A stretch of 57,197 bases of DNA from Planctomycetota bacterium (GTDB lineage Bacteria; Planctomycetota; Planctomycetia; Gemmatales; Gemmataceae), in contig JAJXWW010000017.1 of NCBI GenBank assembly GCA_021781415.1, forward strand, positions 1 through 57,197, given 5' to 3'. The notes below the pieces were generated by a model. It was given only the letters and a program-made list of their open reading frames with translations. It did not search any database and was not told the DNA's origin. The translations under genes were made by a program, and so were the position numbers. Positions 1 to 57,197 of the stretch are shown in pieces; position 1 is the stretch's first letter; each line of letters starts with the position of its first letter.

Positions 1-11
1 AGGTTTTTCTA

Positions 12-884
12 ATGCGCTCTTTCCTCGCCAAAACGCTGTCGCGACTGGCTCGATGGGTGCGTCCCAAGGGGATGCCGTATGCGCTGGCCGGGCCGCAGTG
101 GACCGGCGGCGGCTACATCGATAGCTTCCGCCGCACCCGCCAGCCGACGCCCAACGAATTGCTGGCGGAGTTGAAGAATACGGCCTGGACCTGCGCCAGC
201 ATCAACGCCTCGACCTGCGCCCATTATCCACCCAAATTGTATGTGATTACCGAACACCATCATCCGCAAGCCAAGTGCGCGACGAAGGCGCTGTCGCCGT
301 GGAGCGAACGGCGTCTGCGCGCCTTGCCGCATGTGTCGCAACGGCTGACGGGGGGGGCGCGCATCGAGCAAGTGACCGAGCATCCACTGTTGACGCTATT
401 GCAACGTGCCAATCCGATTCATACGGCTTTCGACTTATGGGAGTTGACGACGCTGTATCAAGAGGTTCACGGCAGTGCCTATTGGTATCTCGATCTCGAT
501 CCGCTGCGGCAGACGCCGCGCGGCGTCTGGATATTGCCGTCGCAAAATGTGTCGCCGCGCCGCGAGCCGGGCAGCAATAACATCGTCGATTTCTACCTCT
601 ATCGCAATGGCCGGTGCGAGGAGCGCTTCGCCCCGGAGCAGATCGTCGCCTTTACCTATCCCGATCCGCGCGATCCGTACACCAGCGGTCTGTCGCCGTT
701 GCGCGCCTGCTACGAACAGGCGGCCCTAACCAGCGACTTTGCCGCGTTCAAAAAGGCGAAATTCGAGAATCACGCCGTCCCCGATGCCATCGTGTCGCCG
801 GACGAAGTCATGGGCGAAGAGGAACGCGATCGGCTGGAGACGCAGTGGAACTTCCCTTTCCTTAATACGCGGACGCTCCTATAA
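12..884 (+). CDS. HK97-type phage portal protein, 5' part, interrupted
   Basis: N-terminal about 284 codons of a portal protein, the dodecameric ring at the capsid vertex through which DNA is packaged. Family features seen are the early segment with ALAGPQW, the conserved ELTTLYQEVHGSAYWYL stretch, the PSQNVSPRR strand and the TSGLSPLRACYEQAALTSDFA helix. Codons up to 863 belong to the portal; the last few codons and the stop come from the inserted element. The remaining codons are at 13938-14483 in the same frame. An AGG lies just before the ATG at 12. The large terminase, usually encoded just upstream, would fall outside the window. As it stands the fragment lacks the C-terminal third and should not form a portal ring. 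Confidence 0.85.
   Translation: MRSFLAKTLSRLARWVRPKGMPYALAGPQWTGGGYIDSFRRTRQPTPNELLAELKNTAWTCASINASTCAHYPPKLYVITEHHHPQAKCATKALSPWSERRLRALPHVSQRLTGGARIEQVTEHPLLTLLQRANPIHTAFDLWELTTLYQEVHGSAYWYLDLDPLRQTPRGVWILPSQNVSPRREPGSNNIVDFYLYRNGRCEERFAPEQIVAFTYPDPRDPYTSGLSPLRACYEQAALTSDFAAFKKAKFENHAVPDAIVSPDEVMGEEERDRLETQWNFPFLNTRTLL
851..875 (+). other. attL junction
   Basis: Portal sequence runs up to TTAA (862-865). The element-side arm CTTAATACGCGGACG (861-875) is the exact reverse complement of 13926-13940 at the other end. A serine-recombinase attL is expected to combine a B half (host) with a P' half (element), and this arrangement fits. Confidence 0.8.
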
Positions 885-885
885 T
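880..885 (+). promoter_or_regulatory. Candidate -10 box of the recombinase gene
   Basis: A perfect TATAAT lies 40 bases before the recombinase ATG. The matching -35 window falls on the attL palindrome, so recombinase bound at att could repress its own promoter, and the -35 sequence would differ between integrated and circular forms. The -35 match itself is poor. Confidence 0.4.
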
Positions 886-924
886 GCTCTTAGTAGGTCG
901 CTTATTTCTCTAAGGAGCCAGCTT

Positions 925-2976
925 ATGACCGCGAAACCGCCGAACCGTGCTGTGGCGTTTAGCTACGTCCGCTTCTCCACGCCGGAACAGATGAAGGGCG
1001 ACAGTCTCCGCCGTCAGACTCAAGCAACGGAGGAATGGTGTCAACGCAACGGCATTATTCTCGACACTTCGACAACCCTCCACGACCTCGGCAAGTCGGC
1101 TTTCGCCAAGGCCAAAAAGAAACCGCAAGAGGATGACGACGGTATGGCGTCCGTCCTGGAACTAGCCGATTTGGTGAACCCAGACCGCCGCGCCCTCGCT
1201 GGGTTCTTGGAACTCATCAAGAAACGGTTAGTGCCGCGTGGCGCATTTCTCGTCATCGAAAATTTGGACCGGCTCACCCGTGACGATACCGTACCAGCGA
1301 CCCACCTGCTGACCGGCATCTTGCTCGCCGGAGTCAAGGTCGTCCAGTTGAAGCCGCTAGAGCAAGTGCTGACGGAGCGGTCGGATGGTTACGCGATCCT
1401 CATGGCCGTGATGGAGATGAGTAGGGGTAACAGCGAATCCAAGATCAAGTCGGAGCGCATCGGCGGTGCTTGGGATAATAAGCGGGAACACGCACGCGAT
1501 GGCGTGGTAATGACGCGCAACCTCCCCGCCTGGGTCCAAGTACAAAGCATCGACCGCGACCGCTACACGCTGGCGTTGATCCCGGAACGGGCCAAAGTCA
1601 TCAGCCGCATTTTCACGCTGGCGGCGAGCGGCCTGGGGACATTGCGCATCGCTCAGAAGCTCACCGAGGAAGGCGTACCGGCGTTCGCGCGGCATTTGGA
1701 CGAGAAGGCGATTGCTCGCTATGAGGAGCGCCGCCGTATCGCCGGTAAGCCGCCATTGACGGACAAAGAGCGAGCCGACTTGAACAAGCCAGGCCATTTG
1801 AATTGGCGAACCGGCGAGTGGGTTCCCTCCGCGAGTTGGAACTCAAGTTACATCCTTGACATTTTGACCGACCGCCGCGCTCTGGGAGAGTGTTCGCCAA
1901 GAGCGAGGCGCGGCTTGGCCGATGGACCGGCAATCCCGAACTACTTTCCTCCCGTAGTGGATGAGAAGACGTTTGACATCGTGCGCGCCGCTCTGGCCGA
2001 TAGAAAGCCTCTGGACAGCGAATCACACAAGGGCAGACGCATCGGCAAGCACGTCGATTTGTTCGCCAAGATGGTCTACGACGCACTCGACGGTACGCCG
2101 TACTACACCGCTACCAAAACGGAAGTGGTCGAAAGCCGCCAGTCGCAAAGAGATCGGAAGGAGTCCAGAAAAGTGCGTGGAGCGACAAGATCCAGACGAG
2201 TCGGCGAGCGCCGTCGCTCTCGCATATTGGTGAATGCCCCGTCCGTACATGGGTTGGGACCAAAGAAGTCGTTTCCGATGCCGACGTTCGAGAGGGCCAT
2301 ACTCTCCATGCTCCGCGAGATCGACCCCAGAGAGATTCTCGGTGATACCAACGCGAACGCGGAGGTTGCCGATTTGGAGCGCCGGGCTAGATGGCTCGTG
2401 GAGCGACAAATACAGCTTGGTGCGGAACTACGCCACGGTGACATCCCCATTATTGCCCAGCAGCTCCGCGAACTGAAGGATGAAGAAAACGAACTGGCAA
2501 AACGGCTCGATCAAGCACGACAGCTGGCAGCGAAACCGTTACTTGAGACGTGGCGAGATCTCCTCAAGCTGCTCGATGAGGACGAGGATATGGACGTGCG
2601 GCGACGGCTGCGCTCCGCCATCGCGCGTACCATTGACGTTATTCGCGTCATCATCGTCCCAAGGGGCCGCGACCGGCTGGCAGCGGTGCAGATCGAGTTT
2701 GCTGGTGGTGGAGCGCGGCGCAACTACAATATCATCCACCGTCCGGCTCTGTGGTTGGGAAGCAACAAAGGTATGAGACCTGCGCGATGGTACGTCAATT
2801 CGAGCAAGAGCGTGATTGTGGTCGATTACGAGACGGGCGAGGAAGGGTGGTCGGGTCATTTCCCAGAGCCGGATCTGCGCACCAAAACCGGCGCTGATGA
2901 GGCGCTTGGCTGGCTTGAAAAGTTGCCTCAAGATTGGATCGACCGCTTGCTGGCGGAGGGCACAGAGATTGGTTAG
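925..2976 (+). CDS. Large serine recombinase (integrase of the element)
   Basis: A 683-residue site-specific recombinase that should integrate and excise the element. The catalytic domain opens with SYVRFSTPEQ, whose serine is the expected nucleophile, followed by DSLRRQ and ENLDRLTRD, typical of the resolvase/invertase fold. A recombinase domain follows (about residues 200-360, with RIFTLAASGLGTLRIAQKL), then a long charged coiled-coil region (about 460-560). The CxxC zinc ribbon common in large serine integrases is not visible. The start was set at the ATG after AAGGAGCC (912-919); the longer open frame upstream overlaps the portal. It is the first gene inside attL, the normal position for an integrase. 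Confidence 0.93.
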   Translation: MTAKPPNRAVAFSYVRFSTPEQMKGDSLRRQTQATEEWCQRNGIILDTSTTLHDLGKSAFAKAKKKPQEDDDGMASVLELADLVNPDRRALAGFLELIKKRLVPRGAFLVIENLDRLTRDDTVPATHLLTGILLAGVKVVQLKPLEQVLTERSDGYAILMAVMEMSRGNSESKIKSERIGGAWDNKREHARDGVVMTRNLPAWVQVQSIDRDRYTLALIPERAKVISRIFTLAASGLGTLRIAQKLTEEGVPAFARHLDEKAIARYEERRRIAGKPPLTDKERADLNKPGHLNWRTGEWVPSASWNSSYILDILTDRRALGECSPRARRGLADGPAIPNYFPPVVDEKTFDIVRAALADRKPLDSESHKGRRIGKHVDLFAKMVYDALDGTPYYTATKTEVVESRQSQRDRKESRKVRGATRSRRVGERRRSRILVNAPSVHGLGPKKSFPMPTFERAILSMLREIDPREILGDTNANAEVADLERRARWLVERQIQLGAELRHGDIPIIAQQLRELKDEENELAKRLDQARQLAAKPLLETWRDLLKLLDEDEDMDVRRRLRSAIARTIDVIRVIIVPRGRDRLAAVQIEFAGGGARRNYNIIHRPALWLGSNKGMRPARWYVNSSKSVIVVDYETGEEGWSGHFPEPDLRTKTGADEALGWLEKLPQDWIDRLLAEGTEIG

Positions 2977-3341
2977 TTACACTCAAGCACCTTCTTGAAG
3001 ATTTCTAGGAACATCTCCGTAGGGCGTCGCCAGGCCTTCCACCATGAGTCACGGCGTTTATACTTCCTTGATACGAGCCGCATGGCATCACGCACGTTCT
3101 CCCAGATGGTGTTGAAAAACAATGGCTCCTGGCCGTCCTCGTATATCCAAACATCGCGGTGGCCGTCGCTCCTCTTCATCTTCTGCCCAAGCGCGCGGAA
3201 CATCGCCAGGTCGCGCTGGATCATGCGTAGGCTCCCATATTTACACGCTAAGAGATGCACGTTCAGGCCGCAGTCATCGTCCAGACGTTCATCCATCTCC
3301 CTCCAGCGTTTGAATCGGTCGAGATCGGTGTTCTTTGGCAT
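2973..3341 (-). CDS. Small winged-helix-like protein, candidate regulator or directionality factor
   Basis: A 122-residue protein convergent with the recombinase, their ends overlapping by 4 bases. Residues about 20-55, ending in LRMIQRDLAMFRALGQKM, look like the HTH_11-type winged helix at the start of WYL regulators (SxRTIQRDLxxLRxLG pattern), but no WYL domain follows. A small DNA-binding protein beside a serine integrase is a plausible recombination directionality factor or repressor; this is inference from position and the helix alone. It is divergent from the replication operon, with a palindrome (3375-3395) between them. Confidence 0.6.
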   Translation of the reverse strand: MPKNTDLDRFKRWREMDERLDDDCGLNVHLLACKYGSLRMIQRDLAMFRALGQKMKRSDGHRDVWIYEDGQEPLFFNTIWENVRDAMRLVSRKYKRRDSWWKAWRRPTEMFLEIFKKVLECN

Positions 3342-3374
3342 GCGCCCAGGATAGGGACTGAATAAATGTTAGTC

Positions 3375-3395
3375 AAGCGACGTTTAACGTCGCTT
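3375..3395. promoter_or_regulatory. Palindrome in the divergent intergenic region
   Basis: AAGCGACGT, then TTA, then ACGTCGCTT: a perfect 9 bp inverted repeat in the 170 bp gap between the leftward regulator (2973-3341) and the rightward genes starting at 3512. The location suits an operator for the neighbouring regulator. Confidence 0.4.
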
Positions 3396-3511
3396 TCAAG
3401 CCCCGCTCGCTTGAAGGACAACCAAGCGTTGGTAGCATTTATCCTTCATGCGACCGAGGCCAGCGTCTCCGCGTTGGAGGCGCGGCCACGATCAACAACG
3501 GGAGAAGCAAC

Positions 3512-3844
3512 ATGGTTCGACCTAGTGAGGGTATGCTGGATCTATTCGCATTGCTTTGTGACAGCTTCGAGGATTTAGACATCAGAACGCTCAAGGCATC
3601 AAACCTGTTCGCCGAGTTCTGCGAGGGCATGACTGCGGAGAGCGCGGACGATCTGCTGTTGAAGTTGAAAGTCCTCCTTTGGGTGGCTTCCGTAAGGCTG
3701 GAAGCCTTCGCTACCCTTCTCGGACCAAAATTCCTGAATGTCGTCCACGAATATTGGGAATGCCACCCAAAAGACGTGCAGCATTGTCTTGATATGGCGA
3801 ACGATCTTGACATTGGCCCCAATTACAATCCGTCGATCAACTGA
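3512..3844 (+). CDS. Hypothetical protein, first gene of the replication operon
   Basis: A 110-residue, mostly helical acidic protein with no recognised family. GGGAGAAGCAAC gives a ribosome site before the ATG. It precedes another small gene by about 30 bases and probably belongs to the same early transcript. The conserved-looking core LFAEFCEGMTAESADDLLLK does not suggest a function. Confidence 0.6.
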   Translation: MVRPSEGMLDLFALLCDSFEDLDIRTLKASNLFAEFCEGMTAESADDLLLKLKVLLWVASVRLEAFATLLGPKFLNVVHEYWECHPKDVQHCLDMANDLDIGPNYNPSIN

Positions 3845-3875
3845 CTTTTTAGACACTATTTGGAGGAGCGTGAAA

Positions 3876-4274
3876 ATGTTAAAGTATGATGACATCTTGA
3901 TGCGTTCGGCCATCGCGACCAAATTGGACGATGGCCCACACGACACCGGATTTATCAATCGCAGGACCGGAGAGATCGTATTCCTCCCGGACGCCGAAGG
4001 CAATTGTGAGAATTGGTACGGCCTTGATGTCACAATTGATAGCGTTTTTGACCGCGCTAGGATTGCTGCGAACCAAGACGAATGGATCGAAATTCCGAGG
4101 AAGGTCTTTGTTCCCATTTTCCACGAGGACTGGTGTGAACGTCGGACAACTCGCCCAAGGAGGGACTGGACGCCCTGCACATGCGGGGCAGAGGAACGGA
4201 TACGGGAAGAACGGCAAGATGAAGAAGACGATGCCTTCATTCGAGCATTTTTGACTGAGCATGGGCTGGAGTAG
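3876..4274 (+). CDS. Hypothetical protein
   Basis: 132 residues; the start was chosen at the ATG after GGAGGAG (3862-3868), inside a longer open frame. It contains TGFINRRTGEIVFLPDAEG, similar to the UPF0158-like pattern of small proteins with a paired strand read as a modified tag, followed by a WIEIPRKVFVP segment and a C-terminal acidic helix. The resemblance to UPF0158 is weak and no function is assigned. A terminator-like hairpin follows at 4287. Confidence 0.6.
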   Translation: MLKYDDILMRSAIATKLDDGPHDTGFINRRTGEIVFLPDAEGNCENWYGLDVTIDSVFDRARIAANQDEWIEIPRKVFVPIFHEDWCERRTTRPRRDWTPCTCGAEERIREERQDEEDDAFIRAFLTEHGLE

Positions 4275-4286
4275 TCGGCACAATTT

Positions 4287-4328
4287 ATCCGCCGCTCTTC
4301 CCATTCGGACGGGCGGCGGATTTTATTC
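4287..4328 (+). terminator. Rho-independent terminator-like hairpin
   Basis: ATCCGCCGC (4287-4295) pairs perfectly with GCGGCGGAT (4313-4321), followed by TTTTATT. It ends the transcript of the two upstream small genes. Confidence 0.65.
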
Positions 4329-4332
4329 TGGG

Positions 4333-4373
4333 ATCGGTAAAGTGGCTTTTACTTATTACCCTAATATCGGTAA
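4333..4373 (+). promoter_or_regulatory. Candidate operator with ATCGGTAA repeats
   Basis: ATCGGTAA occurs at 4333-4340 and 4366-4373; the second copy also forms the inverted pair TTACC-N8-GGTAA (4356-4373). The repeats lie just before the HTH gene at 4399, as expected for autoregulation by a small repressor. Confidence 0.45.
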
Positions 4374-4398
4374 GATCGAGGGAGAAAGAGAGGTTCGG

Positions 4399-4818
4399 AT
4401 GACCACACGAGCAAACCCAGTGTATCTGACAAGATTGCGCCGCCTGATTCACAAGAGCGCACAGAACGTCCACACCATCGCACGCATGTCAGGTATTCCG
4501 ACGCCCGTATTGCATCGCTTCGTGAAAGGTGAACGCGGACTCAACGCCGACACAGCCGAGAAATTGGCCAACTACTTGGAATTGCGAGACAATACAGAGC
4601 CATTACCGGCCAGGGTCGTCTTGGACTTAATCGCGCACATCACGAAGGGCATCCGGCACCTAGACGAGCAGATTGAGCGTATTCCCAACAGCGATGAGCG
4701 CGAATCACTAGAAGCGATCCGTCGTGAGTACATGGAACCCAGTCTGACCGACCTGAAACGATTGCTCGGCAAGCATTATCCAGACTTGGTCGAGGAAGAA
4801 ACTACGAACGGCAAGTGA
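4399..4818 (+). CDS. HTH (XRE-like) regulator
   Basis: 139 residues. Residues about 15-60 form a lambda-repressor-type helix-turn-helix (TIARMSGIPTPVLHRFVKGERGLNADTAEKLANYL), followed by a coiled-coil-like C-terminal half that may dimerise. The ATG follows GGAGAAAGAGAGG. Directly upstream are ATCGGTAA repeats and a terminator, so this protein probably starts a new transcript covering the primase and may control the lysis/lysogeny-like switch of the element. Confidence 0.75.
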   Translation: MTTRANPVYLTRLRRLIHKSAQNVHTIARMSGIPTPVLHRFVKGERGLNADTAEKLANYLELRDNTEPLPARVVLDLIAHITKGIRHLDEQIERIPNSDERESLEAIRREYMEPSLTDLKRLLGKHYPDLVEEETTNGK

Positions 4819-4950
4819 GTAGTGTTCGCCCGCCACGCTGTAATGATTGCATCATCGCCTGATTCAAACCCTAGTTGGAGGCGCGGTGACAGGAGCCGCG
4901 AAGAACATGAACACTTTGTATCAACAAGCAGTTTGGGAAACGAACAAAAT

Positions 4951-4982
4951 GGGGCCAACCTTCCAGGAAAGAGGTTGGCCCC
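4951..4982 (+). promoter_or_regulatory. Leader hairpin before the primase-helicase start
   Basis: GGGGCCAACCT (4951-4961) pairs perfectly with AGGTTGGCCCC (4972-4982). The stem ends 2 bases before AGGAG (4985-4989), the ribosome site of the ATG at 4996. In mRNA an 11 bp GC-rich stem next to the ribosome site could damp translation of the replication gene, or act as an attenuator. Confidence 0.5.
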
Positions 4983-4995
4983 GCAGGAGAACCCG

Positions 4996-6525
4996 ATGGT
5001 TCCTCGAATCGCTACGAAAAAAAGTATATCTGAAAATCCGCGTGCGGTAAAGCACCCGGAGCCGTCTTGCAATGGCGACGGACACACACTCCACGAAGCG
5101 CCGGACGACCCCCATCGCCTGGCCCGCCTGTATCTGGATTCCGAGCGCCGTTGTAACCGCAACACTATCGTCAGATGGCGCGGCGAGTTTCATCGCTGGG
5201 ACGGCACGGCCTACGTCCCAACCCAAGACGATCAAGTGTGCGGTTATCTGACCGCTGCCATCAAAAGAGAGTTCGACCGGCTGGCAACACAAGACTTGGC
5301 CGCGTGGTCTTCGGACCAGCCGAAGGACGCCAAGGGTCGCCCCCTCCCGAAACCGTGCTGCCGCAAGGTGACAACCAATCTCACCGCCAACGTAGTACAA
5401 GCACTGGCGAGCATGACGCTGTTGCCCGATAGCACCTCACAACCGTCGTGGCTCGGAGCCAAAACGCCCGTCACCATGCTGCCCGCCCGCGAGATGCTAT
5501 CCTGTCGAAACGGTCTGGTGCATCTGCCATCCGTACTGCGCGGACGCGGGAGACTGTTGCCGGCCACGCCGCAATTCTTCTCCACCAATTCCATCGGCTA
5601 TGATTTTGACCTCAACGCGCCGGAGCCGGAGCAATGGCTGAAGTTCCTGCGCGAAATCTGGCCGGACGATCCGCAGAGCTTGGAGACGTTACAGGAGTGG
5701 TTCGGCTACTGTCTGCTGCCGGACACGAGCCAACAAAAGATTCTTATGATGATTGGGCCAAAACGCTCCGGTCGAGGAACTATCAGCCGCGTTCTGCGCG
5801 CCTTGGTGTGCCCGTCCAATACGGCTAGTTGTTCGCTGTCATCTCTCGGCGGCAGCTTCGGATTGCAAGCGCTGCTCGGCAAGACCTTGGCTATCATTGC
5901 CGACGCCAGATTGTCCGGCAGAACCAACTTGGAGATGATAGCCGAACGCTTGCTCAACATCTCCGGCGAGGATGCCGTGCCGGTGGAGCGGAAGTTTCTG
6001 ACTACGATACATACGCCGCTGGCCGTCCGCTTCATGGTGCTAAGCAATGAACTGCCGCACTTGAGTGACGCTAGTGGTGCCCTCGCCAGCCGCTTCATTG
6101 TCCTGCGCTTTACGAAGAGTTGGTATGGCGAGGAAGATCCCGCCCTGACAAACAAGTTGCTTGAAGAAGTCCCAGGAATCCTGCTCTGGGCCTTGGAGGG
6201 TCTCAAGCGGCTCCGCGAGCGAGGACGGTTCGTCCAGCCATCCTCGGCCCTGGGGTTAGTGGAGACTCTCGCGGACCTCAGCAGCAATATCAAGACCTGG
6301 ATCAAGGAACGCTGCATCGTCGATCCTAAGTGTAGAGACACGCCAGCCGCGATGTATCGAGAGTGGTGTCGCTGGTGCGAAGAGAACCGCCAAGAGCCGG
6401 GCGCTAAGTCAGTCTTCAGCCGCGACATGCACACCGCCTTGCCGGAGCTACAGACTAAAGAATGCCGAGTGCCGGGCAAAAAGAAGGTTCGCTTTTGGTT
6501 AGGTGTTCGACTAAGGACGAGCTAG
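4996..6525 (+). CDS. P4-type primase/SF3 helicase, replication protein
   Basis: A phage/plasmid P4-family replication protein, 509 residues from the ATG at 4996, chosen for AGGAG six bases upstream; the frame stays open back to GTG 4822. The N-terminal half carries the D5_N-like region (RLARLYLDSERRCNRNTIVRW, and FYSTNS-like FFSTNSIGYDFD before the helicase). The SF3 helicase core has Walker A GPKRSGRGT with arginine in the usual lysine position, AIIADARLS as Walker B, and the conserved VERKF and FMVLSNELPHLSD motifs. No complete primase catalytic domain is visible, so priming may depend on partners such as 6978-7394. It drives element replication from a nearby origin, as in P4-like satellites. 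Confidence 0.85.
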   Translation: MVPRIATKKSISENPRAVKHPEPSCNGDGHTLHEAPDDPHRLARLYLDSERRCNRNTIVRWRGEFHRWDGTAYVPTQDDQVCGYLTAAIKREFDRLATQDLAAWSSDQPKDAKGRPLPKPCCRKVTTNLTANVVQALASMTLLPDSTSQPSWLGAKTPVTMLPAREMLSCRNGLVHLPSVLRGRGRLLPATPQFFSTNSIGYDFDLNAPEPEQWLKFLREIWPDDPQSLETLQEWFGYCLLPDTSQQKILMMIGPKRSGRGTISRVLRALVCPSNTASCSLSSLGGSFGLQALLGKTLAIIADARLSGRTNLEMIAERLLNISGEDAVPVERKFLTTIHTPLAVRFMVLSNELPHLSDASGALASRFIVLRFTKSWYGEEDPALTNKLLEEVPGILLWALEGLKRLRERGRFVQPSSALGLVETLADLSSNIKTWIKERCIVDPKCRDTPAAMYREWCRWCEENRQEPGAKSVFSRDMHTALPELQTKECRVPGKKKVRFWLGVRLRTS

Positions 6526-6647
6526 AGTGTCCCGCGTCCCGCGATGTCCCGCGATACTTTCTATTTCGGCTCTAACTCGGAAGAGAGAACTATTAAGTAG
6601 GAACGGCAATGCGAGTTATCGCGGGACATCGCGGGACGCGGGACACT
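6526..6647. repeat. 31 bp perfect inverted repeat of iterons, candidate replication origin
   Basis: Arms 6526-6556 and 6617-6647 are perfect reverse complements, separated by 60 relatively AT-rich bases. Each arm contains three tandem versions of TGTCCCGCG. The left arm begins one base after the primase stop codon. Iterated motifs beside an SF3 helicase gene fit an origin bound by the replication protein. A transcript would also form a very strong hairpin, so a terminator or protein-binding role cannot be excluded. Confidence 0.6.
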
Positions 6648-6678
6648 ACGTTATGGCCAATCGAAGGGGGGAGCAACA

Positions 6679-6915
6679 ATGCACGACACGAACGAACGAA
6701 CCGACTTTCTCGCCGACATGCGCCGTTCGCGCAAGGGCAACTTGTGGCGGCGGACGGACGACGGGCGGACGGCGACGATCTTTGTCAACAAGTACGGCGC
6801 GTACTCGTGGTGCATCGCTGACGGCACGGAGACGCAGTTCTCCCGCCACAGCTTCGCCAGCGAACGAGACGCCGCCGCCGATCTGCTGGAACACCTAGAT
6901 GTCGAGGGCTACTGA
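6679..6915 (+). CDS. Small hypothetical protein
   Basis: 78 residues after GGGGGGAGCAAC. The central pattern GNLWRRTDDGRTATIFVNKYGAYSWCIAD predicts a compact beta fold reminiscent of small phage and plasmid proteins, but no family is recognised. It lies immediately after the candidate origin. Confidence 0.6.
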   Translation: MHDTNERTDFLADMRRSRKGNLWRRTDDGRTATIFVNKYGAYSWCIADGTETQFSRHSFASERDAAADLLEHLDVEGY

Positions 6916-6933
6916 GCATGGCCCTGGGACTTA

Positions 6934-7379
6934 TGCCCCGTTGGGCGATCTATCTTGCCCGTTGACAGGAGACTATCATGGCACGACGTTTTGAATCCTT
7001 CCTCTGGGAGTTGTGTAGCCACCTGTTGGGACCGCCGGAGTACGGCTCCTCCTGGCACTGCCCCTTTTGCGATCCTGACCCGGAACGGAAATCGTGGGCG
7101 AGCTTCTCCGTTCGACCGCCCTTGCGACACTACCCCATAAAGTTCCGCTGCCATCGCTGCAAGGTTTGGGGCGACGAACACGACCTGCTCCACAAGTTCT
7201 TCCACGACGATGAAGAGAGCCAGCAGTTTTGGCTTGACTACGGTCAAGCATTCTACCCACCGGAGTTGCGGTCCCGCCGTGGCTACCCCGACACGGGCAA
7301 CGCGCCGCCAGCCCCATCCATGATGTCCACCAACACCAAACGCGGACAACGGCGTAGCGATAGATCGCCCAACGGGGCA
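6934..7379. repeat. 21 bp perfect inverted repeats flanking the CHC2-like gene
   Basis: The sequence 6934-6954 (core CCCCGTTGGGCGATCTATC) reappears as an exact reverse complement at 7359-7379. The pair brackets nearly the whole gene 6978-7394; the right copy lies within its last codons. It may be a recombination-made cassette border or a pair of protein-binding sites. Confidence 0.7.
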
Positions 7380-7394
7380 CAACGGGAGGACTGA
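6978..7394 (+). CDS. CHC2-like primase zinc-binding protein
   Basis: 138 residues. WHCPFCDPDPERKSWASFSV, followed by KFRCHRCKVWGDEHDLL, has the C-x2-C ... C-x2-C layout and spacing of the CHC2 zinc ribbon found at the start of DnaG-type primases, where it reads template DNA. No TOPRIM domain follows, so it is a detached zinc module. Next to a P4-type helicase without an obvious primase domain, it may supply template recognition; this pairing is inferred. A good GGAG site precedes the ATG. The tail (residues about 100-138) is Pro/Arg-rich and overlaps the 21 bp repeat. Confidence 0.65.
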   Translation: MARRFESFLWELCSHLLGPPEYGSSWHCPFCDPDPERKSWASFSVRPPLRHYPIKFRCHRCKVWGDEHDLLHKFFHDDEESQQFWLDYGQAFYPPELRSRRGYPDTGNAPPAPSMMSTNTKRGQRRSDRSPNGAQRED

Positions 7395-7422
7395 TTGGTA
7401 ATACCAGACATGAGGAGAAACA

Positions 7423-7659
7423 ATGGACACCGGATCTCAGAAATTGAGACGTGCAGCGGAAAAGCGACTCAAGAAAGCTGAGAAGCGTGAACAGCGTAAA
7501 CCTAGGTACGCCGACTCTACCGCGCCGAACGTATCCCTGCCGCGCCGATACGCTGACGGCAGCTGTACGCCGAACCTTGCAAGGTTTCCGAACGGCCCGC
7601 ATTGTTTCGGGCATGACCTCGTTCCCCTTCCTCTTCTCAGAAACAAGGAGATGATATGA
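7423..7659 (+). CDS. Small basic hypothetical protein
   Basis: 78 residues, starting after GAGGAGAAACA. The first 30 residues are very rich in Lys and Arg (KLRRAAEKRLKKAEKREQRK), suggesting nucleic-acid binding; the rest is low complexity. It overlaps the next gene by ATGA, so translational coupling is likely. Confidence 0.5.
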   Translation: MDTGSQKLRRAAEKRLKKAEKREQRKPRYADSTAPNVSLPRRYADGSCTPNLARFPNGPHCFGHDLVPLPLLRNKEMI

Positions 7660-7940
7660 GCGACGAATCGGCCAGCGATGACAAGGGTTCCTGTCGTAAC
7701 CCTATTAAGGCTCCGAAACCCGATGCGACGCGCGGCGGTGTGAAGGGCTGGAAACGCCGATGTGGCGCTAAAACCCGCAAGGGCACGCCTTGCCAGCGCC
7801 CCCCGATGGCGGGAATGACGCGCTGTAGACTTCATGGTGGTGCAACGCCGATAGGAATGGCATCGCCGCACTACAAACATGGGCGGAGATCGAGGTTCCT
7901 CGCCGGGTGGCCGGAGCTACCGCCACGGGAGGACGGATAA
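7656..7940 (+). CDS. HGGxSTG-type small protein
   Basis: 94 residues with RCGAKTRKGTPCQRPPMAG, then TRCRLHGGATP, the CGAxTRxGxPCxxP...CxxHGG pattern of the HGGXSTG domain family common in phages and mobile elements (often near packaging genes). The conserved Cys and His residues suggest zinc binding. The biochemical role is unknown to me. It is the last gene of the rightward replication operon, which meets the leftward cargo block. Confidence 0.7.
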   Translation: MSDESASDDKGSCRNPIKAPKPDATRGGVKGWKRRCGAKTRKGTPCQRPPMAGMTRCRLHGGATPIGMASPHYKHGRRSRFLAGWPELPPREDG

Positions 7941-7956
7941 CGGACTGCTGAGATAG

Positions 7957-7971
7957 CTATGCTTTGCATAG
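7957..7971. terminator. Short hairpin between convergent operons
   Basis: CTATGC, TTT, GCATAG: a 6 bp stem in the 90-base gap between convergent gene blocks. It has no T tract, so a terminator role is tentative. Confidence 0.3.
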
Positions 7972-8030
7972 ATCAAGAAGCTATGGCAGCGACGTAACGA
8001 CGGTGATTCCGACCTCCAAGCTGGCTGCTC

Positions 8031-8771
8031 TCAGGTTGTTGTTCGGGCGTCAGCCGTCTCAATACTAGATTTTGCCATTTGTTCAAACCTGAGCTTAGCT
8101 TCCTTCAAGTCGTTGGAAATGTTAAACACGACGATCAACATTTCAGCCCAGACGCGAGCTACCATCAAGAAAAAGATTGCAGCGACAACGTAGATCAGCG
8201 TTCCGCTCAGCCAATCGCTCAATGGATTAGACTTCTTGGGTGGTTCACTTATCCTACCGAACATACTGTTATCAAAGTCTATTTCTCGTCTTTTGTCATT
8301 AGCACTCGTGGCATCACGCGAGTGCTTTGACAACGCTTCCACAACGGGCATAGCAAAGCGACTGAGGAAGAACCAACTAAAGCAAACAAAGAGAAGCCAA
8401 ACCCAAAGGATGCGGACGATGTAGGGGGTGAGATAGCGCTTGAAGCGAACGTCCGTGATGAGGTCAATCGCCCAGAAAACCTTGCCCAGAACCTGAACGA
8501 ATGAGATTCCACCTCTAGGGCTATATTCAGGTAGATAGCCAGCAGAATCGTTTTCCTGATCAGATACAACCGCGTGGGTAGCTCTCACGGGGGGCGGCGA
8601 GTTTGGGGCAAGGCTGTCGCTTATGATTGGGACGGCATAGGCGGCGACGGGCGCGTCAGGGTCGGGAACCCGGAGAGGGCAGCCACAGCGCCGACACTTA
8701 CTGCGCGCGCCGATCTTGTCTGCGGGCGCTTTGAGAGTTGCTTGGCACTTTGGGCACTGAAATTCGATCAT
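8031..8771 (-). CDS. Zinc-ribbon membrane protein (DUF4282-like)
   Basis: 246 residues. The N-terminus MIEFQCPKCQATLKAPADK with the later CRRCGCPLRVP is the zinc-ribbon start common in planctomycete membrane proteins. Two long hydrophobic segments follow, about residues 135-160 (ILWVWLLFVCFSWFFLSRF) and 205-225 (IYVVAAIFFLMVARVWAEMLIVVF), matching the DUF4282 layout. It lies on the strand opposite the replication genes, so it is probably cargo. A membrane protein carried by a satellite-like element could affect superinfection or lysis, but nothing here shows that. Confidence 0.65.
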   Translation of the reverse strand: MIEFQCPKCQATLKAPADKIGARSKCRRCGCPLRVPDPDAPVAAYAVPIISDSLAPNSPPPVRATHAVVSDQENDSAGYLPEYSPRGGISFVQVLGKVFWAIDLITDVRFKRYLTPYIVRILWVWLLFVCFSWFFLSRFAMPVVEALSKHSRDATSANDKRREIDFDNSMFGRISEPPKKSNPLSDWLSGTLIYVVAAIFFLMVARVWAEMLIVVFNISNDLKEAKLRFEQMAKSSIETADARTTT

Positions 8772-8868
8772 GGGGTGGCTCCTCATGGAATGCGCCGCTG
8801 AGGCGATGATTACTTTGTATTGAGGGTTCCCGTACAGCCCGCCGTGTATGTCGTGTCACATGCAGCAC

Positions 8869-9039
8869 TCACTTCGTAGCTTTGAATTCACCACTACAGT
8901 TCTTCGTGCCGTTCGGTGAATCGCTGCACCGCCCTGCCCAGCTTTTGCACTGCGAGCAGAGAACCTTACCGCACTTGCTGCATCGGTAGGTTTGCCACTG
9001 GGTCTTGCCGCAAGCGTGACAGACTTCGTTAGACGCCAT
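8869..9039 (-). CDS. 56-residue zinc-ribbon protein
   Basis: A short frame, MASNEVCHACGKTQWQTYRC, followed by SKCGKVLCSQC, with further Cys residues in GRCSDSPNGTKNC. Eight or more cysteines in paired CxxC arrangements indicate one or two zinc sites. GGGGTAAC precedes the ATG. Small size makes it easy to miss; the Cys spacing supports a real gene. Function is unknown; it lies in the leftward cargo block. Confidence 0.6.
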   Translation of the reverse strand: MASNEVCHACGKTQWQTYRCSKCGKVLCSQCKSWAGRCSDSPNGTKNCSGEFKATK

Positions 9040-9141
9040 CGTTGTTACCCCTCTCGCTGAGAGTCTCGGTCAACTTGCTTCGTCGCCCCGGCACGATGCC
9101 GAGACTCTTCATCTGGCGAAGTTAAGTCCAACCCGCGTGAC

Positions 9142-10872
9142 TCATTCCAGGTCGTACTCTGGCATGTCGTATTTATCCGACCAAGGTTTGAGGAAATCCT
9201 CTCCGCCTGTGCCGGACGAGTGGGGCGGTGTGATAACACCCCTTTCCATGATCTGATTCAACTCCTCAGCAACGCGGCGCTCCTTCCCGCCTAGAATCCG
9301 ACGCTTCTTCTCCCGCTCTGTCGCGTTGCCGTTGGATAGCGGCAGAGGTTTGCGACCTTGATACGTCTGGAAAGTCTGCCACCACAAATCCAATTCCACC
9401 TCAGTCGAGAAATCCCTGATTAGAACACCTTTCTTCGTCGTCAGTACCCAACGACCGTCTGTGTTCTGGTATTTTCGCCGGTGACGCACTCCGAGTAAGC
9501 CCATTTTCTCCAGCACCTCGAACCCTTCTGGTAGTTGGGCCTTGTTGTTTGAGATACGCCTGGTCTCACAATGCCCGACAAGGATCTCAACTCCTTGTGA
9601 GGATTGGGCGTCGTTGCGCTGACCTTCGGGAATGTCGCCATCGCCCGCCGGTTTCGCTGGCGGCTCCGAAATCTGTTCCGTAGAAGAATGTCCAGGTGCA
9701 AGAGCCGTTTCACGAGGTTCCGAGGGATGCGGTTCGGTGGTGGGCGGTTCATGGGGCTGCTGCTCAATCGGTGAAGGGTCTGCTAATTCATCTACAAGTA
9801 TCTCGATGGAGTGCGAGTTGGCTTCACCATCAATGTTATGGACTATGCCCTCTACCTGGAATAGATGTGGTTCCGTCGCTCCCTCTTGACGTAGCTGTAG
9901 GAACTCTCCAAACCTCGGCAGCGTGTAGAGTTTAACGGTCTGAGCGCCACTATCGTGAGTGATACTGGCCGTGATCGGTGGGTAATTCTTGAGGATACGT
10001 CGCTGTCGCCGGTCGATCTCATCACAGAGGATCGCCCGAAAGCGCTGCTCGGCATCAGATGGCGTTTTGATCCGGTAGACTGTTGGTGGACGGCCAAGCG
10101 CTTTCGCCAAGTCCTCATCAAGCCTGCTTCGAGGCAGATCAGCGATGAACCATTCCACCGGCAGGGTATGAAGAACCTCTTTACCCAGATCTGTGCGATA
10201 GGCATAAGTGCCGGTCACTTCGCCGATAGCCAGCGCGTGCCACATTCTCACCAAGGGAAGGATAACCAAGTCACCCTTTCTGATCTGAGAACGGAACGCC
10301 CAGACCTGGTACACCGCCATGCCAGCTTGGTTTGTGGTTTCCTCGGTGTTAATCCTTCGATACATCTCCGCCAGTTGCTCTTTGCTAGTGATTCCTGAGA
10401 GGTCGCGCAGCTCGTTCCAGTGGATCGTCGCCACGTCGTTTTCCAGGGCAATCGGCTCCTCGTCTCCCCAATAGCCCGCGCGAACGACCCATACCGCCGT
10501 TGCTCCGTCTTCGACGGGTGCGCGGTCGAAGGAAATGTCGTCGCTGACTTCTTCATCTTCCACTGGCGGGACGGGGCCGGGCTGGACTTGCTCCTTGTCG
10601 TAGGAGTCCCGCACAGTAGACAGCCTCGTGACACCGTGGGCCTCCGTGCCATCCCCGTACAACACCCGCGCGCCGTAGTCTGGATAGTTGGTCTTAAAGC
10701 GCTGCTCCCGCCACTGAGCTACGGTTATGTCGTTCCACGCCGCCCTCTGATAAGGGTAGCTCGCCAGGCCGTCCCTATCAATCCGTACCTTCCGCCCATC
10801 GGCGTGACGGAACTTAACCGTGAAGCCTTCAACGTTGAATATCTCCGACTCGATGCTATCGACTCTTGACAT
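9142..10872 (-). CDS. EVE/PUA-like sensor protein, cargo of the element
   Basis: 576 residues. Residues about 125-275 (AVWVVRAGYWGDEEPIALEN, WNELRDLSGITSKEQL, RKGDLVILPL, AIGEVTGTY, VEWFIADLPRS) match the N-terminal EVE/PUA-like module of Mrr-type restriction proteins, which is linked to recognition of modified bases. Here no nuclease domain follows: the middle (about 375-430) is a Pro/Glu/Ser-rich linker, and the C-terminus (about 440-576) is an unassigned, charged region. The first 95 residues form another unassigned domain. GGGAGGACACTGTC before the ATG supports the start. It could sense modified phage or host DNA, as a defence or regulatory protein; that is inference from the domain alone. 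Confidence 0.65.
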   Translation of the reverse strand: MSRVDSIESEIFNVEGFTVKFRHADGRKVRIDRDGLASYPYQRAAWNDITVAQWREQRFKTNYPDYGARVLYGDGTEAHGVTRLSTVRDSYDKEQVQPGPVPPVEDEEVSDDISFDRAPVEDGATAVWVVRAGYWGDEEPIALENDVATIHWNELRDLSGITSKEQLAEMYRRINTEETTNQAGMAVYQVWAFRSQIRKGDLVILPLVRMWHALAIGEVTGTYAYRTDLGKEVLHTLPVEWFIADLPRSRLDEDLAKALGRPPTVYRIKTPSDAEQRFRAILCDEIDRRQRRILKNYPPITASITHDSGAQTVKLYTLPRFGEFLQLRQEGATEPHLFQVEGIVHNIDGEANSHSIEILVDELADPSPIEQQPHEPPTTEPHPSEPRETALAPGHSSTEQISEPPAKPAGDGDIPEGQRNDAQSSQGVEILVGHCETRRISNNKAQLPEGFEVLEKMGLLGVRHRRKYQNTDGRWVLTTKKGVLIRDFSTEVELDLWWQTFQTYQGRKPLPLSNGNATEREKKRRILGGKERRVAEELNQIMERGVITPPHSSGTGGEDFLKPWSDKYDMPEYDLE

Positions 10873-11256
10873 GACAGTGTCCTCCCGCTGTGTCGCATCA
10901 TCTGGCGATGGTATGCGTGCGGAGAAGTGCTGTCAAGGAAAATCATCGTCGCTAATCTGAGATTCTGAATGTGAGGTTACTCATCTCTTTCTCGGACGCA
11001 TCTCTGATGTGGCCTTCCTCCCAGGGCCGACAGGGCACAGTCCGTCCCATCCATAATCGCATAAGCAACCGTTAGCTCGTATTACGTCGTAATACCACAG
11101 GGAAAATTTTCCTGAATTTTCCATAAATGGAGTAGACGAATCCGAATCTAAGCCGTAGAATAGTAGTAGAGCTTCGGACGATCCGAAGCAAACGAAAATG
11201 GCCCCGCGATGCGCTAACATCCGAGGCCGTGGGCAACCCTTTATGGAGGGCTACCG
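10873..11256. other. Non-coding divergent control region
   Basis: 384 bases between the divergent cargo gene and the rightward small-gene block. It contains the 12 bp palindrome GGAAAATTTTCC (11101-11112), followed by a second partial copy AATTTTCC, and a hairpin with 8 bp arms GCTTCGGA/TCCGAAGC (11171-11189). An open frame of 79 codons on the minus strand (10981-11220) has no ribosome site or family match and is not accepted. Promoters for both directions probably lie here. Confidence 0.5.
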
Positions 11257-11505
11257 ATGTCGATTCTATCCGCTTCCCCTGCCTCCGTCTCTATCCCTAC
11301 GGAGCGCATCCCCTGCGGCACTCGCCGCGTTCCTATCCGGCTGAGTATCGAGACGCCGAGCGGCAAGCACCGCCGTTTGAGTGTCACTATCGAGCGCACG
11401 CCTACCGATTCCGATGCCGTCGTCATGCACAAGGCGTCTACGGCCTATCGGCAGCGGCACGGTTTCTCGTCTCGCATCGTCGCCATCTACGTCACCGGCA
11501 GCTAA
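11257..11505 (+). CDS. Small hypothetical protein
   Basis: 82 residues, with GGAGGG 10 bases before the ATG. It contains RRVPIRLSIETPSGKHRRLSV and a strand-rich end. First of the rightward small-gene block; a hairpin of the recurring type follows. No family recognised. Confidence 0.55.
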   Translation: MSILSASPASVSIPTERIPCGTRRVPIRLSIETPSGKHRRLSVTIERTPTDSDAVVMHKASTAYRQRHGFSSRIVAIYVTGS

Positions 11506-11516
11506 CCGCGTCCGCT

Positions 11517-11545
11517 GGGGGAGCGTTCGCCCAGCGCTCTCCCTA
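11517..11545 (+). repeat. Intergenic hairpin, copy 1
   Basis: GGGGGAGCG, a short loop, then GCGCTCTCCC: an imperfect copy of the hairpin found at 12555 and 13388, lying just after a stop codon. Probably a terminator or mRNA-end structure. Confidence 0.5.
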
Positions 11546-11587
11546 CGGCCTGATATTGGAGTTTACCCATCTGTAAAGGAGTTGATT

Positions 11588-11833
11588 ATGCGTTACGTCG
11601 CCTACAGCGGACCCGATGATTACGTCGAATCCAGCGACGACTTGGAGGAGCTACTCGCCATCGTCTGCCGCTTGGTAGATCCGACCTTTGCCGAGGACGT
11701 GGCAATCTGGGAGGGAGAGAGCAAGCTCGTGGCCGTGGTGCTGGAAAACGGCGCGGTGATCCGTTTCGGTAGTCCCGAATGCGCTACAGAGCGTCCGTCC
11801 CTTCTGCCCTTCGCCAATGGGAGGGCACGATGA
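11588..11833 (+). CDS. Small acidic hypothetical protein
   Basis: 81 residues after AAGGAGTTGATT. Acidic (DDYVESSDDLEELLAIVCRLVD), perhaps a DNA-mimic-like or regulatory protein, but no family is recognised. It overlaps the next gene by ATGA, indicating translational coupling. Confidence 0.55.
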   Translation: MRYVAYSGPDDYVESSDDLEELLAIVCRLVDPTFAEDVAIWEGESKLVAVVLENGAVIRFGSPECATERPSLLPFANGRAR

Positions 11834-12063
11834 GCGATCCCAACTTACTCCTGTCCGCTGAACTGAGAGCCGTAGCCGACGCGCTCCGCCACGTCCGCTC
11901 CCGTCTCGTCCGCATGGTAGCCAATGGAACGATGCCGGAATGGGCCTGGCCGGACGCGACAACGGTGCAAGTGATCGGCTTGGACGTGGCGAACGCGCTA
12001 GAGCGATTGGCGAGGGACGATGAGCCGAGCAAGACGCCGACGCACTTGGACGAACGGCGCTGA
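11830..12063 (+). CDS. Small hypothetical protein
   Basis: 77 residues, coupled to the preceding gene by ATGA. Helical (LSAELRAVADALRHVRSRLVRM) with a central Trp-rich WAWPDATT. No family recognised. Confidence 0.55.
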   Translation: MSDPNLLLSAELRAVADALRHVRSRLVRMVANGTMPEWAWPDATTVQVIGLDVANALERLARDDEPSKTPTHLDERR

Positions 12064-12128
12064 GCAGCAATACGGAACGGAGTAGAGGCATTGTGTTTTA
12101 CCCTAGTAGCCCATTGGAGAATCGAATC

Positions 12129-12542
12129 ATGGCGAAGAAACGTGAACAAGAGCAAGCGAGTGAAGGCATCCGGCACGATCTGGAACAGCCGGAGGGACTG
12201 TTGCCGGAGCAAGCGCGGATGAACGGTCAAGCGGGACAACCGCATGAGGAACCCGCTGAGGAAGAACAGGAGGAGCCGGATCGCTTGTCCCGCAAGGAAG
12301 CGGCCCATCGCGTTATCGCGGAGATCGACGGCGATACGACGATGACGGAATTGGCCGACAAGGCGGACGCGCTGTTCGTGGCCGGTCGTGGCGGCGATGC
12401 AGAGTACAGCGACACCGACTCCGCTGCTTGGCATCTGCGCAAGGAACTGGAAACGCTGGAAGGCATCGGCCTTGTGGCGTTGTCGTGGGAATGCGTGATC
12501 CATCCGCTCGTCCCGCGTCTGGGACTGCCGAAGGGCAAGTAG
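12129..12542 (+). CDS. Hypothetical protein with winged-helix-like C-terminus
   Basis: 137 residues. The first 60 are charged and low complexity (Glu/Gln/Pro-rich). The rest, SRKEAAHRVIAEIDGDTTMT, then ELADKADALFV and WHLRKELETLEGIGLVAL, resembles a small winged helix in which the last helix and wing read DNA. Possible transcription factor of the small-gene block; low certainty. A recurring hairpin follows. Confidence 0.5.
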   Translation: MAKKREQEQASEGIRHDLEQPEGLLPEQARMNGQAGQPHEEPAEEEQEEPDRLSRKEAAHRVIAEIDGDTTMTELADKADALFVAGRGGDAEYSDTDSAAWHLRKELETLEGIGLVALSWECVIHPLVPRLGLPKGK

Positions 12543-12554
12543 CAGTACCGAACC

Positions 12555-12579
12555 AGGGAGCGTGGCCCGCGCTCCCCTC
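12555..12579 (+). repeat. Intergenic hairpin, copy 2
   Basis: AGGGAGCG, TGGCCCG, then CGCTCCCCT followed by CTTTGTG. Second copy of the recurring hairpin, 12 bases after a stop codon. Confidence 0.55.
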
Positions 12580-12613
12580 TTTGTGACCCTAATAACTACT
12601 ATGGAGACCTGTT

Positions 12614-12919
12614 ATGTGGAAATGTTTGGAATGCGGACGCAAGTACCAGTCGGCCAAGTCTGCCGAGCGCGCTGCCAACTACGGCTGTCCGCGCTGCGGC
12701 GGTGTAGACATTGACGTGGACGTGGAGATTCCAGCTACGGTCTTTCGTCCGTGCAGCTGTGGGAGTGGGCTTGCGTCTGAGGAAGTGTTGGACGCTCGGT
12801 CCATCTACATCTGCCGCGTTTGCGACAAGTGCCGTGAGGACAAGCTGCGGGGCTTTCGACCGGAAGTGCTGAGCGATCCCAACTACGAGTGCGACGAACC
12901 CATCGAGGAGGACCAGTGA
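12614..12919 (+). CDS. Zinc-ribbon protein
   Basis: 101 residues with CLECGRKY ... CPRCGG, CSCGSG and CRVCDKC: three Cys pairs that should bind at least one zinc. The start resembles rubredoxin-like or DNA-repair zinc ribbons, but no specific family is certain. GGAGACCTGTT precedes the ATG. Its stop overlaps the next start (TGATG). Confidence 0.6.
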   Translation: MWKCLECGRKYQSAKSAERAANYGCPRCGGVDIDVDVEIPATVFRPCSCGSGLASEEVLDARSIYICRVCDKCREDKLRGFRPEVLSDPNYECDEPIEEDQ

Positions 12920-13107
12920 TGAACGCTTGTGATAAGTGTGGCATTACTTTGTGTGCTGCTGACGAGAACGTCTACCGCGTGGATATGTCGGTCGGACCCT
13001 GCCCAGACGCTCCGCATGGCTACGGTTGTGAGGTCGAACTGTGCGAGCGTTGCTACCTGATCTACTGCGAAGGACTGGACGAAGTAGATCGGGAGGTGCG
13101 GCTATGA
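12919..13107 (+). CDS. Small Cys-rich protein
   Basis: 62 residues, coupled to the upstream zinc-ribbon gene by TGATG. CDKCGITLCAAD and CELCERCYLIYC-like spacing (VELCERCYLIYC) indicate a zinc knuckle. Overlaps the next gene by ATGA. Function not recognised. Confidence 0.55.
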   Translation: MNACDKCGITLCAADENVYRVDMSVGPCPDAPHGYGCEVELCERCYLIYCEGLDEVDREVRL

Positions 13108-13379
13108 GCGTATCCTTTTCTCTTGGCTCACTCGTCGCCACGCCCGCCGCCTTGGAAGCGCTACAGAGTGCCCGCCAATCGCCCGCTGAGTTTCTCTCCC
13201 GTCATGCCTCTGGCGATTGGGGCGACGTAGACGCAACCGACCGAAAGCTCAACAACGCTGCCGTGAAGAACGGCGAGCGCATCCTATCGGCCTACAAGAC
13301 CAAGGACGGCGAACGCATTTGGATCATCACTGAGGCGGATCGCGGTAGTACCTGCATACTGCTGCCGGAAGAATACTAA
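13104..13379 (+). CDS. Conserved small protein of mobile elements
   Basis: 91 residues. SFSLGSLVATPAALEALQ, SRHASGDWGDVD and the WIITEADRGSTCILLPEEY end match a small family that I recall as common on plasmids and integrative elements, with no established activity. The high conservation of this pattern suggests a real role. Coupled to the previous gene by ATGA and followed by the cleanest copy of the recurring hairpin. Confidence 0.7.
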   Translation: MSVSFSLGSLVATPAALEALQSARQSPAEFLSRHASGDWGDVDATDRKLNNAAVKNGERILSAYKTKDGERIWIITEADRGSTCILLPEEY

Positions 13380-13387
13380 CCACTAAC

Positions 13388-13411
13388 GGGGAGCGTGGCC
13401 CAGCGCTCCCC
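13388..13411 (+). repeat. Intergenic hairpin, copy 3
   Basis: GGGGAGCG, TGGCCCAG, CGCTCCCC: a perfect 8 bp stem followed by TCTCTTT. The best copy of the hairpin repeated in this block; terminator-like. Confidence 0.6.
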
Positions 13412-13431
13412 TCTCTTTGGAGGATCGAACG

Positions 13432-13659
13432 ATGAAGAAGAAAGCCAAACGCGGCTTCGCTGCCATGAGTGCCGAGAAGAGGCGCGAGATTGCCGTCAAG
13501 GGCGGGAAGGCATCGCAGGCCAAAGGGACGGCACATCGCTGGACGCGCGAAGAGGCCACTGAGGCAGGACGCAAGGGTGGCAAGGTGTCGCAAGGTGGCG
13601 GCTCTCGCTTTGATAGTGAGTCCGGCAAGGCGGCGGCGCGGAAGCGTGGTCGGCGGTAG
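13432..13659 (+). CDS. KGG-repeat (YciG-like) protein
   Basis: 75 residues, strongly basic, with repeated KGG units (IAVKGGKASQ, GRKGGKVSQGG), the motif of the YciG/stress-induced acidophilic repeat family. These small proteins are thought to bind nucleic acids, but their role is poorly known. TTTGGAGGATC provides the ribosome site. It is the last gene before the right end of the element. Confidence 0.65.
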   Translation: MKKKAKRGFAAMSAEKRREIAVKGGKASQAKGTAHRWTREEATEAGRKGGKVSQGGGSRFDSESGKAAARKRGRR

Positions 13660-13925
13660 GGAAGACTGAGGCAGGAGAAAACTACTTAGCGGGTATCTAA
13701 TATTTGCTAGGTAGGTTTTTCCGTTTGCCCTAGCTCTGCCGTTTCCTTCGCTCTAGCTCTAGCGTGCCGGAATCGCGTCGTAGGCGTGCGTAGGACGGGG
13801 CAGGGGAGCGGTCGGACGGGAAAACGGCCTAGGGAGCGGAGATCGTCGCGTAGCAGCGATCCTCGCTGCGGCATTAGCGTGCCGGAAGGGAAGCGGACGG
13901 CGCAGAGGACGGAGATAGGGCTTAC
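13660..13925. other. Non-coding right end of the element
   Basis: No gene seen. TAGCGTGCCGGAA occurs twice in direct orientation (13760-13772 and 13875-13887). Purine-rich GGGAGCGG-type motifs repeat between them. The copies lie on the P-arm side of attP and could be accessory binding sites, or they may be chance repeats. Confidence 0.4.
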
Positions 13926-13955
13926 CGTCCGCGTATTAAGAAAATTCTAGGGAAC
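13926..13955 (+). other. attR junction
   Basis: The element arm CGTCCGCGTATTAAG (13926-13940) is followed by portal codons from 13938. The shared TTAA is at 13936-13939. Joined to the attL arm through TTAA it gives a perfect 24 bp palindrome, the reconstructed attP centre. Confidence 0.8.
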
Positions 13956-14483
13956 CAACGCTTTCGACGGGGCGGCAGCGGTAAAGTGGTGGTGGCCGAG
14001 TCGTCGCTCAAGGTGTCGCTGCTCAATCAGTCGATGGGCGATCTCGCCGCGCTGGCCGACATGAAAGCCACCAAGGAAGACATCTGCAACGCCTTTCACA
14101 TTCCCATCGCCTTCCTGACGTCGCAAACGAACCTGGCCAATTTGCAGGCGTCGCAGAGCCAACACATGAGCCTGGCCATCGGCCCGCGCTTGCAGCGGCG
14201 CGACGAAAAACTCAACGCGCAATTAGTGCCGTATTTCGATCCGACGGGGCGCTTATTCTTGGCCAGCGAAGATCCGGTACCGCTGTCGCAAGACCTGTTG
14301 ATCCAGCAGCAGACCGCCGATTTGAAATACGGCGTGGTGTCGATCAACGAAGTCCGCGGCGAGCGCGGCCTACCTCCCGTCCCGTGGGGCGACGTACCGT
14401 GGCTGCCCCTGCAATGGGAACGCACCGACTTCCCGCGCCCCTGCGAAGCGCCGCATCTGGGGCGCAATCGAAACCCCGCATGA
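13938..14483 (+). CDS. HK97-type phage portal protein, 3' part
   Basis: 181 codons in the same frame as 12-863. Key family segments are GKVVVAESSLKV, the MKATKEDICNAFHIPIAFL helix that lines the channel, and QRRDEKLNAQLVPYFD near the clip/wing. There is no ribosome site or ATG near the break, so this part is expressed as portal only after excision (or from a fortuitous GTG at 13986). The rebuilt protein would be 465 residues, normal for the family. Confidence 0.85.
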   Translation, partial: KKILGNQRFRRGGSGKVVVAESSLKVSLLNQSMGDLAALADMKATKEDICNAFHIPIAFLTSQTNLANLQASQSQHMSLAIGPRLQRRDEKLNAQLVPYFDPTGRLFLASEDPVPLSQDLLIQQQTADLKYGVVSINEVRGERGLPPVPWGDVPWLPLQWERTDFPRPCEAPHLGRNRNPA

Positions 14484-14502
14484 AAACGAGAAGAGAAGAA
14501 CA

Positions 14503-14553
14503 AGCCCGGAGCGCCAGCGACGGGCGCTGCGCCCGTCGCTGGCGCTCCGGGCT
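14503..14553. repeat. Palindromic repeat, family F
   Basis: Perfect 24 bp arms (14503-14526, 14530-14553) with a CTG loop; core GGAGCGCCAGCGACGG. A half copy appears at 24226-24250. Lies between portal and protease genes. Confidence 0.8.
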
Positions 14554-14589
14554 GGTACGCACATCGTTTGCGAATCAAAGGAGAGGAAC

Positions 14590-15435
14590 GTGCCCGATAT
14601 TCTCACGACCCATTATGGTAGCGTCGAAGGTCCGCTTGGGTTCCCCATGTCCGACCGCTCCGCGCAGGCGCTCGATGCCGTGCTGAAAGCGTTGCCGCAC
14701 ACGCCGGAGCATGCGTATCGCCATCTCGTCGTCACCAAAGCGCCGACGGAGATCAACCCCGGCGAACGCAGCGATGTCAGTTGGATCAGCAGCGAAAGCC
14801 CCGACCGCGCCGGCGAGGTGGTGATCGCCAAGGGCATGGATGATTCGCAGTTTCAGGGCAACCCCATTGTCACCCTGGGCCATGCCTATTCTCTGCCGCC
14901 AGTGGGCAGATCGCTGTGGCGGAAACGGGTGCGCGATGGGCAGCGCGTCGGCATCAAGGCCAAGACGGTGTATCCGCCGCGCCCGACGACTTGGCCGGAG
15001 TCGGACGCCTGGCCGCCCGATCAGGTGTTCGCCCTCATTCAAGCCGGCTTGCTGCAAGGCAAATCCATCGGATTTCTACCGACGACGGTGCATATTCCCG
15101 ACGACAAGGAAGTGCAAAAGAACGGTTGGGGCAATGGCGTCGGCCTGGTGATCGACGAATGGTTGCTGCTCGAATACGCCTGCGTGTTTCTGCCGGCCAA
15201 TCAGGATGCCCTGGTCGAAAGTGTGGCCAAGGGCGGCCTCGCGCTCGCGCCGGACGTGCTGCGAGCGCTGGGGATCGACGAGCGCGTGTTCGGCCAGCGC
15301 GAACGGATCGTGCCCTTCACCTCGCTGGACGAGATCCGCAAAGCCGTCCTCGCCCACATCGAATCCATCGACTTTCAGGCTTTGGCCGAGAAAACGATAA
15401 AAGAGACCTGGTACAAATCACTCGGTCGAGTGTAG
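14590..15435 (+). CDS. Prohead protease (HK97 family, U35-like)
   Basis: 281 residues starting at GTG after AAAGGAGAGG. It should trim the capsid and scaffold before packaging. The candidate catalytic histidine lies in IVTLGHAYSLPP and the candidate serine in GKSIGFLPTT, the paired motifs of the herpesvirus-type serine protease fold; the central beta strands (AGEVVIAKGMDD, RVGIKAKTVY) fit too. It sits between portal and capsid, the usual order. The C-terminal 60 residues (IDERVFGQRERIVPFTSL onward) are outside the core fold. Confidence 0.8.
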   Translation: MPDILTTHYGSVEGPLGFPMSDRSAQALDAVLKALPHTPEHAYRHLVVTKAPTEINPGERSDVSWISSESPDRAGEVVIAKGMDDSQFQGNPIVTLGHAYSLPPVGRSLWRKRVRDGQRVGIKAKTVYPPRPTTWPESDAWPPDQVFALIQAGLLQGKSIGFLPTTVHIPDDKEVQKNGWGNGVGLVIDEWLLLEYACVFLPANQDALVESVAKGGLALAPDVLRALGIDERVFGQRERIVPFTSLDEIRKAVLAHIESIDFQALAEKTIKETWYKSLGRV

Positions 15436-15572
15436 TATACATATGTAGACTCATCGAAGCCGTCGCCGCGATCCGGCGGAGAACGCTGCCAAGCGTTCAG
15501 CCGGTCCCACCCCGAGACGGACGGATGATCGTGTGAACCTGTTTTCATCCGTGGCTATTTGAGAGTATCCCC

Positions 15573-16886
15573 ATGTTCGTCGAATTACTCAAAGAATTCC
15601 TCGGTAAAAAGGCCGGGGAGCGCATCCATGTGGCCGAGGCGGAGGCGCGGCAGCTCATTGCCGGCGGCGTCGCCAAGGCGGTGGGCGACGATCCCATCGG
15701 CCCGTTGGTGACGAAGGCGATGGAGAGTGCCCTGTCCGGCTTCACGCGCGGACTCGATACCATCGTCAATGAAACGCTGAAGCAGTTCGGCGAGGCCCAG
15801 AGCCAGGCGCGCAAGCACGCGGTGCCCGCCATCTTCGGCGCGGGGGGCAACGGCGATCCGCGCAAGAGCTTCGGCGATTGGCTGTTGGCCTGCGCCCGCA
15901 ACGATGGCCGGTATCTGGAAAAGCACTACGGCAGCAACTTCGTCGCCTGGCAAACCAAGGCGGCGCTCGGCGAGTCGTCCGGCGTCACCGGCGGCTACAC
16001 CGTGCCGCCGGAACTGTTCGAGCAATTGATGACGATTGTGGCCGAGATGGCCTTTATCCGCCCGCGCGCTTTCGTGCTGCCGATGGCAAGTGCTAGTTTG
16101 CAGATACCGTATCTCGATATTACCACGGCGCAAAGCCCCGGCGTGTCGCCGTTCTTCGGCGGCCTGCAAATGTACTGGACCGCCGAGGCCCAGACGCGCC
16201 AAGAAACCGAGCCGCAGTTCAAGCAAATGGAACTGAAGGCCTGGGAATTATCCGGCTACTGCGTTAGCTCCAACGTGCTGCTGCAAGACAGCATTATGGG
16301 ATTGGAAAAGTTCCTGATGACGCTGTTCGCCAAGTCGATCGCCTGGTTCGAGGAATACGCCTTCTTGCAGGGCAACGGCGCGGGTAAGCCGCAGGGCATG
16401 TTGACCGCCGGGGCGACGCTGCTGAAGAACCGCGACACCGCCAACGAAGTCGATTTCAACGACGTGGCCACCATGTGGTCGAAGCTGTTGCCCTCGTCGT
16501 GGAGTTCGGCCATCTGGGTGTTCTCGCCCAGCGTCGTGCCGCAACTGTTGCAATTAAAGGACGGAGCGAATCGGGCCATTTTCATCAGCATCGACCAGGG
16601 CGTGACGAAATCGCCGGTGTGGTCGCTGCTGGGCCGGCCCGCGTTTCCCAGCGAGAAGCTCCCCGCTCTGGGAACCAAGGGCGATTTGATGCTGATCGAT
16701 CCCGCCCTCTACGTCGTCGGCGACCGCATGCAAATCGAAATCGCCGCGTCGGAGCATGTGAATTTCCTCAAGAATCAGATGACCTGGCGCGTCGTCGAGC
16801 GCGTCGACGGTCAACCGTGGATCGAGAAACCCATCACGCTGCAAGACGGCGCGACGCAAGTATCGCCGTTCGTGGCACTCAACTAA
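15573..16886 (+). CDS. HK97-fold major capsid protein
   Basis: 437 residues. The first about 130 form a helical, scaffold-like delta region. The capsid fold then begins at SSGVTGGYTVPPELFEQLM and includes the spine helix, VSPFFGG, the P-domain segment KQMELKAWELSGYCVSSNVLLQDS, and the E-loop/A-domain region ending QMTWRVVERVDGQPW. ASAS-like LPMASASLQIPYLD matches the start of the P-domain strand in other members. It follows the protease and precedes small head genes, the standard head order. Likely assembles into an icosahedral shell. Confidence 0.9.
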   Translation: MFVELLKEFLGKKAGERIHVAEAEARQLIAGGVAKAVGDDPIGPLVTKAMESALSGFTRGLDTIVNETLKQFGEAQSQARKHAVPAIFGAGGNGDPRKSFGDWLLACARNDGRYLEKHYGSNFVAWQTKAALGESSGVTGGYTVPPELFEQLMTIVAEMAFIRPRAFVLPMASASLQIPYLDITTAQSPGVSPFFGGLQMYWTAEAQTRQETEPQFKQMELKAWELSGYCVSSNVLLQDSIMGLEKFLMTLFAKSIAWFEEYAFLQGNGAGKPQGMLTAGATLLKNRDTANEVDFNDVATMWSKLLPSSWSSAIWVFSPSVVPQLLQLKDGANRAIFISIDQGVTKSPVWSLLGRPAFPSEKLPALGTKGDLMLIDPALYVVGDRMQIEIAASEHVNFLKNQMTWRVVERVDGQPWIEKPITLQDGATQVSPFVALN

Positions 16887-16893
16887 CCATCCT

Positions 16894-16960
16894 GGCGAGC
16901 GGGGGGGCGTCAGCCCCCTGAGTTCCGCACTGCTCAGGGGGCTGACGCCCCCCGCTCGCC
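16894..16960. repeat. Palindromic repeat, family B
   Basis: Long inverted repeat with core GGGGGCTGACGCCCCCCGC, arms about 28 bases. Variants with TAAG instead of CAG occur at 34813-34943 inside a chromosomal gene. Between capsid and next head gene. Confidence 0.8.
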
Positions 16961-16978
16961 TCACACCTGGGAGAACTC

Positions 16979-17434
16979 ATGTATACCGAACAACTCACGC
17001 AACGGCTGGGCATCGCCGCTCCGGCTTCGCCGCAAACGCTGACGGGAACGGCAACCGTCAACTCCGGCAGCGTCGATATGAGCAAGTTTCATCGTTCCCT
17101 CTTTCTCTTCGAGACGGGAGCGTTCGGCGGCACCAGTCCGACCTTGTCCGCCGTGCTGCAAATCCAGGAGAGCGCCGACAACGCCACCTGGAGCAATAAC
17201 GCCACGATTCCCAGCGCCACGGTGACGACGGCGAGCAATCAGGCGACGATGGAAATCCGGGCCGATCAGCTCGGCCTCGGCAAGCGCTACGTTCGCCTGC
17301 AAGCCGTCTGCACCGTCGGCGGCACCAGTCCGACGATTCCGCTGGCCATCGTCGGCTTCGGCGACGAGGCCAATCACAAGCCCGGCAGCGAGCAGAACGA
17401 CGCCAGTGTCGTCAGCCAAACCGTCGTCAATTGA
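16979..17434 (+). CDS. Small beta-rich virion-like protein
   Basis: 151 residues, with LTGTATVNSGSVDMSKFHRSL, VLQIQESADNATWSN and RYVRLQAVCTVGG. The pattern of an aligned beta sandwich with QIQESAD...W is seen in small phage proteins directly after the capsid gene (decoration or stabilising proteins). The assignment rests mostly on position. GGGAGAACTC precedes the ATG. Confidence 0.55.
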   Translation: MYTEQLTQRLGIAAPASPQTLTGTATVNSGSVDMSKFHRSLFLFETGAFGGTSPTLSAVLQIQESADNATWSNNATIPSATVTTASNQATMEIRADQLGLGKRYVRLQAVCTVGGTSPTIPLAIVGFGDEANHKPGSEQNDASVVSQTVVN

Positions 17435-17436
17435 TT

Positions 17437-17500
17437 CGGTTAGCCGCGACGCGCAGCGGAGCGCGTTCCTCCGCGCTCCGCTGCGCGTCGCGGCTAACCG
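17437..17500. repeat. Palindromic repeat, family C
   Basis: Perfect 29 bp arms (17437-17465, 17472-17500), core TAGCCGCGACGCGCAGCGG. A second copy is at 42335-42396 in the lipid-type cluster, so the phage-like genes share the repeats of the chromosome. Confidence 0.85.
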
Positions 17501-17514
17501 AGAGGAGATGCAAC

Positions 17515-18492
17515 ATGGCCGCCAAAGATCTCATTACCCTCACCCGCGCCTATGCCAACATTCAGGGGCAAACCCAGGGTGGGCAGTATGATACTTTAAT
17601 CTCCACACTAATTACTTCTTATAGTGATGCCATCGAGAAGTATTGTCGCCGACGTTTCGTATCCCATTTTTACGATGAATTGTACAACGGGACGGGCGAC
17701 AAACGCTTGCTGTTGCGGCAATATCCCATTCAAAGTGTTACCAGCGTTCGCTATATGCCCGTGACCGTGGCCAAGGTGACGAATATCGACACGGCGTTGA
17801 ACCAACAGGCGCGCGTCCAGGTAACTTCGACGGGATTGCAATGTTGGCGCATGGCCAGCGGCGCGGCCACGACGGAAACGTTGTTGACCTGGGCGAGCTA
17901 CCCCACGTTGACGAGCCTGATGAACGCCGCGACGGCCTTGGGCAACGGTTGGCAGGGGCAAATAGTCGGCGAGGCGTCGGCGCAGTTTCAGGGCGATTAT
18001 GGTCTGTGGCCGTCGGCGGATCTCTACGTTCCCGGCTCCTACGGCGACGCGCTGGAAGGCGCGGGCATTCAAACCAGCCAGGGATACATGAATGCGCGCG
18101 GGGTGTATGCCGAATTGAAGATGCATACCTATGAATTGCAAGGCTATCAGTGGGACGCGCGCGGCTGGTTGCTGCGGGCCATCCCTTATACCGATCCGGA
18201 ATTGATGCACCCCGAAGATTTGATTTGGCCGGTCGGCATCAATAATTTCCGCATTCAATATACGGCCGGCTATTCCACGGTTCCCGAAGGCGTGCAAGAA
18301 GCGTGTGCGCGCTGGGTGGCCTACGCCTTCAACCTCGCGCTGCGCGATCCGGCCTTGACGACGCAGGTTCCGTCGTCCGGAACGAGCAGCGGCTGGGCGG
18401 CGTCGGCCAGCTCCAACGCGAGGCCGCCGCTCGATGTCTGCGCCTTATTGGCTCCCTATTGTCGTCGAACCGTGGCCGGCAATCAGGGGTGA
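17515..18492 (+). CDS. Head-tail connector (gp6-like) protein
   Basis: 325 residues, start at ATG after GAGAGGAGATG. The N-terminal ALITLTRAYANIQG-type start (LITLTRAYANIQ), then TLISTLITSYSDAIEKYCRRRF and YNGTGDKRLLLRQYPIQSV resemble gp6/DUF-type head-completion connectors, which add a ring below the portal. It is longer than usual for the family (about 100-200), with a middle region (residues about 120-250) of unknown fold. The adjacent portal, protease and capsid genes support the role. Confidence 0.6.
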   Translation: MAAKDLITLTRAYANIQGQTQGGQYDTLISTLITSYSDAIEKYCRRRFVSHFYDELYNGTGDKRLLLRQYPIQSVTSVRYMPVTVAKVTNIDTALNQQARVQVTSTGLQCWRMASGAATTETLLTWASYPTLTSLMNAATALGNGWQGQIVGEASAQFQGDYGLWPSADLYVPGSYGDALEGAGIQTSQGYMNARGVYAELKMHTYELQGYQWDARGWLLRAIPYTDPELMHPEDLIWPVGINNFRIQYTAGYSTVPEGVQEACARWVAYAFNLALRDPALTTQVPSSGTSSGWAASASSNARPPLDVCALLAPYCRRTVAGNQG

Positions 18493-18495
18493 GCA

Positions 18496-19485
18496 ATGAA
18501 CGCGATCAAAGCCCGGAAATGCTTCGTGCCGCGCAGTCCCTCCGACTGGGTGGCCAAGGTGTTCTTGACCTGCGACAACGTACTCGCCGTGCAGTTCAAG
18601 CGCGGTCAGAAGGTTCGGAAAATCCTACCTCACGGTCCCGGTGCGTATCTGGGAAGCGGCGGCGCTCCCTCGGCGTGTTGCCTCTATCCCGGCACGCAAG
18701 GCGCGTTGGCGGAACGACTGTACGATTTGGCCCAGACCTGGGCGTATGCCGGAGAATGGGTCCATGCGTTCTTGTATAAGAAGTTCGGCTATCGACTGGT
18801 GCAACCCCCGGCCCAATGTGGCGGATGCCATACGAGTTGTTCCCTTTCCCTTAGCCCCGCCGCGCCGACGCTGGGTCAGGTTGTCGCCATCTCTTGTACC
18901 GTCACCAACAGCGACGGCAGCGCGACCAAGGGTGATGCGCCCAAGGGAACCGTGGCGTTCATCGTCGATGGTGCGAGCATCGGCACTGCCGCCCTGCCGG
19001 ACAACGAACCGGACACCGCCAACGCCGCAACCGCGACCATCGACTGGACGGCCACCAGTGGAACCCACACGATTGTCGCAACCTACAACCCAGCCGACGC
19101 CGATTTCGCCGCGACAACTTGCTCGACCACATTAACGGTCGGCGGAGGAGGTATCTCGACGACGTGTTGCCCCAGCAATCTGATACCCGCGACGCTCTAT
19201 CTCACCATCTCCAATGTGTCGGGATGCGCCTGTATGGCCGGGACATACGCACTCATTTATGCGGGCAATGGGCAAGTGTGGGCGAGCAACGCTCTCAATA
19301 TGTGCGGTGCCAGTAATTTTGTCATCCAGCTCGTTTGCTCGGGTACCAATTTTATGCTCTATGGGGGACCATTCGGGACTACCTACCTCACCTATACTTG
19401 TGCCCCCTCCATGTCGGCTTCCAATGTGTCCGTATCGGATAGTGGATTTTGTACCGGAACCGTCAACGTCACGGTGACAGCATGA
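18496..19485 (+). CDS. KTSC-like/Ig-like domain protein in the head module
   Basis: 329 residues. The N-terminal 95 residues (VLAVQFKRGQKVRKILPHGP, then WVHAFLYKKFGYRL) weakly recall a KTSC-type fold. Residues about 115-215 form a bacterial Ig-like domain (SLSPAAPTLGQVVAISCTVT, TVAFIVDGASIG, TSGTHTIVATYNP). The C-terminal part is Cys-rich (STTCCPSNLIPATLYLTISN). Ig-like domains are common on phage surface proteins, where they bind weakly to host glycans. It could be a surface or spike-type protein. Confidence 0.5.
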   Translation: MNAIKARKCFVPRSPSDWVAKVFLTCDNVLAVQFKRGQKVRKILPHGPGAYLGSGGAPSACCLYPGTQGALAERLYDLAQTWAYAGEWVHAFLYKKFGYRLVQPPAQCGGCHTSCSLSLSPAAPTLGQVVAISCTVTNSDGSATKGDAPKGTVAFIVDGASIGTAALPDNEPDTANAATATIDWTATSGTHTIVATYNPADADFAATTCSTTLTVGGGGISTTCCPSNLIPATLYLTISNVSGCACMAGTYALIYAGNGQVWASNALNMCGASNFVIQLVCSGTNFMLYGGPFGTTYLTYTCAPSMSASNVSVSDSGFCTGTVNVTVTA

Positions 19486-19781
19486 AAGATTTGCCCTGCC
19501 TATGCGACGGTAGAAACGACATTCACTGTAGCGCGACTCACTGCGACCTCGCCGGACCCGGCAAGCCTGGCGATGCCAACGAATGCCGCGTCTGCTGGCT
19601 GCGCCTGGGGTCTACCGATCGGCCTTCCGTTCGCCGCTCGTTGCCGTGCCTCTATCTGGGAGCAGTGAAAGATCAATTGAAATGTCCGTGTCCTCAGTAT
19701 TGGCTTCGCTCTTGTGAAATTCACACCGAATGCACGTTGCGACAGTGTAAGATTTGTCCCGACTATGAGGAGGGAATATGA
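19482..19781 (+). CDS. Small Cys-rich protein
   Basis: 99 residues with about 15 cysteines (LPCLCDGRNDIHCSATHC, CRVCWLRLG, CPCPQYWLRSC, CKICPDY). It overlaps the previous gene by ATGA and the next by 4 bases, so expression should be coupled. Metal binding or disulfide bonding is likely. No family recognised. Confidence 0.6.
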   Translation: MKDLPCLCDGRNDIHCSATHCDLAGPGKPGDANECRVCWLRLGSTDRPSVRRSLPCLYLGAVKDQLKCPCPQYWLRSCEIHTECTLRQCKICPDYEEGI

Positions 19782-20539
19782 ATCGCCGTCTCCTACTCGT
19801 ACTACTCGCTGGGGTGGCGCTGTGGTGGTATGTACACCATCATCCCGCGCGACGGCTCGTCATCCCGGATCTCCCACCGACGCCGGATGGGAAGCCGACA
19901 CCGAGCAGACCGAGGAAGCCGCGCCCGTGCCCCGGTCCCGGTCCTTGTCCGCGCGAGGAAGCGAAAGCCGGCGGTCGGCCGGTAGAGGGCGGGCGCGTGG
20001 CTCCCGACGGACGAACCGAAATCGTCTGCGATCTACCGGCCGGCGAACGCAAGAAGAACATCGCCAGCAAGGGCTTGGGATGCTGTGTCTTCCGCAGCAT
20101 CGAGTACGCCGCGCGCTGGCAGAATGTGCCGGAGCTGTTCGATTTGCCGGAGCGGATGCGCGACGCCGGCATCGAGGGCGGCGGCTATCCCGACAAGGTG
20201 GCCAAGGTTCTCCAGCAATTCGGACCTTCCGTATCGTACATTCAAGACACCAGCGGCGATCCCGACATTTTGGAGGCGATCTTGCAAACCGGACGTTTGC
20301 CGTGCGTGACCTACAACGGCCGCGATTGTCACTACCCCGGCGGCATCGCCCACATGGTTTGCCTACCGTATTTCGACCGCCAAACGGGCTGGGCTTGTAT
20401 TAGCGATAATAACTATCCGAGAGAAGACGAATTCGTCTGGATGTCGCCGGACGAATTTCTGAAGCGCTGGAACGGCGGCGGCGGCGGTTGGGTCGTCTGT
20501 CTGCTCCATAGTCCGCCACCGCCCCCAGTTCACCATTAA
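19778..20539 (+). CDS. Membrane-anchored C39-like cysteine peptidase
   Basis: 253 residues. An N-terminal hydrophobic anchor (LLLVLLAGVALWWYV) is followed by a Pro-rich linker (30-60) and a papain-like domain. Candidate catalytic residues are Cys102/103 in KGLGCCVFRSIEYAA, His192 in IAHMVCLPY and Asp210/Asn211 in ISDNNYP. The order Cys-His-Asn/Asp fits C39-like peptidases. In this position it could act in virion maturation, cell-wall entry or lysis. The planctomycete-like anchor is unusual for a virion protein. Confidence 0.6.
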   Translation: MNRRLLLVLLAGVALWWYVHHHPARRLVIPDLPPTPDGKPTPSRPRKPRPCPGPGPCPREEAKAGGRPVEGGRVAPDGRTEIVCDLPAGERKKNIASKGLGCCVFRSIEYAARWQNVPELFDLPERMRDAGIEGGGYPDKVAKVLQQFGPSVSYIQDTSGDPDILEAILQTGRLPCVTYNGRDCHYPGGIAHMVCLPYFDRQTGWACISDNNYPREDEFVWMSPDEFLKRWNGGGGGWVVCLLHSPPPPPVHH

Positions 20540-20562
20540 TCCCGCAGCGCGCCGATCCTCGA

Positions 20563-20581
20563 TCCCACGCTCCGCGTGGGA
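20563..20581. repeat. Palindromic repeat, family G
   Basis: TCCCACGC, TCC-centre, GCGTGGGA: a short hairpin of a type widespread in bacterial genomes with GC-rich intergenic repeats. It lies between two head-module genes. Confidence 0.6.
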
Positions 20582-20612
20582 ACGAGGTTATATTCTCTAA
20601 TTAAGGTGCATT

Positions 20613-21389
20613 ATGTCTCGAATCATATCTCCCCTACTCTTCGTCTGCGTACTCGCATCGGGTACTCTTCGCGCCGGTTACGAATGGCGTATCTTCGACG
20701 ACGACGCGGATCAAGTCGCGTTGTGGCGGGACGGGCGGCAGGTGGGCAACTATCGCTTTTCGAGCCGCGCGTATTATCCGCGCCGTGCTTCCGGCGATTG
20801 GGGCCAGCCGTGCGCTCCGCCCTATCCTCCGCCGGGCACGGTGTCTTCTCCCGGCAAGATCGAAGCGGATGGCACGGTCAATTTCGGTCTCGATCGGACG
20901 CGCATTTCCTCGAACGGCAAACATTTACTCAACGGCAAGGAAGTCGGCAAAGAGGAACTGTTGCAGGCGATCGGCAAGTCGACTCTACCCCACGACGGCC
21001 AATGGCTGTGCCTCACCATCATCGGTCCCGAAGCCGCGCGGAAAAAGGTGTTGAGCGATCTACAAAGTAATCTACTGTTGATGCCGTGGAGGGATCGCAT
21101 CAAGGTGCAGGACTATGCCCCGGACCATTGGGCCGTGCGCGACGCCGGTTTCGTCACCGCGGGCCAGCCGACCATTTACTGCCAGGCGGCGGACGGCAAG
21201 GTGTTACACCGGCAGGACGAATATCGCGGGCCGAAAGCGTTGGCCGAGGTGCTGCGCCGAGCCGATCCGGCCTATCGACCCCAACTCGATCCGGACTTAA
21301 ACGATCCGCTCTCCCGTGTGCCGCCCTGGTTGATTTATCTCGGCGGCGGCGTCCTCGTGTTCCTGTTGTTGAAAGGTGAGGATAAATGA
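20613..21389 (+). CDS. Exported, C-terminally anchored hypothetical protein
   Basis: 258 residues with a signal peptide (IISPLLFVCVLASGTLRAG) and a C-terminal membrane segment (WLIYLGGGVLVFLLL). The middle contains HWAVRDAGFVTAGQPTIYCQ and WLCLTIIGPEA, suggesting a thioredoxin-like or other compact fold, not assigned. It overlaps the next gene by ATGA. Confidence 0.6.
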   Translation: MSRIISPLLFVCVLASGTLRAGYEWRIFDDDADQVALWRDGRQVGNYRFSSRAYYPRRASGDWGQPCAPPYPPPGTVSSPGKIEADGTVNFGLDRTRISSNGKHLLNGKEVGKEELLQAIGKSTLPHDGQWLCLTIIGPEAARKKVLSDLQSNLLLMPWRDRIKVQDYAPDHWAVRDAGFVTAGQPTIYCQAADGKVLHRQDEYRGPKALAEVLRRADPAYRPQLDPDLNDPLSRVPPWLIYLGGGVLVFLLLKGEDK

Positions 21390-21610
21390 ACGTGGAAACT
21401 CTGTTAATCTATGGTCTATCGGCCGCGGGTGGCTGGCTGCTGCGGCACTACGGCATCGGCGCGAGCATCAAGACTCCTGGAGCTTCCCCGGTCGGCCGCA
21501 TCCCCGTCATGGCCACCCTCAAGGCCGACATCGATCAAATCGTCAAATCCGCTGTCGAGGCCGCCGTCAAGCAGGCCATCGACGACATCAAAGGTTCCGC
21601 CGCGAGGTAA
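21386..21610 (+). CDS. Small membrane-associated protein
   Basis: 74 residues: an N-terminal hydrophobic stretch (LLIYGLSAAGGWLLRHYGI) and an amphipathic C-terminal helix (DQIVKSAVEAAVKQAIDDIK). Coupled by ATGA to the preceding membrane protein. Holin-like size and layout, but only one membrane span is evident. Confidence 0.5.
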   Translation: MNVETLLIYGLSAAGGWLLRHYGIGASIKTPGASPVGRIPVMATLKADIDQIVKSAVEAAVKQAIDDIKGSAAR

Positions 21611-21614
21611 TTCC

Positions 21615-22181
21615 ATGAAGCCCATTCGCAATCGCATCAAAGGGCATCGTCGCATTCGGGCCGGCGATCTGGTGCCGCACGAGCTGAATCCGCGCCTACA
21701 CGGCGAGGCCCAGCGCGCGGCACTGACCGCACTCTATGCCGAGATCGGTTTCGCGCGTTCGCTCTTGGCCTACGAATTGCCCGATGGCCGGTTGAAACTC
21801 ATCGACGGCCATTTGCGAAAGGATTTGACGCCGGATATGGAAGTCGATGTCGAAGTGCTGGATGTCGGCGATGCCGAGGCCCGCGCCCTGTTGCTATCGC
21901 TCGATCCCCTGGCACAATTGGCCGACTACGACCAAACGACGCTCGACCGCCTGCGGGCGTTGACGCACACCGACTCCGACGCCGTGGCCAACCTGTGGGC
22001 GTCGATCGGTCGAGCCAACGCCGAGGTTGAAGAGGCACTGGCCAATGCGGCGAAGCAACGGCAGAAGGCGATCCCCGAACAGTTTCTCATCCTGGTCGAA
22101 TGCGACGACGAGCAAACGCAGACGGAATTGCTACAGCGCTTCCAAGACGAAGGATTGAAGTGCAAGGCGTTGGTGTCGTGA
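21615..22181 (+). CDS. ParB-like domain protein
   Basis: 188 residues. The N-terminal half (RIRAGDLVPHELNPRLHGEA, YELPDGRLKLIDGHLRKDL, VDVEVLDVGDAEARALLLSLDPL) has the ParB/sulfiredoxin fold features: LxxNPR-type start and the GHLR motif that binds nucleotide. Stand-alone ParB-like proteins in phages are often tied to DNA modification or packaging rather than partition. It directly precedes an ABC-ATPase/GNAT fusion; the two may act together. Confidence 0.75.
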   Translation: MKPIRNRIKGHRRIRAGDLVPHELNPRLHGEAQRAALTALYAEIGFARSLLAYELPDGRLKLIDGHLRKDLTPDMEVDVEVLDVGDAEARALLLSLDPLAQLADYDQTTLDRLRALTHTDSDAVANLWASIGRANAEVEEALANAAKQRQKAIPEQFLILVECDDEQTQTELLQRFQDEGLKCKALVS

Positions 22182-22194
22182 AGCTGCGATCGGA

Positions 22195-22253
22195 TCAGAG
22201 CCGGAAGCGTAAGCGACGGCGAAGTTTACCGTCGCTTACGCTTCCGGCTCTGA
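22195..22253. repeat. Palindromic repeat, family A
   Basis: Arms 22195-22219 and 22229-22253, core GCCGGAAGCGTAAGCGACGG. Also at 29632-29690, half at 31819-31850 and a triple cluster at 38590-38686. Confidence 0.85.
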
Positions 22254-22274
22254 CAATTGAAGAGAATTATCCCC

Positions 22275-23381
22275 ATGCACGCCCTCATCACCGTCGAAAC
22301 GCCCGTCGTCGAATCGCCGCGCCTCGCGCAGATACGCGGCATGTTCGATCTGGCCGCCGAGAAGACCTCGCGCCTGCAATGGAATGTGTCGCTGCCTTTG
22401 GACGAACGCGCATGGAATATCGGATTGATAACCGGGCCGTCCGGATGCGGGAAAAGCACTCTCGCCCGGCACTTGTGGCCCAACCATCTCGCTCGCCCCT
22501 TCGATTGGCCGACGGATGCCGCCCTGCTCGACGGCTTTCCCGACGCCCTGTCGATTAAGGATATTACGGCTCTGCTATCGGCGGTGGGCTTTTCGTCGCC
22601 GCCGGCTTGGATGCGGCCGTTCCATGTGCTTTCGACCGGGCAACGCTTCCGCGTCGAGATGGCTCGGCTACTGTCCGAGTCGCCTGACTTGGCCGTGGTG
22701 GACGAATACAGCAGTGTCGTCGATCGCACCGTGGCCCAGATCGGGTCGGCGGCGCTGGCCAAGACGATCCGCCAACGCGGCCAACGCTTCATCGCCGTCA
22801 CTTGCCACGACGATGTCGAAGACTGGCTGCAACCCGATTGGGTCTATCGTCCCGCCGAGAATGCCTTTACCTGGAGGTGGCTTCGGCAACGGCCAACGAT
22901 CTCCCTCCACATCGTTCGTTGTGCGACATCGGCGTGGCGGCTATTCGCACCGCATCACTATCTGAGCCATGCCCTCAATGGCGGGGCCGCGTGCTTTCTC
23001 GCGGCCTGGAACGAACGGCCCGTCGCCTTCAGCGCCTGGCTGCCGTTCGTCGGCGCGGGACCGGCGACGCGGCGCGAACATCGCACCGTCACGCTGCCGG
23101 ACTATCAAGGTGTCGGCATCGGCAACGTCCTGTCGGCGACGATTGCCTCGATGTGGAAGGCGCTGGGCTATCGCGCGATTTCGACGACCAGCCATCCGGC
23201 CATGATGCGATCCCGCCACAAATCGCCCCTATGGCGCATGTGCCGCCCGCCTTCGCTGGCGGTCGGCGTCGAGCATCGTCTGAAAAAACTCCGGCACGCC
23301 ACGACGCGCCTCACCGCCGGATTCGAGTACGTCGGTCCCGCCCTGCCGCGCCGCCTGGCGCAGTTGCTCCTCGCTTCGTGA
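22275..23381 (+). CDS. ABC-type ATPase fused to a GNAT domain
   Basis: 368 residues. The ATPase half has Walker A GPSGCGKST (54-62), a signature-like LSTGQRFRVEMARLL, Walker B DLAVVDEYSS and the switch His in AVTCHDD. The C-terminal half (about 225-345) is a GNAT-like acyltransferase with the pyrophosphate loop YQGVGIG and TTSHPAMMRSR. No membrane segments, so it is not a transporter. ABC-GNAT and Mom-like GNAT proteins occur in phages beside ParB-like genes and are linked in the literature to DNA base modification; acting on phage DNA is the leading idea here, not shown. Confidence 0.75.
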   Translation: MHALITVETPVVESPRLAQIRGMFDLAAEKTSRLQWNVSLPLDERAWNIGLITGPSGCGKSTLARHLWPNHLARPFDWPTDAALLDGFPDALSIKDITALLSAVGFSSPPAWMRPFHVLSTGQRFRVEMARLLSESPDLAVVDEYSSVVDRTVAQIGSAALAKTIRQRGQRFIAVTCHDDVEDWLQPDWVYRPAENAFTWRWLRQRPTISLHIVRCATSAWRLFAPHHYLSHALNGGAACFLAAWNERPVAFSAWLPFVGAGPATRREHRTVTLPDYQGVGIGNVLSATIASMWKALGYRAISTTSHPAMMRSRHKSPLWRMCRPPSLAVGVEHRLKKLRHATTRLTAGFEYVGPALPRRLAQLLLAS

Positions 23382-23389
23382 GTGGCCTT

Positions 23390-23869
23390 ATGGCTCGCTA
23401 TCGTCTGACGCTTGCTCTCGAAGAAAAGATCGCCGCCTTCATCCGCGCCGGTGGCTTCGCCCATGTCGCCGCGGAGGCGGCCGGCCTGCCGCGCGCTGTG
23501 TTTGCCCGTTGGATGGAGCGTGGCGAACGTGCCGACGCACCGAGCAACTACCGCCGCTTCGCACGGGCCATCCGCGAAGCCGAGGCACAAGCACGACTGC
23601 AAGCCGAGGCGAGCGTTCGCGGCGACAAGCCGCTCGATTGGCTCAAAGCCGGCCCCGGCAAGGCCAGCGCCGACAACCCCGGCTGGAGCAATCCCGGCAA
23701 GGCGGGCGATGCCTCCGCCGCCAAGTCGGCCAAGAGCGAACGCGAGCAAATCTCGTCTGAAATGCTGCATCTGTTCGGTCGCTGCGCCGAACAACTCGTC
23801 CCCTTCCCCGACGCCCGCGCCGCCCTCGCCGCCTGGCTCACCGCCCTACCGGACGTTGGGGAAGGATAA
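23390..23869 (+). CDS. Small-terminase-like HTH protein
   Basis: 159 residues. Residues 10-60 (EKIAAFIRAGGFAHVAAEAAGLPRAVFARWMERGERA) form a helix-turn-helix of the type in phage small terminases, followed by FARAIREAEAQARLQ, a typical continuation in those proteins. The C-terminal half is Ala/Ser/Lys-rich. It would bind pac or cos DNA. Small terminases usually lie before the portal, so the far-downstream place here is unusual. Confidence 0.55.
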   Translation: MARYRLTLALEEKIAAFIRAGGFAHVAAEAAGLPRAVFARWMERGERADAPSNYRRFARAIREAEAQARLQAEASVRGDKPLDWLKAGPGKASADNPGWSNPGKAGDASAAKSAKSEREQISSEMLHLFGRCAEQLVPFPDARAALAAWLTALPDVGEG

Positions 23870-23990
23870 TCGAAAAATGGCACGTCTTGACGCGACTTGT
23901 CGCTTCGCCGCCCCCTTGATTTTCGGCGCTCGTTCGCCCACAATAATGATAGTGAACAAATAAACACTATCACGATGCCCAGGAGTTCCC

Positions 23991-24206
23991 ATGCAGCTCG
24001 AAGCACTGCCCATGCAATTCGTCGCGCTCACCGACGGCGTCCTTCGCGGCGAGGAACACGTCTTGCTCTTTCTCGAAAGCGCCGCGCGGCAGCGAACCTG
24101 CGGGATCGCCCTGACGCTCGCCGATGCCGTCGCGCTGCTCGCCGCCTTGCGCGCCCTGATCCCCGAAGCGCGGCAGATTCAAGAACGTCTGAGCGAACGG
24201 AATTGA
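23991..24206 (+). CDS. Small hypothetical protein
   Basis: 71 residues, with strand-helix pattern (LPMQFVALTDGVLRGEEHVLLFLESAA then LADAVALLAALRALIPEAR). CAGGAGTTCCC precedes the ATG. No family recognised; followed by a half copy of palindromic repeat F. Confidence 0.5.
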   Translation: MQLEALPMQFVALTDGVLRGEEHVLLFLESAARQRTCGIALTLADAVALLAALRALIPEARQIQERLSERN

Positions 24207-24257
24207 TCCCGTCGCAGGTTTACCCGTCGCTGGCGCTCCGGGCTTGTTGTTGTTGTT

Positions 24258-24464
24258 ATGACACACTTAAACGATCTTCTGTGTGTTCATTGTGAACGGC
24301 GTCCCGCCGCGGCGGCGCTCGATCTGTGCGAGGCGTGTCACGCGGTCAAGAGCATCCGCGTGTTGTACCTGCGCCGCCGAGGTTGGACGCCGCAATGGGA
24401 ACAGCACCTCCGCCGTCTCGCCGCCCGCGCCAAGCTGCGCCTGCCGCTCTTTCCCCGCGATTAA
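24258..24464 (+). CDS. Small zinc-ribbon protein
   Basis: 68 residues with CVHCERRP and CEACHAVKSI, a C-x2-C ... C-x2-C zinc site. The remainder is basic (VLYLRRRGWTPQWEQHLRRLAARAKLRL), suggesting nucleic-acid contact. Position at the end of the head module. Confidence 0.5.
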   Translation: MTHLNDLLCVHCERRPAAAALDLCEACHAVKSIRVLYLRRRGWTPQWEQHLRRLAARAKLRLPLFPRD

Positions 24465-24488
24465 CTTTTTCCACGAGGAGAATCTCCC

Positions 24489-24716
24489 ATGCGCCGCGCC
24501 TACCCTTGCCATGCTCCCACCGATGCGTTCGACCGCGCCTCTTCCGCCCGCGAGACGGATCGAACCCGCGTCGACTCGGTCGATCTCCTCGACACGGCCC
24601 GCTGTCCCTGTTGCCGACTCCCCTTGGTGGCGCGCATGGGACGAGTGGGACCGTATTTTCACTGTGGGTGTAACGAAAGATTCTCGGTTAGCCGCTCCCC
24701 TTCGGGACGCGGCTAA
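24489..24716 (+). CDS. Small zinc-ribbon protein, tail encoded by a repeat
   Basis: 75 residues; CPCC ... CGC (RCPCCRLPLVARMGRVGPYFHCGC) supports zinc binding. Its last about 12 codons lie in palindromic repeat D (24681-24723), so the repeat probably replaced the original C-terminus. CGAGGAGAATC precedes the ATG. Confidence 0.45.
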   Translation: MRRAYPCHAPTDAFDRASSARETDRTRVDSVDLLDTARCPCCRLPLVARMGRVGPYFHCGCNERFSVSRSPSGRG

Positions 24717-24723
24717 CCGAGAA
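24681..24723. repeat. Palindromic repeat, family D
   Basis: TTCTCGGTTAGCCGC ... GCGGCTAACCGAGAA, a 15 bp stem related to the outer part of family C. Marks the end of the phage-like module. Confidence 0.75.
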
Positions 24724-24756
24724 GGAATTGCCTGCGAAGTGCGGACGTTCGGTCGC

Positions 24757-26010
24757 TCACTTGGCCGCCTTGACGTCGTAGCACAACAAGACGGGGCCAT
24801 CTCTCAAATAGAGGCGTCCGTTGGCGACGACGGGATGGGGCCAGGCGGGCCGCTCGCCGTGGTCGGGTTGCTCGAAGCGGCCCTTTTCCTCGTAGCCTTT
24901 GGGGGTGGCTTCCACCAGCGCGACGAACGGCGGCGTCTCTTTGCCGAAGCCGGTGCCGCCTTGGCCGCGCACATAGAGCATCCCCTCGGCATAGCACAAT
25001 GCAGCCGACCCCACCGAGGCGTGTTGCCACTCGATCGCGCCGGTCTTGAAGTTCATGCAGACCAAATCGCCCTTGGCATTGGTCCCGTACACATAGTCGC
25101 CCACACGGACCACGCCGCCGATGCTGTTGAGCTTCGTGCTATTGAAGTACACCTCTTCGCTATTTACCGTATCCGCTTGGACCTTAATGCGATTGAGGCC
25201 GGTTCCGTTGCGCGAGGTGGAGGTGAACACGCAGCCGTCGTGAAAGACTGGCGTGGGGATGTTGGCCGCCTGGTCTTTCGTCTTGTCGTAGCGCCACAGA
25301 AACTTGCCGGTTTTCGCATCGACGCCGATCAGCCCGCCGGACACGAATTGCACGTATTGGCGGACGCCGCCGACTTCGACGGCGATGGGCGAGGCATAGC
25401 CGGCCTCGTCTCCCTTGGCCAAGGCGCATTCCCAGAGAGTTTCGCCATCTTTTTTGTTCAACGCCGTCATCGCCGCCTTCTTGCCGCCCGGCGTGCAGAC
25501 GACCTTGTCGCCGTCGATCAACACCGACTCCGAATAGGCCCACATGCCCGGCGCGCCGGCGAAGTTCTTTCGCAGATTCTTCGTCCATACGAGAGTGCCT
25601 TTGTCTTTTTCCAGACAGGCGAGGTCGCCGTCCGAGCCGAGCGCGTAGATACGATCGCCTTCGACGGTCGGCGTCGAGCGCGTGCCGGGATATTGCGGAC
25701 CCTTATTGGGGCCAACTTTGCCGATCTCTTTCGTCCAAATCTCGGCTCCGTCCGCGACGGAGCGGGCGACGACATATTCCTTGCCCTCGCGGTTGGACAT
25801 GAGATAGAGCCGGTCGCCGACGACGGCGGGCGTGGAATAGCCGTCGCCGATGTCCTTCTGTTCCCAAAGCAGCTTGGGACCGCCCTTGGGCCACTCTTTG
25901 AGCAGCCCCGTCTCCTTCGAGACGCCGGTGCGCTGCGGTCCGCGCCATTGAGGCCAATCCGCCGCCATCGAGCAAATCAGAAGGCCGGCAAGTAAGAAGG
26001 GTTTTCGCAT
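24757..26010 (-). CDS. Exported PQQ-type beta-propeller protein (BamB-like fold)
   Basis: 417 residues. A signal peptide (FLLAGLLICSMA) precedes DWPQWRGPQRTGVS, the hallmark opening of planctomycete exported propellers. Repeated blades follow with GDRLYLMSN, GDRIYALGSDGDLACLEKD, GDKVVCTPGG and KTGKFLWRYDK. These folds scaffold protein contacts or bind cofactor; no PQQ dehydrogenase residues are evident, so an enzymatic role is not claimed. First chromosomal gene after the head module. Confidence 0.8.
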   Translation of the reverse strand: MRKPFLLAGLLICSMAADWPQWRGPQRTGVSKETGLLKEWPKGGPKLLWEQKDIGDGYSTPAVVGDRLYLMSNREGKEYVVARSVADGAEIWTKEIGKVGPNKGPQYPGTRSTPTVEGDRIYALGSDGDLACLEKDKGTLVWTKNLRKNFAGAPGMWAYSESVLIDGDKVVCTPGGKKAAMTALNKKDGETLWECALAKGDEAGYASPIAVEVGGVRQYVQFVSGGLIGVDAKTGKFLWRYDKTKDQAANIPTPVFHDGCVFTSTSRNGTGLNRIKVQADTVNSEEVYFNSTKLNSIGGVVRVGDYVYGTNAKGDLVCMNFKTGAIEWQHASVGSAALCYAEGMLYVRGQGGTGFGKETPPFVALVEATPKGYEEKGRFEQPDHGERPAWPHPVVANGRLYLRDGPVLLCYDVKAAK

Positions 26011-26106
26011 TGCATCTCTCGCATCGAAATCAGATGGGAAGGGCGAACGCCTGGGATCAGTTTAGCGTTTGCGTCCGAGTTCGACGAGAGGCTGGAACCG
26101 TCCGCG

Positions 26107-26406
26107 TCATGGAGCGCGGCTCCGCCAGGCGGAAGCATCGCGGCCGCCGTGCATAATCGCGAGAACTTCCACGCGGTCGATGTGAACTCGGTAGTAAACG
26201 ACATAGGCAAATCGCCGCAACGGTGTAGCCCGTACATTGCCCCAAACCGTTCCGTACAACTCGGGCATCGCGCCAATTCGTCCCAATGCTTCCTTGAGCC
26301 GGTCCAAAAATGCTTGTCCTAAGCCCGCCCCTCGCGTTTCGAGGAAGTCTCGTGCTTCCTCCGCATCGCGGCTGGCTTCGGGGCGCAGGACGACGGGCAA
26401 ACTCAT
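26107..26406 (-). CDS. ParE/RelE-family toxin
   Basis: 99 residues from the ATG that overlaps the antitoxin stop by ATGA. LRPEASRDAEEARDFLETRG, FLDRLKEALGRIGAMPELYG and RRFAYVVYYRVHIDRVEVLAIMHGGRD match the ParE/RelE plasmid-stabilisation fold. RelE-type members cut mRNA at the ribosome; ParE-type inhibit gyrase; the two cannot be told apart here. The toxin follows its antitoxin on the same strand. Confidence 0.85.
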   Translation of the reverse strand: MSLPVVLRPEASRDAEEARDFLETRGAGLGQAFLDRLKEALGRIGAMPELYGTVWGNVRATPLRRFAYVVYYRVHIDRVEVLAIMHGGRDASAWRSRAP

Positions 26407-26624
26407 GGATTCCTCGATAGACGGGACATTACCGACTCCCAAGGTTCGGCCGCGCCTGGGTTCGCATCGGCGTCCGCGATGCGTCGCTCCAACTCGCGCA
26501 CATGCCGATCGGGAGGAGTGAAGGGAACATCGGCGGGAAGACTATCCCAGATGAGGCCGATGAGTTCCAATCGTTGCTCGGCACTGAGGCGATCGATGCC
26601 GAGTTGTTGCAACGTCCGTTCCAT
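26403..26624 (-). CDS. Antitoxin, addiction-module family
   Basis: 73 residues. MERTLQQLGIDRLSAEQRLE, then LIGLIWDSLPADVPFTPPD and ELERRIADADANPGAAEPWE, match the putative addiction-module (TIGR02574-type) antitoxins commonly paired with ParE toxins. It should neutralise the downstream toxin and repress the pair. Confidence 0.85.
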   Translation of the reverse strand: MERTLQQLGIDRLSAEQRLELIGLIWDSLPADVPFTPPDRHVRELERRIADADANPGAAEPWESVMSRLSRNP

Positions 26625-26727
26625 TAGCGAAACCCTCCACGCTCGAATGGGCTATCTCCACAATACTATAGGGCAGCTTTCCGCGAAAGGTTAGCCTCGG
26701 CGCGCCGAAGCTAACCGTCCGATAAGG

Positions 26728-26840
26728 CCCCCTCCCCCTGTACTCAGGGGGAGAGGGGTTGGGGTGAGGGGGTAATTTTTCCGCATATTCTCGCCCCTCA
26801 CCCCCGACCCCTCTCCCCTGAGTACAGGGGCGAGGGGGGC
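26728..26840. repeat. Palindromic repeat, family E
   Basis: Inverted arms rich in CCCCTCTCCCCTG and CAGGGGGAGAGGGG around a short AT-rich centre. Other copies lie at 47735-47875, 50677-50730 and 54150-54210. It fills the gap between the antitoxin and the WD40 gene. Confidence 0.75.
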
Positions 26841-26854
26841 TTTGCGGATAGTCT

Positions 26855-29548
26855 CTAACCGTCCGAACGACCGCTTCCACGCTTCCTTTTCGCGCGTTCG
26901 AGGAGCCGCGCGCGCGCTTCCTCCGCCTCGCGCGTCAACCGTGTGTCGGCGACTCCGGCGGCCAACGTGCCGAGCAGCCGTTGTGCCTCTTCGTTGCCGA
27001 TGTGTTCCAGCACGGCAACGGCGCGAAGCTCGCGCATGGCGTCAGCGGAGAGCAGAGCTTCGTCGATGGCGTGGAGTAATCCTTCCACGCGGCGACGCAC
27101 TTCCAACGAGGGTTTACTCTGCATCGTCTGTCGTAAAGCCGACCGTGTCGCTTCGCCCATCTTCCGCAGTTCTGTCGTGGCGGCTTCGCGGACGGCGAAG
27201 GAGTCGTCATCGAGATCGGCGAGGAGTTGTGCCAGGCGGCGCGGGTCGGGTTTCGCCGTCGCATGAAGGCGTTGACGCAGCATGGGCAATGCGCGTTCGG
27301 GATCGGCGGTCAAAGTCCAGAGGGCGCGATGCGCCTTGCTCGCGTCCTTGTCGGCCAGCGCGCGCCAGGCCGCCTCCGTTTCCTCCGCCGTGAGCTGGCG
27401 CGCGGGCAATCGTCCGTCGGGGCTGATCCCCGTCGCATCCCACACCAGAGCCGTGCCGTCGTTGCCGACCGTCGCCAGTCGCCGGCTATCGGCGGAGAAG
27501 ACCATCTGGTCGAGCTTGCCGCGTCCGTGTCCCGAGAAAGTGCGGATCGGATTCCCCGTCGCGGTCTCCCAGAGAACGAGCGTGTGTTCATCGTATGCGG
27601 CGGCGAAAAGTCGTCCATCCGGCGAAAAGGCACGATTAACCGAACTCATAATCCAGGATAGATTTCCTCCTTTCCGCGTCAGGCGATGGAGCGGTCTCCC
27701 CGTCGCCGTAGCGAGCAGACAGGGATCGCCGCACGAGTCCAACAGAGCGAGAAGACGCCCATTGGCAGAAAACACGGCGTTTCCCAGATAGTAGTCGGCG
27801 CAACGCAAGCGGAAGATCGGTTTGGCCCGAGCCGTATCCCACAAGGCAAACGACTCACCACCCTCTAGTCCGGTCAGCAGTGTCTTTCCATCGGGAGAAA
27901 AATGCGGGCGAAAGAAATAGGATCCATAAGACTGCCTCCTCGGAAGGTAACTCAGGCGTTCTCCGCAGCCCATCAAGCGCGATTGTTCCTCTCCCGCGTC
28001 CACGGCGAACAAGCGGATTGTCGTTGTCTTCTCCATCTCGGCTATTGTTCGGCCGTCCGGCGAGCATCTGACACCGGCCTGCCACCTCTTTTTGCCGCTC
28101 TTGCCCGTGGCCGTATCCCACACGCGCACGGGCTTGACAGGCCACTTGCCGCCGTCTGTGATCAAGGTTCGACCATCGGGGGTCCATCCAGCGACGAAAT
28201 CCCCCTCGTTCGTATTGGCGAAGCGAAGACGCTCTTTGCCGGTAGCCGCGTCCAAGAGGCAAAGCGGTTCGAAGCGGTCGCCGTCGCGGCGCAGCAGCAG
28301 CAAGCGGCTGCCATCGGGGGAAATCGCGCGCACTTCGCCGGGCAATTCCAAGATCGGCTTGCAGGGGCGGCCATCTCGCTCATCCAAGAGACGCGCCCTT
28401 CCACGATCCGAATTTTCCACGAGAACGCGCGCGTTCGGCGCAAACATCACGCTTGTGATCCTTCCGGGGTCCGTAAAGGGGCAGAGATCGCGCCCCGTCG
28501 CCGTCTCCCAGAGGCGGAGACGGGAATCGGCTCCTCGCGCCGCAAGGATTTTACCATCGGCGGTAAAGGCAACGCGGCCGGACACATTGTCGAAGTGACG
28601 CAATTCCCGGCCCGTCTTCGCATCCCAAAGGCGGCAGACCTGGTGACGATCCACCGAGGCGAGCGTCTTGCCGTCCGGCGCGAACGCGAGATCGTAGACG
28701 GCGGGGAGGTTGGATTTGTCGGCATCACCTTCGTCCGTCCAAACTTTCCAACTCCGTATCTCATTCCCGCTGGCCGTCTCATAGATGCGGATCTTCGCAT
28801 CGCTGCCGGCGGCCGCGAGATGACGACCATCGGGAGAAAAGCTCAGACAGCGCAATTCGTCGTCCATTTTCGCCGCAGTCTTCCACTCGCGCACTTTTTT
28901 GCCGCTTGCCGTGTCCCAAAGACGGATCGCGTTCTCCTTCTTGGCGACCGAGGCCACGAGTCGGGTATCCGGCGAGAAGGCAATCGGTCGATTCTCCGCT
29001 AAGTGCCACTCTCCGAGTTTCTTGCCCGTAGCCGATTCCCAGCGGATTACACGGTCATTCTTTTTGCAGCCGCAAAGTGCGAGGATATTCTTGCCGTCGG
29101 GCGAATATGCGATAGCGTTGGCGTCATCAATCTGTCGGACGTGTTGGATGGCAAGGCGTTCTTTGCCGGTGGCCAATTCGTACACTCGGATCTTGTCGGA
29201 GCTGGCCACGGCCAGAGCGGTTCCGTCGGGCGAAATGGTAAACGCGGATCGGTAACCTGCGTCGAAACTGCGGACTTCGCGCCCGCCGGCGAGTTCCCAC
29301 ATGCGTATTTTTCCATCCGTAGCGTCGTAAGCCAGGATGTGTTTCCCTTTGGAATCGAACGATAAATGCTCGAAATTACTGAGGGGCGAGACGCGCAGGC
29401 GCGTGGTGCCGAGGCGATAATTGGCCCCCTCCGGCAGCGGATCGCCGAAGGCATCGATCCGCGCCGGCACCCCCTCGCCGTAGGCGGAGGATGCCATATA
29501 GGACATAAAGCAGAGTACAAAAATGGCAATTGTCCGGCGACGAGACAT
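26855..29548 (-). CDS. Exported WD40-repeat protein with HEAT-like C-terminus
   Basis: 897 residues from the ATG at 29548 (GGAG upstream). A signal peptide (IAIFVLCFMSYMASSAYG) is followed by about ten WD40-type blades with recurring FSPDGR/WD or WE TATGK pairs up to residue about 660. The C-terminus (about 680-880) is helical, HEAT-like (PDPRRLAQLLADLDDDSFAVREAATTELRKMG). This arrangement is typical of planctomycetes; the gene at 50784-53360 is a paralogue with the same two-part layout. Role unknown, probably a protein-interaction scaffold outside the cytoplasmic membrane. Confidence 0.8.
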   Translation of the reverse strand: MSRRRTIAIFVLCFMSYMASSAYGEGVPARIDAFGDPLPEGANYRLGTTRLRVSPLSNFEHLSFDSKGKHILAYDATDGKIRMWELAGGREVRSFDAGYRSAFTISPDGTALAVASSDKIRVYELATGKERLAIQHVRQIDDANAIAYSPDGKNILALCGCKKNDRVIRWESATGKKLGEWHLAENRPIAFSPDTRLVASVAKKENAIRLWDTASGKKVREWKTAAKMDDELRCLSFSPDGRHLAAAGSDAKIRIYETASGNEIRSWKVWTDEGDADKSNLPAVYDLAFAPDGKTLASVDRHQVCRLWDAKTGRELRHFDNVSGRVAFTADGKILAARGADSRLRLWETATGRDLCPFTDPGRITSVMFAPNARVLVENSDRGRARLLDERDGRPCKPILELPGEVRAISPDGSRLLLLRRDGDRFEPLCLLDAATGKERLRFANTNEGDFVAGWTPDGRTLITDGGKWPVKPVRVWDTATGKSGKKRWQAGVRCSPDGRTIAEMEKTTTIRLFAVDAGEEQSRLMGCGERLSYLPRRQSYGSYFFRPHFSPDGKTLLTGLEGGESFALWDTARAKPIFRLRCADYYLGNAVFSANGRLLALLDSCGDPCLLATATGRPLHRLTRKGGNLSWIMSSVNRAFSPDGRLFAAAYDEHTLVLWETATGNPIRTFSGHGRGKLDQMVFSADSRRLATVGNDGTALVWDATGISPDGRLPARQLTAEETEAAWRALADKDASKAHRALWTLTADPERALPMLRQRLHATAKPDPRRLAQLLADLDDDSFAVREAATTELRKMGEATRSALRQTMQSKPSLEVRRRVEGLLHAIDEALLSADAMRELRAVAVLEHIGNEEAQRLLGTLAAGVADTRLTREAEEARARLLERAKRKRGSGRSDG

Positions 29549-29631
29549 ATCCGATCTCTCCATCCGATGGAAGGGCGAAAACGGGAGATAGCGTTGTCCT
29601 CACTGTAGCCGATCGCACGGAGATGGTCTAT

Positions 29632-29690
29632 CGGAGCCGGAAGCGTAAGCGACGGCAGAACTAGCCGTCGCTTACGCTTCCGGCTCCGAG
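29632..29690. repeat. Palindromic repeat, family A
   Basis: Full copy with core GCCGGAAGCGTAAGCGACGG on both arms. The bases following it (CCGAGGGATAAT) continue identically after the half copy at 31819, linking the two DUF1559-type 3' ends. Confidence 0.85.
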
Positions 29691-29704
29691 GGATAATTGC
29701 TGGT

Positions 29705-29940
29705 CTACCAATCCGCTGCCATCGGCATGCCGTCGGCGGGGTCGAAGGCTTGGCGCAAGGTCGCCTTGCTCACGGTCGTGGCCACGAGGCGCACCGAACC
29801 GTCGGCGAGGGCCGCCAGGAAGCCGCCTTGGAAATGGCCGCCGAGGCCGCGCTCCGGATGGTCGGGATCGATCTTGAGATCCCCCGGCTTCGTCCAGGGT
29901 GCGGCGTGGGCGTCGTCGGCGGCTAGGGAAATCCAGCCGC
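29705..29940 (-). pseudogene. 3' fragment of a DUF1559-type gene
   Basis: The minus strand reads DDAHAAPWTKPGDLKIDPDH, then GLGGHFQGGFLAALADGS, and ends AADW followed by a stop. This matches the last about 75 residues of the intact gene at 31859-33385, with diverged ends. The 5' part is missing; upstream sequence turns abruptly into the control region of the restriction system. It is a truncated relic. Confidence 0.8.
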
Positions 29941-29949
29941 CCCCTTCAC

Positions 29950-29985
29950 TAATACTATAGTCTGCCGAAACGGTATTCGCTCTTT
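29950..29985 (+). promoter_or_regulatory. Candidate C-box and promoter of the restriction operon
   Basis: ACTATAGT (29954-29961) followed by CTGCCGAAACGG resembles the ACTTATAGTC-type boxes bound by controller proteins of restriction-modification systems. It lies 39 bases before the controller ATG, as expected for autoregulation. The second half-site is poorly matched. Confidence 0.45.
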
Positions 29986-29999
29986 GTTATCCTGACTTC

Positions 30000-30227
30000 A
30001 TGTTCGGTGAAGCACTGCGCAAGGCGAGGGAAAAAGCCGGTCTGACGCAAGAGCAACTTGCGTTCAAAGCGGGCGTTCACCGTACTTACGTCAGCCTGCT
30101 GGAACGCGGCTTAAAATCACCGACGCTCAACACCCTATTCCGGCTGTGTGACGCAATGGGAATGTCCGCCAGCAAACTCATCACCAAGGTAGAGAAGGAC
30201 AGGAATGAAGATCGTGGAAACGGTTGA
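30000..30227 (+). CDS. Controller (C) protein of a type II R-M system, XRE HTH
   Basis: 75 residues. [20 protein letters not shown], then [20 protein letters not shown] and [19 protein letters not shown] form an XRE-family helix-turn-helix of normal C-protein length. It overlaps the endonuclease gene by 23 bases, the classic C-R arrangement. Such proteins bind C-boxes to delay endonuclease expression until the methylase has protected DNA. The start ATG is preceded by a weak ribosome site, suggesting leaderless or delayed translation. Confidence 0.8.
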
Positions 30228-30816
30228 CGTGATTTCACGAGGCAACTTCCCGTCGTCGCGTGATTGGCGAAGAGCTTGTCGTCACGTTCGAACGGCCATC
30301 AAGGCCACGGATTGGCCACATGGTTCGGGCACATTCACGATTTATCCGCAGAGTGGAAAGAAACGCGGCGAGGGGAATGGAGTCGTACCGATTCGGATAC
30401 CCTGTTTGAGCAAGTTGCGCGAGCTGGGCTGGCAACTCGAGCAATTGCCGACCATCCAAAACGGTGCGATTGAGATGGGCGATCTGGATGCCTTGTTTCA
30501 AAGTAATTACGGGTTCATCGGGTTCGAATGGGAAACGGGGAATATATCTTCGAGCCATCGGGCCATGAACAAACTGTTGTTGACGCTGAAACTCGGCGGC
30601 TTGGTCGGTGGCTTCCTCGCGGTTCCGAGCGACAAGCTCAAGGTCTATCTGACGGATCGTATTGGTAACATTGGCGAGCTTCGACATTACCTCCCGTTAT
30701 GGCGTGATACCGTAATCGCGGAAGGAGCTTTGCGAATCTACGTCGTGGAACACGACGCCCTAAGTTTCGATGTTCCACGGATACCGAAAGGGACGGACGG
30801 TCGTGCCTTACGGTAA
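30205..30816 (+). CDS. Type II restriction endonuclease, BamHI/BglII-like
   Basis: 203 residues. The active-site region Asp93 (MGDLDALF) ... Glu108-x-Glu110 in [19 protein letters not shown] matches the D...ExE layout of BamHI-type enzymes, and the NISSSHR helix following it is typical of BamHI/BglII/BstYI relatives, several of which cut GATC-centred sites. The recognition sequence here cannot be read from the protein. AGGACAGG precedes the ATG. It is convergent with the methyltransferase. Confidence 0.75.
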
Positions 30817-30820
30817 TCGG

Positions 30821-31711
30821 CTACCACGTTCGTTCTTCAATGTGATCCTGAAAATCGTGCGCATCCAATTCGGCGTTCGTCAAGCGTTCGACAATGACAT
30901 CGCAGTTTTCCAACTCGATGCCGAGCCAATGGCGTTCGCGGCGTTCGCAGACATCGAAGGTCGTGCCGCTGCCGCCGAACGGGTCGAGTACCACATCTCC
31001 TTTGTGCGTCGATAGTTCCACTACACGGGTCAGTAGTTTGGTCGATAGCTGATTGGCCTTCCTTTTTTTGCTTTTGAACTTCCAGTGACGAACCGGAGGA
31101 ATATCATGCCATACATCCGTTAAGTTTACGCCCTTGGGGTTCATGGCATCTCGATGTCCGCCGTAATCCTTGATCTCTCCGCCACAATGTCGGCACGTCT
31201 CGATCGGTGTCCGAATGCTTCGGAACGTCTTCGGCTTGTCGCCTTTACAGAAATACAACAAACTGTAATGACAGGGATAAAGTCGGGCGGGGATCGGTAG
31301 GCCGAACTTGATACTGACGGCGATCCAATGGCGGAAGGTCAAACCCAATTTCGTCAAATAGGCACCGAGCAATATGTTCCATTTCGGTATATTGTAAAGG
31401 AACAGCGAGCCGCCCGGTTTCAATACGCGAACGCATTGAGCAACCCACTTCTCGCACCAGGCGATGTATTCTTCATGAGGTCGATTGTCGTCAACCTTCG
31501 AGCCGTAAATCTTCCCCAGATTAAAAGGCGGATCGGCGAAAACCGTGTCAATCGTCGCGTCGTTGATGAAGGGTAAAATTTCGAGGCAATCGCCGGAATA
31601 CAGCGCGCCGAAATCGGTCGTTAACATTGCCGAGGGTGCGCCTACGCCACATCGAACGATGCCCTCCGCCTTCCAAGGCTCGCCAGGATAGGGTAGTCTT
31701 TGTTGACTCAT
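30821..31711 (-). CDS. Type II DNA methyltransferase (beta class)
   Basis: 296 residues from the ATG at 31711. The catalytic motif DPPFN is at residues 60-64 and the SAM-binding motif DPFGGSGTT at about 243, i.e. catalytic before SAM-binding (beta order). Target helices and an internal zinc-like CRHCGGE element lie between. DPPF points to amino methylation of adenine or cytosine N4; it should protect the site cut by 30205-30816. Ends 4 bases from the endonuclease stop. Confidence 0.88.
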   Translation of the reverse strand: MSQQRLPYPGEPWKAEGIVRCGVGAPSAMLTTDFGALYSGDCLEILPFINDATIDTVFADPPFNLGKIYGSKVDDNRPHEEYIAWCEKWVAQCVRVLKPGGSLFLYNIPKWNILLGAYLTKLGLTFRHWIAVSIKFGLPIPARLYPCHYSLLYFCKGDKPKTFRSIRTPIETCRHCGGEIKDYGGHRDAMNPKGVNLTDVWHDIPPVRHWKFKSKKRKANQLSTKLLTRVVELSTHKGDVVLDPFGGSGTTFDVCERRERHWLGIELENCDVIVERLTNAELDAHDFQDHIEERTW

Positions 31712-31858
31712 CTTGAAACTTTTAGCGGACGAAAGTCCGAATGTCAAGCTACGGCAACGGAGGTCTCCCACAGTAGCCCGGACGCTGGGGACATGCGACC
31801 GTAGGGTGGCTCGAAGCACCGTCGCTTACGCTTCCGGCTCCGAGGGATAATCGATGGT

Positions 31859-33385
31859 CTACCAATCCGAACCCATTACCTCGCCGCCGGCAGGCGTGAA
31901 GGCGGCTCGAAGCGTCGCCTTGCTCATGGTCTTGGCGATGAATCGATCCGAACCGTCGGCGAGGGCCGCCAGGAAGCCGCCTTGGAAATGGCCGCCGAGG
32001 CCGCGCTCCGGATGGTCGGGATCGACCTTGAGATCCTCCGGCTTCGTCCACGGTGCGGCGTGGGCGTCGTCGGCCTCGACGATAAGGATGGTATTCGAGG
32101 TTCCATCGGGGAAGTCCGCCGGCATGCGCGGTCCTTCCGGGCCGTCCTTGAAGGCGGCGTGTTTGCCCGTCGGCAACAGGTAGATGGTCTTGCCCTCGCG
32201 GTTCAAGGCGCGATTGGGGCCTCGATAGACTTCCGGCATCTTGGCGAGGAGTTTCTTGTTGTGCGGGCTGTCCCACGATTCATCGAGATGGAACTGTCGA
32301 TAAAGCTCGTTTTCGCCGACGAAAGGCAAAAGGTGGATGCGCCAGCTCAAGAGCGGCTTGCCTTGCTTGTCGAAGTTCGCCGTCGCCGGGAGACGGCGAT
32401 TGTGGATATCGGCATAGTTGTGCATGGCGAGGGCGAGTTGATGCAGGCGATTCTCCACCTTGCCTCGGGTCGCGTCTAGGTAGACGCGCCGCACCACGAT
32501 CGGCAGGAACTCCTTCAGTTCCTTGTCGGACGCGGCGAGGATAAGTCGGTCTTTGTCCACCCGCGGCGTCAGTTTCTCGGCGAGTCGGCCCATGTCCGGG
32601 TAGAAATCGCGTGCCGCGCGCTGTTGGGCGGCGGACTTGAGGATCGGGACCAGGGCATCCTTGAGCTTCTCGGCGGATTCGGCGTCTGGAGATTGCAGGG
32701 ATAGCCGGATCGAATACTTCGGCGGCACGTCCACTCCAAGGGCGGCCCACTGGAGGCCGTGCGTCAGCGGGCGCGTCGAGCCGCCGCCCAGTTGCGGAGG
32801 CAGGGTGGGCAGCAACTCCTCGACGACGCGGCGCGTGTCCGGCGGCGGTAGCACGATCAGTTGGATAGCCGTGTCGCCGGCGGCGGCGAAGGCTTTCGCC
32901 AATTCGGGACGTGCCACCGGCTTGGCGCTCTTCAGGCGCTTGCGCACGGCCTCACTGCCGCCGAGGAGAACCTGGCCGCGCGTCTCGAAATGAAGCTGCT
33001 TGAACGCCTCCATGCGTTCCAGGACGCGGCGAACGGCCTGGGCATCCGCGCCCTCGGCCAGTGGTACGATCGTCGTAGTCAGATCTGCCGCCAAGTCGGT
33101 CAAATTGACGAGAAAGTACAAATCTTTGCCGCCTGCTTTCCTGAAGTCGGCCAGCCAGGCGCGCCCTTCGCGCCGCGCGTCCTCAAGCTCCTTCTTGTCC
33201 ACTCGTCCGACCTCGGCAACCCAGTCCAGCAGGGCGTCGGCATCGAGTCGGCTCAGGTCCACATGGGCGACGGCCACGGTCTGTTCATCGACGAACGGAG
33301 CGATGGTCCGAGCGCGGGCATCGGCCTTGTCGGCGGCGGGCAGGGCGAGGGATAGAGTCAGGAGAATAGATGATATTGGAGACAT
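31859..33385 (-). CDS. Exported DUF1559-type protein
   Basis: 508 residues with a signal peptide (SSILLTLSLALPAADKADA). The first 300 residues hold an unassigned domain (VDEQTVAVAHVDLSRLDADA, then AIQLIVLPPPDTRRVVEELL). The C-terminal half is DUF1559-like: RLHQLALAMHNYADIHNRRL, SWRIHLLPFVGENELYRQFH, FPDGTSNTILIVEADDAHAA. DUF1559 proteins often carry a type IV pilin-like start, which is absent here. It follows 33393-34964 on the same strand, forming the last gene of the ECF operon. Confidence 0.8.
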   Translation of the reverse strand: MSPISSILLTLSLALPAADKADARARTIAPFVDEQTVAVAHVDLSRLDADALLDWVAEVGRVDKKELEDARREGRAWLADFRKAGGKDLYFLVNLTDLAADLTTTIVPLAEGADAQAVRRVLERMEAFKQLHFETRGQVLLGGSEAVRKRLKSAKPVARPELAKAFAAAGDTAIQLIVLPPPDTRRVVEELLPTLPPQLGGGSTRPLTHGLQWAALGVDVPPKYSIRLSLQSPDAESAEKLKDALVPILKSAAQQRAARDFYPDMGRLAEKLTPRVDKDRLILAASDKELKEFLPIVVRRVYLDATRGKVENRLHQLALAMHNYADIHNRRLPATANFDKQGKPLLSWRIHLLPFVGENELYRQFHLDESWDSPHNKKLLAKMPEVYRGPNRALNREGKTIYLLPTGKHAAFKDGPEGPRMPADFPDGTSNTILIVEADDAHAAPWTKPEDLKVDPDHPERGLGGHFQGGFLAALADGSDRFIAKTMSKATLRAAFTPAGGEVMGSDW

Positions 33386-33392
33386 TTTTACC

Positions 33393-34964
33393 TCACTTTT
33401 TCGAGCGGATCGTTAATTCGTAGGATAGCGCGTTGCTCAAGTTGGCCTGCTCTCCTTGCGGCGGGGGTGCGAAGAGTGTCGCTTTGTCGCCGGAGACGCG
33501 GTAGACGAACGCTTTGTCCGTGGCGGGATCGCGGGGAATCGGCACTTCGGTAATCGCCTCGAGTGTCGCGGGCAGCTTGCCGTCGTGGGCGGCGGCGTGC
33601 ATGCGGATGGCTTCGACGCAGCGCAGCGCGGCGATGCGGCGATCCATGCGGACGGAGGCACCGAGAACCTTTTGAATCGCCGGGAGCAGTTCGAGGAAGG
33701 GCATGGCCTCTAAGCGTTGCCGCGCCAAACGAAAGCGTTTGTCAAGTTCCACCAATCGCGGTTGAGCTTCCCAATAGGGTAAGCCTTGGCATTTGAACAC
33801 GTCGTCCTGGAGTCGTTGATACTGGTGCAGCGAATGGATCAAGACCACTTGCAGCGCGGGCAGGGCTTCGACTTCTTCCGGCTTGCGTCCTTCCGCAATC
33901 ATCGCCTTTTTGGCTTCGGGATAGGCGCGGAGGACGACCAGCGTTCCCATCAGGCGATGATCCTCCCTTGGTTTTGCTCCGTAGCTGAAGATCATCGCTT
34001 CGAGGCCGCCGCCCATCGCCGGCGTCAATTTTCGCTGCTGTTCGGGAGTGAGTCGCTTCGTTTCCAGGTCGCGCAGTTCCGGAAGAGAAGCGTACAATCC
34101 CATTTTTTCGCCTTGCAGCGCCTTGCGCAGGTCAAAGAAAGGGCGGGGCAGATCGGTTAGCGCCCAATAAAGGTTCGGCGCATCGGGCCGTTGGATCAAC
34201 GCTTCCAGCTGAACCAACGCGATTTGAGCGAGCGCGATGCCGACGAGATCTTGGATGAGTGTATTTCCATCGCCGGTGTGATGGGCCAGCGCCAGACTGG
34301 TTTGCAGAGTGTACAGGGCCTTATCGTAGTTTCCCTCGGCGATCTCCAACCGCGCGCGGACGGCGAGAAGCACGCCCGTCTGGCGGAGGCTTTGAATATC
34401 GGGCAACAGCAGGTTATAGCCCTCGCGCCGCAGTCGTTCGCCCATGCCCCAATCGACGTATTCGCGGCGGGCGGCAACGTCTACTTGGCGCAGCATGTGG
34501 TTTGTCTTTAACCAATCCAGTTCCTTGCGAGGCAAATCCTCGAGCGGCGTTTGCAATGCCTTGTCCACAGTCTCTCGCATTTTCTGTTGGCGAAGAACGC
34601 CCCACCATTCGGGGCTGAAGGCGCGATAATACTCCAAAGCGGCGTTGCCGGGCGTCTGGTCTTTCAACTCCGGCAGCAGCAAGTATTTCAGAGCCGGAGA
34701 AGGAGCGGGCTCGGGGCTGAGAGTCAGCTTCGTCGGCTCGATCCCCGGCGTCTGCGCCGAGGCGGTCGAGGCAGCGACAAGAGCGGCGATCAGCGACAAC
34801 CCGCAGCTCACCCGGCGAGCGGGGGGCGTAAGCCCCCTGAGGGCAAGTATCAGGTCACAGTTCCGCCTCCGCCTCCGCCGCCGAGCGGGGGGCGTAAGCC
34901 CCCTGAGAGCAAGTATCAGGGGGCTTACGCCCCCCGCTCGCAGAATCGATTGTACGAACTTCAT
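33393..34964 (-). CDS. Exported hypothetical protein with repeat-expanded N-terminus
   Basis: 523 residues, start at ATG 34964, which overlaps the upstream stop by ATGA. The opening MKFVQSIL is followed by about 45 residues encoded by palindromic repeat B copies (twice LALRGLTPPARR), then the hydrophobic core GLSLIAALVAASTASA of a signal peptide. The mature part is helical (EYYRAFSPEWWGVLRQQKMR, NYDKALYTLQTSLALAHHTG), with repeats suggesting TPR-like folding. The repeat insertion splits the signal peptide in frame. Part of the ECF operon. Confidence 0.65.
   Translation of the reverse strand: MKFVQSILRAGGVSPLILALRGLTPPARRRRRRRNCDLILALRGLTPPARRVSCGLSLIAALVAASTASAQTPGIEPTKLTLSPEPAPSPALKYLLLPELKDQTPGNAALEYYRAFSPEWWGVLRQQKMRETVDKALQTPLEDLPRKELDWLKTNHMLRQVDVAARREYVDWGMGERLRREGYNLLLPDIQSLRQTGVLLAVRARLEIAEGNYDKALYTLQTSLALAHHTGDGNTLIQDLVGIALAQIALVQLEALIQRPDAPNLYWALTDLPRPFFDLRKALQGEKMGLYASLPELRDLETKRLTPEQQRKLTPAMGGGLEAMIFSYGAKPREDHRLMGTLVVLRAYPEAKKAMIAEGRKPEEVEALPALQVVLIHSLHQYQRLQDDVFKCQGLPYWEAQPRLVELDKRFRLARQRLEAMPFLELLPAIQKVLGASVRMDRRIAALRCVEAIRMHAAAHDGKLPATLEAITEVPIPRDPATDKAFVYRVSGDKATLFAPPPQGEQANLSNALSYELTIRSKK
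34813..34943. repeat. Palindromic repeat, family B, compound copy inside a gene
   Basis: Two-and-a-half copies of core GGGGGGCGTAAGCCCCCTGA with a CCTCCG-rich spacer. Located within codons 8-53 of 33393-34964, adding in-frame sequence. Confidence 0.8.
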
Positions 34965-35482
34965 GTGGGATCTCCCGATTGCAAAGAGTGCTTGAGGAAT
35001 CGTATCCACGGCTCACGGCTGTCTTTGGGCAAGTCGAGCAGGGTATCGACATCCTTGGCAGGCGATTCAGCGGGCCACGGCGTCGGCGGAGGCAGGGCGT
35101 CCAGACCGTAGGTCAAGATGTCGCGGCGGAGGCGCAGATAATCGTTCGGTTCGATGGTCCCCCTCGGTTCGGTCGCTACAGGGGGCGGTGCGTCGTTGGC
35201 TGGCGAGGGTGGTTCGGGTGGCGGAGCCGGAGGCTGCACGAACACCCGCACGATGCGCTCGGTCGGTGGAGGAACGGGGCGCAGCCAAAGCATGGACCCC
35301 AGCACCAGGGACAGCAGGAGCGAAGCCGCCGTTGCGATGCGCCAAACGCCACTGGGCCGCGACGCAGACCGTCGGCCAGCCTGGTACATCAACTGAGCGA
35401 GATCGATCCCGTCCGGCGTCGGCTTCAGGCGCGCCAGGGCGGCATGAAACTCGGCTAATTCGTCGTCGGTCGATTCGGACAT
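34961..35482 (-). CDS. Single-span membrane protein, probable anti-sigma-like partner
   Basis: 173 residues. A short cytoplasmic part (DDELAEFHAALARLKPTPDG), one membrane span (IATAASLLLSLVLGSMLWL) and a Pro-rich outer part resemble anti-sigma factors encoded after ECF genes, though no zinc anti-sigma motif is present. It overlaps the sigma gene by 28 bases and the next gene by 4. Confidence 0.6.
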   Translation of the reverse strand: MSESTDDELAEFHAALARLKPTPDGIDLAQLMYQAGRRSASRPSGVWRIATAASLLLSLVLGSMLWLRPVPPPTERIVRVFVQPPAPPPEPPSPANDAPPPVATEPRGTIEPNDYLRLRRDILTYGLDALPPPTPWPAESPAKDVDTLLDLPKDSREPWIRFLKHSLQSGDPT

Positions 35483-35958
35483 GATACCCCCATTTTCTGA
35501 CGCAGGGCCGACAGCCCGGCGACGTAAGCCCGATAGGCGGTGGCCGCCGAGCAGCCGACCGCCGTGCCGATCTGCTCGAAGGTCAATCCGCCCCAGATGC
35601 GAGCCACCAACACTTCGCTTTGCTCCGGCGGCAGCGAACGCAGGGCGGCGCTGGTCGCCTCGGCATCCAACCCGGCGAGGTCGTCGTTCACAAACCATGC
35701 CGAGGCGCGCGAGGCGGCCTTCGTCTCGTGGTGACGGCGACGGCGCTCGGCTCGGTTGACCGCCAGCGCGCCGTTGCGCACCACCTTGTACAGCCACGGC
35801 ACGGGATTCTCCGGCGCAGTCTTCTGAACGACCAGCTTCAGAAACGCCTCTTGCACCACGTCTTCGGGCGTGCCGCACCACTGCCGCGCGTACAGCACCA
35901 AAGCCGCCGCGTGTTCTTTCGTCAGTCGCTCCAGAAGTTCCGGTCCCACGCTTGCCAT
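35455..35958 (-). CDS. ECF-type RNA polymerase sigma factor
   Basis: 167 residues from the ATG at 35958. Region 2 is at ALVLYARQWCGTPEDVVQEAFLKL and region 4 at LRSLPPEQSEVLVARIWGGLTFEQIGTAVGCSAATAYRAYVAGL, the normal ECF pattern. It directs transcription of a small regulon, probably including this operon: the membrane partner and two exported proteins downstream. Planctomycetes use many such sigma factors. Confidence 0.85.
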   Translation of the reverse strand: MASVGPELLERLTKEHAAALVLYARQWCGTPEDVVQEAFLKLVVQKTAPENPVPWLYKVVRNGALAVNRAERRRRHHETKAASRASAWFVNDDLAGLDAEATSAALRSLPPEQSEVLVARIWGGLTFEQIGTAVGCSAATAYRAYVAGLSALRQKMGVSCPNRPTTN

Positions 35959-36032
35959 AGCTATCAGAATAAGATGCCGACCGGCTCCCTTCCTTTCAAA
36001 AATTGTCTCAACGGGGAGATGAAAACGATAGA

Positions 36033-36479
36033 ATGTCAAGAAAATCGCTCGGCAAGAGGGAGGCCATCGTGCGAGACACGAGTCGGATCGGCGAAATTAG
36101 CCGCTGGCAGATCGTGGCGGCCCTGACGCGGCGCGGCAAACAACTGCTCCTGCCGGTCGGCGATCATCTGCGCTACGATTTGGCCATCGACGACGAGGGC
36201 ACGTTCCTGCGCGTCCAATGCAAGACGGGCCGGCTGAGAAACGGCGTGATTTCGTTCGCCACATGCAGCGTTGACTCACGGAGCAAACGGGGTGGATGCG
36301 TTCGCCGAAGCTATCGGGGTGAGATCGAACTGTTCGGCGTTTACTGTCCAGAGAATGGTAAGTGTTATCTGGTGCCGGTGGAGCAGGTTGGAATCAACGA
36401 CTGCCGCCTGCGCGTCGATCCGCCACGGAATGGGCAGAAGACGCTCATTCGTTGGGCGGAGGATTATGAAATGGAGTAA
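36033..36479 (+). CDS. Stand-alone PD-(D/E)XK endonuclease-like protein
   Basis: 148 residues. GKQLLLPVGDHLRYDLAIDD, followed by TFLRVQCKTGRLRNGVISFAT, gives the catalytic D ... QxK with spacing of the group I intron-associated PD-(D/E)XK family (PDDEXK_5 type). The C-terminal EIELFGVYCPENGKCYLVPV strand also fits. No intron is visible here. It ends 2 bases before a tRNA gene on the other strand. Possible stand-alone defence nuclease or mobile endonuclease relic. Confidence 0.7.
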   Translation: MSRKSLGKREAIVRDTSRIGEISRWQIVAALTRRGKQLLLPVGDHLRYDLAIDDEGTFLRVQCKTGRLRNGVISFATCSVDSRSKRGGCVRRSYRGEIELFGVYCPENGKCYLVPVEQVGINDCRLRVDPPRNGQKTLIRWAEDYEME

Positions 36480-36481
36480 AG

Positions 36482-36554
36482 TGGAGCCGACGGGGATCGA
36501 ACCCGTAACCTCTACAATGCCATTGTAGCGCGCTCCCAATTGCGCCACGGCCCC
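36482..36554 (-). tRNA. tRNA-Ala (anticodon GGC)
   Basis: The minus strand folds as a cloverleaf of 73 nt: acceptor GGGGCCG/CGGCTCC, anticodon stem CTACA/TGTAG with loop ATGGCAT (anticodon GGC), and T-arm GGTTCGATCCC. The 3' CCA is not encoded. No phage attachment repeat is seen here. Confidence 0.95.
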
Positions 36555-36725
36555 TTGGGATCAACTTACAAACATAACCTAGCGGACACGTCCCACGCTG
36601 TCAATCGTTCCCTTGCTCTCCGAATCAAAATCTCCATAGACAAGCACGGCCTTGGCGAGCAGAATGAGCGAACGCCGGAGTGTTTGTGGGATAGACTTAT
36701 CGCAAGAACGCTTCGCCTTTCGCGC

Positions 36726-38117
36726 ATGAGGAGACTCGTGAACAGACGCATCCCGATCAACTTGCTCAAATACGCCGTCGCCCTTGGCCTGATGGTGTGG
36801 GTCGTCTGGTCCAATTGGGGCGATCCGCGCGGCACGGTCGGCAAAATCGTCGTCGGTGGCGAACCGGACAACGGCAAGATCGCCGGCAAAGTTCTCTCCT
36901 ATCGGCCACAAGAATCCATCGAAATCGAACGGTTTGCCGCCGACGGAGAAGGCACGGATCGCCGTCTGGGGTTCGCGCTGAAAAAGCCCGGCTCGTGGGC
37001 AGTGTACGTTCGGAAACTCTTCGGAATGGCACCGGGGGGGACCGAACTCGTCGGGTCGGACGGTTCCGCCTGGCCTGAAGAGGCGACGTTGCAGCCGGGG
37101 GCGGTCGTGACGCTCAGCGGCATCTCGCGCGGGCTGGCCTACGTCTGGCAGAGCCACGTGCAGCAGGGCGAACCGATTCACGGCGGCTATTTCGTACTCG
37201 CCCTTGCGATCGCGCTGTGCAGCACGCTGTTGACGTTCGTGCGCTGGTACATTCTCGTCCGCGCCGTCGAGTTGCCGTTCCGCTTTCTCGACGCCTTTCG
37301 TCTGGGTTTCATCGGCCTCTTTTTCAACAGTTTCATGCCGGGTTCGGTGGGAGGCGATGTCATCAAGGCGGCGGCGCTCGCGCGGGAGCAGAGCCGCCGG
37401 ACGGTGGCCGTGGCCACGGTTATCATGGATCGAGCCATTGCCCTGTGGGCGCTGATCTGGTTCGTGGCCTTGTTGGGCGCGGGCTTTTGGCTGAGCGGCG
37501 TATTGATCGGCCAGGGAGCGGAGCAGTGCCGCACCATCGTCGTCTTGGCATGGATCGTGGTGGCTACGTCAATGAGCGTTTGGATGGGGCTGGGATTGCT
37601 GCCGAGTTGGCGCGCGGAGCGTTTCGCCGGTCGGCTGGAACACTTGCCCCGAGCCGGGGCGGCGTTGGCCGAGTTGTGGCGCGCCGTGTGGATGTACCGC
37701 TGCCGACCGCGCGCCGTGTTCGGCGTGTTGATGCTCTCGTGGGTGGGACACGTCGGCTTCGTGTTTCTCTTTTACTCTGCCGTGCGGACGCTGTGGCAGC
37801 CGGACTCTGGCCAGGCCATTCCCACGCTGGCGCAGCATTTTCTGATTGTGCCGATTGGGCTGGTGATTCAGGCCGCTCCGTTCTTTCCCGGCGGGGCGGG
37901 CATCGGCGAACTGGGCTTCGGGCTGTTGTACGAGTGGTTGGGCTGCTCGGAAGCCAGCGGCGTGCTTGGCTCGCTGGTGCAGCGCGTCATCAACTGGACG
38001 CTGGGGCTGCTGGGCGGTTTGATGTATCTACGCATGCGCGGCGTCCTGCGGGCGGCGCTGCGGCACGAAGTCGTGCGGGCCAACGAGGGGGGACTCGCCC
38101 CCGTTCCCACGCGATGA
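36726..38117 (+). CDS. Flippase-like membrane protein (UPF0104/AglD type)
   Basis: 463 residues from the ATG at 36726. One N-terminal span (LLKYAVALGLMVWVVW), an outer domain of about 120 residues, then 7-8 spans with AFRLGFIGLFFNSFMPGSVGG, the signature of lysylphosphatidylglycerol-synthase-like integral membrane (LPG_synthase_TM) proteins. These are linked to lipid or lipid-linked glycan transfer. The extra outer domain between spans 1 and 2 is unusual. Confidence 0.75.
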   Translation: MRRLVNRRIPINLLKYAVALGLMVWVVWSNWGDPRGTVGKIVVGGEPDNGKIAGKVLSYRPQESIEIERFAADGEGTDRRLGFALKKPGSWAVYVRKLFGMAPGGTELVGSDGSAWPEEATLQPGAVVTLSGISRGLAYVWQSHVQQGEPIHGGYFVLALAIALCSTLLTFVRWYILVRAVELPFRFLDAFRLGFIGLFFNSFMPGSVGGDVIKAAALAREQSRRTVAVATVIMDRAIALWALIWFVALLGAGFWLSGVLIGQGAEQCRTIVVLAWIVVATSMSVWMGLGLLPSWRAERFAGRLEHLPRAGAALAELWRAVWMYRCRPRAVFGVLMLSWVGHVGFVFLFYSAVRTLWQPDSGQAIPTLAQHFLIVPIGLVIQAAPFFPGGAGIGELGFGLLYEWLGCSEASGVLGSLVQRVINWTLGLLGGLMYLRMRGVLRAALRHEVVRANEGGLAPVPTR

Positions 38118-38137
38118 GCCTTCGAGGAGAACGATCC

Positions 38138-38584
38138 ATGCGCATTTCCCTGTACGGCTTGGCGTTCGATACGCCGCGCGTCACGTTCTATCTGTGGTCG
38201 CCGTGGCGGGCGGCGGCGTTGGAGCATCGCTTGTTCGAGTCGATCCGCGCGCTGCCGCGCGTGGTATTCGAGGAGGGGGCGGACGAAGTGCGGTTGCACC
38301 TCGACGATCCCAAGACCTGCCGGACGGCCTTGCAAGCCGTGGAGCGCGTGCTGAAAGGCTGGCAGGAGGAGGCCGACCCCGGCAGCGAGCGGCGTTCGTG
38401 GCGGTGGCTGCTCGAAGGCGACACCGACGCCAACGGCTACGATCACACCGGCGAGCCTGTCGGTCTGTGGGGCTTTGTCCGCGTGAGTCTCGAACGAGGC
38501 GGGCTGGGCGAGCCGGAAAAGGGCGAAGACATCGATCTCGAAGGGTTCGGCTTGCAGATTCAAGGCGAAGGGATGGGCGGTTAG
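38138..38584 (+). CDS. Hypothetical protein
   Basis: 148 residues, 20 bases after the flippase-like gene, so probably co-transcribed. MRISLYGLAFDTPRVTFYLW and the acidic end EKGEDIDLEGFGLQIQGEG suggest a soluble protein. No family recognised. CGAGGAGAACGATCC precedes the ATG. Confidence 0.6.
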   Translation: MRISLYGLAFDTPRVTFYLWSPWRAAALEHRLFESIRALPRVVFEEGADEVRLHLDDPKTCRTALQAVERVLKGWQEEADPGSERRSWRWLLEGDTDANGYDHTGEPVGLWGFVRVSLERGGLGEPEKGEDIDLEGFGLQIQGEGMGG

Positions 38585-38589
38585 CAATC

Positions 38590-38686
38590 GGAGCCGGAAG
38601 CGTAAGCGACGGCAACCGCAACCGCAATCGGAGCCGGAAGCGTAAGCGACGGAATTCCTACCGTCGCTTACGCTTCCGGCTCGGAC
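38590..38686. repeat. Palindromic repeat cluster, family A (three half-units)
   Basis: Two direct GGAGCCGGAAGCGTAAGCG half-units followed by an inverted one, between convergent genes. One transcript arm can pair with either direct copy. Confidence 0.85.
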
Positions 38687-38692
38687 GGCTTC

Positions 38693-39949
38693 TTAGCGTT
38701 CGCCCTCGGCATTGACGGCGCGCTGCATGCCCCGGTCGAACGAGGCCATCGCGTGGTAGAGGGCGATGTAGGAAGGCTCGTCCAAGTTCGTCGCCGGCGC
38801 GAACTCCAAGCCGTTCTCCCGCATGAACTTCACGAGTTCGCCGACATTGCGGACGTTCGATTTCCAATTTTTATCGAAGACGATCAGGATGTTGGGATCC
38901 TTCAAGGCATCGATGGTTCCCTTTAGGTCTCTCAGATAGCGCTTGGCCTCGAACGATTCGTTGAAGTCGATTTTGTTGACGTTCGCGTCGATGGCCTCGG
39001 CCAGTTTCGTGTAACCGGCTCGCAAGTCGCTGATGGTTCGGCTATCGGGTCGATTGCCGCTGGCCACGCTGGTGAAGGCGGTTTTCATCAGCGCGTTGAG
39101 ATTGTCGCGGGCCTCCTTGAAGTCTTCTTTTCGTAGAGAGTGCGGCCAACTGAGCGAACCGCCGTCTTTGAGCAAGCCGGCGCTGCCGCGCGTGTTGCCG
39201 ACGCGGAAATTGATGTGGTCGCGGACATCCTCGTTCAGCGCGACGTTTGGCCCGCGTCCGCCCTGGCCTTGCTGGGTGATGAGGTTGTGCAACAGGGCGT
39301 TGAGCGATTGAGCCGCCAAGATTTCCGTCAGCGGCGGGCTGACGCGCGCTCGCGCCAGTTCGCGCTCCAGAATCTTCTGCCGAATCTTTTCCGGATCGGG
39401 CATGTGTTCCCGTTCCCAAGCGGCTTCCTCAATGGCGGCGCGGCGGGTCTGTAGGTAGGAGCGCCGCGCTTCTTCGCGCGAGAGTTTGGCTTGCTGAATG
39501 GTCGAATAGTATTCGGCATTGGCGCGGGTGACATCGGCGGCCCCACTCAGGTAGCCTTGATAGGGATTCATCATCCATTGGGTTCCGTACATCCCGTATC
39601 CGCCGCTGTAGCCGCCGCCGTAGCCGTTGCTGGGGCTAGTATTCATCAGCGAGCCGTAGCCCAAGGATGGATTGGCATAGGAGGCCGACAGGCTGCCGTA
39701 GCCTCCGTCCGGCGAAGCGAGACCGGGAGCCAAGCCGCCGTAAGCCAAACGACCGACCCCCGCGCCGGCCGGCGCTTGTGGTTGTCCCAAGGCGGTCGCG
39801 CCGGGGAAACGCATTCCCGCGGCGAAGGGATTGACGTAGACGTTTGGATTCGCGGCTTGCGGCGCTTGACCCCACGCGGGCCGTCCTCCCATCAGGACGA
39901 CTGCCGCGCCGAGACAACCGGCGACAAAGCATCGCACACTCTCTCCCAT
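38693..39949 (-). CDS. Exported hypothetical protein with Gly/Tyr-rich N-terminus
   Basis: 418 residues from the ATG at 39949. A signal peptide (CFVAGCLGAAVVLMGGRPAWGQ) is followed by a Gly/Tyr/Ser-rich stretch (about 60-130, e.g. YGGGYSGGYGMYG) and a helical domain (ARANAEYYSTIQQAKLSREEARR-like). No enzyme motif. Low-complexity exported proteins of this kind are frequent in planctomycetes. Confidence 0.65.
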   Translation of the reverse strand: MGESVRCFVAGCLGAAVVLMGGRPAWGQAPQAANPNVYVNPFAAGMRFPGATALGQPQAPAGAGVGRLAYGGLAPGLASPDGGYGSLSASYANPSLGYGSLMNTSPSNGYGGGYSGGYGMYGTQWMMNPYQGYLSGAADVTRANAEYYSTIQQAKLSREEARRSYLQTRRAAIEEAAWEREHMPDPEKIRQKILERELARARVSPPLTEILAAQSLNALLHNLITQQGQGGRGPNVALNEDVRDHINFRVGNTRGSAGLLKDGGSLSWPHSLRKEDFKEARDNLNALMKTAFTSVASGNRPDSRTISDLRAGYTKLAEAIDANVNKIDFNESFEAKRYLRDLKGTIDALKDPNILIVFDKNWKSNVRNVGELVKFMRENGLEFAPATNLDEPSYIALYHAMASFDRGMQRAVNAEGER

Positions 39950-40135
39950 GGCGCTCCTCCTCGGAAACGACGACGAACGGACGATGGACCGGCGCATCGG
40001 GATCGGTCGAACCGGCATCGTCGAGATTGGATACCGAATATCCCGCTTAACCTCATCGTACCTTTGTCTGCCTCCGGAGGCAAGCAAAATGGCGAAGCCG
40101 CCGGGCTGCGATTTCTTCGAGCGCCGTTCCACGAT

Positions 40136-41374
40136 TCATCGGCACGCCGCGACAGCACCGCCTTTCGACACGCTCTGGAAGGCGAAGACGAGACCCGAGA
40201 TGGCGATTTGGGCGAGCCGCTGTTGGAAACTGATTCGGCCGGCGATCGCAGGACGGGGGCGGATCGCCTCTCGATAGACTTCGCGCACCCGATCGATGGA
40301 ATGGTCCCAATTCAACGTCTCGACGGCTTGCCGCGCGGCCCGGCTCATCCGGTTGCGGAGATCATCGTCCGACAGGATCGACCGGACGGCCCCAACGGCT
40401 TCCGTCAAGTTGCGCGGCTCGTACAAGAGACCGGCTTGGCCGTGTACCACGAGGTTCGGGATTCCACCGGCGCGGGGGGCCACGACCGGGCAGCCGCAAG
40501 CCATCGCTTCCAAGACGACGTTGCCCATCGTCTCCGTCTCCGAGGCATAAACGAAAGCATCCGCCGAGGCGTAAGCCGCCGCCAACTCCTCGCCTTTCAG
40601 ATAGCCGATAAAGTGGGCATTCTTACCGGCGAAGCGCTGCTCCAACTCCGCGCGTTGCGGTCCATCGCCGACCACGGCGAGCGTTGCCTCGGGGAAGCGG
40701 TCGAGTACGTCGGCAAGAAAGCCGACATTCTTTTCCGGTGCCAGGCGGGACACCGTGAGCAACAACGGCCGATGCGACCGACCGTTTGCCAGGCGGGATC
40801 GCATCTCCGCGCGTTTCCGCGCCGGGTGGAATAGCTCGCCGTCCACCGCCGGAGGCCACAGTGCGACGCGCCGGAACCCGCGACCCGCGAGTTCGTCGCG
40901 CATGATGTTCGAGACGGTCAGGTTCACGTCCGCTCGATTGTGGTATTCGCGCGTGAACCACCACAGCAGATGCGACAGCGGATGGAGCAGCCGATATTGT
41001 TTGACGAACTCTCCGTAGAGCGTGTGAAACGAGAAGACGCTGGGCACGCGGACGCCGGCACGATGGAGCAGGTCGTGACAGCGAAATCCGAATGCGAACG
41101 GGTTGATATAATGCAACACATCCGGGGCGAAGCGATCCAACACTTTCACCAGTCGATAATTGGGCGAGGCGATGCGATATTCCGGGTAGAGGGGAAAGGC
41201 GAAGCTGGGAAACTCGACGACGGGCACGGGGCACGCTTGGCTTCCCTCCGCTTGAGGACAGATAACCATCACGTCGTCGTTGCAGCGTACCAGCTGATGA
41301 ATGAGGTTCATCGTCCGGTTGACGACTCCATCTACCTTAGGCAGAAACACCTCGGCGAGAATGGCAATGCGCAT
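40136..41374 (-). CDS. GT4 glycosyltransferase, SQD2-like
   Basis: 412 residues from the ATG at 41374. GT-B fold: N-terminal RIAILAEVFLPKVDGVVNRT, FAPDVLHYINPFAFG, SVFSFHTLYGEFV; C-terminal LLTVSRLAPEKNVGFLADVL, AVVGDGPQRAELE and the nucleotide-sugar motif SETETMGNVVLEAMACGCPV. The pattern resembles SQD2/MgtA-type lipid glycosyltransferases, which add a sugar to diacylglycerol or a related lipid. Last gene of the lipid-type cluster. Confidence 0.8.
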   Translation of the reverse strand: MRIAILAEVFLPKVDGVVNRTMNLIHQLVRCNDDVMVICPQAEGSQACPVPVVEFPSFAFPLYPEYRIASPNYRLVKVLDRFAPDVLHYINPFAFGFRCHDLLHRAGVRVPSVFSFHTLYGEFVKQYRLLHPLSHLLWWFTREYHNRADVNLTVSNIMRDELAGRGFRRVALWPPAVDGELFHPARKRAEMRSRLANGRSHRPLLLTVSRLAPEKNVGFLADVLDRFPEATLAVVGDGPQRAELEQRFAGKNAHFIGYLKGEELAAAYASADAFVYASETETMGNVVLEAMACGCPVVAPRAGGIPNLVVHGQAGLLYEPRNLTEAVGAVRSILSDDDLRNRMSRAARQAVETLNWDHSIDRVREVYREAIRPRPAIAGRISFQQRLAQIAISGLVFAFQSVSKGGAVAACR

Positions 41375-41432
41375 CTTCAACCCTCCGCAATATGTGGGAA
41401 CGACCGGCGCGCGTCGGTCGCGCCCGATGCTT

Positions 41433-42254
41433 TTACGGCTTCCGGGCCAAGGCCACGACTATTTTGTGATGATCTTCCATAGGGAAATACAGCGCGTTCA
41501 ACAGCGTGCGGATCATCCAATTCGCCTTGTGCAAACCCAAGACTTCTAAAAAAGGAGTAAGCCAACCGCCATAGTAGGCGAACTCCATGAAGTCTTTGAG
41601 GTTGTTAAAGTGAAGATTTGGACAAAATGTCTCACATTCACAAACCGCGAACCCATTCTCCTCCAAAATTCGCACCACTTCATCTTGGTCGGCGGGGTTG
41701 CAAACGTGGTCGTCAACCTCTAATTTGGAACCGCCGAACAACCATTTTTTAAGGGGAAGCGATGCAGCCTTCCGTTGGAGATTGGGAAAGCCCGCCTTGG
41801 TCCCTCCGACAAAGGACCAGACGCCCCCGTCGCCGAGCTTGTCCCACACCTTGGGAGCCAATGCGCCCACAGGGACGAATCCCGTGATAAAGTGCGTGCA
41901 AATCAAATCGAAAGAGATCGACGGAAATTGCTCGTCCAGATGGGCGGCATCCTCGACGGCGGCCACGAGGTCGGGAATGCGACCGCGCGCGACATCGATC
42001 ATCTTCCGTGAAATGTCGAGTCCATACGGATGGATGGGCGTCGAAGAATGGGCGCGGAATTTCTCGAAGAATCGTCCCGTGCCCACCCCCAGATCGAGTA
42101 CGTAACTCGATGTACCATCGTCCCGGTCGCGCTCTTGTCGCCGAATCTGTTCGATGGCCAAATCCAAGGAGTCGCCGATTACCGATTGCGGGTCGAAATC
42201 GTAACGCGGAGCGATTACTTCGTCGTACTGTCGCTGGATGACGTGAACCTGCAT
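41433..42254 (-). CDS. SAM-dependent methyltransferase
   Basis: 273 residues. The motif I VLDLGVGTGRFFEKF, followed by PYGLDISRKMIDVARGRIP and DLICTHFITGF, is a class I methyltransferase. The substrate is unknown; neighbours suggest a lipid headgroup or a lipid intermediate. Starts at the ATG at 42254; a family C palindrome lies upstream. Confidence 0.8.
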   Translation of the reverse strand: MQVHVIQRQYDEVIAPRYDFDPQSVIGDSLDLAIEQIRRQERDRDDGTSSYVLDLGVGTGRFFEKFRAHSSTPIHPYGLDISRKMIDVARGRIPDLVAAVEDAAHLDEQFPSISFDLICTHFITGFVPVGALAPKVWDKLGDGGVWSFVGGTKAGFPNLQRKAASLPLKKWLFGGSKLEVDDHVCNPADQDEVVRILEENGFAVCECETFCPNLHFNNLKDFMEFAYYGGWLTPFLEVLGLHKANWMIRTLLNALYFPMEDHHKIVVALARKP

Positions 42255-42334
42255 GGCGAGGTATCCTTTTTGAAGTTTCGGTGTGCTTTGCCTGAGACTA
42301 TGAGAGCGATTTTTCTTCGGATCGCTCACACGTT

Positions 42335-42396
42335 GGTTAGCCGCGACGCGCAGCGGAGCGAGTTGTCTCGCGCTCCGCTGCGCGTCGCGGCTAACC
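42335..42396. repeat. Palindromic repeat, family C
   Basis: Core TAGCCGCGACGCGCAGCGG; nearly the same sequence as 17437-17500 in the head module, with a different loop. Confidence 0.85.
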
Positions 42397-42899
42397 TAGG
42401 GACATTGGGTTTCTCGTCCGTCCGACCAGTTGCTCGCGTCGAAAGCTAAATAATTCAACAAGATCGGCACCTCGTAGAGTGACAGCAGCACGAACAAGAC
42501 AAATCCCTTCTTGTATTTTTTGTTGTACTCCGTCATGTCGTGCTCCACGTTATAAACCTTATGACTCCAAACTTGAATTTTATAGAACGGGTAGATGGGC
42601 AAAACGTACACCCAGATTGGCGCGAGCGGTAGCGATAGCACGAGAGCGATGACGGCGGCCAGGAATAGCACGGTGCTACTCAAGACCTTCAGGGGTACAT
42701 TGAAGGCGAGGATCGCCGAGTGGACGCCCGCGACGGCGAACAACGGCCAACCGACGCCGACGATGCCGTAGCCGATGCCGTACAGACACACATAGATGCC
42801 CAATACGGCCAGGATATGAATGATATTGATGCCGAACTGCGCGTGGCGGCACAGATGCCTCTCGTACAGTTCGGTAAAATTCGCGTTGAGCGGATTCAT
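42396..42899 (-). CDS. Membrane protein, Mpo1/DUF962-like
   Basis: 167 residues with about four membrane spans. HLCRHAQFGINIIHILAVLG and WSHKVYNVEHDMTEYNKKYKKG give conserved His residues in an H-x-x-x-x-N-x-x-H pattern like Mpo1/DUF962 proteins, iron-dependent dioxygenases acting on 2-hydroxy fatty acids in yeast. The resemblance is partial. Its stop lies in the palindrome. Confidence 0.5.
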   Translation of the reverse strand: MNPLNANFTELYERHLCRHAQFGINIIHILAVLGIYVCLYGIGYGIVGVGWPLFAVAGVHSAILAFNVPLKVLSSTVLFLAAVIALVLSLPLAPIWVYVLPIYPFYKIQVWSHKVYNVEHDMTEYNKKYKKGFVLFVLLSLYEVPILLNYLAFDASNWSDGRETQCP

Positions 42900-42910
42900 G
42901 GTATCTCCGA

Positions 42911-45016
42911 TTAATATCCGTGCCATTTGTCCCGCATGTGAGAGACGGCCATTGCCCGCAGGACGGGCGGCAACAGTCGATAGAACGGTGCGTGGAGGGT
43001 GTCCGCGAGGGTATCGCAACACCGTTCGATCTCCGTCGGAGTTATGGTCAGAGAAGGTGTGAATTTCAGCACGTTAGGTTCGTACTGACAATAACCCATA
43101 AACACCGGAAATAGGGGATGGTGGAGCAGGTTATAAATATAGATCGAGGACAGTTTCTCTTTGAATCGCCGTTGGAGCCAGCCGTGAGCGTTTAGTTCGA
43201 TGGCAATCAAGAGTCCGAACGCGCGCACTTCGCGCACGGCCTTACAAAAGGAAAGCCGGTCGGACAACCGCTCGGCGAACAGGGTGGCGGATTGCGAAAC
43301 TCTCTCGGATAGCCCGCTTTTCTCGGCGTGCCTGAGCGTATGGAGGAGCGTTTTGTAACCGAACTCGTAATCGTTGCGCCGTCGGAGAGACGCGGGTAAA
43401 TCCGATCCGACCGCTTCCATCCGCTCCCGAACGACCGACGAATAGAGCGTGGCGGCAAAGGGACACATCATATCGGAGGTTCCCTTGCCGATCGTCAATA
43501 GATCGGGGACAATCCCCATTTTACTCGACAGAGTGAAGGAGCCTGTCCGATACATGCCCGTTTGCACTTCGTCCACGAAGAGCAGGTATCCCCGATCCTG
43601 GCGGCGCGCTTCCAGATGGCGAACAATTCTTTCGGGCACGAGTCGGCCCCCTCCGACGGCCTGAATCAACTCCATCTGCACGATGCCCACGGGGTATTTT
43701 TCCAGAGCGGCGTCGAAGTCTTGGAGGGCAGTCTCGGCGAACGGATCGATGTAGGAGACATTTTCATAGAGAGGGCCAATGTGTGTCTTATACGATTCCT
43801 TCGACGTTCCCGCGAGGGCCAGCAAAGTCTTGCCGCCGAAGCCGCCCTTGAGCGCGAGGATATAGGGATTCGAGGGTTGAGTCGCCAATCCGATCCGCAG
43901 CGCGTTCTCGACCGCCGACGCTCCGCTCACCGCCGGCAACATACACTCCAGGCCGGTCAGTTCTCGCAATCGCTCGGCGACTTCTTCCCGATAATGGAAA
44001 GCACTTTGCAAACTCTCTTGCTCCGCGACGTAGTTTTCGGGATTGTGTCCGCGCATGCTGCACGCAACCCCTCCCACGCCGTCGAAGATTCGACGGCCCT
44101 TCGCCATCACATAATGACCGGCGGCGCGCACGTCGAATGTGTCCAGACCCAGCACAGCCATCGTTTTGCGCAGAGAGGGATTATATAATTCACCGAACAG
44201 AGACCGACAACGCTCCGGATCGGTGCGAATCCCATCTAATTCTCCCGATAGCCTCGTATCGAATTCGGGGTCGTCCATCTCCGCGCATTTCAGAAAGTGC
44301 AGCGTCGAGATCGAATTTGGCTGATAAGTCGTGGAATGGAAGGTCGCATTTCTCGAACCGTTCCAATAATCGTACAGAGTTCTCCGAGCGGCGAAGGCAC
44401 CGAACGGGACGTGGTGCCGAACGAACGATTCGTCGAAGACGACGATATCGGGACGCAATTTATCCCGCAATGCAGACGCCGATTGCCGGCAGCGATGGAG
44501 TGCGGGGCGATCGACGCAAACGATGCGCAGCGCTGACTGTCGTTCGAGCGCGATTAGAATCTCGTCCAGCTTTTCGCACGATTCCAAAGCGGGCGAGAGG
44601 AGCAGCACCGCGAAGCCAAATGGCTCCCGCAGCTCGGCCCACGACGGCGGGCCAGTTTCGACGACCAGGTTGGGAATAAACTCGATCCGCGCGTTGTTTT
44701 CGGACGCGGCCGAGACGAAGGAACCGAGACGCCCCGCGAAGTCGAGGATCAATCCCCTCTGCGACCGATGCTCGACGCTTGCGGCATAGCGGGCCAATTT
44801 GATCGCGCCGCTGAGGGATTCTTCGAAGCTGTTGGCGAGAAAACTCTGATAGTTGGGTTGTTTCGGTTTATCGGCGTACCAGGTATCTCGAACGTATCGG
44901 TTCAAACAGTGGCACGTTTGAACCACATGGGGATTCAAATAGAAGCGAAACAGATTCGGCGTTTGCCGCGCGATCAGTTCCTCGCAGGTATCCAAGAATG
45001 GGTGTCGCGTGTTCAT
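42911..45016 (-). CDS. Tandem class III aminotransferase fusion
   Basis: 701 residues: two class III PLP-aminotransferase units in one chain. The N-terminal unit (about 1-280) is shortened and lacks the PLP lysine: where a GKG is expected it reads DIVVFDESFVRHHVPFGAFA. The C-terminal unit is intact, with SGASAVENALRIG, LFVDEVQTGMYRTG and the Schiff-base lysine in LLTIGKGTSDMM. Class III enzymes work as dimers; the dead half may act as a built-in partner. Expected to transfer amino groups to a ketone or aldehyde of a lipid-linked or small substrate. Confidence 0.75.
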   Translation of the reverse strand: MNTRHPFLDTCEELIARQTPNLFRFYLNPHVVQTCHCLNRYVRDTWYADKPKQPNYQSFLANSFEESLSGAIKLARYAASVEHRSQRGLILDFAGRLGSFVSAASENNARIEFIPNLVVETGPPSWAELREPFGFAVLLLSPALESCEKLDEILIALERQSALRIVCVDRPALHRCRQSASALRDKLRPDIVVFDESFVRHHVPFGAFAARRTLYDYWNGSRNATFHSTTYQPNSISTLHFLKCAEMDDPEFDTRLSGELDGIRTDPERCRSLFGELYNPSLRKTMAVLGLDTFDVRAAGHYVMAKGRRIFDGVGGVACSMRGHNPENYVAEQESLQSAFHYREEVAERLRELTGLECMLPAVSGASAVENALRIGLATQPSNPYILALKGGFGGKTLLALAGTSKESYKTHIGPLYENVSYIDPFAETALQDFDAALEKYPVGIVQMELIQAVGGGRLVPERIVRHLEARRQDRGYLLFVDEVQTGMYRTGSFTLSSKMGIVPDLLTIGKGTSDMMCPFAATLYSSVVRERMEAVGSDLPASLRRRNDYEFGYKTLLHTLRHAEKSGLSERVSQSATLFAERLSDRLSFCKAVREVRAFGLLIAIELNAHGWLQRRFKEKLSSIYIYNLLHHPLFPVFMGYCQYEPNVLKFTPSLTITPTEIERCCDTLADTLHAPFYRLLPPVLRAMAVSHMRDKWHGY

Positions 45017-45022
45017 GGAAGC

Positions 45023-46828
45023 TCACATACTGTGTTTGCCGGGATTGAACCGCGCCGCGCGGAAGGTTTGCTTTACATACGCCTCGAAGGCTCGTCGGTG
45101 TTTTTTGAGCATAAAGAGGTCGATGGATATACAATCGCACTCTCGGAAAGGAGAATGTGGGAATCCATCCCGTCGAATATAGCGGAGTTGAATCTTCGAG
45201 AGAGGCAAGGCGCTGTGCGTCTCCCAGAATGCGGCAAAGTCGTCCTTCGACAAAAAGAGTTCGACGTGGTGAGCCAGCCGGCGAGCCAGACCGTGGAACA
45301 ACACCGAGGCGATCGGATTGGCTTCGATGCGATCCCACAAACTGCCCAGAGTATCGCGCGGCAATTCTAAGGTATTCTCGTCTCCGTCCGGCGAACGAGT
45401 GTAATAGCGATAGATCACGACTTCTTGTGAGGCTGCCCCGGCCTTGCGAATCTCGACGTTCGAGGCGGCGGTATCCTGGAAAGAGTCCCAGATCTGGTGG
45501 CTCGACACGTTCGCCAGCTTCTCCACCTTCACACCATAGCCCGTCTTTTCTTTGACTCTCACACTAAGCTGCAACAGCAATACATCGGCGGACAAATCGT
45601 ACGCATAGCGCCCAAACGCGACATCGGGGCGGGACGCCGAGAAGGATCGATCCTCGATGGGATCGTAGAGAACCACCTTTTCAATCGTCTCGGCCACGGT
45701 GCAGTATTTGCTTGCCGAGCCGTGGATCGGGATGAAATAGCCCGTGCCCAAGCCGACGTATGTATAATTGGGAACGACGTGCAATTCCTTGCCTCGCGCC
45801 TGCAACATTTGCATCGCTTGGCGGACGGTGACGCCGCCGTCGAAGCGCGCGCAATCGCCCGCGAGACGGGCTACGCGATTGCAGCCGACCGTGGAGAGGA
45901 CCGTTTTCCCTGGATATTTATGACCGAAATGAACGACACCATTGTTGTAGCCGACGATTTTCACGTCTCGATAATTGTATTTGTTATAGAGGGCAAGCAA
46001 TTCTCGATTGGATCGAGGGCGCAGCGTATCGAAGTTATACGCTCTCAGTATCGGAAACCATCGTGCGAGAAGATCGATCGTCAACCCCGCCAGGTGGCCC
46101 ACCAGAAGCAGTCGCAATAATAATGCGATCGACCGAGCGATGTACGATGGCGGTCGTTCCTCACATTCCTTCGATAGTCGCTCTTTCCACGCCCGGTTCG
46201 ATCCGAGCAGCGTGAAAGTCCGACGCCTCCGAGAGTCGGTTCCTGTGAGTTCTCGATCGATGGCCGCGAATAGCTCCTCGCCTTCCACGCAACAACCCCT
46301 GAATCGACCCGGCACGACGGGGGCCAAGAATCGCAACTTCCTCAGCCCCGCGTTCCATCGGGAGGACGGACTGTCGATGGGGCCGATACGAAACACCACG
46401 ATTCGACCTTGGAAGCCGCGCAATTGGCGGATGGCCCATTCCTCCGTCCGCGCCGCCTTTCGATCTCCGAAATGGACGCGAAACGAACCGACGAGACAGA
46501 CACAAGCGGCACCCTTCGCTCCGGCAATTTCGGCAATGGCGGCGATCAATCCGCGGTCGCGTTCCTTCATGTCTCGATTCAGAAAGACAACCGCGCCGGC
46601 GAGTCGGTCGCGCGCGTGTACTTGCAGATACCGAGCGATCGAAAACTTGTCCGAGGGCTGCAAGTCCGCCCGGTCGTCCCTCGTGGTGTCAACGGTGTCG
46701 GTCGAAATGACCGAGACTTTGCGTCCGCCGATGCGGTTCGCACGGTCGGCGCAGTCGGCTGCCACCGGGTCGTTCGCGCTGGCGATCAGAAGCACTTCGT
46801 CCACAATCTCCTCCCAGCGAGCCTTCAC
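45023..46828 (-). CDS. SDR-like/FAD-linked oxidase fusion
   Basis: 601 residues. The first about 210 (VLLIASANDPVAADCADRAN, GAKGAACVCLVGSFRVHFG, RIVVFRIGPIDSPSSRW) resemble a degenerate SDR-type nucleotide domain. The rest has a PCMH-type FAD-binding region (VLSTVGCNRVARLAGDCARF, GVTVRQAMQMLQ, GLGTGYFIPIHGSASKYCTV) as in DprE1-like and aldonolactone oxidases. It overlaps PSD by ATGA. The substrate is unknown; a lipid-linked polyol is plausible. Confidence 0.7.
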   Translation of the reverse strand: MKARWEEIVDEVLLIASANDPVAADCADRANRIGGRKVSVISTDTVDTTRDDRADLQPSDKFSIARYLQVHARDRLAGAVVFLNRDMKERDRGLIAAIAEIAGAKGAACVCLVGSFRVHFGDRKAARTEEWAIRQLRGFQGRIVVFRIGPIDSPSSRWNAGLRKLRFLAPVVPGRFRGCCVEGEELFAAIDRELTGTDSRRRRTFTLLGSNRAWKERLSKECEERPPSYIARSIALLLRLLLVGHLAGLTIDLLARWFPILRAYNFDTLRPRSNRELLALYNKYNYRDVKIVGYNNGVVHFGHKYPGKTVLSTVGCNRVARLAGDCARFDGGVTVRQAMQMLQARGKELHVVPNYTYVGLGTGYFIPIHGSASKYCTVAETIEKVVLYDPIEDRSFSASRPDVAFGRYAYDLSADVLLLQLSVRVKEKTGYGVKVEKLANVSSHQIWDSFQDTAASNVEIRKAGAASQEVVIYRYYTRSPDGDENTLELPRDTLGSLWDRIEANPIASVLFHGLARRLAHHVELFLSKDDFAAFWETHSALPLSKIQLRYIRRDGFPHSPFRECDCISIDLFMLKKHRRAFEAYVKQTFRAARFNPGKHSM

Positions 46829-47718
46829 CTTTGGATGGAAAATATCGGTTGACCGTAGTGGACTTTTTCATCCGCGCGGACGAGGGGCGTCACTCGATCG
46901 GCCGGCTCACCGATCAGGATGGCGGTCGAGCCGAGTTCGAAGGTTGCGATCCAATCGCCCTTTTTCACCGGCAGGGGCGGATCGAACGAGAGGCGGCTCG
47001 TTCGCCGCAGGCGCGGTCGAAAGAGACGGCCCCGTGGGAAAGTGATATTGCCCACCCCCCAACCCGCTACCAAGACGAGGACGCACTTCCCCAGCGGCGT
47101 GGACAGATGCAAGATGACTCGTTCGTTCAACGAAAAGACCGGGTACTCTGGGCGCTGAAACGGTGGATGGACGAGCAGTCGATGGCCCGGCACATGAATG
47201 ATTTCGTCGATGGTTCCGTCTTGGGGGCTGAATATCCGGTGACAATCGCTGGGCGAGAGAAAGAGGATCGCGTAGCTGCCGTCGTGGTACGGGCGCGGGT
47301 CCATCCCAGCCAGTAACGAGCCGACGGAGTATTCGATGCCTTTGACCGTGAGGATTTTGTCTTCTCGGATCGCGCCGACCTCTTGCACCGTGCCATCGCA
47401 GGGGCAGAGAAGTTGATCGGCCGCGGACCCGATCGGCCGCAACTCCGCGCGCACCCCGCGCGTAAAGAGCGCGTTGAAGGACGGATAGGCCCACAGAGGT
47501 CGTTCGAGTTCGGATTCATTCAGGGCCGTGTATTTCTTGCCGTAGATGGTTCGGTACAGTCGAAGGCGCAGGCGCTTCGAGGGAATGCGGACGCGAGATA
47601 GTCGCACGGCCAAGGCGGCCATGCAGGCATTCAGGATGCCGCCGTGAATGGCCGACGCCTGCCGATATTGTTCCAAGCGCGTTTTGAAAGCACGGTGTTT
47701 CATCATCGACTCGTCCAC
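46825..47718 (-). CDS. psd: Phosphatidylserine decarboxylase
   Basis: 297 residues. The self-cleavage motif LGST occurs in ATFELGSTAILIGE; cleavage there makes the pyruvoyl cofactor. The conserved FFxR/K-type FNALFTRGVRAELRPI and DGTVQEVGAI, HDGSYAILFLSPSDCHRIFS segments are typical. It converts phosphatidylserine to phosphatidylethanolamine at the inner membrane. Here it sits inside a cluster with oxidases and transferases, so it may act on a modified lipid. Confidence 0.85.
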   Translation of the reverse strand: MDESMMKHRAFKTRLEQYRQASAIHGGILNACMAALAVRLSRVRIPSKRLRLRLYRTIYGKKYTALNESELERPLWAYPSFNALFTRGVRAELRPIGSAADQLLCPCDGTVQEVGAIREDKILTVKGIEYSVGSLLAGMDPRPYHDGSYAILFLSPSDCHRIFSPQDGTIDEIIHVPGHRLLVHPPFQRPEYPVFSLNERVILHLSTPLGKCVLVLVAGWGVGNITFPRGRLFRPRLRRTSRLSFDPPLPVKKGDWIATFELGSTAILIGEPADRVTPLVRADEKVHYGQPIFSIQR

Positions 47719-47734
47719 CTAACAGTACGGCGCT

Positions 47735-47875
47735 ACTCCCCTCTCCCCTGTACTCAGGGGAGAGGGGCCGGGGGTGAGGGGTTTAGAGAAGGCGAGTGGA
47801 TTCGGCGTCTCCATCCGTCTCTAACCCCTCACCCCCCAACCCCTCTCCCCTGAGTACAGGGGAGAGGGGAGAATT
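47735..47875. repeat. Palindromic repeat, family E
   Basis: Two inverted arms with CCCCTCTCCCCTG(T/A) motifs between the PSD start and the GMC stop. Confidence 0.75.
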
Positions 47876-47894
47876 CGAGAGCAGCGCTGTACGG

Positions 47895-49394
47895 CTAAAT
47901 CTCTCGACCGACCACATCCGCGACGCGCAGGGCGTTCGCCATAATCGTCAGGGCCGGGCCGACCCCCAGCGAGGTCGGCAAAATGCTGCCGTCCACGACG
48001 AACACATTCGGCTGACCGAACAATCGGCAATCCGCATCGACGGCGGCATGAGACGGATCGGTGCCGATGCGCAGCGTGCCACACTGATGCGCGACGTGTT
48101 CGTTGGAAGGGAACGATTTGGCCAAGCAGAACAGCGCTCCCGCATTCCTCAGAATGCGCCGCATCAAGCGACTCAGCTGTCGTCCGCGTTCGCGGTCGAA
48201 GCGCGAGAATCCATGACTCAACTCGGCGCGGCCGTCGGCTCCGAGGGATACCCGGTTCGCGGGGTTGGGCAAATCCTCGACGATCCCGGTCAACGGCAGC
48301 ATCCGTTTTCGCAGGAACTCCACGACGCGGAACGGTATTCGTCCCCGCGTCATCTTTCGCAACAACAGCGGGCCGGGGACGGGCAGCGATTGAACGATCC
48401 CCATCTTGTGAGGATAGCGTCGGCTGCCGAGGTAATAGTCGGCGAAACCAATTTGTTTGATGTACGTTTCGTCGCCGCCGGTGCGCTTGCCATAAATGCC
48501 GACGATGATCGGCGAGAGGTGCATCATATAGTTCCGGCCAATCCATTGTCCTTCCACGCCGGAGCGCAGCAACAGCGCCGGCGAGGCCAAAGCCCCCGCC
48601 GCGAGGGCATAGCGCTTCGCCCGATACTCGGTTCGCCGACCCGTGGCCCGATCGCAAACGCGGACGCCGGCGACGCGCCCCGCCGCATCGCGCGCGAAGC
48701 GTTCGACCTCGACCCCCGCGAACACATCGAGCGACAGCTTTTCTTCGATACCGCGTGCGACCAGTCGAGCCGACGAACGACGCGAATCGTTGATGCACGC
48801 ATAGCCGGGACACGAAGGACACTGCAAGCAACGGTCGAAGTCGATGGCCAACGGCAAGCGGAACGGGCGCAACCCTCGCGCCCGGTTGGCGTTAATGAGT
48901 CGTCGATTGATCGGCTTGAGCGGGAGGGGTTTTTGCGGATAGCCGTTGCGCGGCCGTTGAAGAGGGCCGTAGTCCTCGTCGGCGCAGCCGGAGACGCCGT
49001 ACAGCGCTTCCGCTTTCGTGTAATACGACTCCAAGGTTTTGTAGGTGATCGGCCAATCCCAAATCGATCGAGGGATGCGCGTGCCGTATTGTTCGCCGGG
49101 GTGGAAGTCCTCAATGCTCGGACGCATCAGGGCCGCGCCGTACAGAGACGTTCCGCCGCCGAGGACGCCTCCCATATAGAGAAGCCGCTCCGAGCCGTTG
49201 ACGCGCACCGGACGATCGTCGTAGGGTCTCTTGTCGATCAACATCGCCTGCTCGTCGTGGATCGGCTCCTTCGGAGTCGAATTCCGTCCTCTCTCCAACA
49301 GGAGAACCCGCTTCCCCGCTTGGGCGCAGGCATAGGCGAAAGTCCCCCCTCCCGCTCCACTGCCGATCACGACGACATCATAATCGTAGAGCAT
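47895..49394 (-). CDS. GMC-family oxidoreductase
   Basis: 499 residues. DVVVIGSGAGGGTFAYACAQ binds FAD; YMGGVLGGGTSLYGAA, CPSCPGYACINDSRR, YALAAGALASPALLLRSG and the end HQCGTLRIGTDP...VDADCRLFG...NVFVVDGSILPTSLGVGPAL define the GMC fold with active-site His. It oxidises alcohols to aldehydes or ketones, a natural source of substrate for the aminotransferase encoded in the same cluster. Confidence 0.88.
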   Translation of the reverse strand: MLYDYDVVVIGSGAGGGTFAYACAQAGKRVLLLERGRNSTPKEPIHDEQAMLIDKRPYDDRPVRVNGSERLLYMGGVLGGGTSLYGAALMRPSIEDFHPGEQYGTRIPRSIWDWPITYKTLESYYTKAEALYGVSGCADEDYGPLQRPRNGYPQKPLPLKPINRRLINANRARGLRPFRLPLAIDFDRCLQCPSCPGYACINDSRRSSARLVARGIEEKLSLDVFAGVEVERFARDAAGRVAGVRVCDRATGRRTEYRAKRYALAAGALASPALLLRSGVEGQWIGRNYMMHLSPIIVGIYGKRTGGDETYIKQIGFADYYLGSRRYPHKMGIVQSLPVPGPLLLRKMTRGRIPFRVVEFLRKRMLPLTGIVEDLPNPANRVSLGADGRAELSHGFSRFDRERGRQLSRLMRRILRNAGALFCLAKSFPSNEHVAHQCGTLRIGTDPSHAAVDADCRLFGQPNVFVVDGSILPTSLGVGPALTIMANALRVADVVGREI

Positions 49395-49649
49395 GGAACC
49401 TCTCGCATACGGTTTCGACTCGCGGAGTACATGCCCGCGATCGTGCGCCGGCCGATTCGCCGCGCTTCAAATCACAATTTCATCGCCGTTCGCTCATCGC
49501 ATTTACTTTTCCGATCTCTATGAATTTCATACTTTTGTGAATCTAAAAGCACACCAATTACTCGTCAAGCAGACGGCCGCCAAATTCATAGAGGCTTCAC
49601 GGCATCGCAATCTATTTATCACGGAACGCGCCGATAGAACGAAAGTGGA

Positions 49650-50633
49650 ATGAGTCGTTCCTCGCTCAATTATCACAAGATCCTACGAGAACCTGCATAT
49701 AGGTTTGATAAAAGATCAAAGGAAATCTATCCCGTATCGAGCGAAGCCATGATGCCAAATACCGGAACGGATCGAGACGTTCTCCCATTTTCGGAACGTG
49801 GGCAGACCGCGGTGACGGAGCGATATGCGCCGCCCTTTGAGCCGGTCGCCGCGCCGATCCATCCCGCGTCGCATCTCGCCAAGTCCGACGCCGACCTACC
49901 GTTCGATGCCGTCGTTCTCTCCGACATTCATCTGGGAAGTGGGAACTGCCAAGCGAAGAGTCTGTGCCGGTTTCTGGAAATGGTGCATGAAGAAGAGATC
50001 GCCACGAGTCGGCTCATTTTGAACGGTGACGTATTCGATTCGATCGACTTCCGCCGTCTGAACAAACACCATTGGAAGGTGCTATCCTTGATCCGGAAAT
50101 TATCGGATCGCATCGACATCATCTGGATATCCGGCAACCACGATGTCTCGTCCGAAATCATCTCTCCGCTTCTGGGCGTCACCGTGAAAGAGGAATATAT
50201 CTTGACGAGCGGTGGGCGAGACGTACTCTTCTTGCACGGTCATATATTCGACGAGTTCCTCGACGCGCATCCGGTCCTGACTTGGTTGGGCGATTGCGTT
50301 TATCTCTTTCTTCAGTGGGTGGACCAAACGCATTATTTTGCCAAGCTGGCCAAGAAGGGCAGCAAGACCTTTCTGCGCTGCGCTCAAAAGATCGAGGAAG
50401 AGGCCATCGAATACGCGCGCAAGCGGGGTTGCGAAATCGTCTGTTGCGGTCATACCCATCACTCGACGGCCAAACCGTTGCCGTCAATCGCCTACTACAA
50501 TAGTGGCTGCTGGACGGAGTTGCCTTGTACTTATTTGACCCTGCGAGCCGGGCGCGTCGCCTTGCACTCGTTTGAATCCCTTCGGCTGCAAGAAAAGAGT
50601 AGCTCGGCGCATCCAACATCACACGGCGGGTAA
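49650..50633 (+). CDS. Metallophosphoesterase, LpxH-like
   Basis: 327 residues. Motifs of calcineurin-type phosphoesterases in order: VVLSDIHLGSGN, LILNGDVFDSID, WISGNHDVSS, FLHGHIFDEF and CCGHTHHSTA. The order and the GDxFD/GNHD spacing resemble UDP-2,3-diacylglucosamine hydrolase. Divergent from the lipid-type cluster. An N-terminal extension of about 85 residues is unassigned; ATG 49650 was kept although ATG 49749 is possible. Its 3' end is duplicated at 53918. Confidence 0.78.
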   Translation: MSRSSLNYHKILREPAYRFDKRSKEIYPVSSEAMMPNTGTDRDVLPFSERGQTAVTERYAPPFEPVAAPIHPASHLAKSDADLPFDAVVLSDIHLGSGNCQAKSLCRFLEMVHEEEIATSRLILNGDVFDSIDFRRLNKHHWKVLSLIRKLSDRIDIIWISGNHDVSSEIISPLLGVTVKEEYILTSGGRDVLFLHGHIFDEFLDAHPVLTWLGDCVYLFLQWVDQTHYFAKLAKKGSKTFLRCAQKIEEEAIEYARKRGCEIVCCGHTHHSTAKPLPSIAYYNSGCWTELPCTYLTLRAGRVALHSFESLRLQEKSSSAHPTSHGG

Positions 50634-50759
50634 AGGCCCTCGCCGGGCTTGCGCGCCGCACAGCGCACCTCTCGGATTCTCCCCTCTCCCCTGAGTACAG
50701 GGAAGAAAGGTTGGGGGCGAGGGGTGAGAATACTCGGACAGATTCACCGCGTCGCCGTC
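50448..50759. repeat. 312 bp direct repeat, copy 1
   Basis: Covers the last about 60 codons of the phosphoesterase, its 3' flank and a family E palindrome. Copy 2 is at 53918-54229, with 3 mismatches and no gaps. Confidence 0.9.
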
Positions 50760-50783
50760 CTTGTAGATTCGCCCGTCACCTCA

Positions 50784-53360
50784 CTACCGCTGCTTCATTC
50801 GGTCCAGCAAGCGCAGAGCGGCCTTCGCTTCTTGAGTTTGGCGAGCGGCGGATTCTCCCGAGGCAAGCTTTTCCAACAACGATCGCGCCTCGGGAGTTCC
50901 GATCCGCTGGAGTACCCAGATGGAGCGAAGAATACGAAGCAATTCGGGATGCTTGACAGTAAAATCCGGCATATTCTTGAGTAGAATATCAATGCGATGA
51001 CGACATTCGAGGGTAGGAGACTTCGTCAGAGCTTTCCGCAACGCCGGTTCGACGGATCTGCCAAGTTGTAACAATTCAAGCGAAGCCGATTCGCGTTCTG
51101 AAAATGTATCAGAGTCAAGTTCCGCAATAAGTTGATTGATTCGTTCCGGTGAGAGGCGAAGTACTGGGCGAAGATTTCGATTGAAAAAGTCTATAGACTG
51201 AACGGGTGTTTTCACCAATTTGGAAGCAGACCGATATGCTGTAGCCGGGCTGGAGCTGGACAAGTCCTCCATTAATTGGACTAATGGTTCAGGCAACAAA
51301 TCGGCTCTGGATTGCAAGTTGTCAAACACATTCCACACAAGGATTGTACAATCTCTACTTCCAGTAGAGATTGTACATCCATCGGGAGAAAATGCAATCG
51401 CGACAATCTCTTCGCTATGCCCGCGAAGACGACGAATCTCTTTCCCCGATGCCATTTCCCATATTCGGAGGAGAATCCCATCGGCATTCAATTCCGACGA
51501 TGCGAAAAAACGACCATCGGGCGAAAGGTCAATTGCAGATATCGTGGTGAACTTTTCGGTATCAAAGTCGTATCGGAATACTTCTCGTCCATTGGGGACA
51601 TCCATAATCCGTAGCGAAGAGTCGTTACTTACAGGGATTAAACACTCCAAATCTGCTGAGACATGAATCGGCAGAAAAGAAAGTTCATCGGGTGTTTCAG
51701 ATCGCTGTATTAGTTTTCCACTCTTGACATCCTGTATTTCGACGGAACCTTTCTTTCCTAAAATGCCAATTGTGCCTATTAATTTCCCTTTCGGAGTGAA
51801 GAATAGAGACATGAGTCTGCCGTTCTTGGACGACAGTTTATACTCAGCCCCTTTTCTACCCGATGGTATGTCCCAAATGTCGATGTTTAATTCGTCCCCG
51901 TCTGTCGCCAGTTGTTTTCCATCTGAAGAAAAACGTAACAGATGACTTATACTATGTGTTCGAATCGTCCGAATCAGTTTGCCCGACGGCAGTTCATACA
52001 GATAAATCGTTCCACAATCGTCACAGGCAGCGATCAAATCACCTCGCGGTGAGACCTCGACTGTCTCTATCCCGTTGTTCGCAGAAGCGCGATGCAAGTT
52101 TTTTATCTCTCGTCCTGTATTCGCATTCCACAAACGGACTGAACCATCGAACGATGTGGATACAATCCGATCGTTACATGTATATGCGATTGATGTTATT
52201 TCTCTTCGGTGGCAAGCGAAGGAAGGCGATTCCGTGCCCGTCAATAGATTCCACATACGCATCCATCCGAAACAATTCCCAGCAGCTAATGTATTTCCAT
52301 CGTGAGTGAATGCAAAAGTACTCCAAGCACCCTCACCGCAACCGGTGTATACCCATCTTGTTTTGTCGGCGCCCAGATCGCAGACGCGAATGCTTTGGTC
52401 TTTCGTGGCGATTGCCAAAAATCGGTTGTCGGGTGAAAACTCAAATGGAGGGATTCCTTCGCACGATCCTGAACGAAGGATAAAATTTCTCACTTTTTCA
52501 ACGAGCTTTCCCGATCGAGTATCATAAAATTGAATGGTCTCGCGCTCTCCTTCTAATCCGATTACTTTTGCATCGGGCGAAATTGCAACATGCATAGGCT
52601 TGAAGGCTATGTGCGATGGACATTTGTGAACAAATTGGCATAATTGCCTACCAACAATTGTGTCCCAAATTCGAATCGTTCCGTCTAGCCGCTTTAATGC
52701 CAATATCGAACCGTCTGAAGAAAGGTGCAGTACAGATGAGTCGGGTCGTCCGATATAAAATATATTACGACGTTTCCTGGTTTGTGCATTCCAAATTTGT
52801 ATTTCACCATCCTTCTCTGAAGCTAATGCTACGATTTTACCGTCAAATGAAGCAAGAATGCCCAGCGATTTTTTACCCGTCCCCAAATTCAACTTTCGTT
52901 GAAAACTACCGGCCATTGCGCTATATAGAAAATATCCTCTGTAGTCGCTCAGAACAAGTGTCTTATCATCGGACGACAAGAACATCCCATTGATTGGTAC
53001 TTTGGGTGCGCCGATTGATCGAATCAATTTCCCTGTGTTGCTGTCCCAGTTAAAAACAGATTGGGTCGGCAATTCGCTATTAACGTTACCACGCTCAGAA
53101 GAACGAACAGCCGCGAAGAGTGATTTGCCGCTTCTTGAAAAGAACAGAGTATGAATGTCCTCCGGATTATGCATGCGAACTGTTCCGAGGCGTGCGATCG
53201 CATTGTCCGGTAGTGAATCGCCGTAACAATCCGAATGACTGTTAATCTCCGCGCGCGACGCGCGATTGGAATCGTCAGCAACCGCGTATCGATTTGACGC
53301 AAAAATGCTGACAACTGTAAAACATACAAGGCAAAGGACGTTTTTAAGATAACTGCGCAT
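50784..53360 (-). CDS. Exported WD40-repeat protein, second paralogue
   Basis: 858 residues from the ATG at 53360. Signal peptide (NVLCLVCFTVVSIFASNRYA), WD40-type blades with LSPDGRFF and FSPDGC repeats to about residue 690, then a HEAT-like helical end (RINQLIAELDSDTFSERESA, LRALRSI-type LRSIWVLQRIGTPEARSLLEKL). Same architecture as 26855-29548, but its DNA is noticeably more AT-rich than the neighbours. It lies between the 312 bp repeats. Confidence 0.8.
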   Translation of the reverse strand: MRSYLKNVLCLVCFTVVSIFASNRYAVADDSNRASRAEINSHSDCYGDSLPDNAIARLGTVRMHNPEDIHTLFFSRSGKSLFAAVRSSERGNVNSELPTQSVFNWDSNTGKLIRSIGAPKVPINGMFLSSDDKTLVLSDYRGYFLYSAMAGSFQRKLNLGTGKKSLGILASFDGKIVALASEKDGEIQIWNAQTRKRRNIFYIGRPDSSVLHLSSDGSILALKRLDGTIRIWDTIVGRQLCQFVHKCPSHIAFKPMHVAISPDAKVIGLEGERETIQFYDTRSGKLVEKVRNFILRSGSCEGIPPFEFSPDNRFLAIATKDQSIRVCDLGADKTRWVYTGCGEGAWSTFAFTHDGNTLAAGNCFGWMRMWNLLTGTESPSFACHRREITSIAYTCNDRIVSTSFDGSVRLWNANTGREIKNLHRASANNGIETVEVSPRGDLIAACDDCGTIYLYELPSGKLIRTIRTHSISHLLRFSSDGKQLATDGDELNIDIWDIPSGRKGAEYKLSSKNGRLMSLFFTPKGKLIGTIGILGKKGSVEIQDVKSGKLIQRSETPDELSFLPIHVSADLECLIPVSNDSSLRIMDVPNGREVFRYDFDTEKFTTISAIDLSPDGRFFASSELNADGILLRIWEMASGKEIRRLRGHSEEIVAIAFSPDGCTISTGSRDCTILVWNVFDNLQSRADLLPEPLVQLMEDLSSSSPATAYRSASKLVKTPVQSIDFFNRNLRPVLRLSPERINQLIAELDSDTFSERESASLELLQLGRSVEPALRKALTKSPTLECRHRIDILLKNMPDFTVKHPELLRILRSIWVLQRIGTPEARSLLEKLASGESAARQTQEAKAALRLLDRMKQR

Positions 53361-53629
53361 TGGGCACCTCCGCCCCGATAACCATTTTGGAATGATCGAT
53401 CCACGAAAGTAGGCGGCGAACGATGTTGCCGCCTGGATATTCTTCATACTTTGTGCGTCTCACAAGCCCTATGGCAAAGCGCCTTGTGGAACAATCAAAC
53501 GTCTTCTCAAGGCAAACATAGATTTCACCCCACGGCCTGCGCATCAAATTCACGCTATATTATCCTCAGATTCTTGATTTAGTCAAGGGTCGGCCCTACC
53601 ATTCTCGCGGATCGCCGTTGCGCACAACG

Positions 53630-53915
53630 CTCGGAGGATGGAAAGTGGTTCTCAAAACACTTGGCTTGCGACAACACTTCTACACGCTGCGTGATCCGCG
53701 TCGCGTCAACCGCTGCCAACACCTCTTGCTCGACGTGATTGCCGTCGTCATCTGCGCCGTCATCGCCAACGCCGACGACTGGCAAGAAGTCGAAACCTTC
53801 GCACAGAACCGACACGAACGACGACATGGCTGGGGTAGACCACGACGTATATGAAACCTTGGACGGCGGTCACGGTCGCCCTGAGAAGCGGATCTATACG
53901 TTGATTTACGAAGCT
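53630..53915 (+). pseudogene. ISAs1-family transposase remnant
   Basis: One frame reads FYTLRDPRRVNRCQHLLLDV and ICAVIANADDWQEVETFAQN, the N-terminus of ISAs1 (H-repeat) transposases; another frame then reads ETLDGGHGRPEKRIYTLIY, a middle piece of the same protein. The catalytic core and terminal repeats are missing. Internal deletion plus frameshift, so inactive. Confidence 0.75.
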
Positions 53916-53917
53916 GT

Positions 53918-54229
53918 GGTCATACCCATCACTCGACGGCCAAACCGTTGCCGTCAATCGCCTACTACAATAGTGGCTGCTGGACGGAGTTGCCTTGTAC
54001 TTATTTGACCCTGCGAGCCGGGCGCGTCGCCTTGCACTCGTTTGAATCCCTTCGGCTGCAAGAAAAGAGTAGCTCGGCGCATCCAACATCACACGGCGGG
54101 TAAAGGCCCTCGCCGGGCTTGCGCGCCGTACAGCGCACCTCTCGGATTCTCCCCTCTCCCCTGAGTACAGGGAAGAAGGGGTGGGGGCGAGGGGTGAGAA
54201 TACTCGGACAGATTCACCGCGTCGCCGTC
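53918..54229. repeat. 312 bp direct repeat, copy 2
   Basis: Second copy of 50448-50759. It holds a 3' fragment of the phosphoesterase gene (stop at about 54103) fused directly to the transposase remnant. Confidence 0.9.
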
Positions 54230-54720
54230 GTTGTTGGTCCGATCGCCCGGCGACGCGAGATTGATGGCCGAGACCGTCCAAGCGAAGGTTTGGCTGCTGC
54301 TGGACGTGCCATCGTTGGCCGTCACAGTCACATCGTACGGCGTGCCGCTGGCAGCGCCGCTCGCCAGCGTGCCGGAGATTAGCCCGGTGCTGTTGTTGAT
54401 GCTCAAGCCACCGGGCAAGCCGCTGGCACTGTAGCTCATGGTGCCGCTCGGCGAAGTCGCGTTTACCTGCACGGATACGGTATCTCCCGTGGCATTGCTC
54501 TGTGCGCCAGGGTTGACCAGGGCCACGCGCGGCGTCACCGTCCACACGAACGATTGACTGGAAGTTGCGCCGCCCTGCGTCGCCGTCACGGCCCGATCGG
54601 CAATGGCCCAGTTGAGGTGTCCGCGATCGTGTGCTGGCCGTCGCTGGCCTTGGCGGTGTGCGTCTCCCTGCCGGGCGTGCTGACGATGGTTCCCGAGACC
54701 AAAGCCGTCATGGCTGCATT
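54200..54720 (-). pseudogene. Degenerate He_PIG (putative Ig) repeat gene
   Basis: The minus strand reads VNPGAQSNATGDTVSVQVNA, SGLPGGLSINNSTGLISGTL and ASPGDRTNNDGDAVNLS, two units of putative-Ig (He_PIG/cadherin-like) domains from a large surface protein. The frame shifts near 54590 and runs into the palindrome at 54210. Both ends of the gene are lost. Confidence 0.7.
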
Positions 54721-56047
54721 CATCGCTTCACGCTTTTGAGGCACTCCTCAGCTTCGCGTCGAACGTCTGGGTTCTTATCTTTCGTTGCTAAATTAAGGGC
54801 AGAAACGGCGCTGGCGATATTTGCTTTTTGACCTGCCATTGTAGACAAGGCATAAATGGCATATAAACGAACCGAGACATTCGCATCGCTTACCAAAGCA
54901 GTCAACTGTGGAATGGCCGGAACAGCCTCGGGGGCACCTATGCTCTTCAATGTGAAACAAGCACATGTCCGAACGCCTGCATCACGGTCATCCAGCGCGG
55001 GCAAGATGGTAGCCATTACAATCGGATTCTTCGGATCGAAACGGTAAATCGCCTCTGCCGCTTCGATGCGAACTCGAGGACTCCTATCTTTCGTGGCGGC
55101 GATCAAGGCAGCCCGAGTCTTGGCGTCCGCCGATTCCATTTTCCCAAGTGTGAAAGCGGCGTGCCAACGCAATTTTTCATCTCGATCCGATAATAGCTTA
55201 CAAATTGCCGGCGCAGCGGCAGCGAATTTCGCACGACCCGCCATTTGGCGCAAAGCGGATAGAGCGTTATCTCGAAGGTCTCTCGGTAATTTACCATTCG
55301 CGGCGGTGGAGGCCAGAACCAACACCGCTGGCTCACCGATGCTGCTCAGAGCAAGTGACGCATTCCATCCGACGGTCTCGCCAGGCAGATTTTTATATTT
55401 TTTACCGTGTTCTTCGACCATTATTTTCGCGAGAAGGGGGACGGCTGCCTCGGCTCTCTTACCGAAAGAAGTAAATGTCACCATAACCTCACGACGAACG
55501 TCGGGGTCTTTATCATCTTCTAATACCTTAATAAGACGTGGAACGCTTGAAAAATCTCGAATCCAAGCTAAACATTCGACAGACGCACAGCGAATCGCGG
55601 GATCTTTATCGCTCAAACATTTCATGAGAAGCGGCGAGATGTCTTTGCGATCCTCGTTGTGCAGACGATGAACACCGCCAATCTTGCCGCAGACTTCCAG
55701 AGCCAATAGTCTCATGTCGATATCGCGGCCTTCCACCAGCTTGAGCAGCGGAGGAAACGCTTTAGGGCCAATCGACACCAATGTTTCCACGGCCTCTTGA
55801 CGAACCTTCATGTGGCGGTCGCTCAAAGCATCGACCAGGGCTTGAGCTGCGGGAGCGGCGGCTTCGTGCCATTCGTATAGGCACTCTGCGGCGCGCACCC
55901 GCACGTCCGGATTTTTGTCGTGAAGCTGCCGAATAGCGCTTCAATCGAAGGGCGTTTCGATTTTACTTGACTCGATTGCCCCCTTACATCGGCGGAGGGC
56001 GAACACGCTAAAAGTACAACTCCCAGAAGAGAATGGATGAGTCGCAT
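54720..56047 (-). pseudogene. Exported HEAT-repeat protein gene with a frameshift
   Basis: A signal peptide (MRLIHSLLGVVLLACSPSAD) begins at 56047, but near 55935 the frame moves by one base into HDKNPDVRVRAAECLYEWHE, which continues 394 residues to 54720. That part consists of about ten HEAT repeats (ALVDALSDRHMKVRQEAVETL, LSDKDPAIRCASVECLAWI, LKDRSP-type). With the shift repaired it would be an exported HEAT scaffold of about 440 residues. Either a true pseudogene or a single-base sequencing error. Confidence 0.75.
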
Positions 56048-56089
56048 GGTTTGCTCAATTCAAAAGAAGTCATCGGGGTTCACTCCTGT

Positions 56090-56195
56090 TGTGGCACGGT
56101 CTCGTGACCACGCCACCGACTTGGACCGAGGTTCTCTTGGAGGACGGGAAAAGCCGCGATCTACCTTGGCGGCACGGTCAGGAGGCCGTGCCACA
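56090..56195. repeat. Palindromic repeat, family H
   Basis: TGTGGCACGGTC ... GACCGTGCC-type arms (GGCACGGTCAGGAGGCCGTGCC inner region) with variant spacer. Another GC-rich host palindrome, between two exported-protein genes. Confidence 0.6.
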
Positions 56196-56230
56196 AGGGG
56201 GTCATTGTACCGCATCTTCTTCTCTCGTGG

Positions 56231-56668
56231 TTAATTGCCTCCGTAGCCTCCGAGACGATTGACTTTCTCGTCGATTGGCGACGCATCACACGATTCCTGT
56301 GCGCCTTTGTTTTGTTTGGCGTCCGCTGCAGATCCCCGAATAATCTGCGGCAGGTTGACCTTCATGGCGATCCCATCCGAGAAAAGGACCACGACATTCG
56401 TCCGCCCGTAACAGCACCAAGAATTCTCTGGGACATTTTTGTAATGTCCAGTGCTGGAAAGAGGAAATATGCACTCCGCTTTATCCCCCAGGAGGTTGTT
56501 GATTTCCTCAATCGACATGCCGACGCGAATCATACGAGCGGGTTCATCGATCCGCATCTTACCTGAGCCGATTACATCATTTGCCATATCAGCACGGGTT
56601 AGCGGACAAGTCCGCCATTCCATCGACAGGCAAAACACAATGAACAATATCAACGAAATCCGTCTCAT
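56231..56668 (-). CDS. Small exported protein, BamE/SmpA-like pattern
   Basis: 145 residues with a signal peptide (ISLILFIVFCLSMEW). IRVGMSIEEINNLLGDKAEC, then SWCCYGRTNVVVLFSDGIAMKV, follows the GMsxxEVxxllGxP...Y...v.F..g.v pattern of SmpA/OmlA folds. No lipobox. Function unknown. Confidence 0.6.
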   Translation of the reverse strand: MRRISLILFIVFCLSMEWRTCPLTRADMANDVIGSGKMRIDEPARMIRVGMSIEEINNLLGDKAECIFPLSSTGHYKNVPENSWCCYGRTNVVVLFSDGIAMKVNLPQIIRGSAADAKQNKGAQESCDASPIDEKVNRLGGYGGN

Positions 56669-57197
56669 CTAATACTCCTAATAGAATTCTGCGCTCTCCA
56701 GGATTTCCTTACCGCGGATCACTACACAGGGAGGTTATAGGCGTTAGCGACAGCCAATTACCGGCGGCCAACCGATCTTCGAGAGTTTCCAGACACAGAC
56801 GGACGCGGGGTAGCGAGGGAGATTTGCGGCGCGACATGGGGCAATTCCTTGGGTGTCCTGGGCGAAAGCGCGAACGGGAGTCTCTCAGGGAATGAGAGAT
56901 TGAAAATGGAGTTTACACCCAGACGGAGGGAATGTCAAGAGATCGCGCCAAGAATGTCGGAACGCAATAGAAATGTCCTCTATTTGGTTGCAATAGAAAT
57001 GTCCGCTGGTCAGTCTTTTCGTTTCTCACGGAATCTTCGACGCCAAGGGTGATTCGCGGCTGGACGACGAGGGCCTTTTTTGGTATTCGCTTCTTCGCCG
57101 TCGGGAGGATAGGGCTCCGCAGAAGTGCGACCCGAGCGCCCGTCGGCGGGCGGTACGCCAGAGGACTCGGACTTCGACGACGAGACCGAGTCCTCCT
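56669..57197. other. No gene seen; two short direct repeats
   Basis: No convincing frame in 529 bases. GCAATAGAAATGTCC occurs at 56964-56978 and 56990-57004, 26 bases apart, a layout like the repeated end motifs of some insertion sequences. A transposase would have to lie beyond the window. Confidence 0.4.

Follow-up and report, generated by a model that had tools for sequence, protein, structure and literature searches.

In a Gemmataceae genome, a 13,104-bp element splits a portal gene at tryptophan codon 279; the gene belongs to a virus-like cluster of head genes, which the element likely silences until it excises (we put the probability at about 0.7). The window, the whole stretch of 57,197 nucleotides that was analysed, carries portal sequence on both flanks of integrase-bearing DNA, as an earlier note on this DNA had claimed: the N-terminal part of the gene, 279 codons before the junction, lies at 12..848 and the C-terminal part, 176 codons, at 13953..14483, both on the plus strand, both with open frames and each matching PHROG portal families. 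Alignment with relatives places the junction at a 5-bp direct repeat, GGAAC (847-851 and 13951-13955), where rejoining gives a 455-codon portal (279 + 176). The uninterrupted planctomycete homologues that the earlier note had proposed to seek were found as 29 frames; four partial ones were left out, and all of the 25 aligned, from 20 genera, agree on GGAAC. Together with the repeat and the dyad described below, they set the integrated element at 850..13953 (plus strand). The earlier note had put the ends at 862 and 13935, with exact restoration of a 465-codon product there, and had stated that uninterrupted portals lacking residues next to this join would refute it; this is what the comparison gave, none of the 25 relatives having the ten codons left over. 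The reading in which the element does end there, at TTAA palindromes (862-865 and 13936-13939), and the relatives have lost ten codons is as good as ruled out by this comparison: the join is indeed open over 465 codons, but the similarly interrupted portals described below (the contig L143 and nine database tails) diverge directly after codon 279 and the dyad centers on GA. The palindromes fall within the element. Restoration of the portal by excision, as the earlier note foresaw, thus holds as a prediction at GGAAC and fails at 862-13935.

The attL region (822..877, plus) contains GGAAC with a central dinucleotide GA at 848-849, followed by an element arm; the attR region (13926..13979, plus) contains an element arm followed by GGAAC with its central GA at 13952-13953. 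When the element ends are rejoined, they form a 26-GA-26 dyad in which 20 of 26 positions are complementary around the central GA, as compared to a mean of best of 11.9 and a maximum of 17 of 26 in 2000 shuffles. The insertion is not a product of chance: besides the dyad, interruptions at this portal codon recur in further sequences. Elements mobilized by large serine recombinases have the recombinase adjoining one att site, a dyad attP with a short core, and a target that is intact in relatives; all these features are present here, and the 26-GA-26 symmetry fits the large serine recombinase that the element carries. As integrated, the frame of the portal N-terminal part reads on into the element for 11 codons and stops at 882-884. 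Each junction tested occurs once in the own genome, where no second junction, excised circle or restored portal was found, although a binned assembly could lose small circles.

Pfam, PHROGs and TIGR01613 bear out the integrase, P4-type replication gene and small cargo attributed to the element earlier. An open 683-aa frame at 925..2976 (plus) encodes the predicted integrase, a large serine recombinase (Pfam Resolvase and Recombinase; phrog_95 integrase, 1.2e-43). It is followed on the same strand by a Cro/C1-type HTH protein with an uncertain start codon (4261..4818; Pfam HTH_26 above cut-off), a P4-family primase-helicase C-terminal protein (4822..6525; TIGR01613 at 131.5 bits against a cut-off of 108.7, DUF5906 and D5_N) and an HGGxSTG-domain protein (7656..7940; NF041373 above cut-off). 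Two cargo genes lie on the minus strand, a DUF4282 protein (8031..8786; Pfam PF14110 above cut-off) and a 576-aa protein (9142..10872) whose residues 126-295 resemble PDC-S02, a PADLOC candidate defense family (E 1.2e-39). Small ORFs on the plus strand (12093..13659) end with one that has KGG motifs (13432-13659); the others, among those scanned, gave sub-threshold zinc-finger matches or none. The integrase, the primase and the interrupted portal are all co-oriented (plus). The claim that the element lacks virion genes stands for Pfam, which found no virion family in the 16 chosen ORFs; PHROGs, run on 14 of these, gave a single virion-related match, a weak one of the KGG protein to a tail pilot protein (E 0.02). 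Pfam likewise found no relaxase or conjugation genes, no AlpA and no other excisionase in the 16 ORFs, and neither Pfam nor PHROGs found a terminase or capsid-related family in the chosen ORFs.

The element is flanked by head genes only. Beyond the split portal, all on the plus strand, lie a prohead protease-like gene (14590..15435; phrog_80 head maturation protease at 1.2e-7, with a better match to phrog_617 major head protein at 6.4e-10), an HK97-type major capsid protein (15573..16886; TIGR01554, 204.5 bits), a 151-aa possibly tail-like protein (16979..17434; best match phrog_5707 of unknown function at 9.7e-11, with phrog_9522 major tail protein at 4.8e-8), a head-tail adaptor-like gene (17509..18492; phrog_442) and, at the cluster end, ParB-like, ABC-ATPase/GNAT and small-terminase-like genes (21411..23869; PHROGs on the orthologues in genome G003, and synteny). 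The cluster genes are of caudoviricete type (TerL, portal, protease, HK97 capsid, adaptor, TerS); among 14 of them scanned with PHROGs there was no integrase or lysis gene, and the gene at 16979-17434 was the only tail-like one.

The earlier picture of an ordinary phage helper is not supported as it was drawn: the head cluster tracks the phylogeny of its hosts. Over 22 genomes, the trees of portal and RpoB have 13 of 19 splits in common, where label permutations gave a mean of 0.175 and a maximum of 2 across 200, and their distances correlate (Mantel r 0.693, reached in 0 of 5000 permutations). The TerL tree shares 6 of 11 splits with RpoB over 14 genomes, a set that omits G026, G029 and G032 (weak TerL picks) and genomes outside the 22-genome RpoB set. 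An earlier RpoB comparison (r 0.20, 440 of 5000, 9/19 splits) was discarded, its longest-frame rule having given wrong G020 and G059 frames. Head genes on both sides of the junction are under purifying selection (dN/dS 0.04-0.19, with two out-of-frame G001 protease rows dropped). Given the shared RpoB splits, the low dN/dS and the single tail-like gene among the 14 scanned, the cluster appears, from comparison of sequences, to be vertically inherited within the Gemmataceae. The cluster end and its downstream neighbors are collinear in G002.

The portal gene is an attachment site of a site-specific element, as had been suggested, and the same codon is interrupted elsewhere. An IMG/VR contig (L143) carries a diverged element end with a similar attR arm at this codon; the remaining 413 bases of its element DNA have no comparable match to the element in the window. 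Among the 179 database portals listed that extend to the site, 9 end at it in an element-like tail, eight of 11 residues and one (P0133) of 8; these nine are known as protein sequences. In one of them, P0021, a different residue directly follows the tryptophan, and its crossover point may differ from that in the window. The attR pattern occurs in no genome contig and, among viral contigs, only in L143; the left-arm pattern occurs at two loci, neither of which has a portal by tblastn, and the element integrase as a query found 0 relatives in viral contigs. The earlier suggestion to look for the same integrase at portal genes was answered in part: a related recombinase adjoins another portal codon (G006), and others sit in protease and host genes. 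Related recombinases adjoin the prohead protease in G073 and G064, where they are oriented against the interrupted gene. At least 6 of the 29 loci run have related recombinases in Mg-chelatase/ChlI genes, which from their domain make-up we take to be of the comM/yifB type, and at least one has an interrupted OPT transporter gene. With ordinary host genes among the targets, packaging need not have driven the choice of a head gene. One contig (G055) ends at the G006 insertion codon, with no related recombinase found; G034 and G045, considered as further head-gene insertions, gave no clear case, and a by-eye guess of an insertion in a peptidase gene (L008) found no Pfam match.

In the scheme that we propose, attP spans 54 bp, with a 26-bp arm on each side of GA, and the predicted recombinase would recombine it with conserved portal codons, leaving the portal cut after residue 279. 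With the element in place, no full-length portal would be expected, because the element shows no recognized substitute for the missing half, and the packaging motor would be missing. On excision, the portal would be rejoined precisely at GGAAC and the element freed as a circle, which could then be replicated with the help of the predicted primase-helicase. By analogy, the scheme would work like the regulated gene integrity of helper-embedded PICIs, imposed here on a vertically inherited head cluster resembling those of gene transfer agents (GTAs). Counting against it, no excised circle turned up in the own genome, no excisionase was recognized in the element, and strong portal conservation is confined to 31 of the 95 family genomes.

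Other accounts are less likely. An insertion that struck a decaying prophage by accident and has no regulatory meaning would accord with the single tail-like gene and missing lysis and integrase families among the 14 cluster genes scanned, with the portals that are split or frame-broken in some other family genomes, and with the other genes that, by eye, occupy the portal-protease gap in some relatives (L190 and L198); this account is disfavored and highly improbable, since the head genes on both sides of the junction are under purifying selection, portal matches are present in 69 of 95 family genomes (31 of these are strong, with a threshold of 118 bits; the C-terminal part is matched at any strength in 49), and the same codon has been struck repeatedly. 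It is improbable, too, that the cluster is an ordinary mobile head module of a prophage or satellite whose agreement with the host tree reflects a narrow host range. Upstream flanks differ among most of the genera compared, 32 portal loci come from a viral contig collection, and 6 of 19 splits are not common to portal and RpoB; against this stand the 13 that are, the position of the cluster end, which is the same in G000 and G002, and the G000 stretches upstream of that end that recur on one contig in G001.

Two further explanations concern what the insertion does. The element could be a true satellite, excising upon expression of the cluster and traveling in its capsids, the model put forward for helper-embedded PICIs (PMC10111431). 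The layout is the same: the integrase and primase read in the direction of the interrupted head gene, and there is a replication gene of the DUF5906 type. Yet we consider this somewhat unlikely given that the chosen element ORFs contain no terminase or capsid-related family, that at most one tail-like gene is recognized in the cluster, and that the recombinase in G073 and G064 faces against the interrupted protease gene. It is unlikely, and we offer it as speculation, that a family of elements with serine recombinases has specialized on the domesticated, GTA-like head cluster of Gemmataceae, with one portal codon as its home; such elements would turn a capsid that the host owns on and off, travel in its particles after excision, and be satellites of a gene transfer agent instead of a phage. 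Alternatively, the insertion could disable a gene-transfer system that might otherwise cure the cell of the element, which is possible though doubtful. The GTA function of the cluster is putative, other relatives strike unrelated genes such as OPT, and comM is simply a common conserved insertion target. The target nevertheless appears, from its trees and dN/dS, to behave like a GTA-type cluster, recombinase relatives do sit in comM/yifB-type genes, and protection from curing has been proposed for prophages and islands that disrupt competence genes (PMC12637031).

If silencing until excision is correct, helper-embedded insertion would have evolved with another class of recombinase and in another phylum, its target being a seemingly host-owned head cluster, and planctomycetes would offer a reversible knock-out, made by nature, of what may be a gene-transfer machine, together with a recombinase family whose conserved target codon is precisely known. 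The element also points to a vertically inherited Gemmataceae head cluster with few or no recognizable tail genes, whose function could be tested directly in comparisons of genomes that do and do not carry the insertion.

Among known satellites, P4 uses a tyrosine recombinase, in contrast to the serine recombinase of the element in the window, and PLE of Vibrio cholerae is not known to be located in a portal gene. P4-like satellites (PMC8628076) share the P4-family primase-helicase domain with our element; of the P4 set psu, delta, sid, alpA, epsilon and alpha, general library searches, as opposed to dedicated models, matched only this primase domain in the element and no family named psu, delta, sid, alpA or epsilon. 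PLE, like our element, encodes a large serine recombinase but answers the lytic phage ICP1 (PMC6002521). Gene transfer agents, or viriforms, are described (PMC9662315) as caudoviricete-derived, endogenized and co-diversifying with their hosts; the target cluster resembles them in all three respects and differs in having at most one recognized tail-like gene and in being known here from genes alone.

The closest parallel is offered by the helper-embedded PICIs of enterobacteria (HE-PICIs; Tommasini, Mageeney and Williams 2023, PMC10111431), whose published sites include portal genes. For planctomycetes, where the earlier note had named no satellite with a portal gene as its attachment site, the matches listed from open PMC papers include no report of this case. 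HE-PICIs and our element are alike in being satellite-sized and inside a late head gene, in having an integrase and a primase that point the same way as the target, in having DUF5906 replication genes, and in bringing no replacement sequence, so that the target gene is broken until excision, as predicted here. They differ in that HE-PICIs have only tyrosine integrases, of the 11capE clade, with AlpA next to the integrase, whereas our element has a large serine recombinase and a Cro/C1-type HTH protein, with no AlpA in the 16 ORFs, and in that HE-PICIs reside in lambda-like helper prophages, whereas the planctomycete target is a head cluster of apparently vertical descent. The serine recombinase, the planctomycete host and the vertically inherited target are what is new here relative to HE-PICIs.

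Portal families in PHROGs match both sides of the insertion (12..848 and 13953..14483), and translation bears out the earlier note's observation that joining codon 861-863 to 13938-13940 yields an open frame of 465 codons. The element ends that it proposed, 862..13935, are contradicted by the search for uninterrupted portal homologues that it had called for. In an alignment of 25 such portals, drawn from relatives in 20 genera as counted by handle (four partial frames among 29 were excluded), none of the 25 has the ten residues straddling that join, and tryptophan codon 279 continues directly into the residues whose coding starts at 13953. Two in-frame copies of a 5-bp direct repeat, GGAAC, occupy 847-851 and 13951-13955, and the portal rejoined there comprises 279 + 176 = 455 codons. 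Together, the alignment and the repeat place the element at 850..13953, a length of 13,104 bp; the inverted TTAATACGCGGACG motifs near the previously proposed ends fall within the element, and a join at them was rejected.

Joining the element's ends creates a dyad centred on GA, whose two 26-base arms are complementary at 20 of 26 positions; among 2000 shuffles of the same bases, the best centre averaged 11.9 and reached a maximum of 17. Dyad geometry around a short core is expected for a large serine recombinase, and the gene at 925-2976 is assigned to that class by Pfam (Resolvase and Recombinase) and PHROGs (phrog_95). This recombinase has two cysteines only; large serine recombinases are usually described with a zinc ribbon, which needs more. 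The integrase, P4-type replication gene and small cargo of the earlier account were all recovered (Pfam, PHROGs, TIGR01613): besides the recombinase, the element carries a Cro/C1-type HTH gene and a DUF4282 protein (both by Pfam), a P4-family primase-helicase gene (TIGR01613, DUF5906), an HGGxSTG protein (profile match), a 576-aa protein partially resembling a PADLOC candidate defence family, and small ORFs, a KGG protein among them. The reported absence of virion genes holds by Pfam, which found no portal, capsid, terminase, tail or relaxase family in 16 chosen element ORFs, with one weak exception by PHROGs, where the sole virion-related match in 14 of those ORFs is that of the KGG protein to a tail pilot family (E 0.02). 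Matches to the primase, of any strength, occur in 38 of the 95 genomes of the window's family, and primase and related recombinase are paired on at least three contigs of that family.

The same portal codon is interrupted elsewhere. L143, a 5.1-kb IMG/VR contig, starts as element DNA with a similar right arm and joins the portal at this codon; over its final 69 element bases it is 77% identical to the window's element, and the preceding 413 gave only short or chance-level matches to that element. Portal protein searches (no more than the top 120 of 971, 147 and 211 matches) returned at least 256 proteins, 179 of which extend to the site by a motif rule. Nine of these 179 listed portals, judged by protein sequence alone, stop at the site with a window-like tail consisting of W and then about KIPFLNTRS-L (11 residues in eight, 8 in P0133); all nine come from JGI metagenomes and share 61-81% identity with the window's portal where the two align. 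Four others, P0129, P0145, P0152 and P0162, stop no more than seven residues from the tryptophan and lack an element-like tail, and P0219 and P0242 run on past the site into different sequence. Across the viral and genome collections, the motif rule scores 75 of 94 loci as intact at the site (64 distinct site sequences); the remaining 19 comprise L143, with its interruption at this codon, a locus in genome G006 (L210) whose portal breaks further upstream, L142, which looks intact by eye, L212 and L213, which have no portal, and loci that fall outside the classification.

Related recombinases also occupy other genes. At portal genes, where the note had suggested looking for the integrase, a related one lies at another portal codon in G006: the portal breaks at NPVHNGFD, and a serine recombinase with 26% identity to that of the window (608 aligned columns) begins just beyond in the portal's orientation. 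In genome G055, a contig (end of L062) stops at the codon interrupted in G006 (L064:1-2500; NPVHN-FD); no related recombinase was found in G055. In G073 (L149), the prohead protease lies in two parts, one a Peptidase_S78 by Pfam, flanking about 16 kb that opens with a recombinase; inspection by eye showed a 12-bp repeat, AACCCGGTCGTC, at each junction, the automated repeat search having missed it. In G064 (L153), of a second genus, a recombinase interrupts the protease at roughly these codons (VVLWAH), with one junction seen, and in both genomes the recombinase is oriented against the interrupted protease. Among 29 recombinase loci, at least six, each in a different genome (L009, L011, L022, L023, L026, L029), adjoin Mg-chelatase/ChlI fragments by Pfam, which we read as putative comM/yifB-type genes, and at least one adjoins an OPT transporter fragment (Pfam); neighbours of the remaining loci were judged by eye only. 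In G045 (L281:7661-8545), a recombinase abuts a gene in which Pfam identifies a metallo-beta-lactamase domain only, by eye possibly comEC-like.

The window's contig starts within the portal and overlaps exactly, over 127 bases (window 1-127), the end of an upstream contig (C190) that terminates with TerL and then the portal start. The break in the assembly graph falls at the portal start, away from the element's ends. The cluster reads TerL, portal, protease, HK97 capsid, a protein of 151 aa and an adaptor; then come several proteins that are Ig-like or uncharacterised, followed by ParB-like, ABC/GNAT and small terminase genes. Among 14 cluster genes compared with PHROGs, the 151-aa protein alone matched a tail family (major tail protein, 4.8e-8; its best match, 9.7e-11, is to a family without function), in addition to the head-tail adaptor. 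With many contigs ending early, protease, capsid and TerL were found near the portal at 18, 12 and 20 of 25 genome loci and at 32, 31 and 22 of 32 viral loci, respectively. Two loci, L190 and L198 (G020, G065), have other genes between portal and protease, one transposase-like by eye. Of 298 genomes, 82 match the portal N-half; the window's family accounts for 69 of these, with scores of at least 118 bits in 31 and distant matches in the rest, and the C-half matches in 49 of the 95 family genomes. Among 25 named-genome portal records, six carry the label Gemmataceae or Gemmatales and most others Planctomycetota or Planctomycetia, so the family name is one that we infer.

In 22 genomes, 13 of 19 splits are common to the portal tree and the RpoB tree (200 label permutations gave a mean of 0.175 and no more than 2), with a Mantel r of 0.693 (0 of 5000 permutations), and the trees of TerL and RpoB in 14 genomes share 6 of 11 (permuted mean 0.24, maximum 2, 300 permutations). 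Same-genus genome pairs give dN/dS of 0.04-0.19, some dS being near saturation, and the window's portal halves give 0.12 and 0.04 against G003. Genome G002 shares the cluster's end and downstream host genes with the window in the same order over about 30 kb; no portal was found in G002, whose contig stops within the cluster. Upstream flanks are unlike across most of the genera examined, and G029, G030 and G039 share theirs in part; stretches upstream of TerL in G000 have their counterparts in G001 beyond the cluster's downstream end, on the contig that carries it, and the G003 contig holds a single upstream gene, without a match in G001. Agreement with the RpoB tree in genomes of Gemmataceae type, purifying selection and at most one recognised tail-like gene make the head cluster (window 13953-23900; L063:13494-14813; L069; L187-L211) a candidate GTA-like (gene transfer agent-like) or otherwise exapted capsid cluster.

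We consider it most likely that this is a site-specific element whose integration would cost the portal its second half and whose excision would give that half back. As to what the element gains, it may be packaged by this head, or it may benefit if a gene-transfer machine is silenced. Gene-entering elements usually bring a replacement for the lost part (PMC10111431), and no replacement for the lost portal half was found in this element. A site-specific element that removes and restores the portal fits the pattern of "regulated gene integrity" described, in the same paper, for helper-embedded PICIs, satellites that reside inside phage late genes. Members of that class carry a tyrosine integrase and AlpA; the element has a large serine recombinase, and Pfam gave no AlpA match in its 16 chosen ORFs, and we therefore do not assign it to helper-embedded PICIs. 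The novelty that the earlier note saw in a portal attachment site does not extend to the kind of insertion, a satellite-like element in a portal being known already, and stands for the planctomycete phylum. Among the open PMC papers listed, none reports the combination of a serine recombinase, a planctomycete and a vertically inherited target; what is new here is the recombinase class, the phylum and the apparent vertical inheritance of the target.
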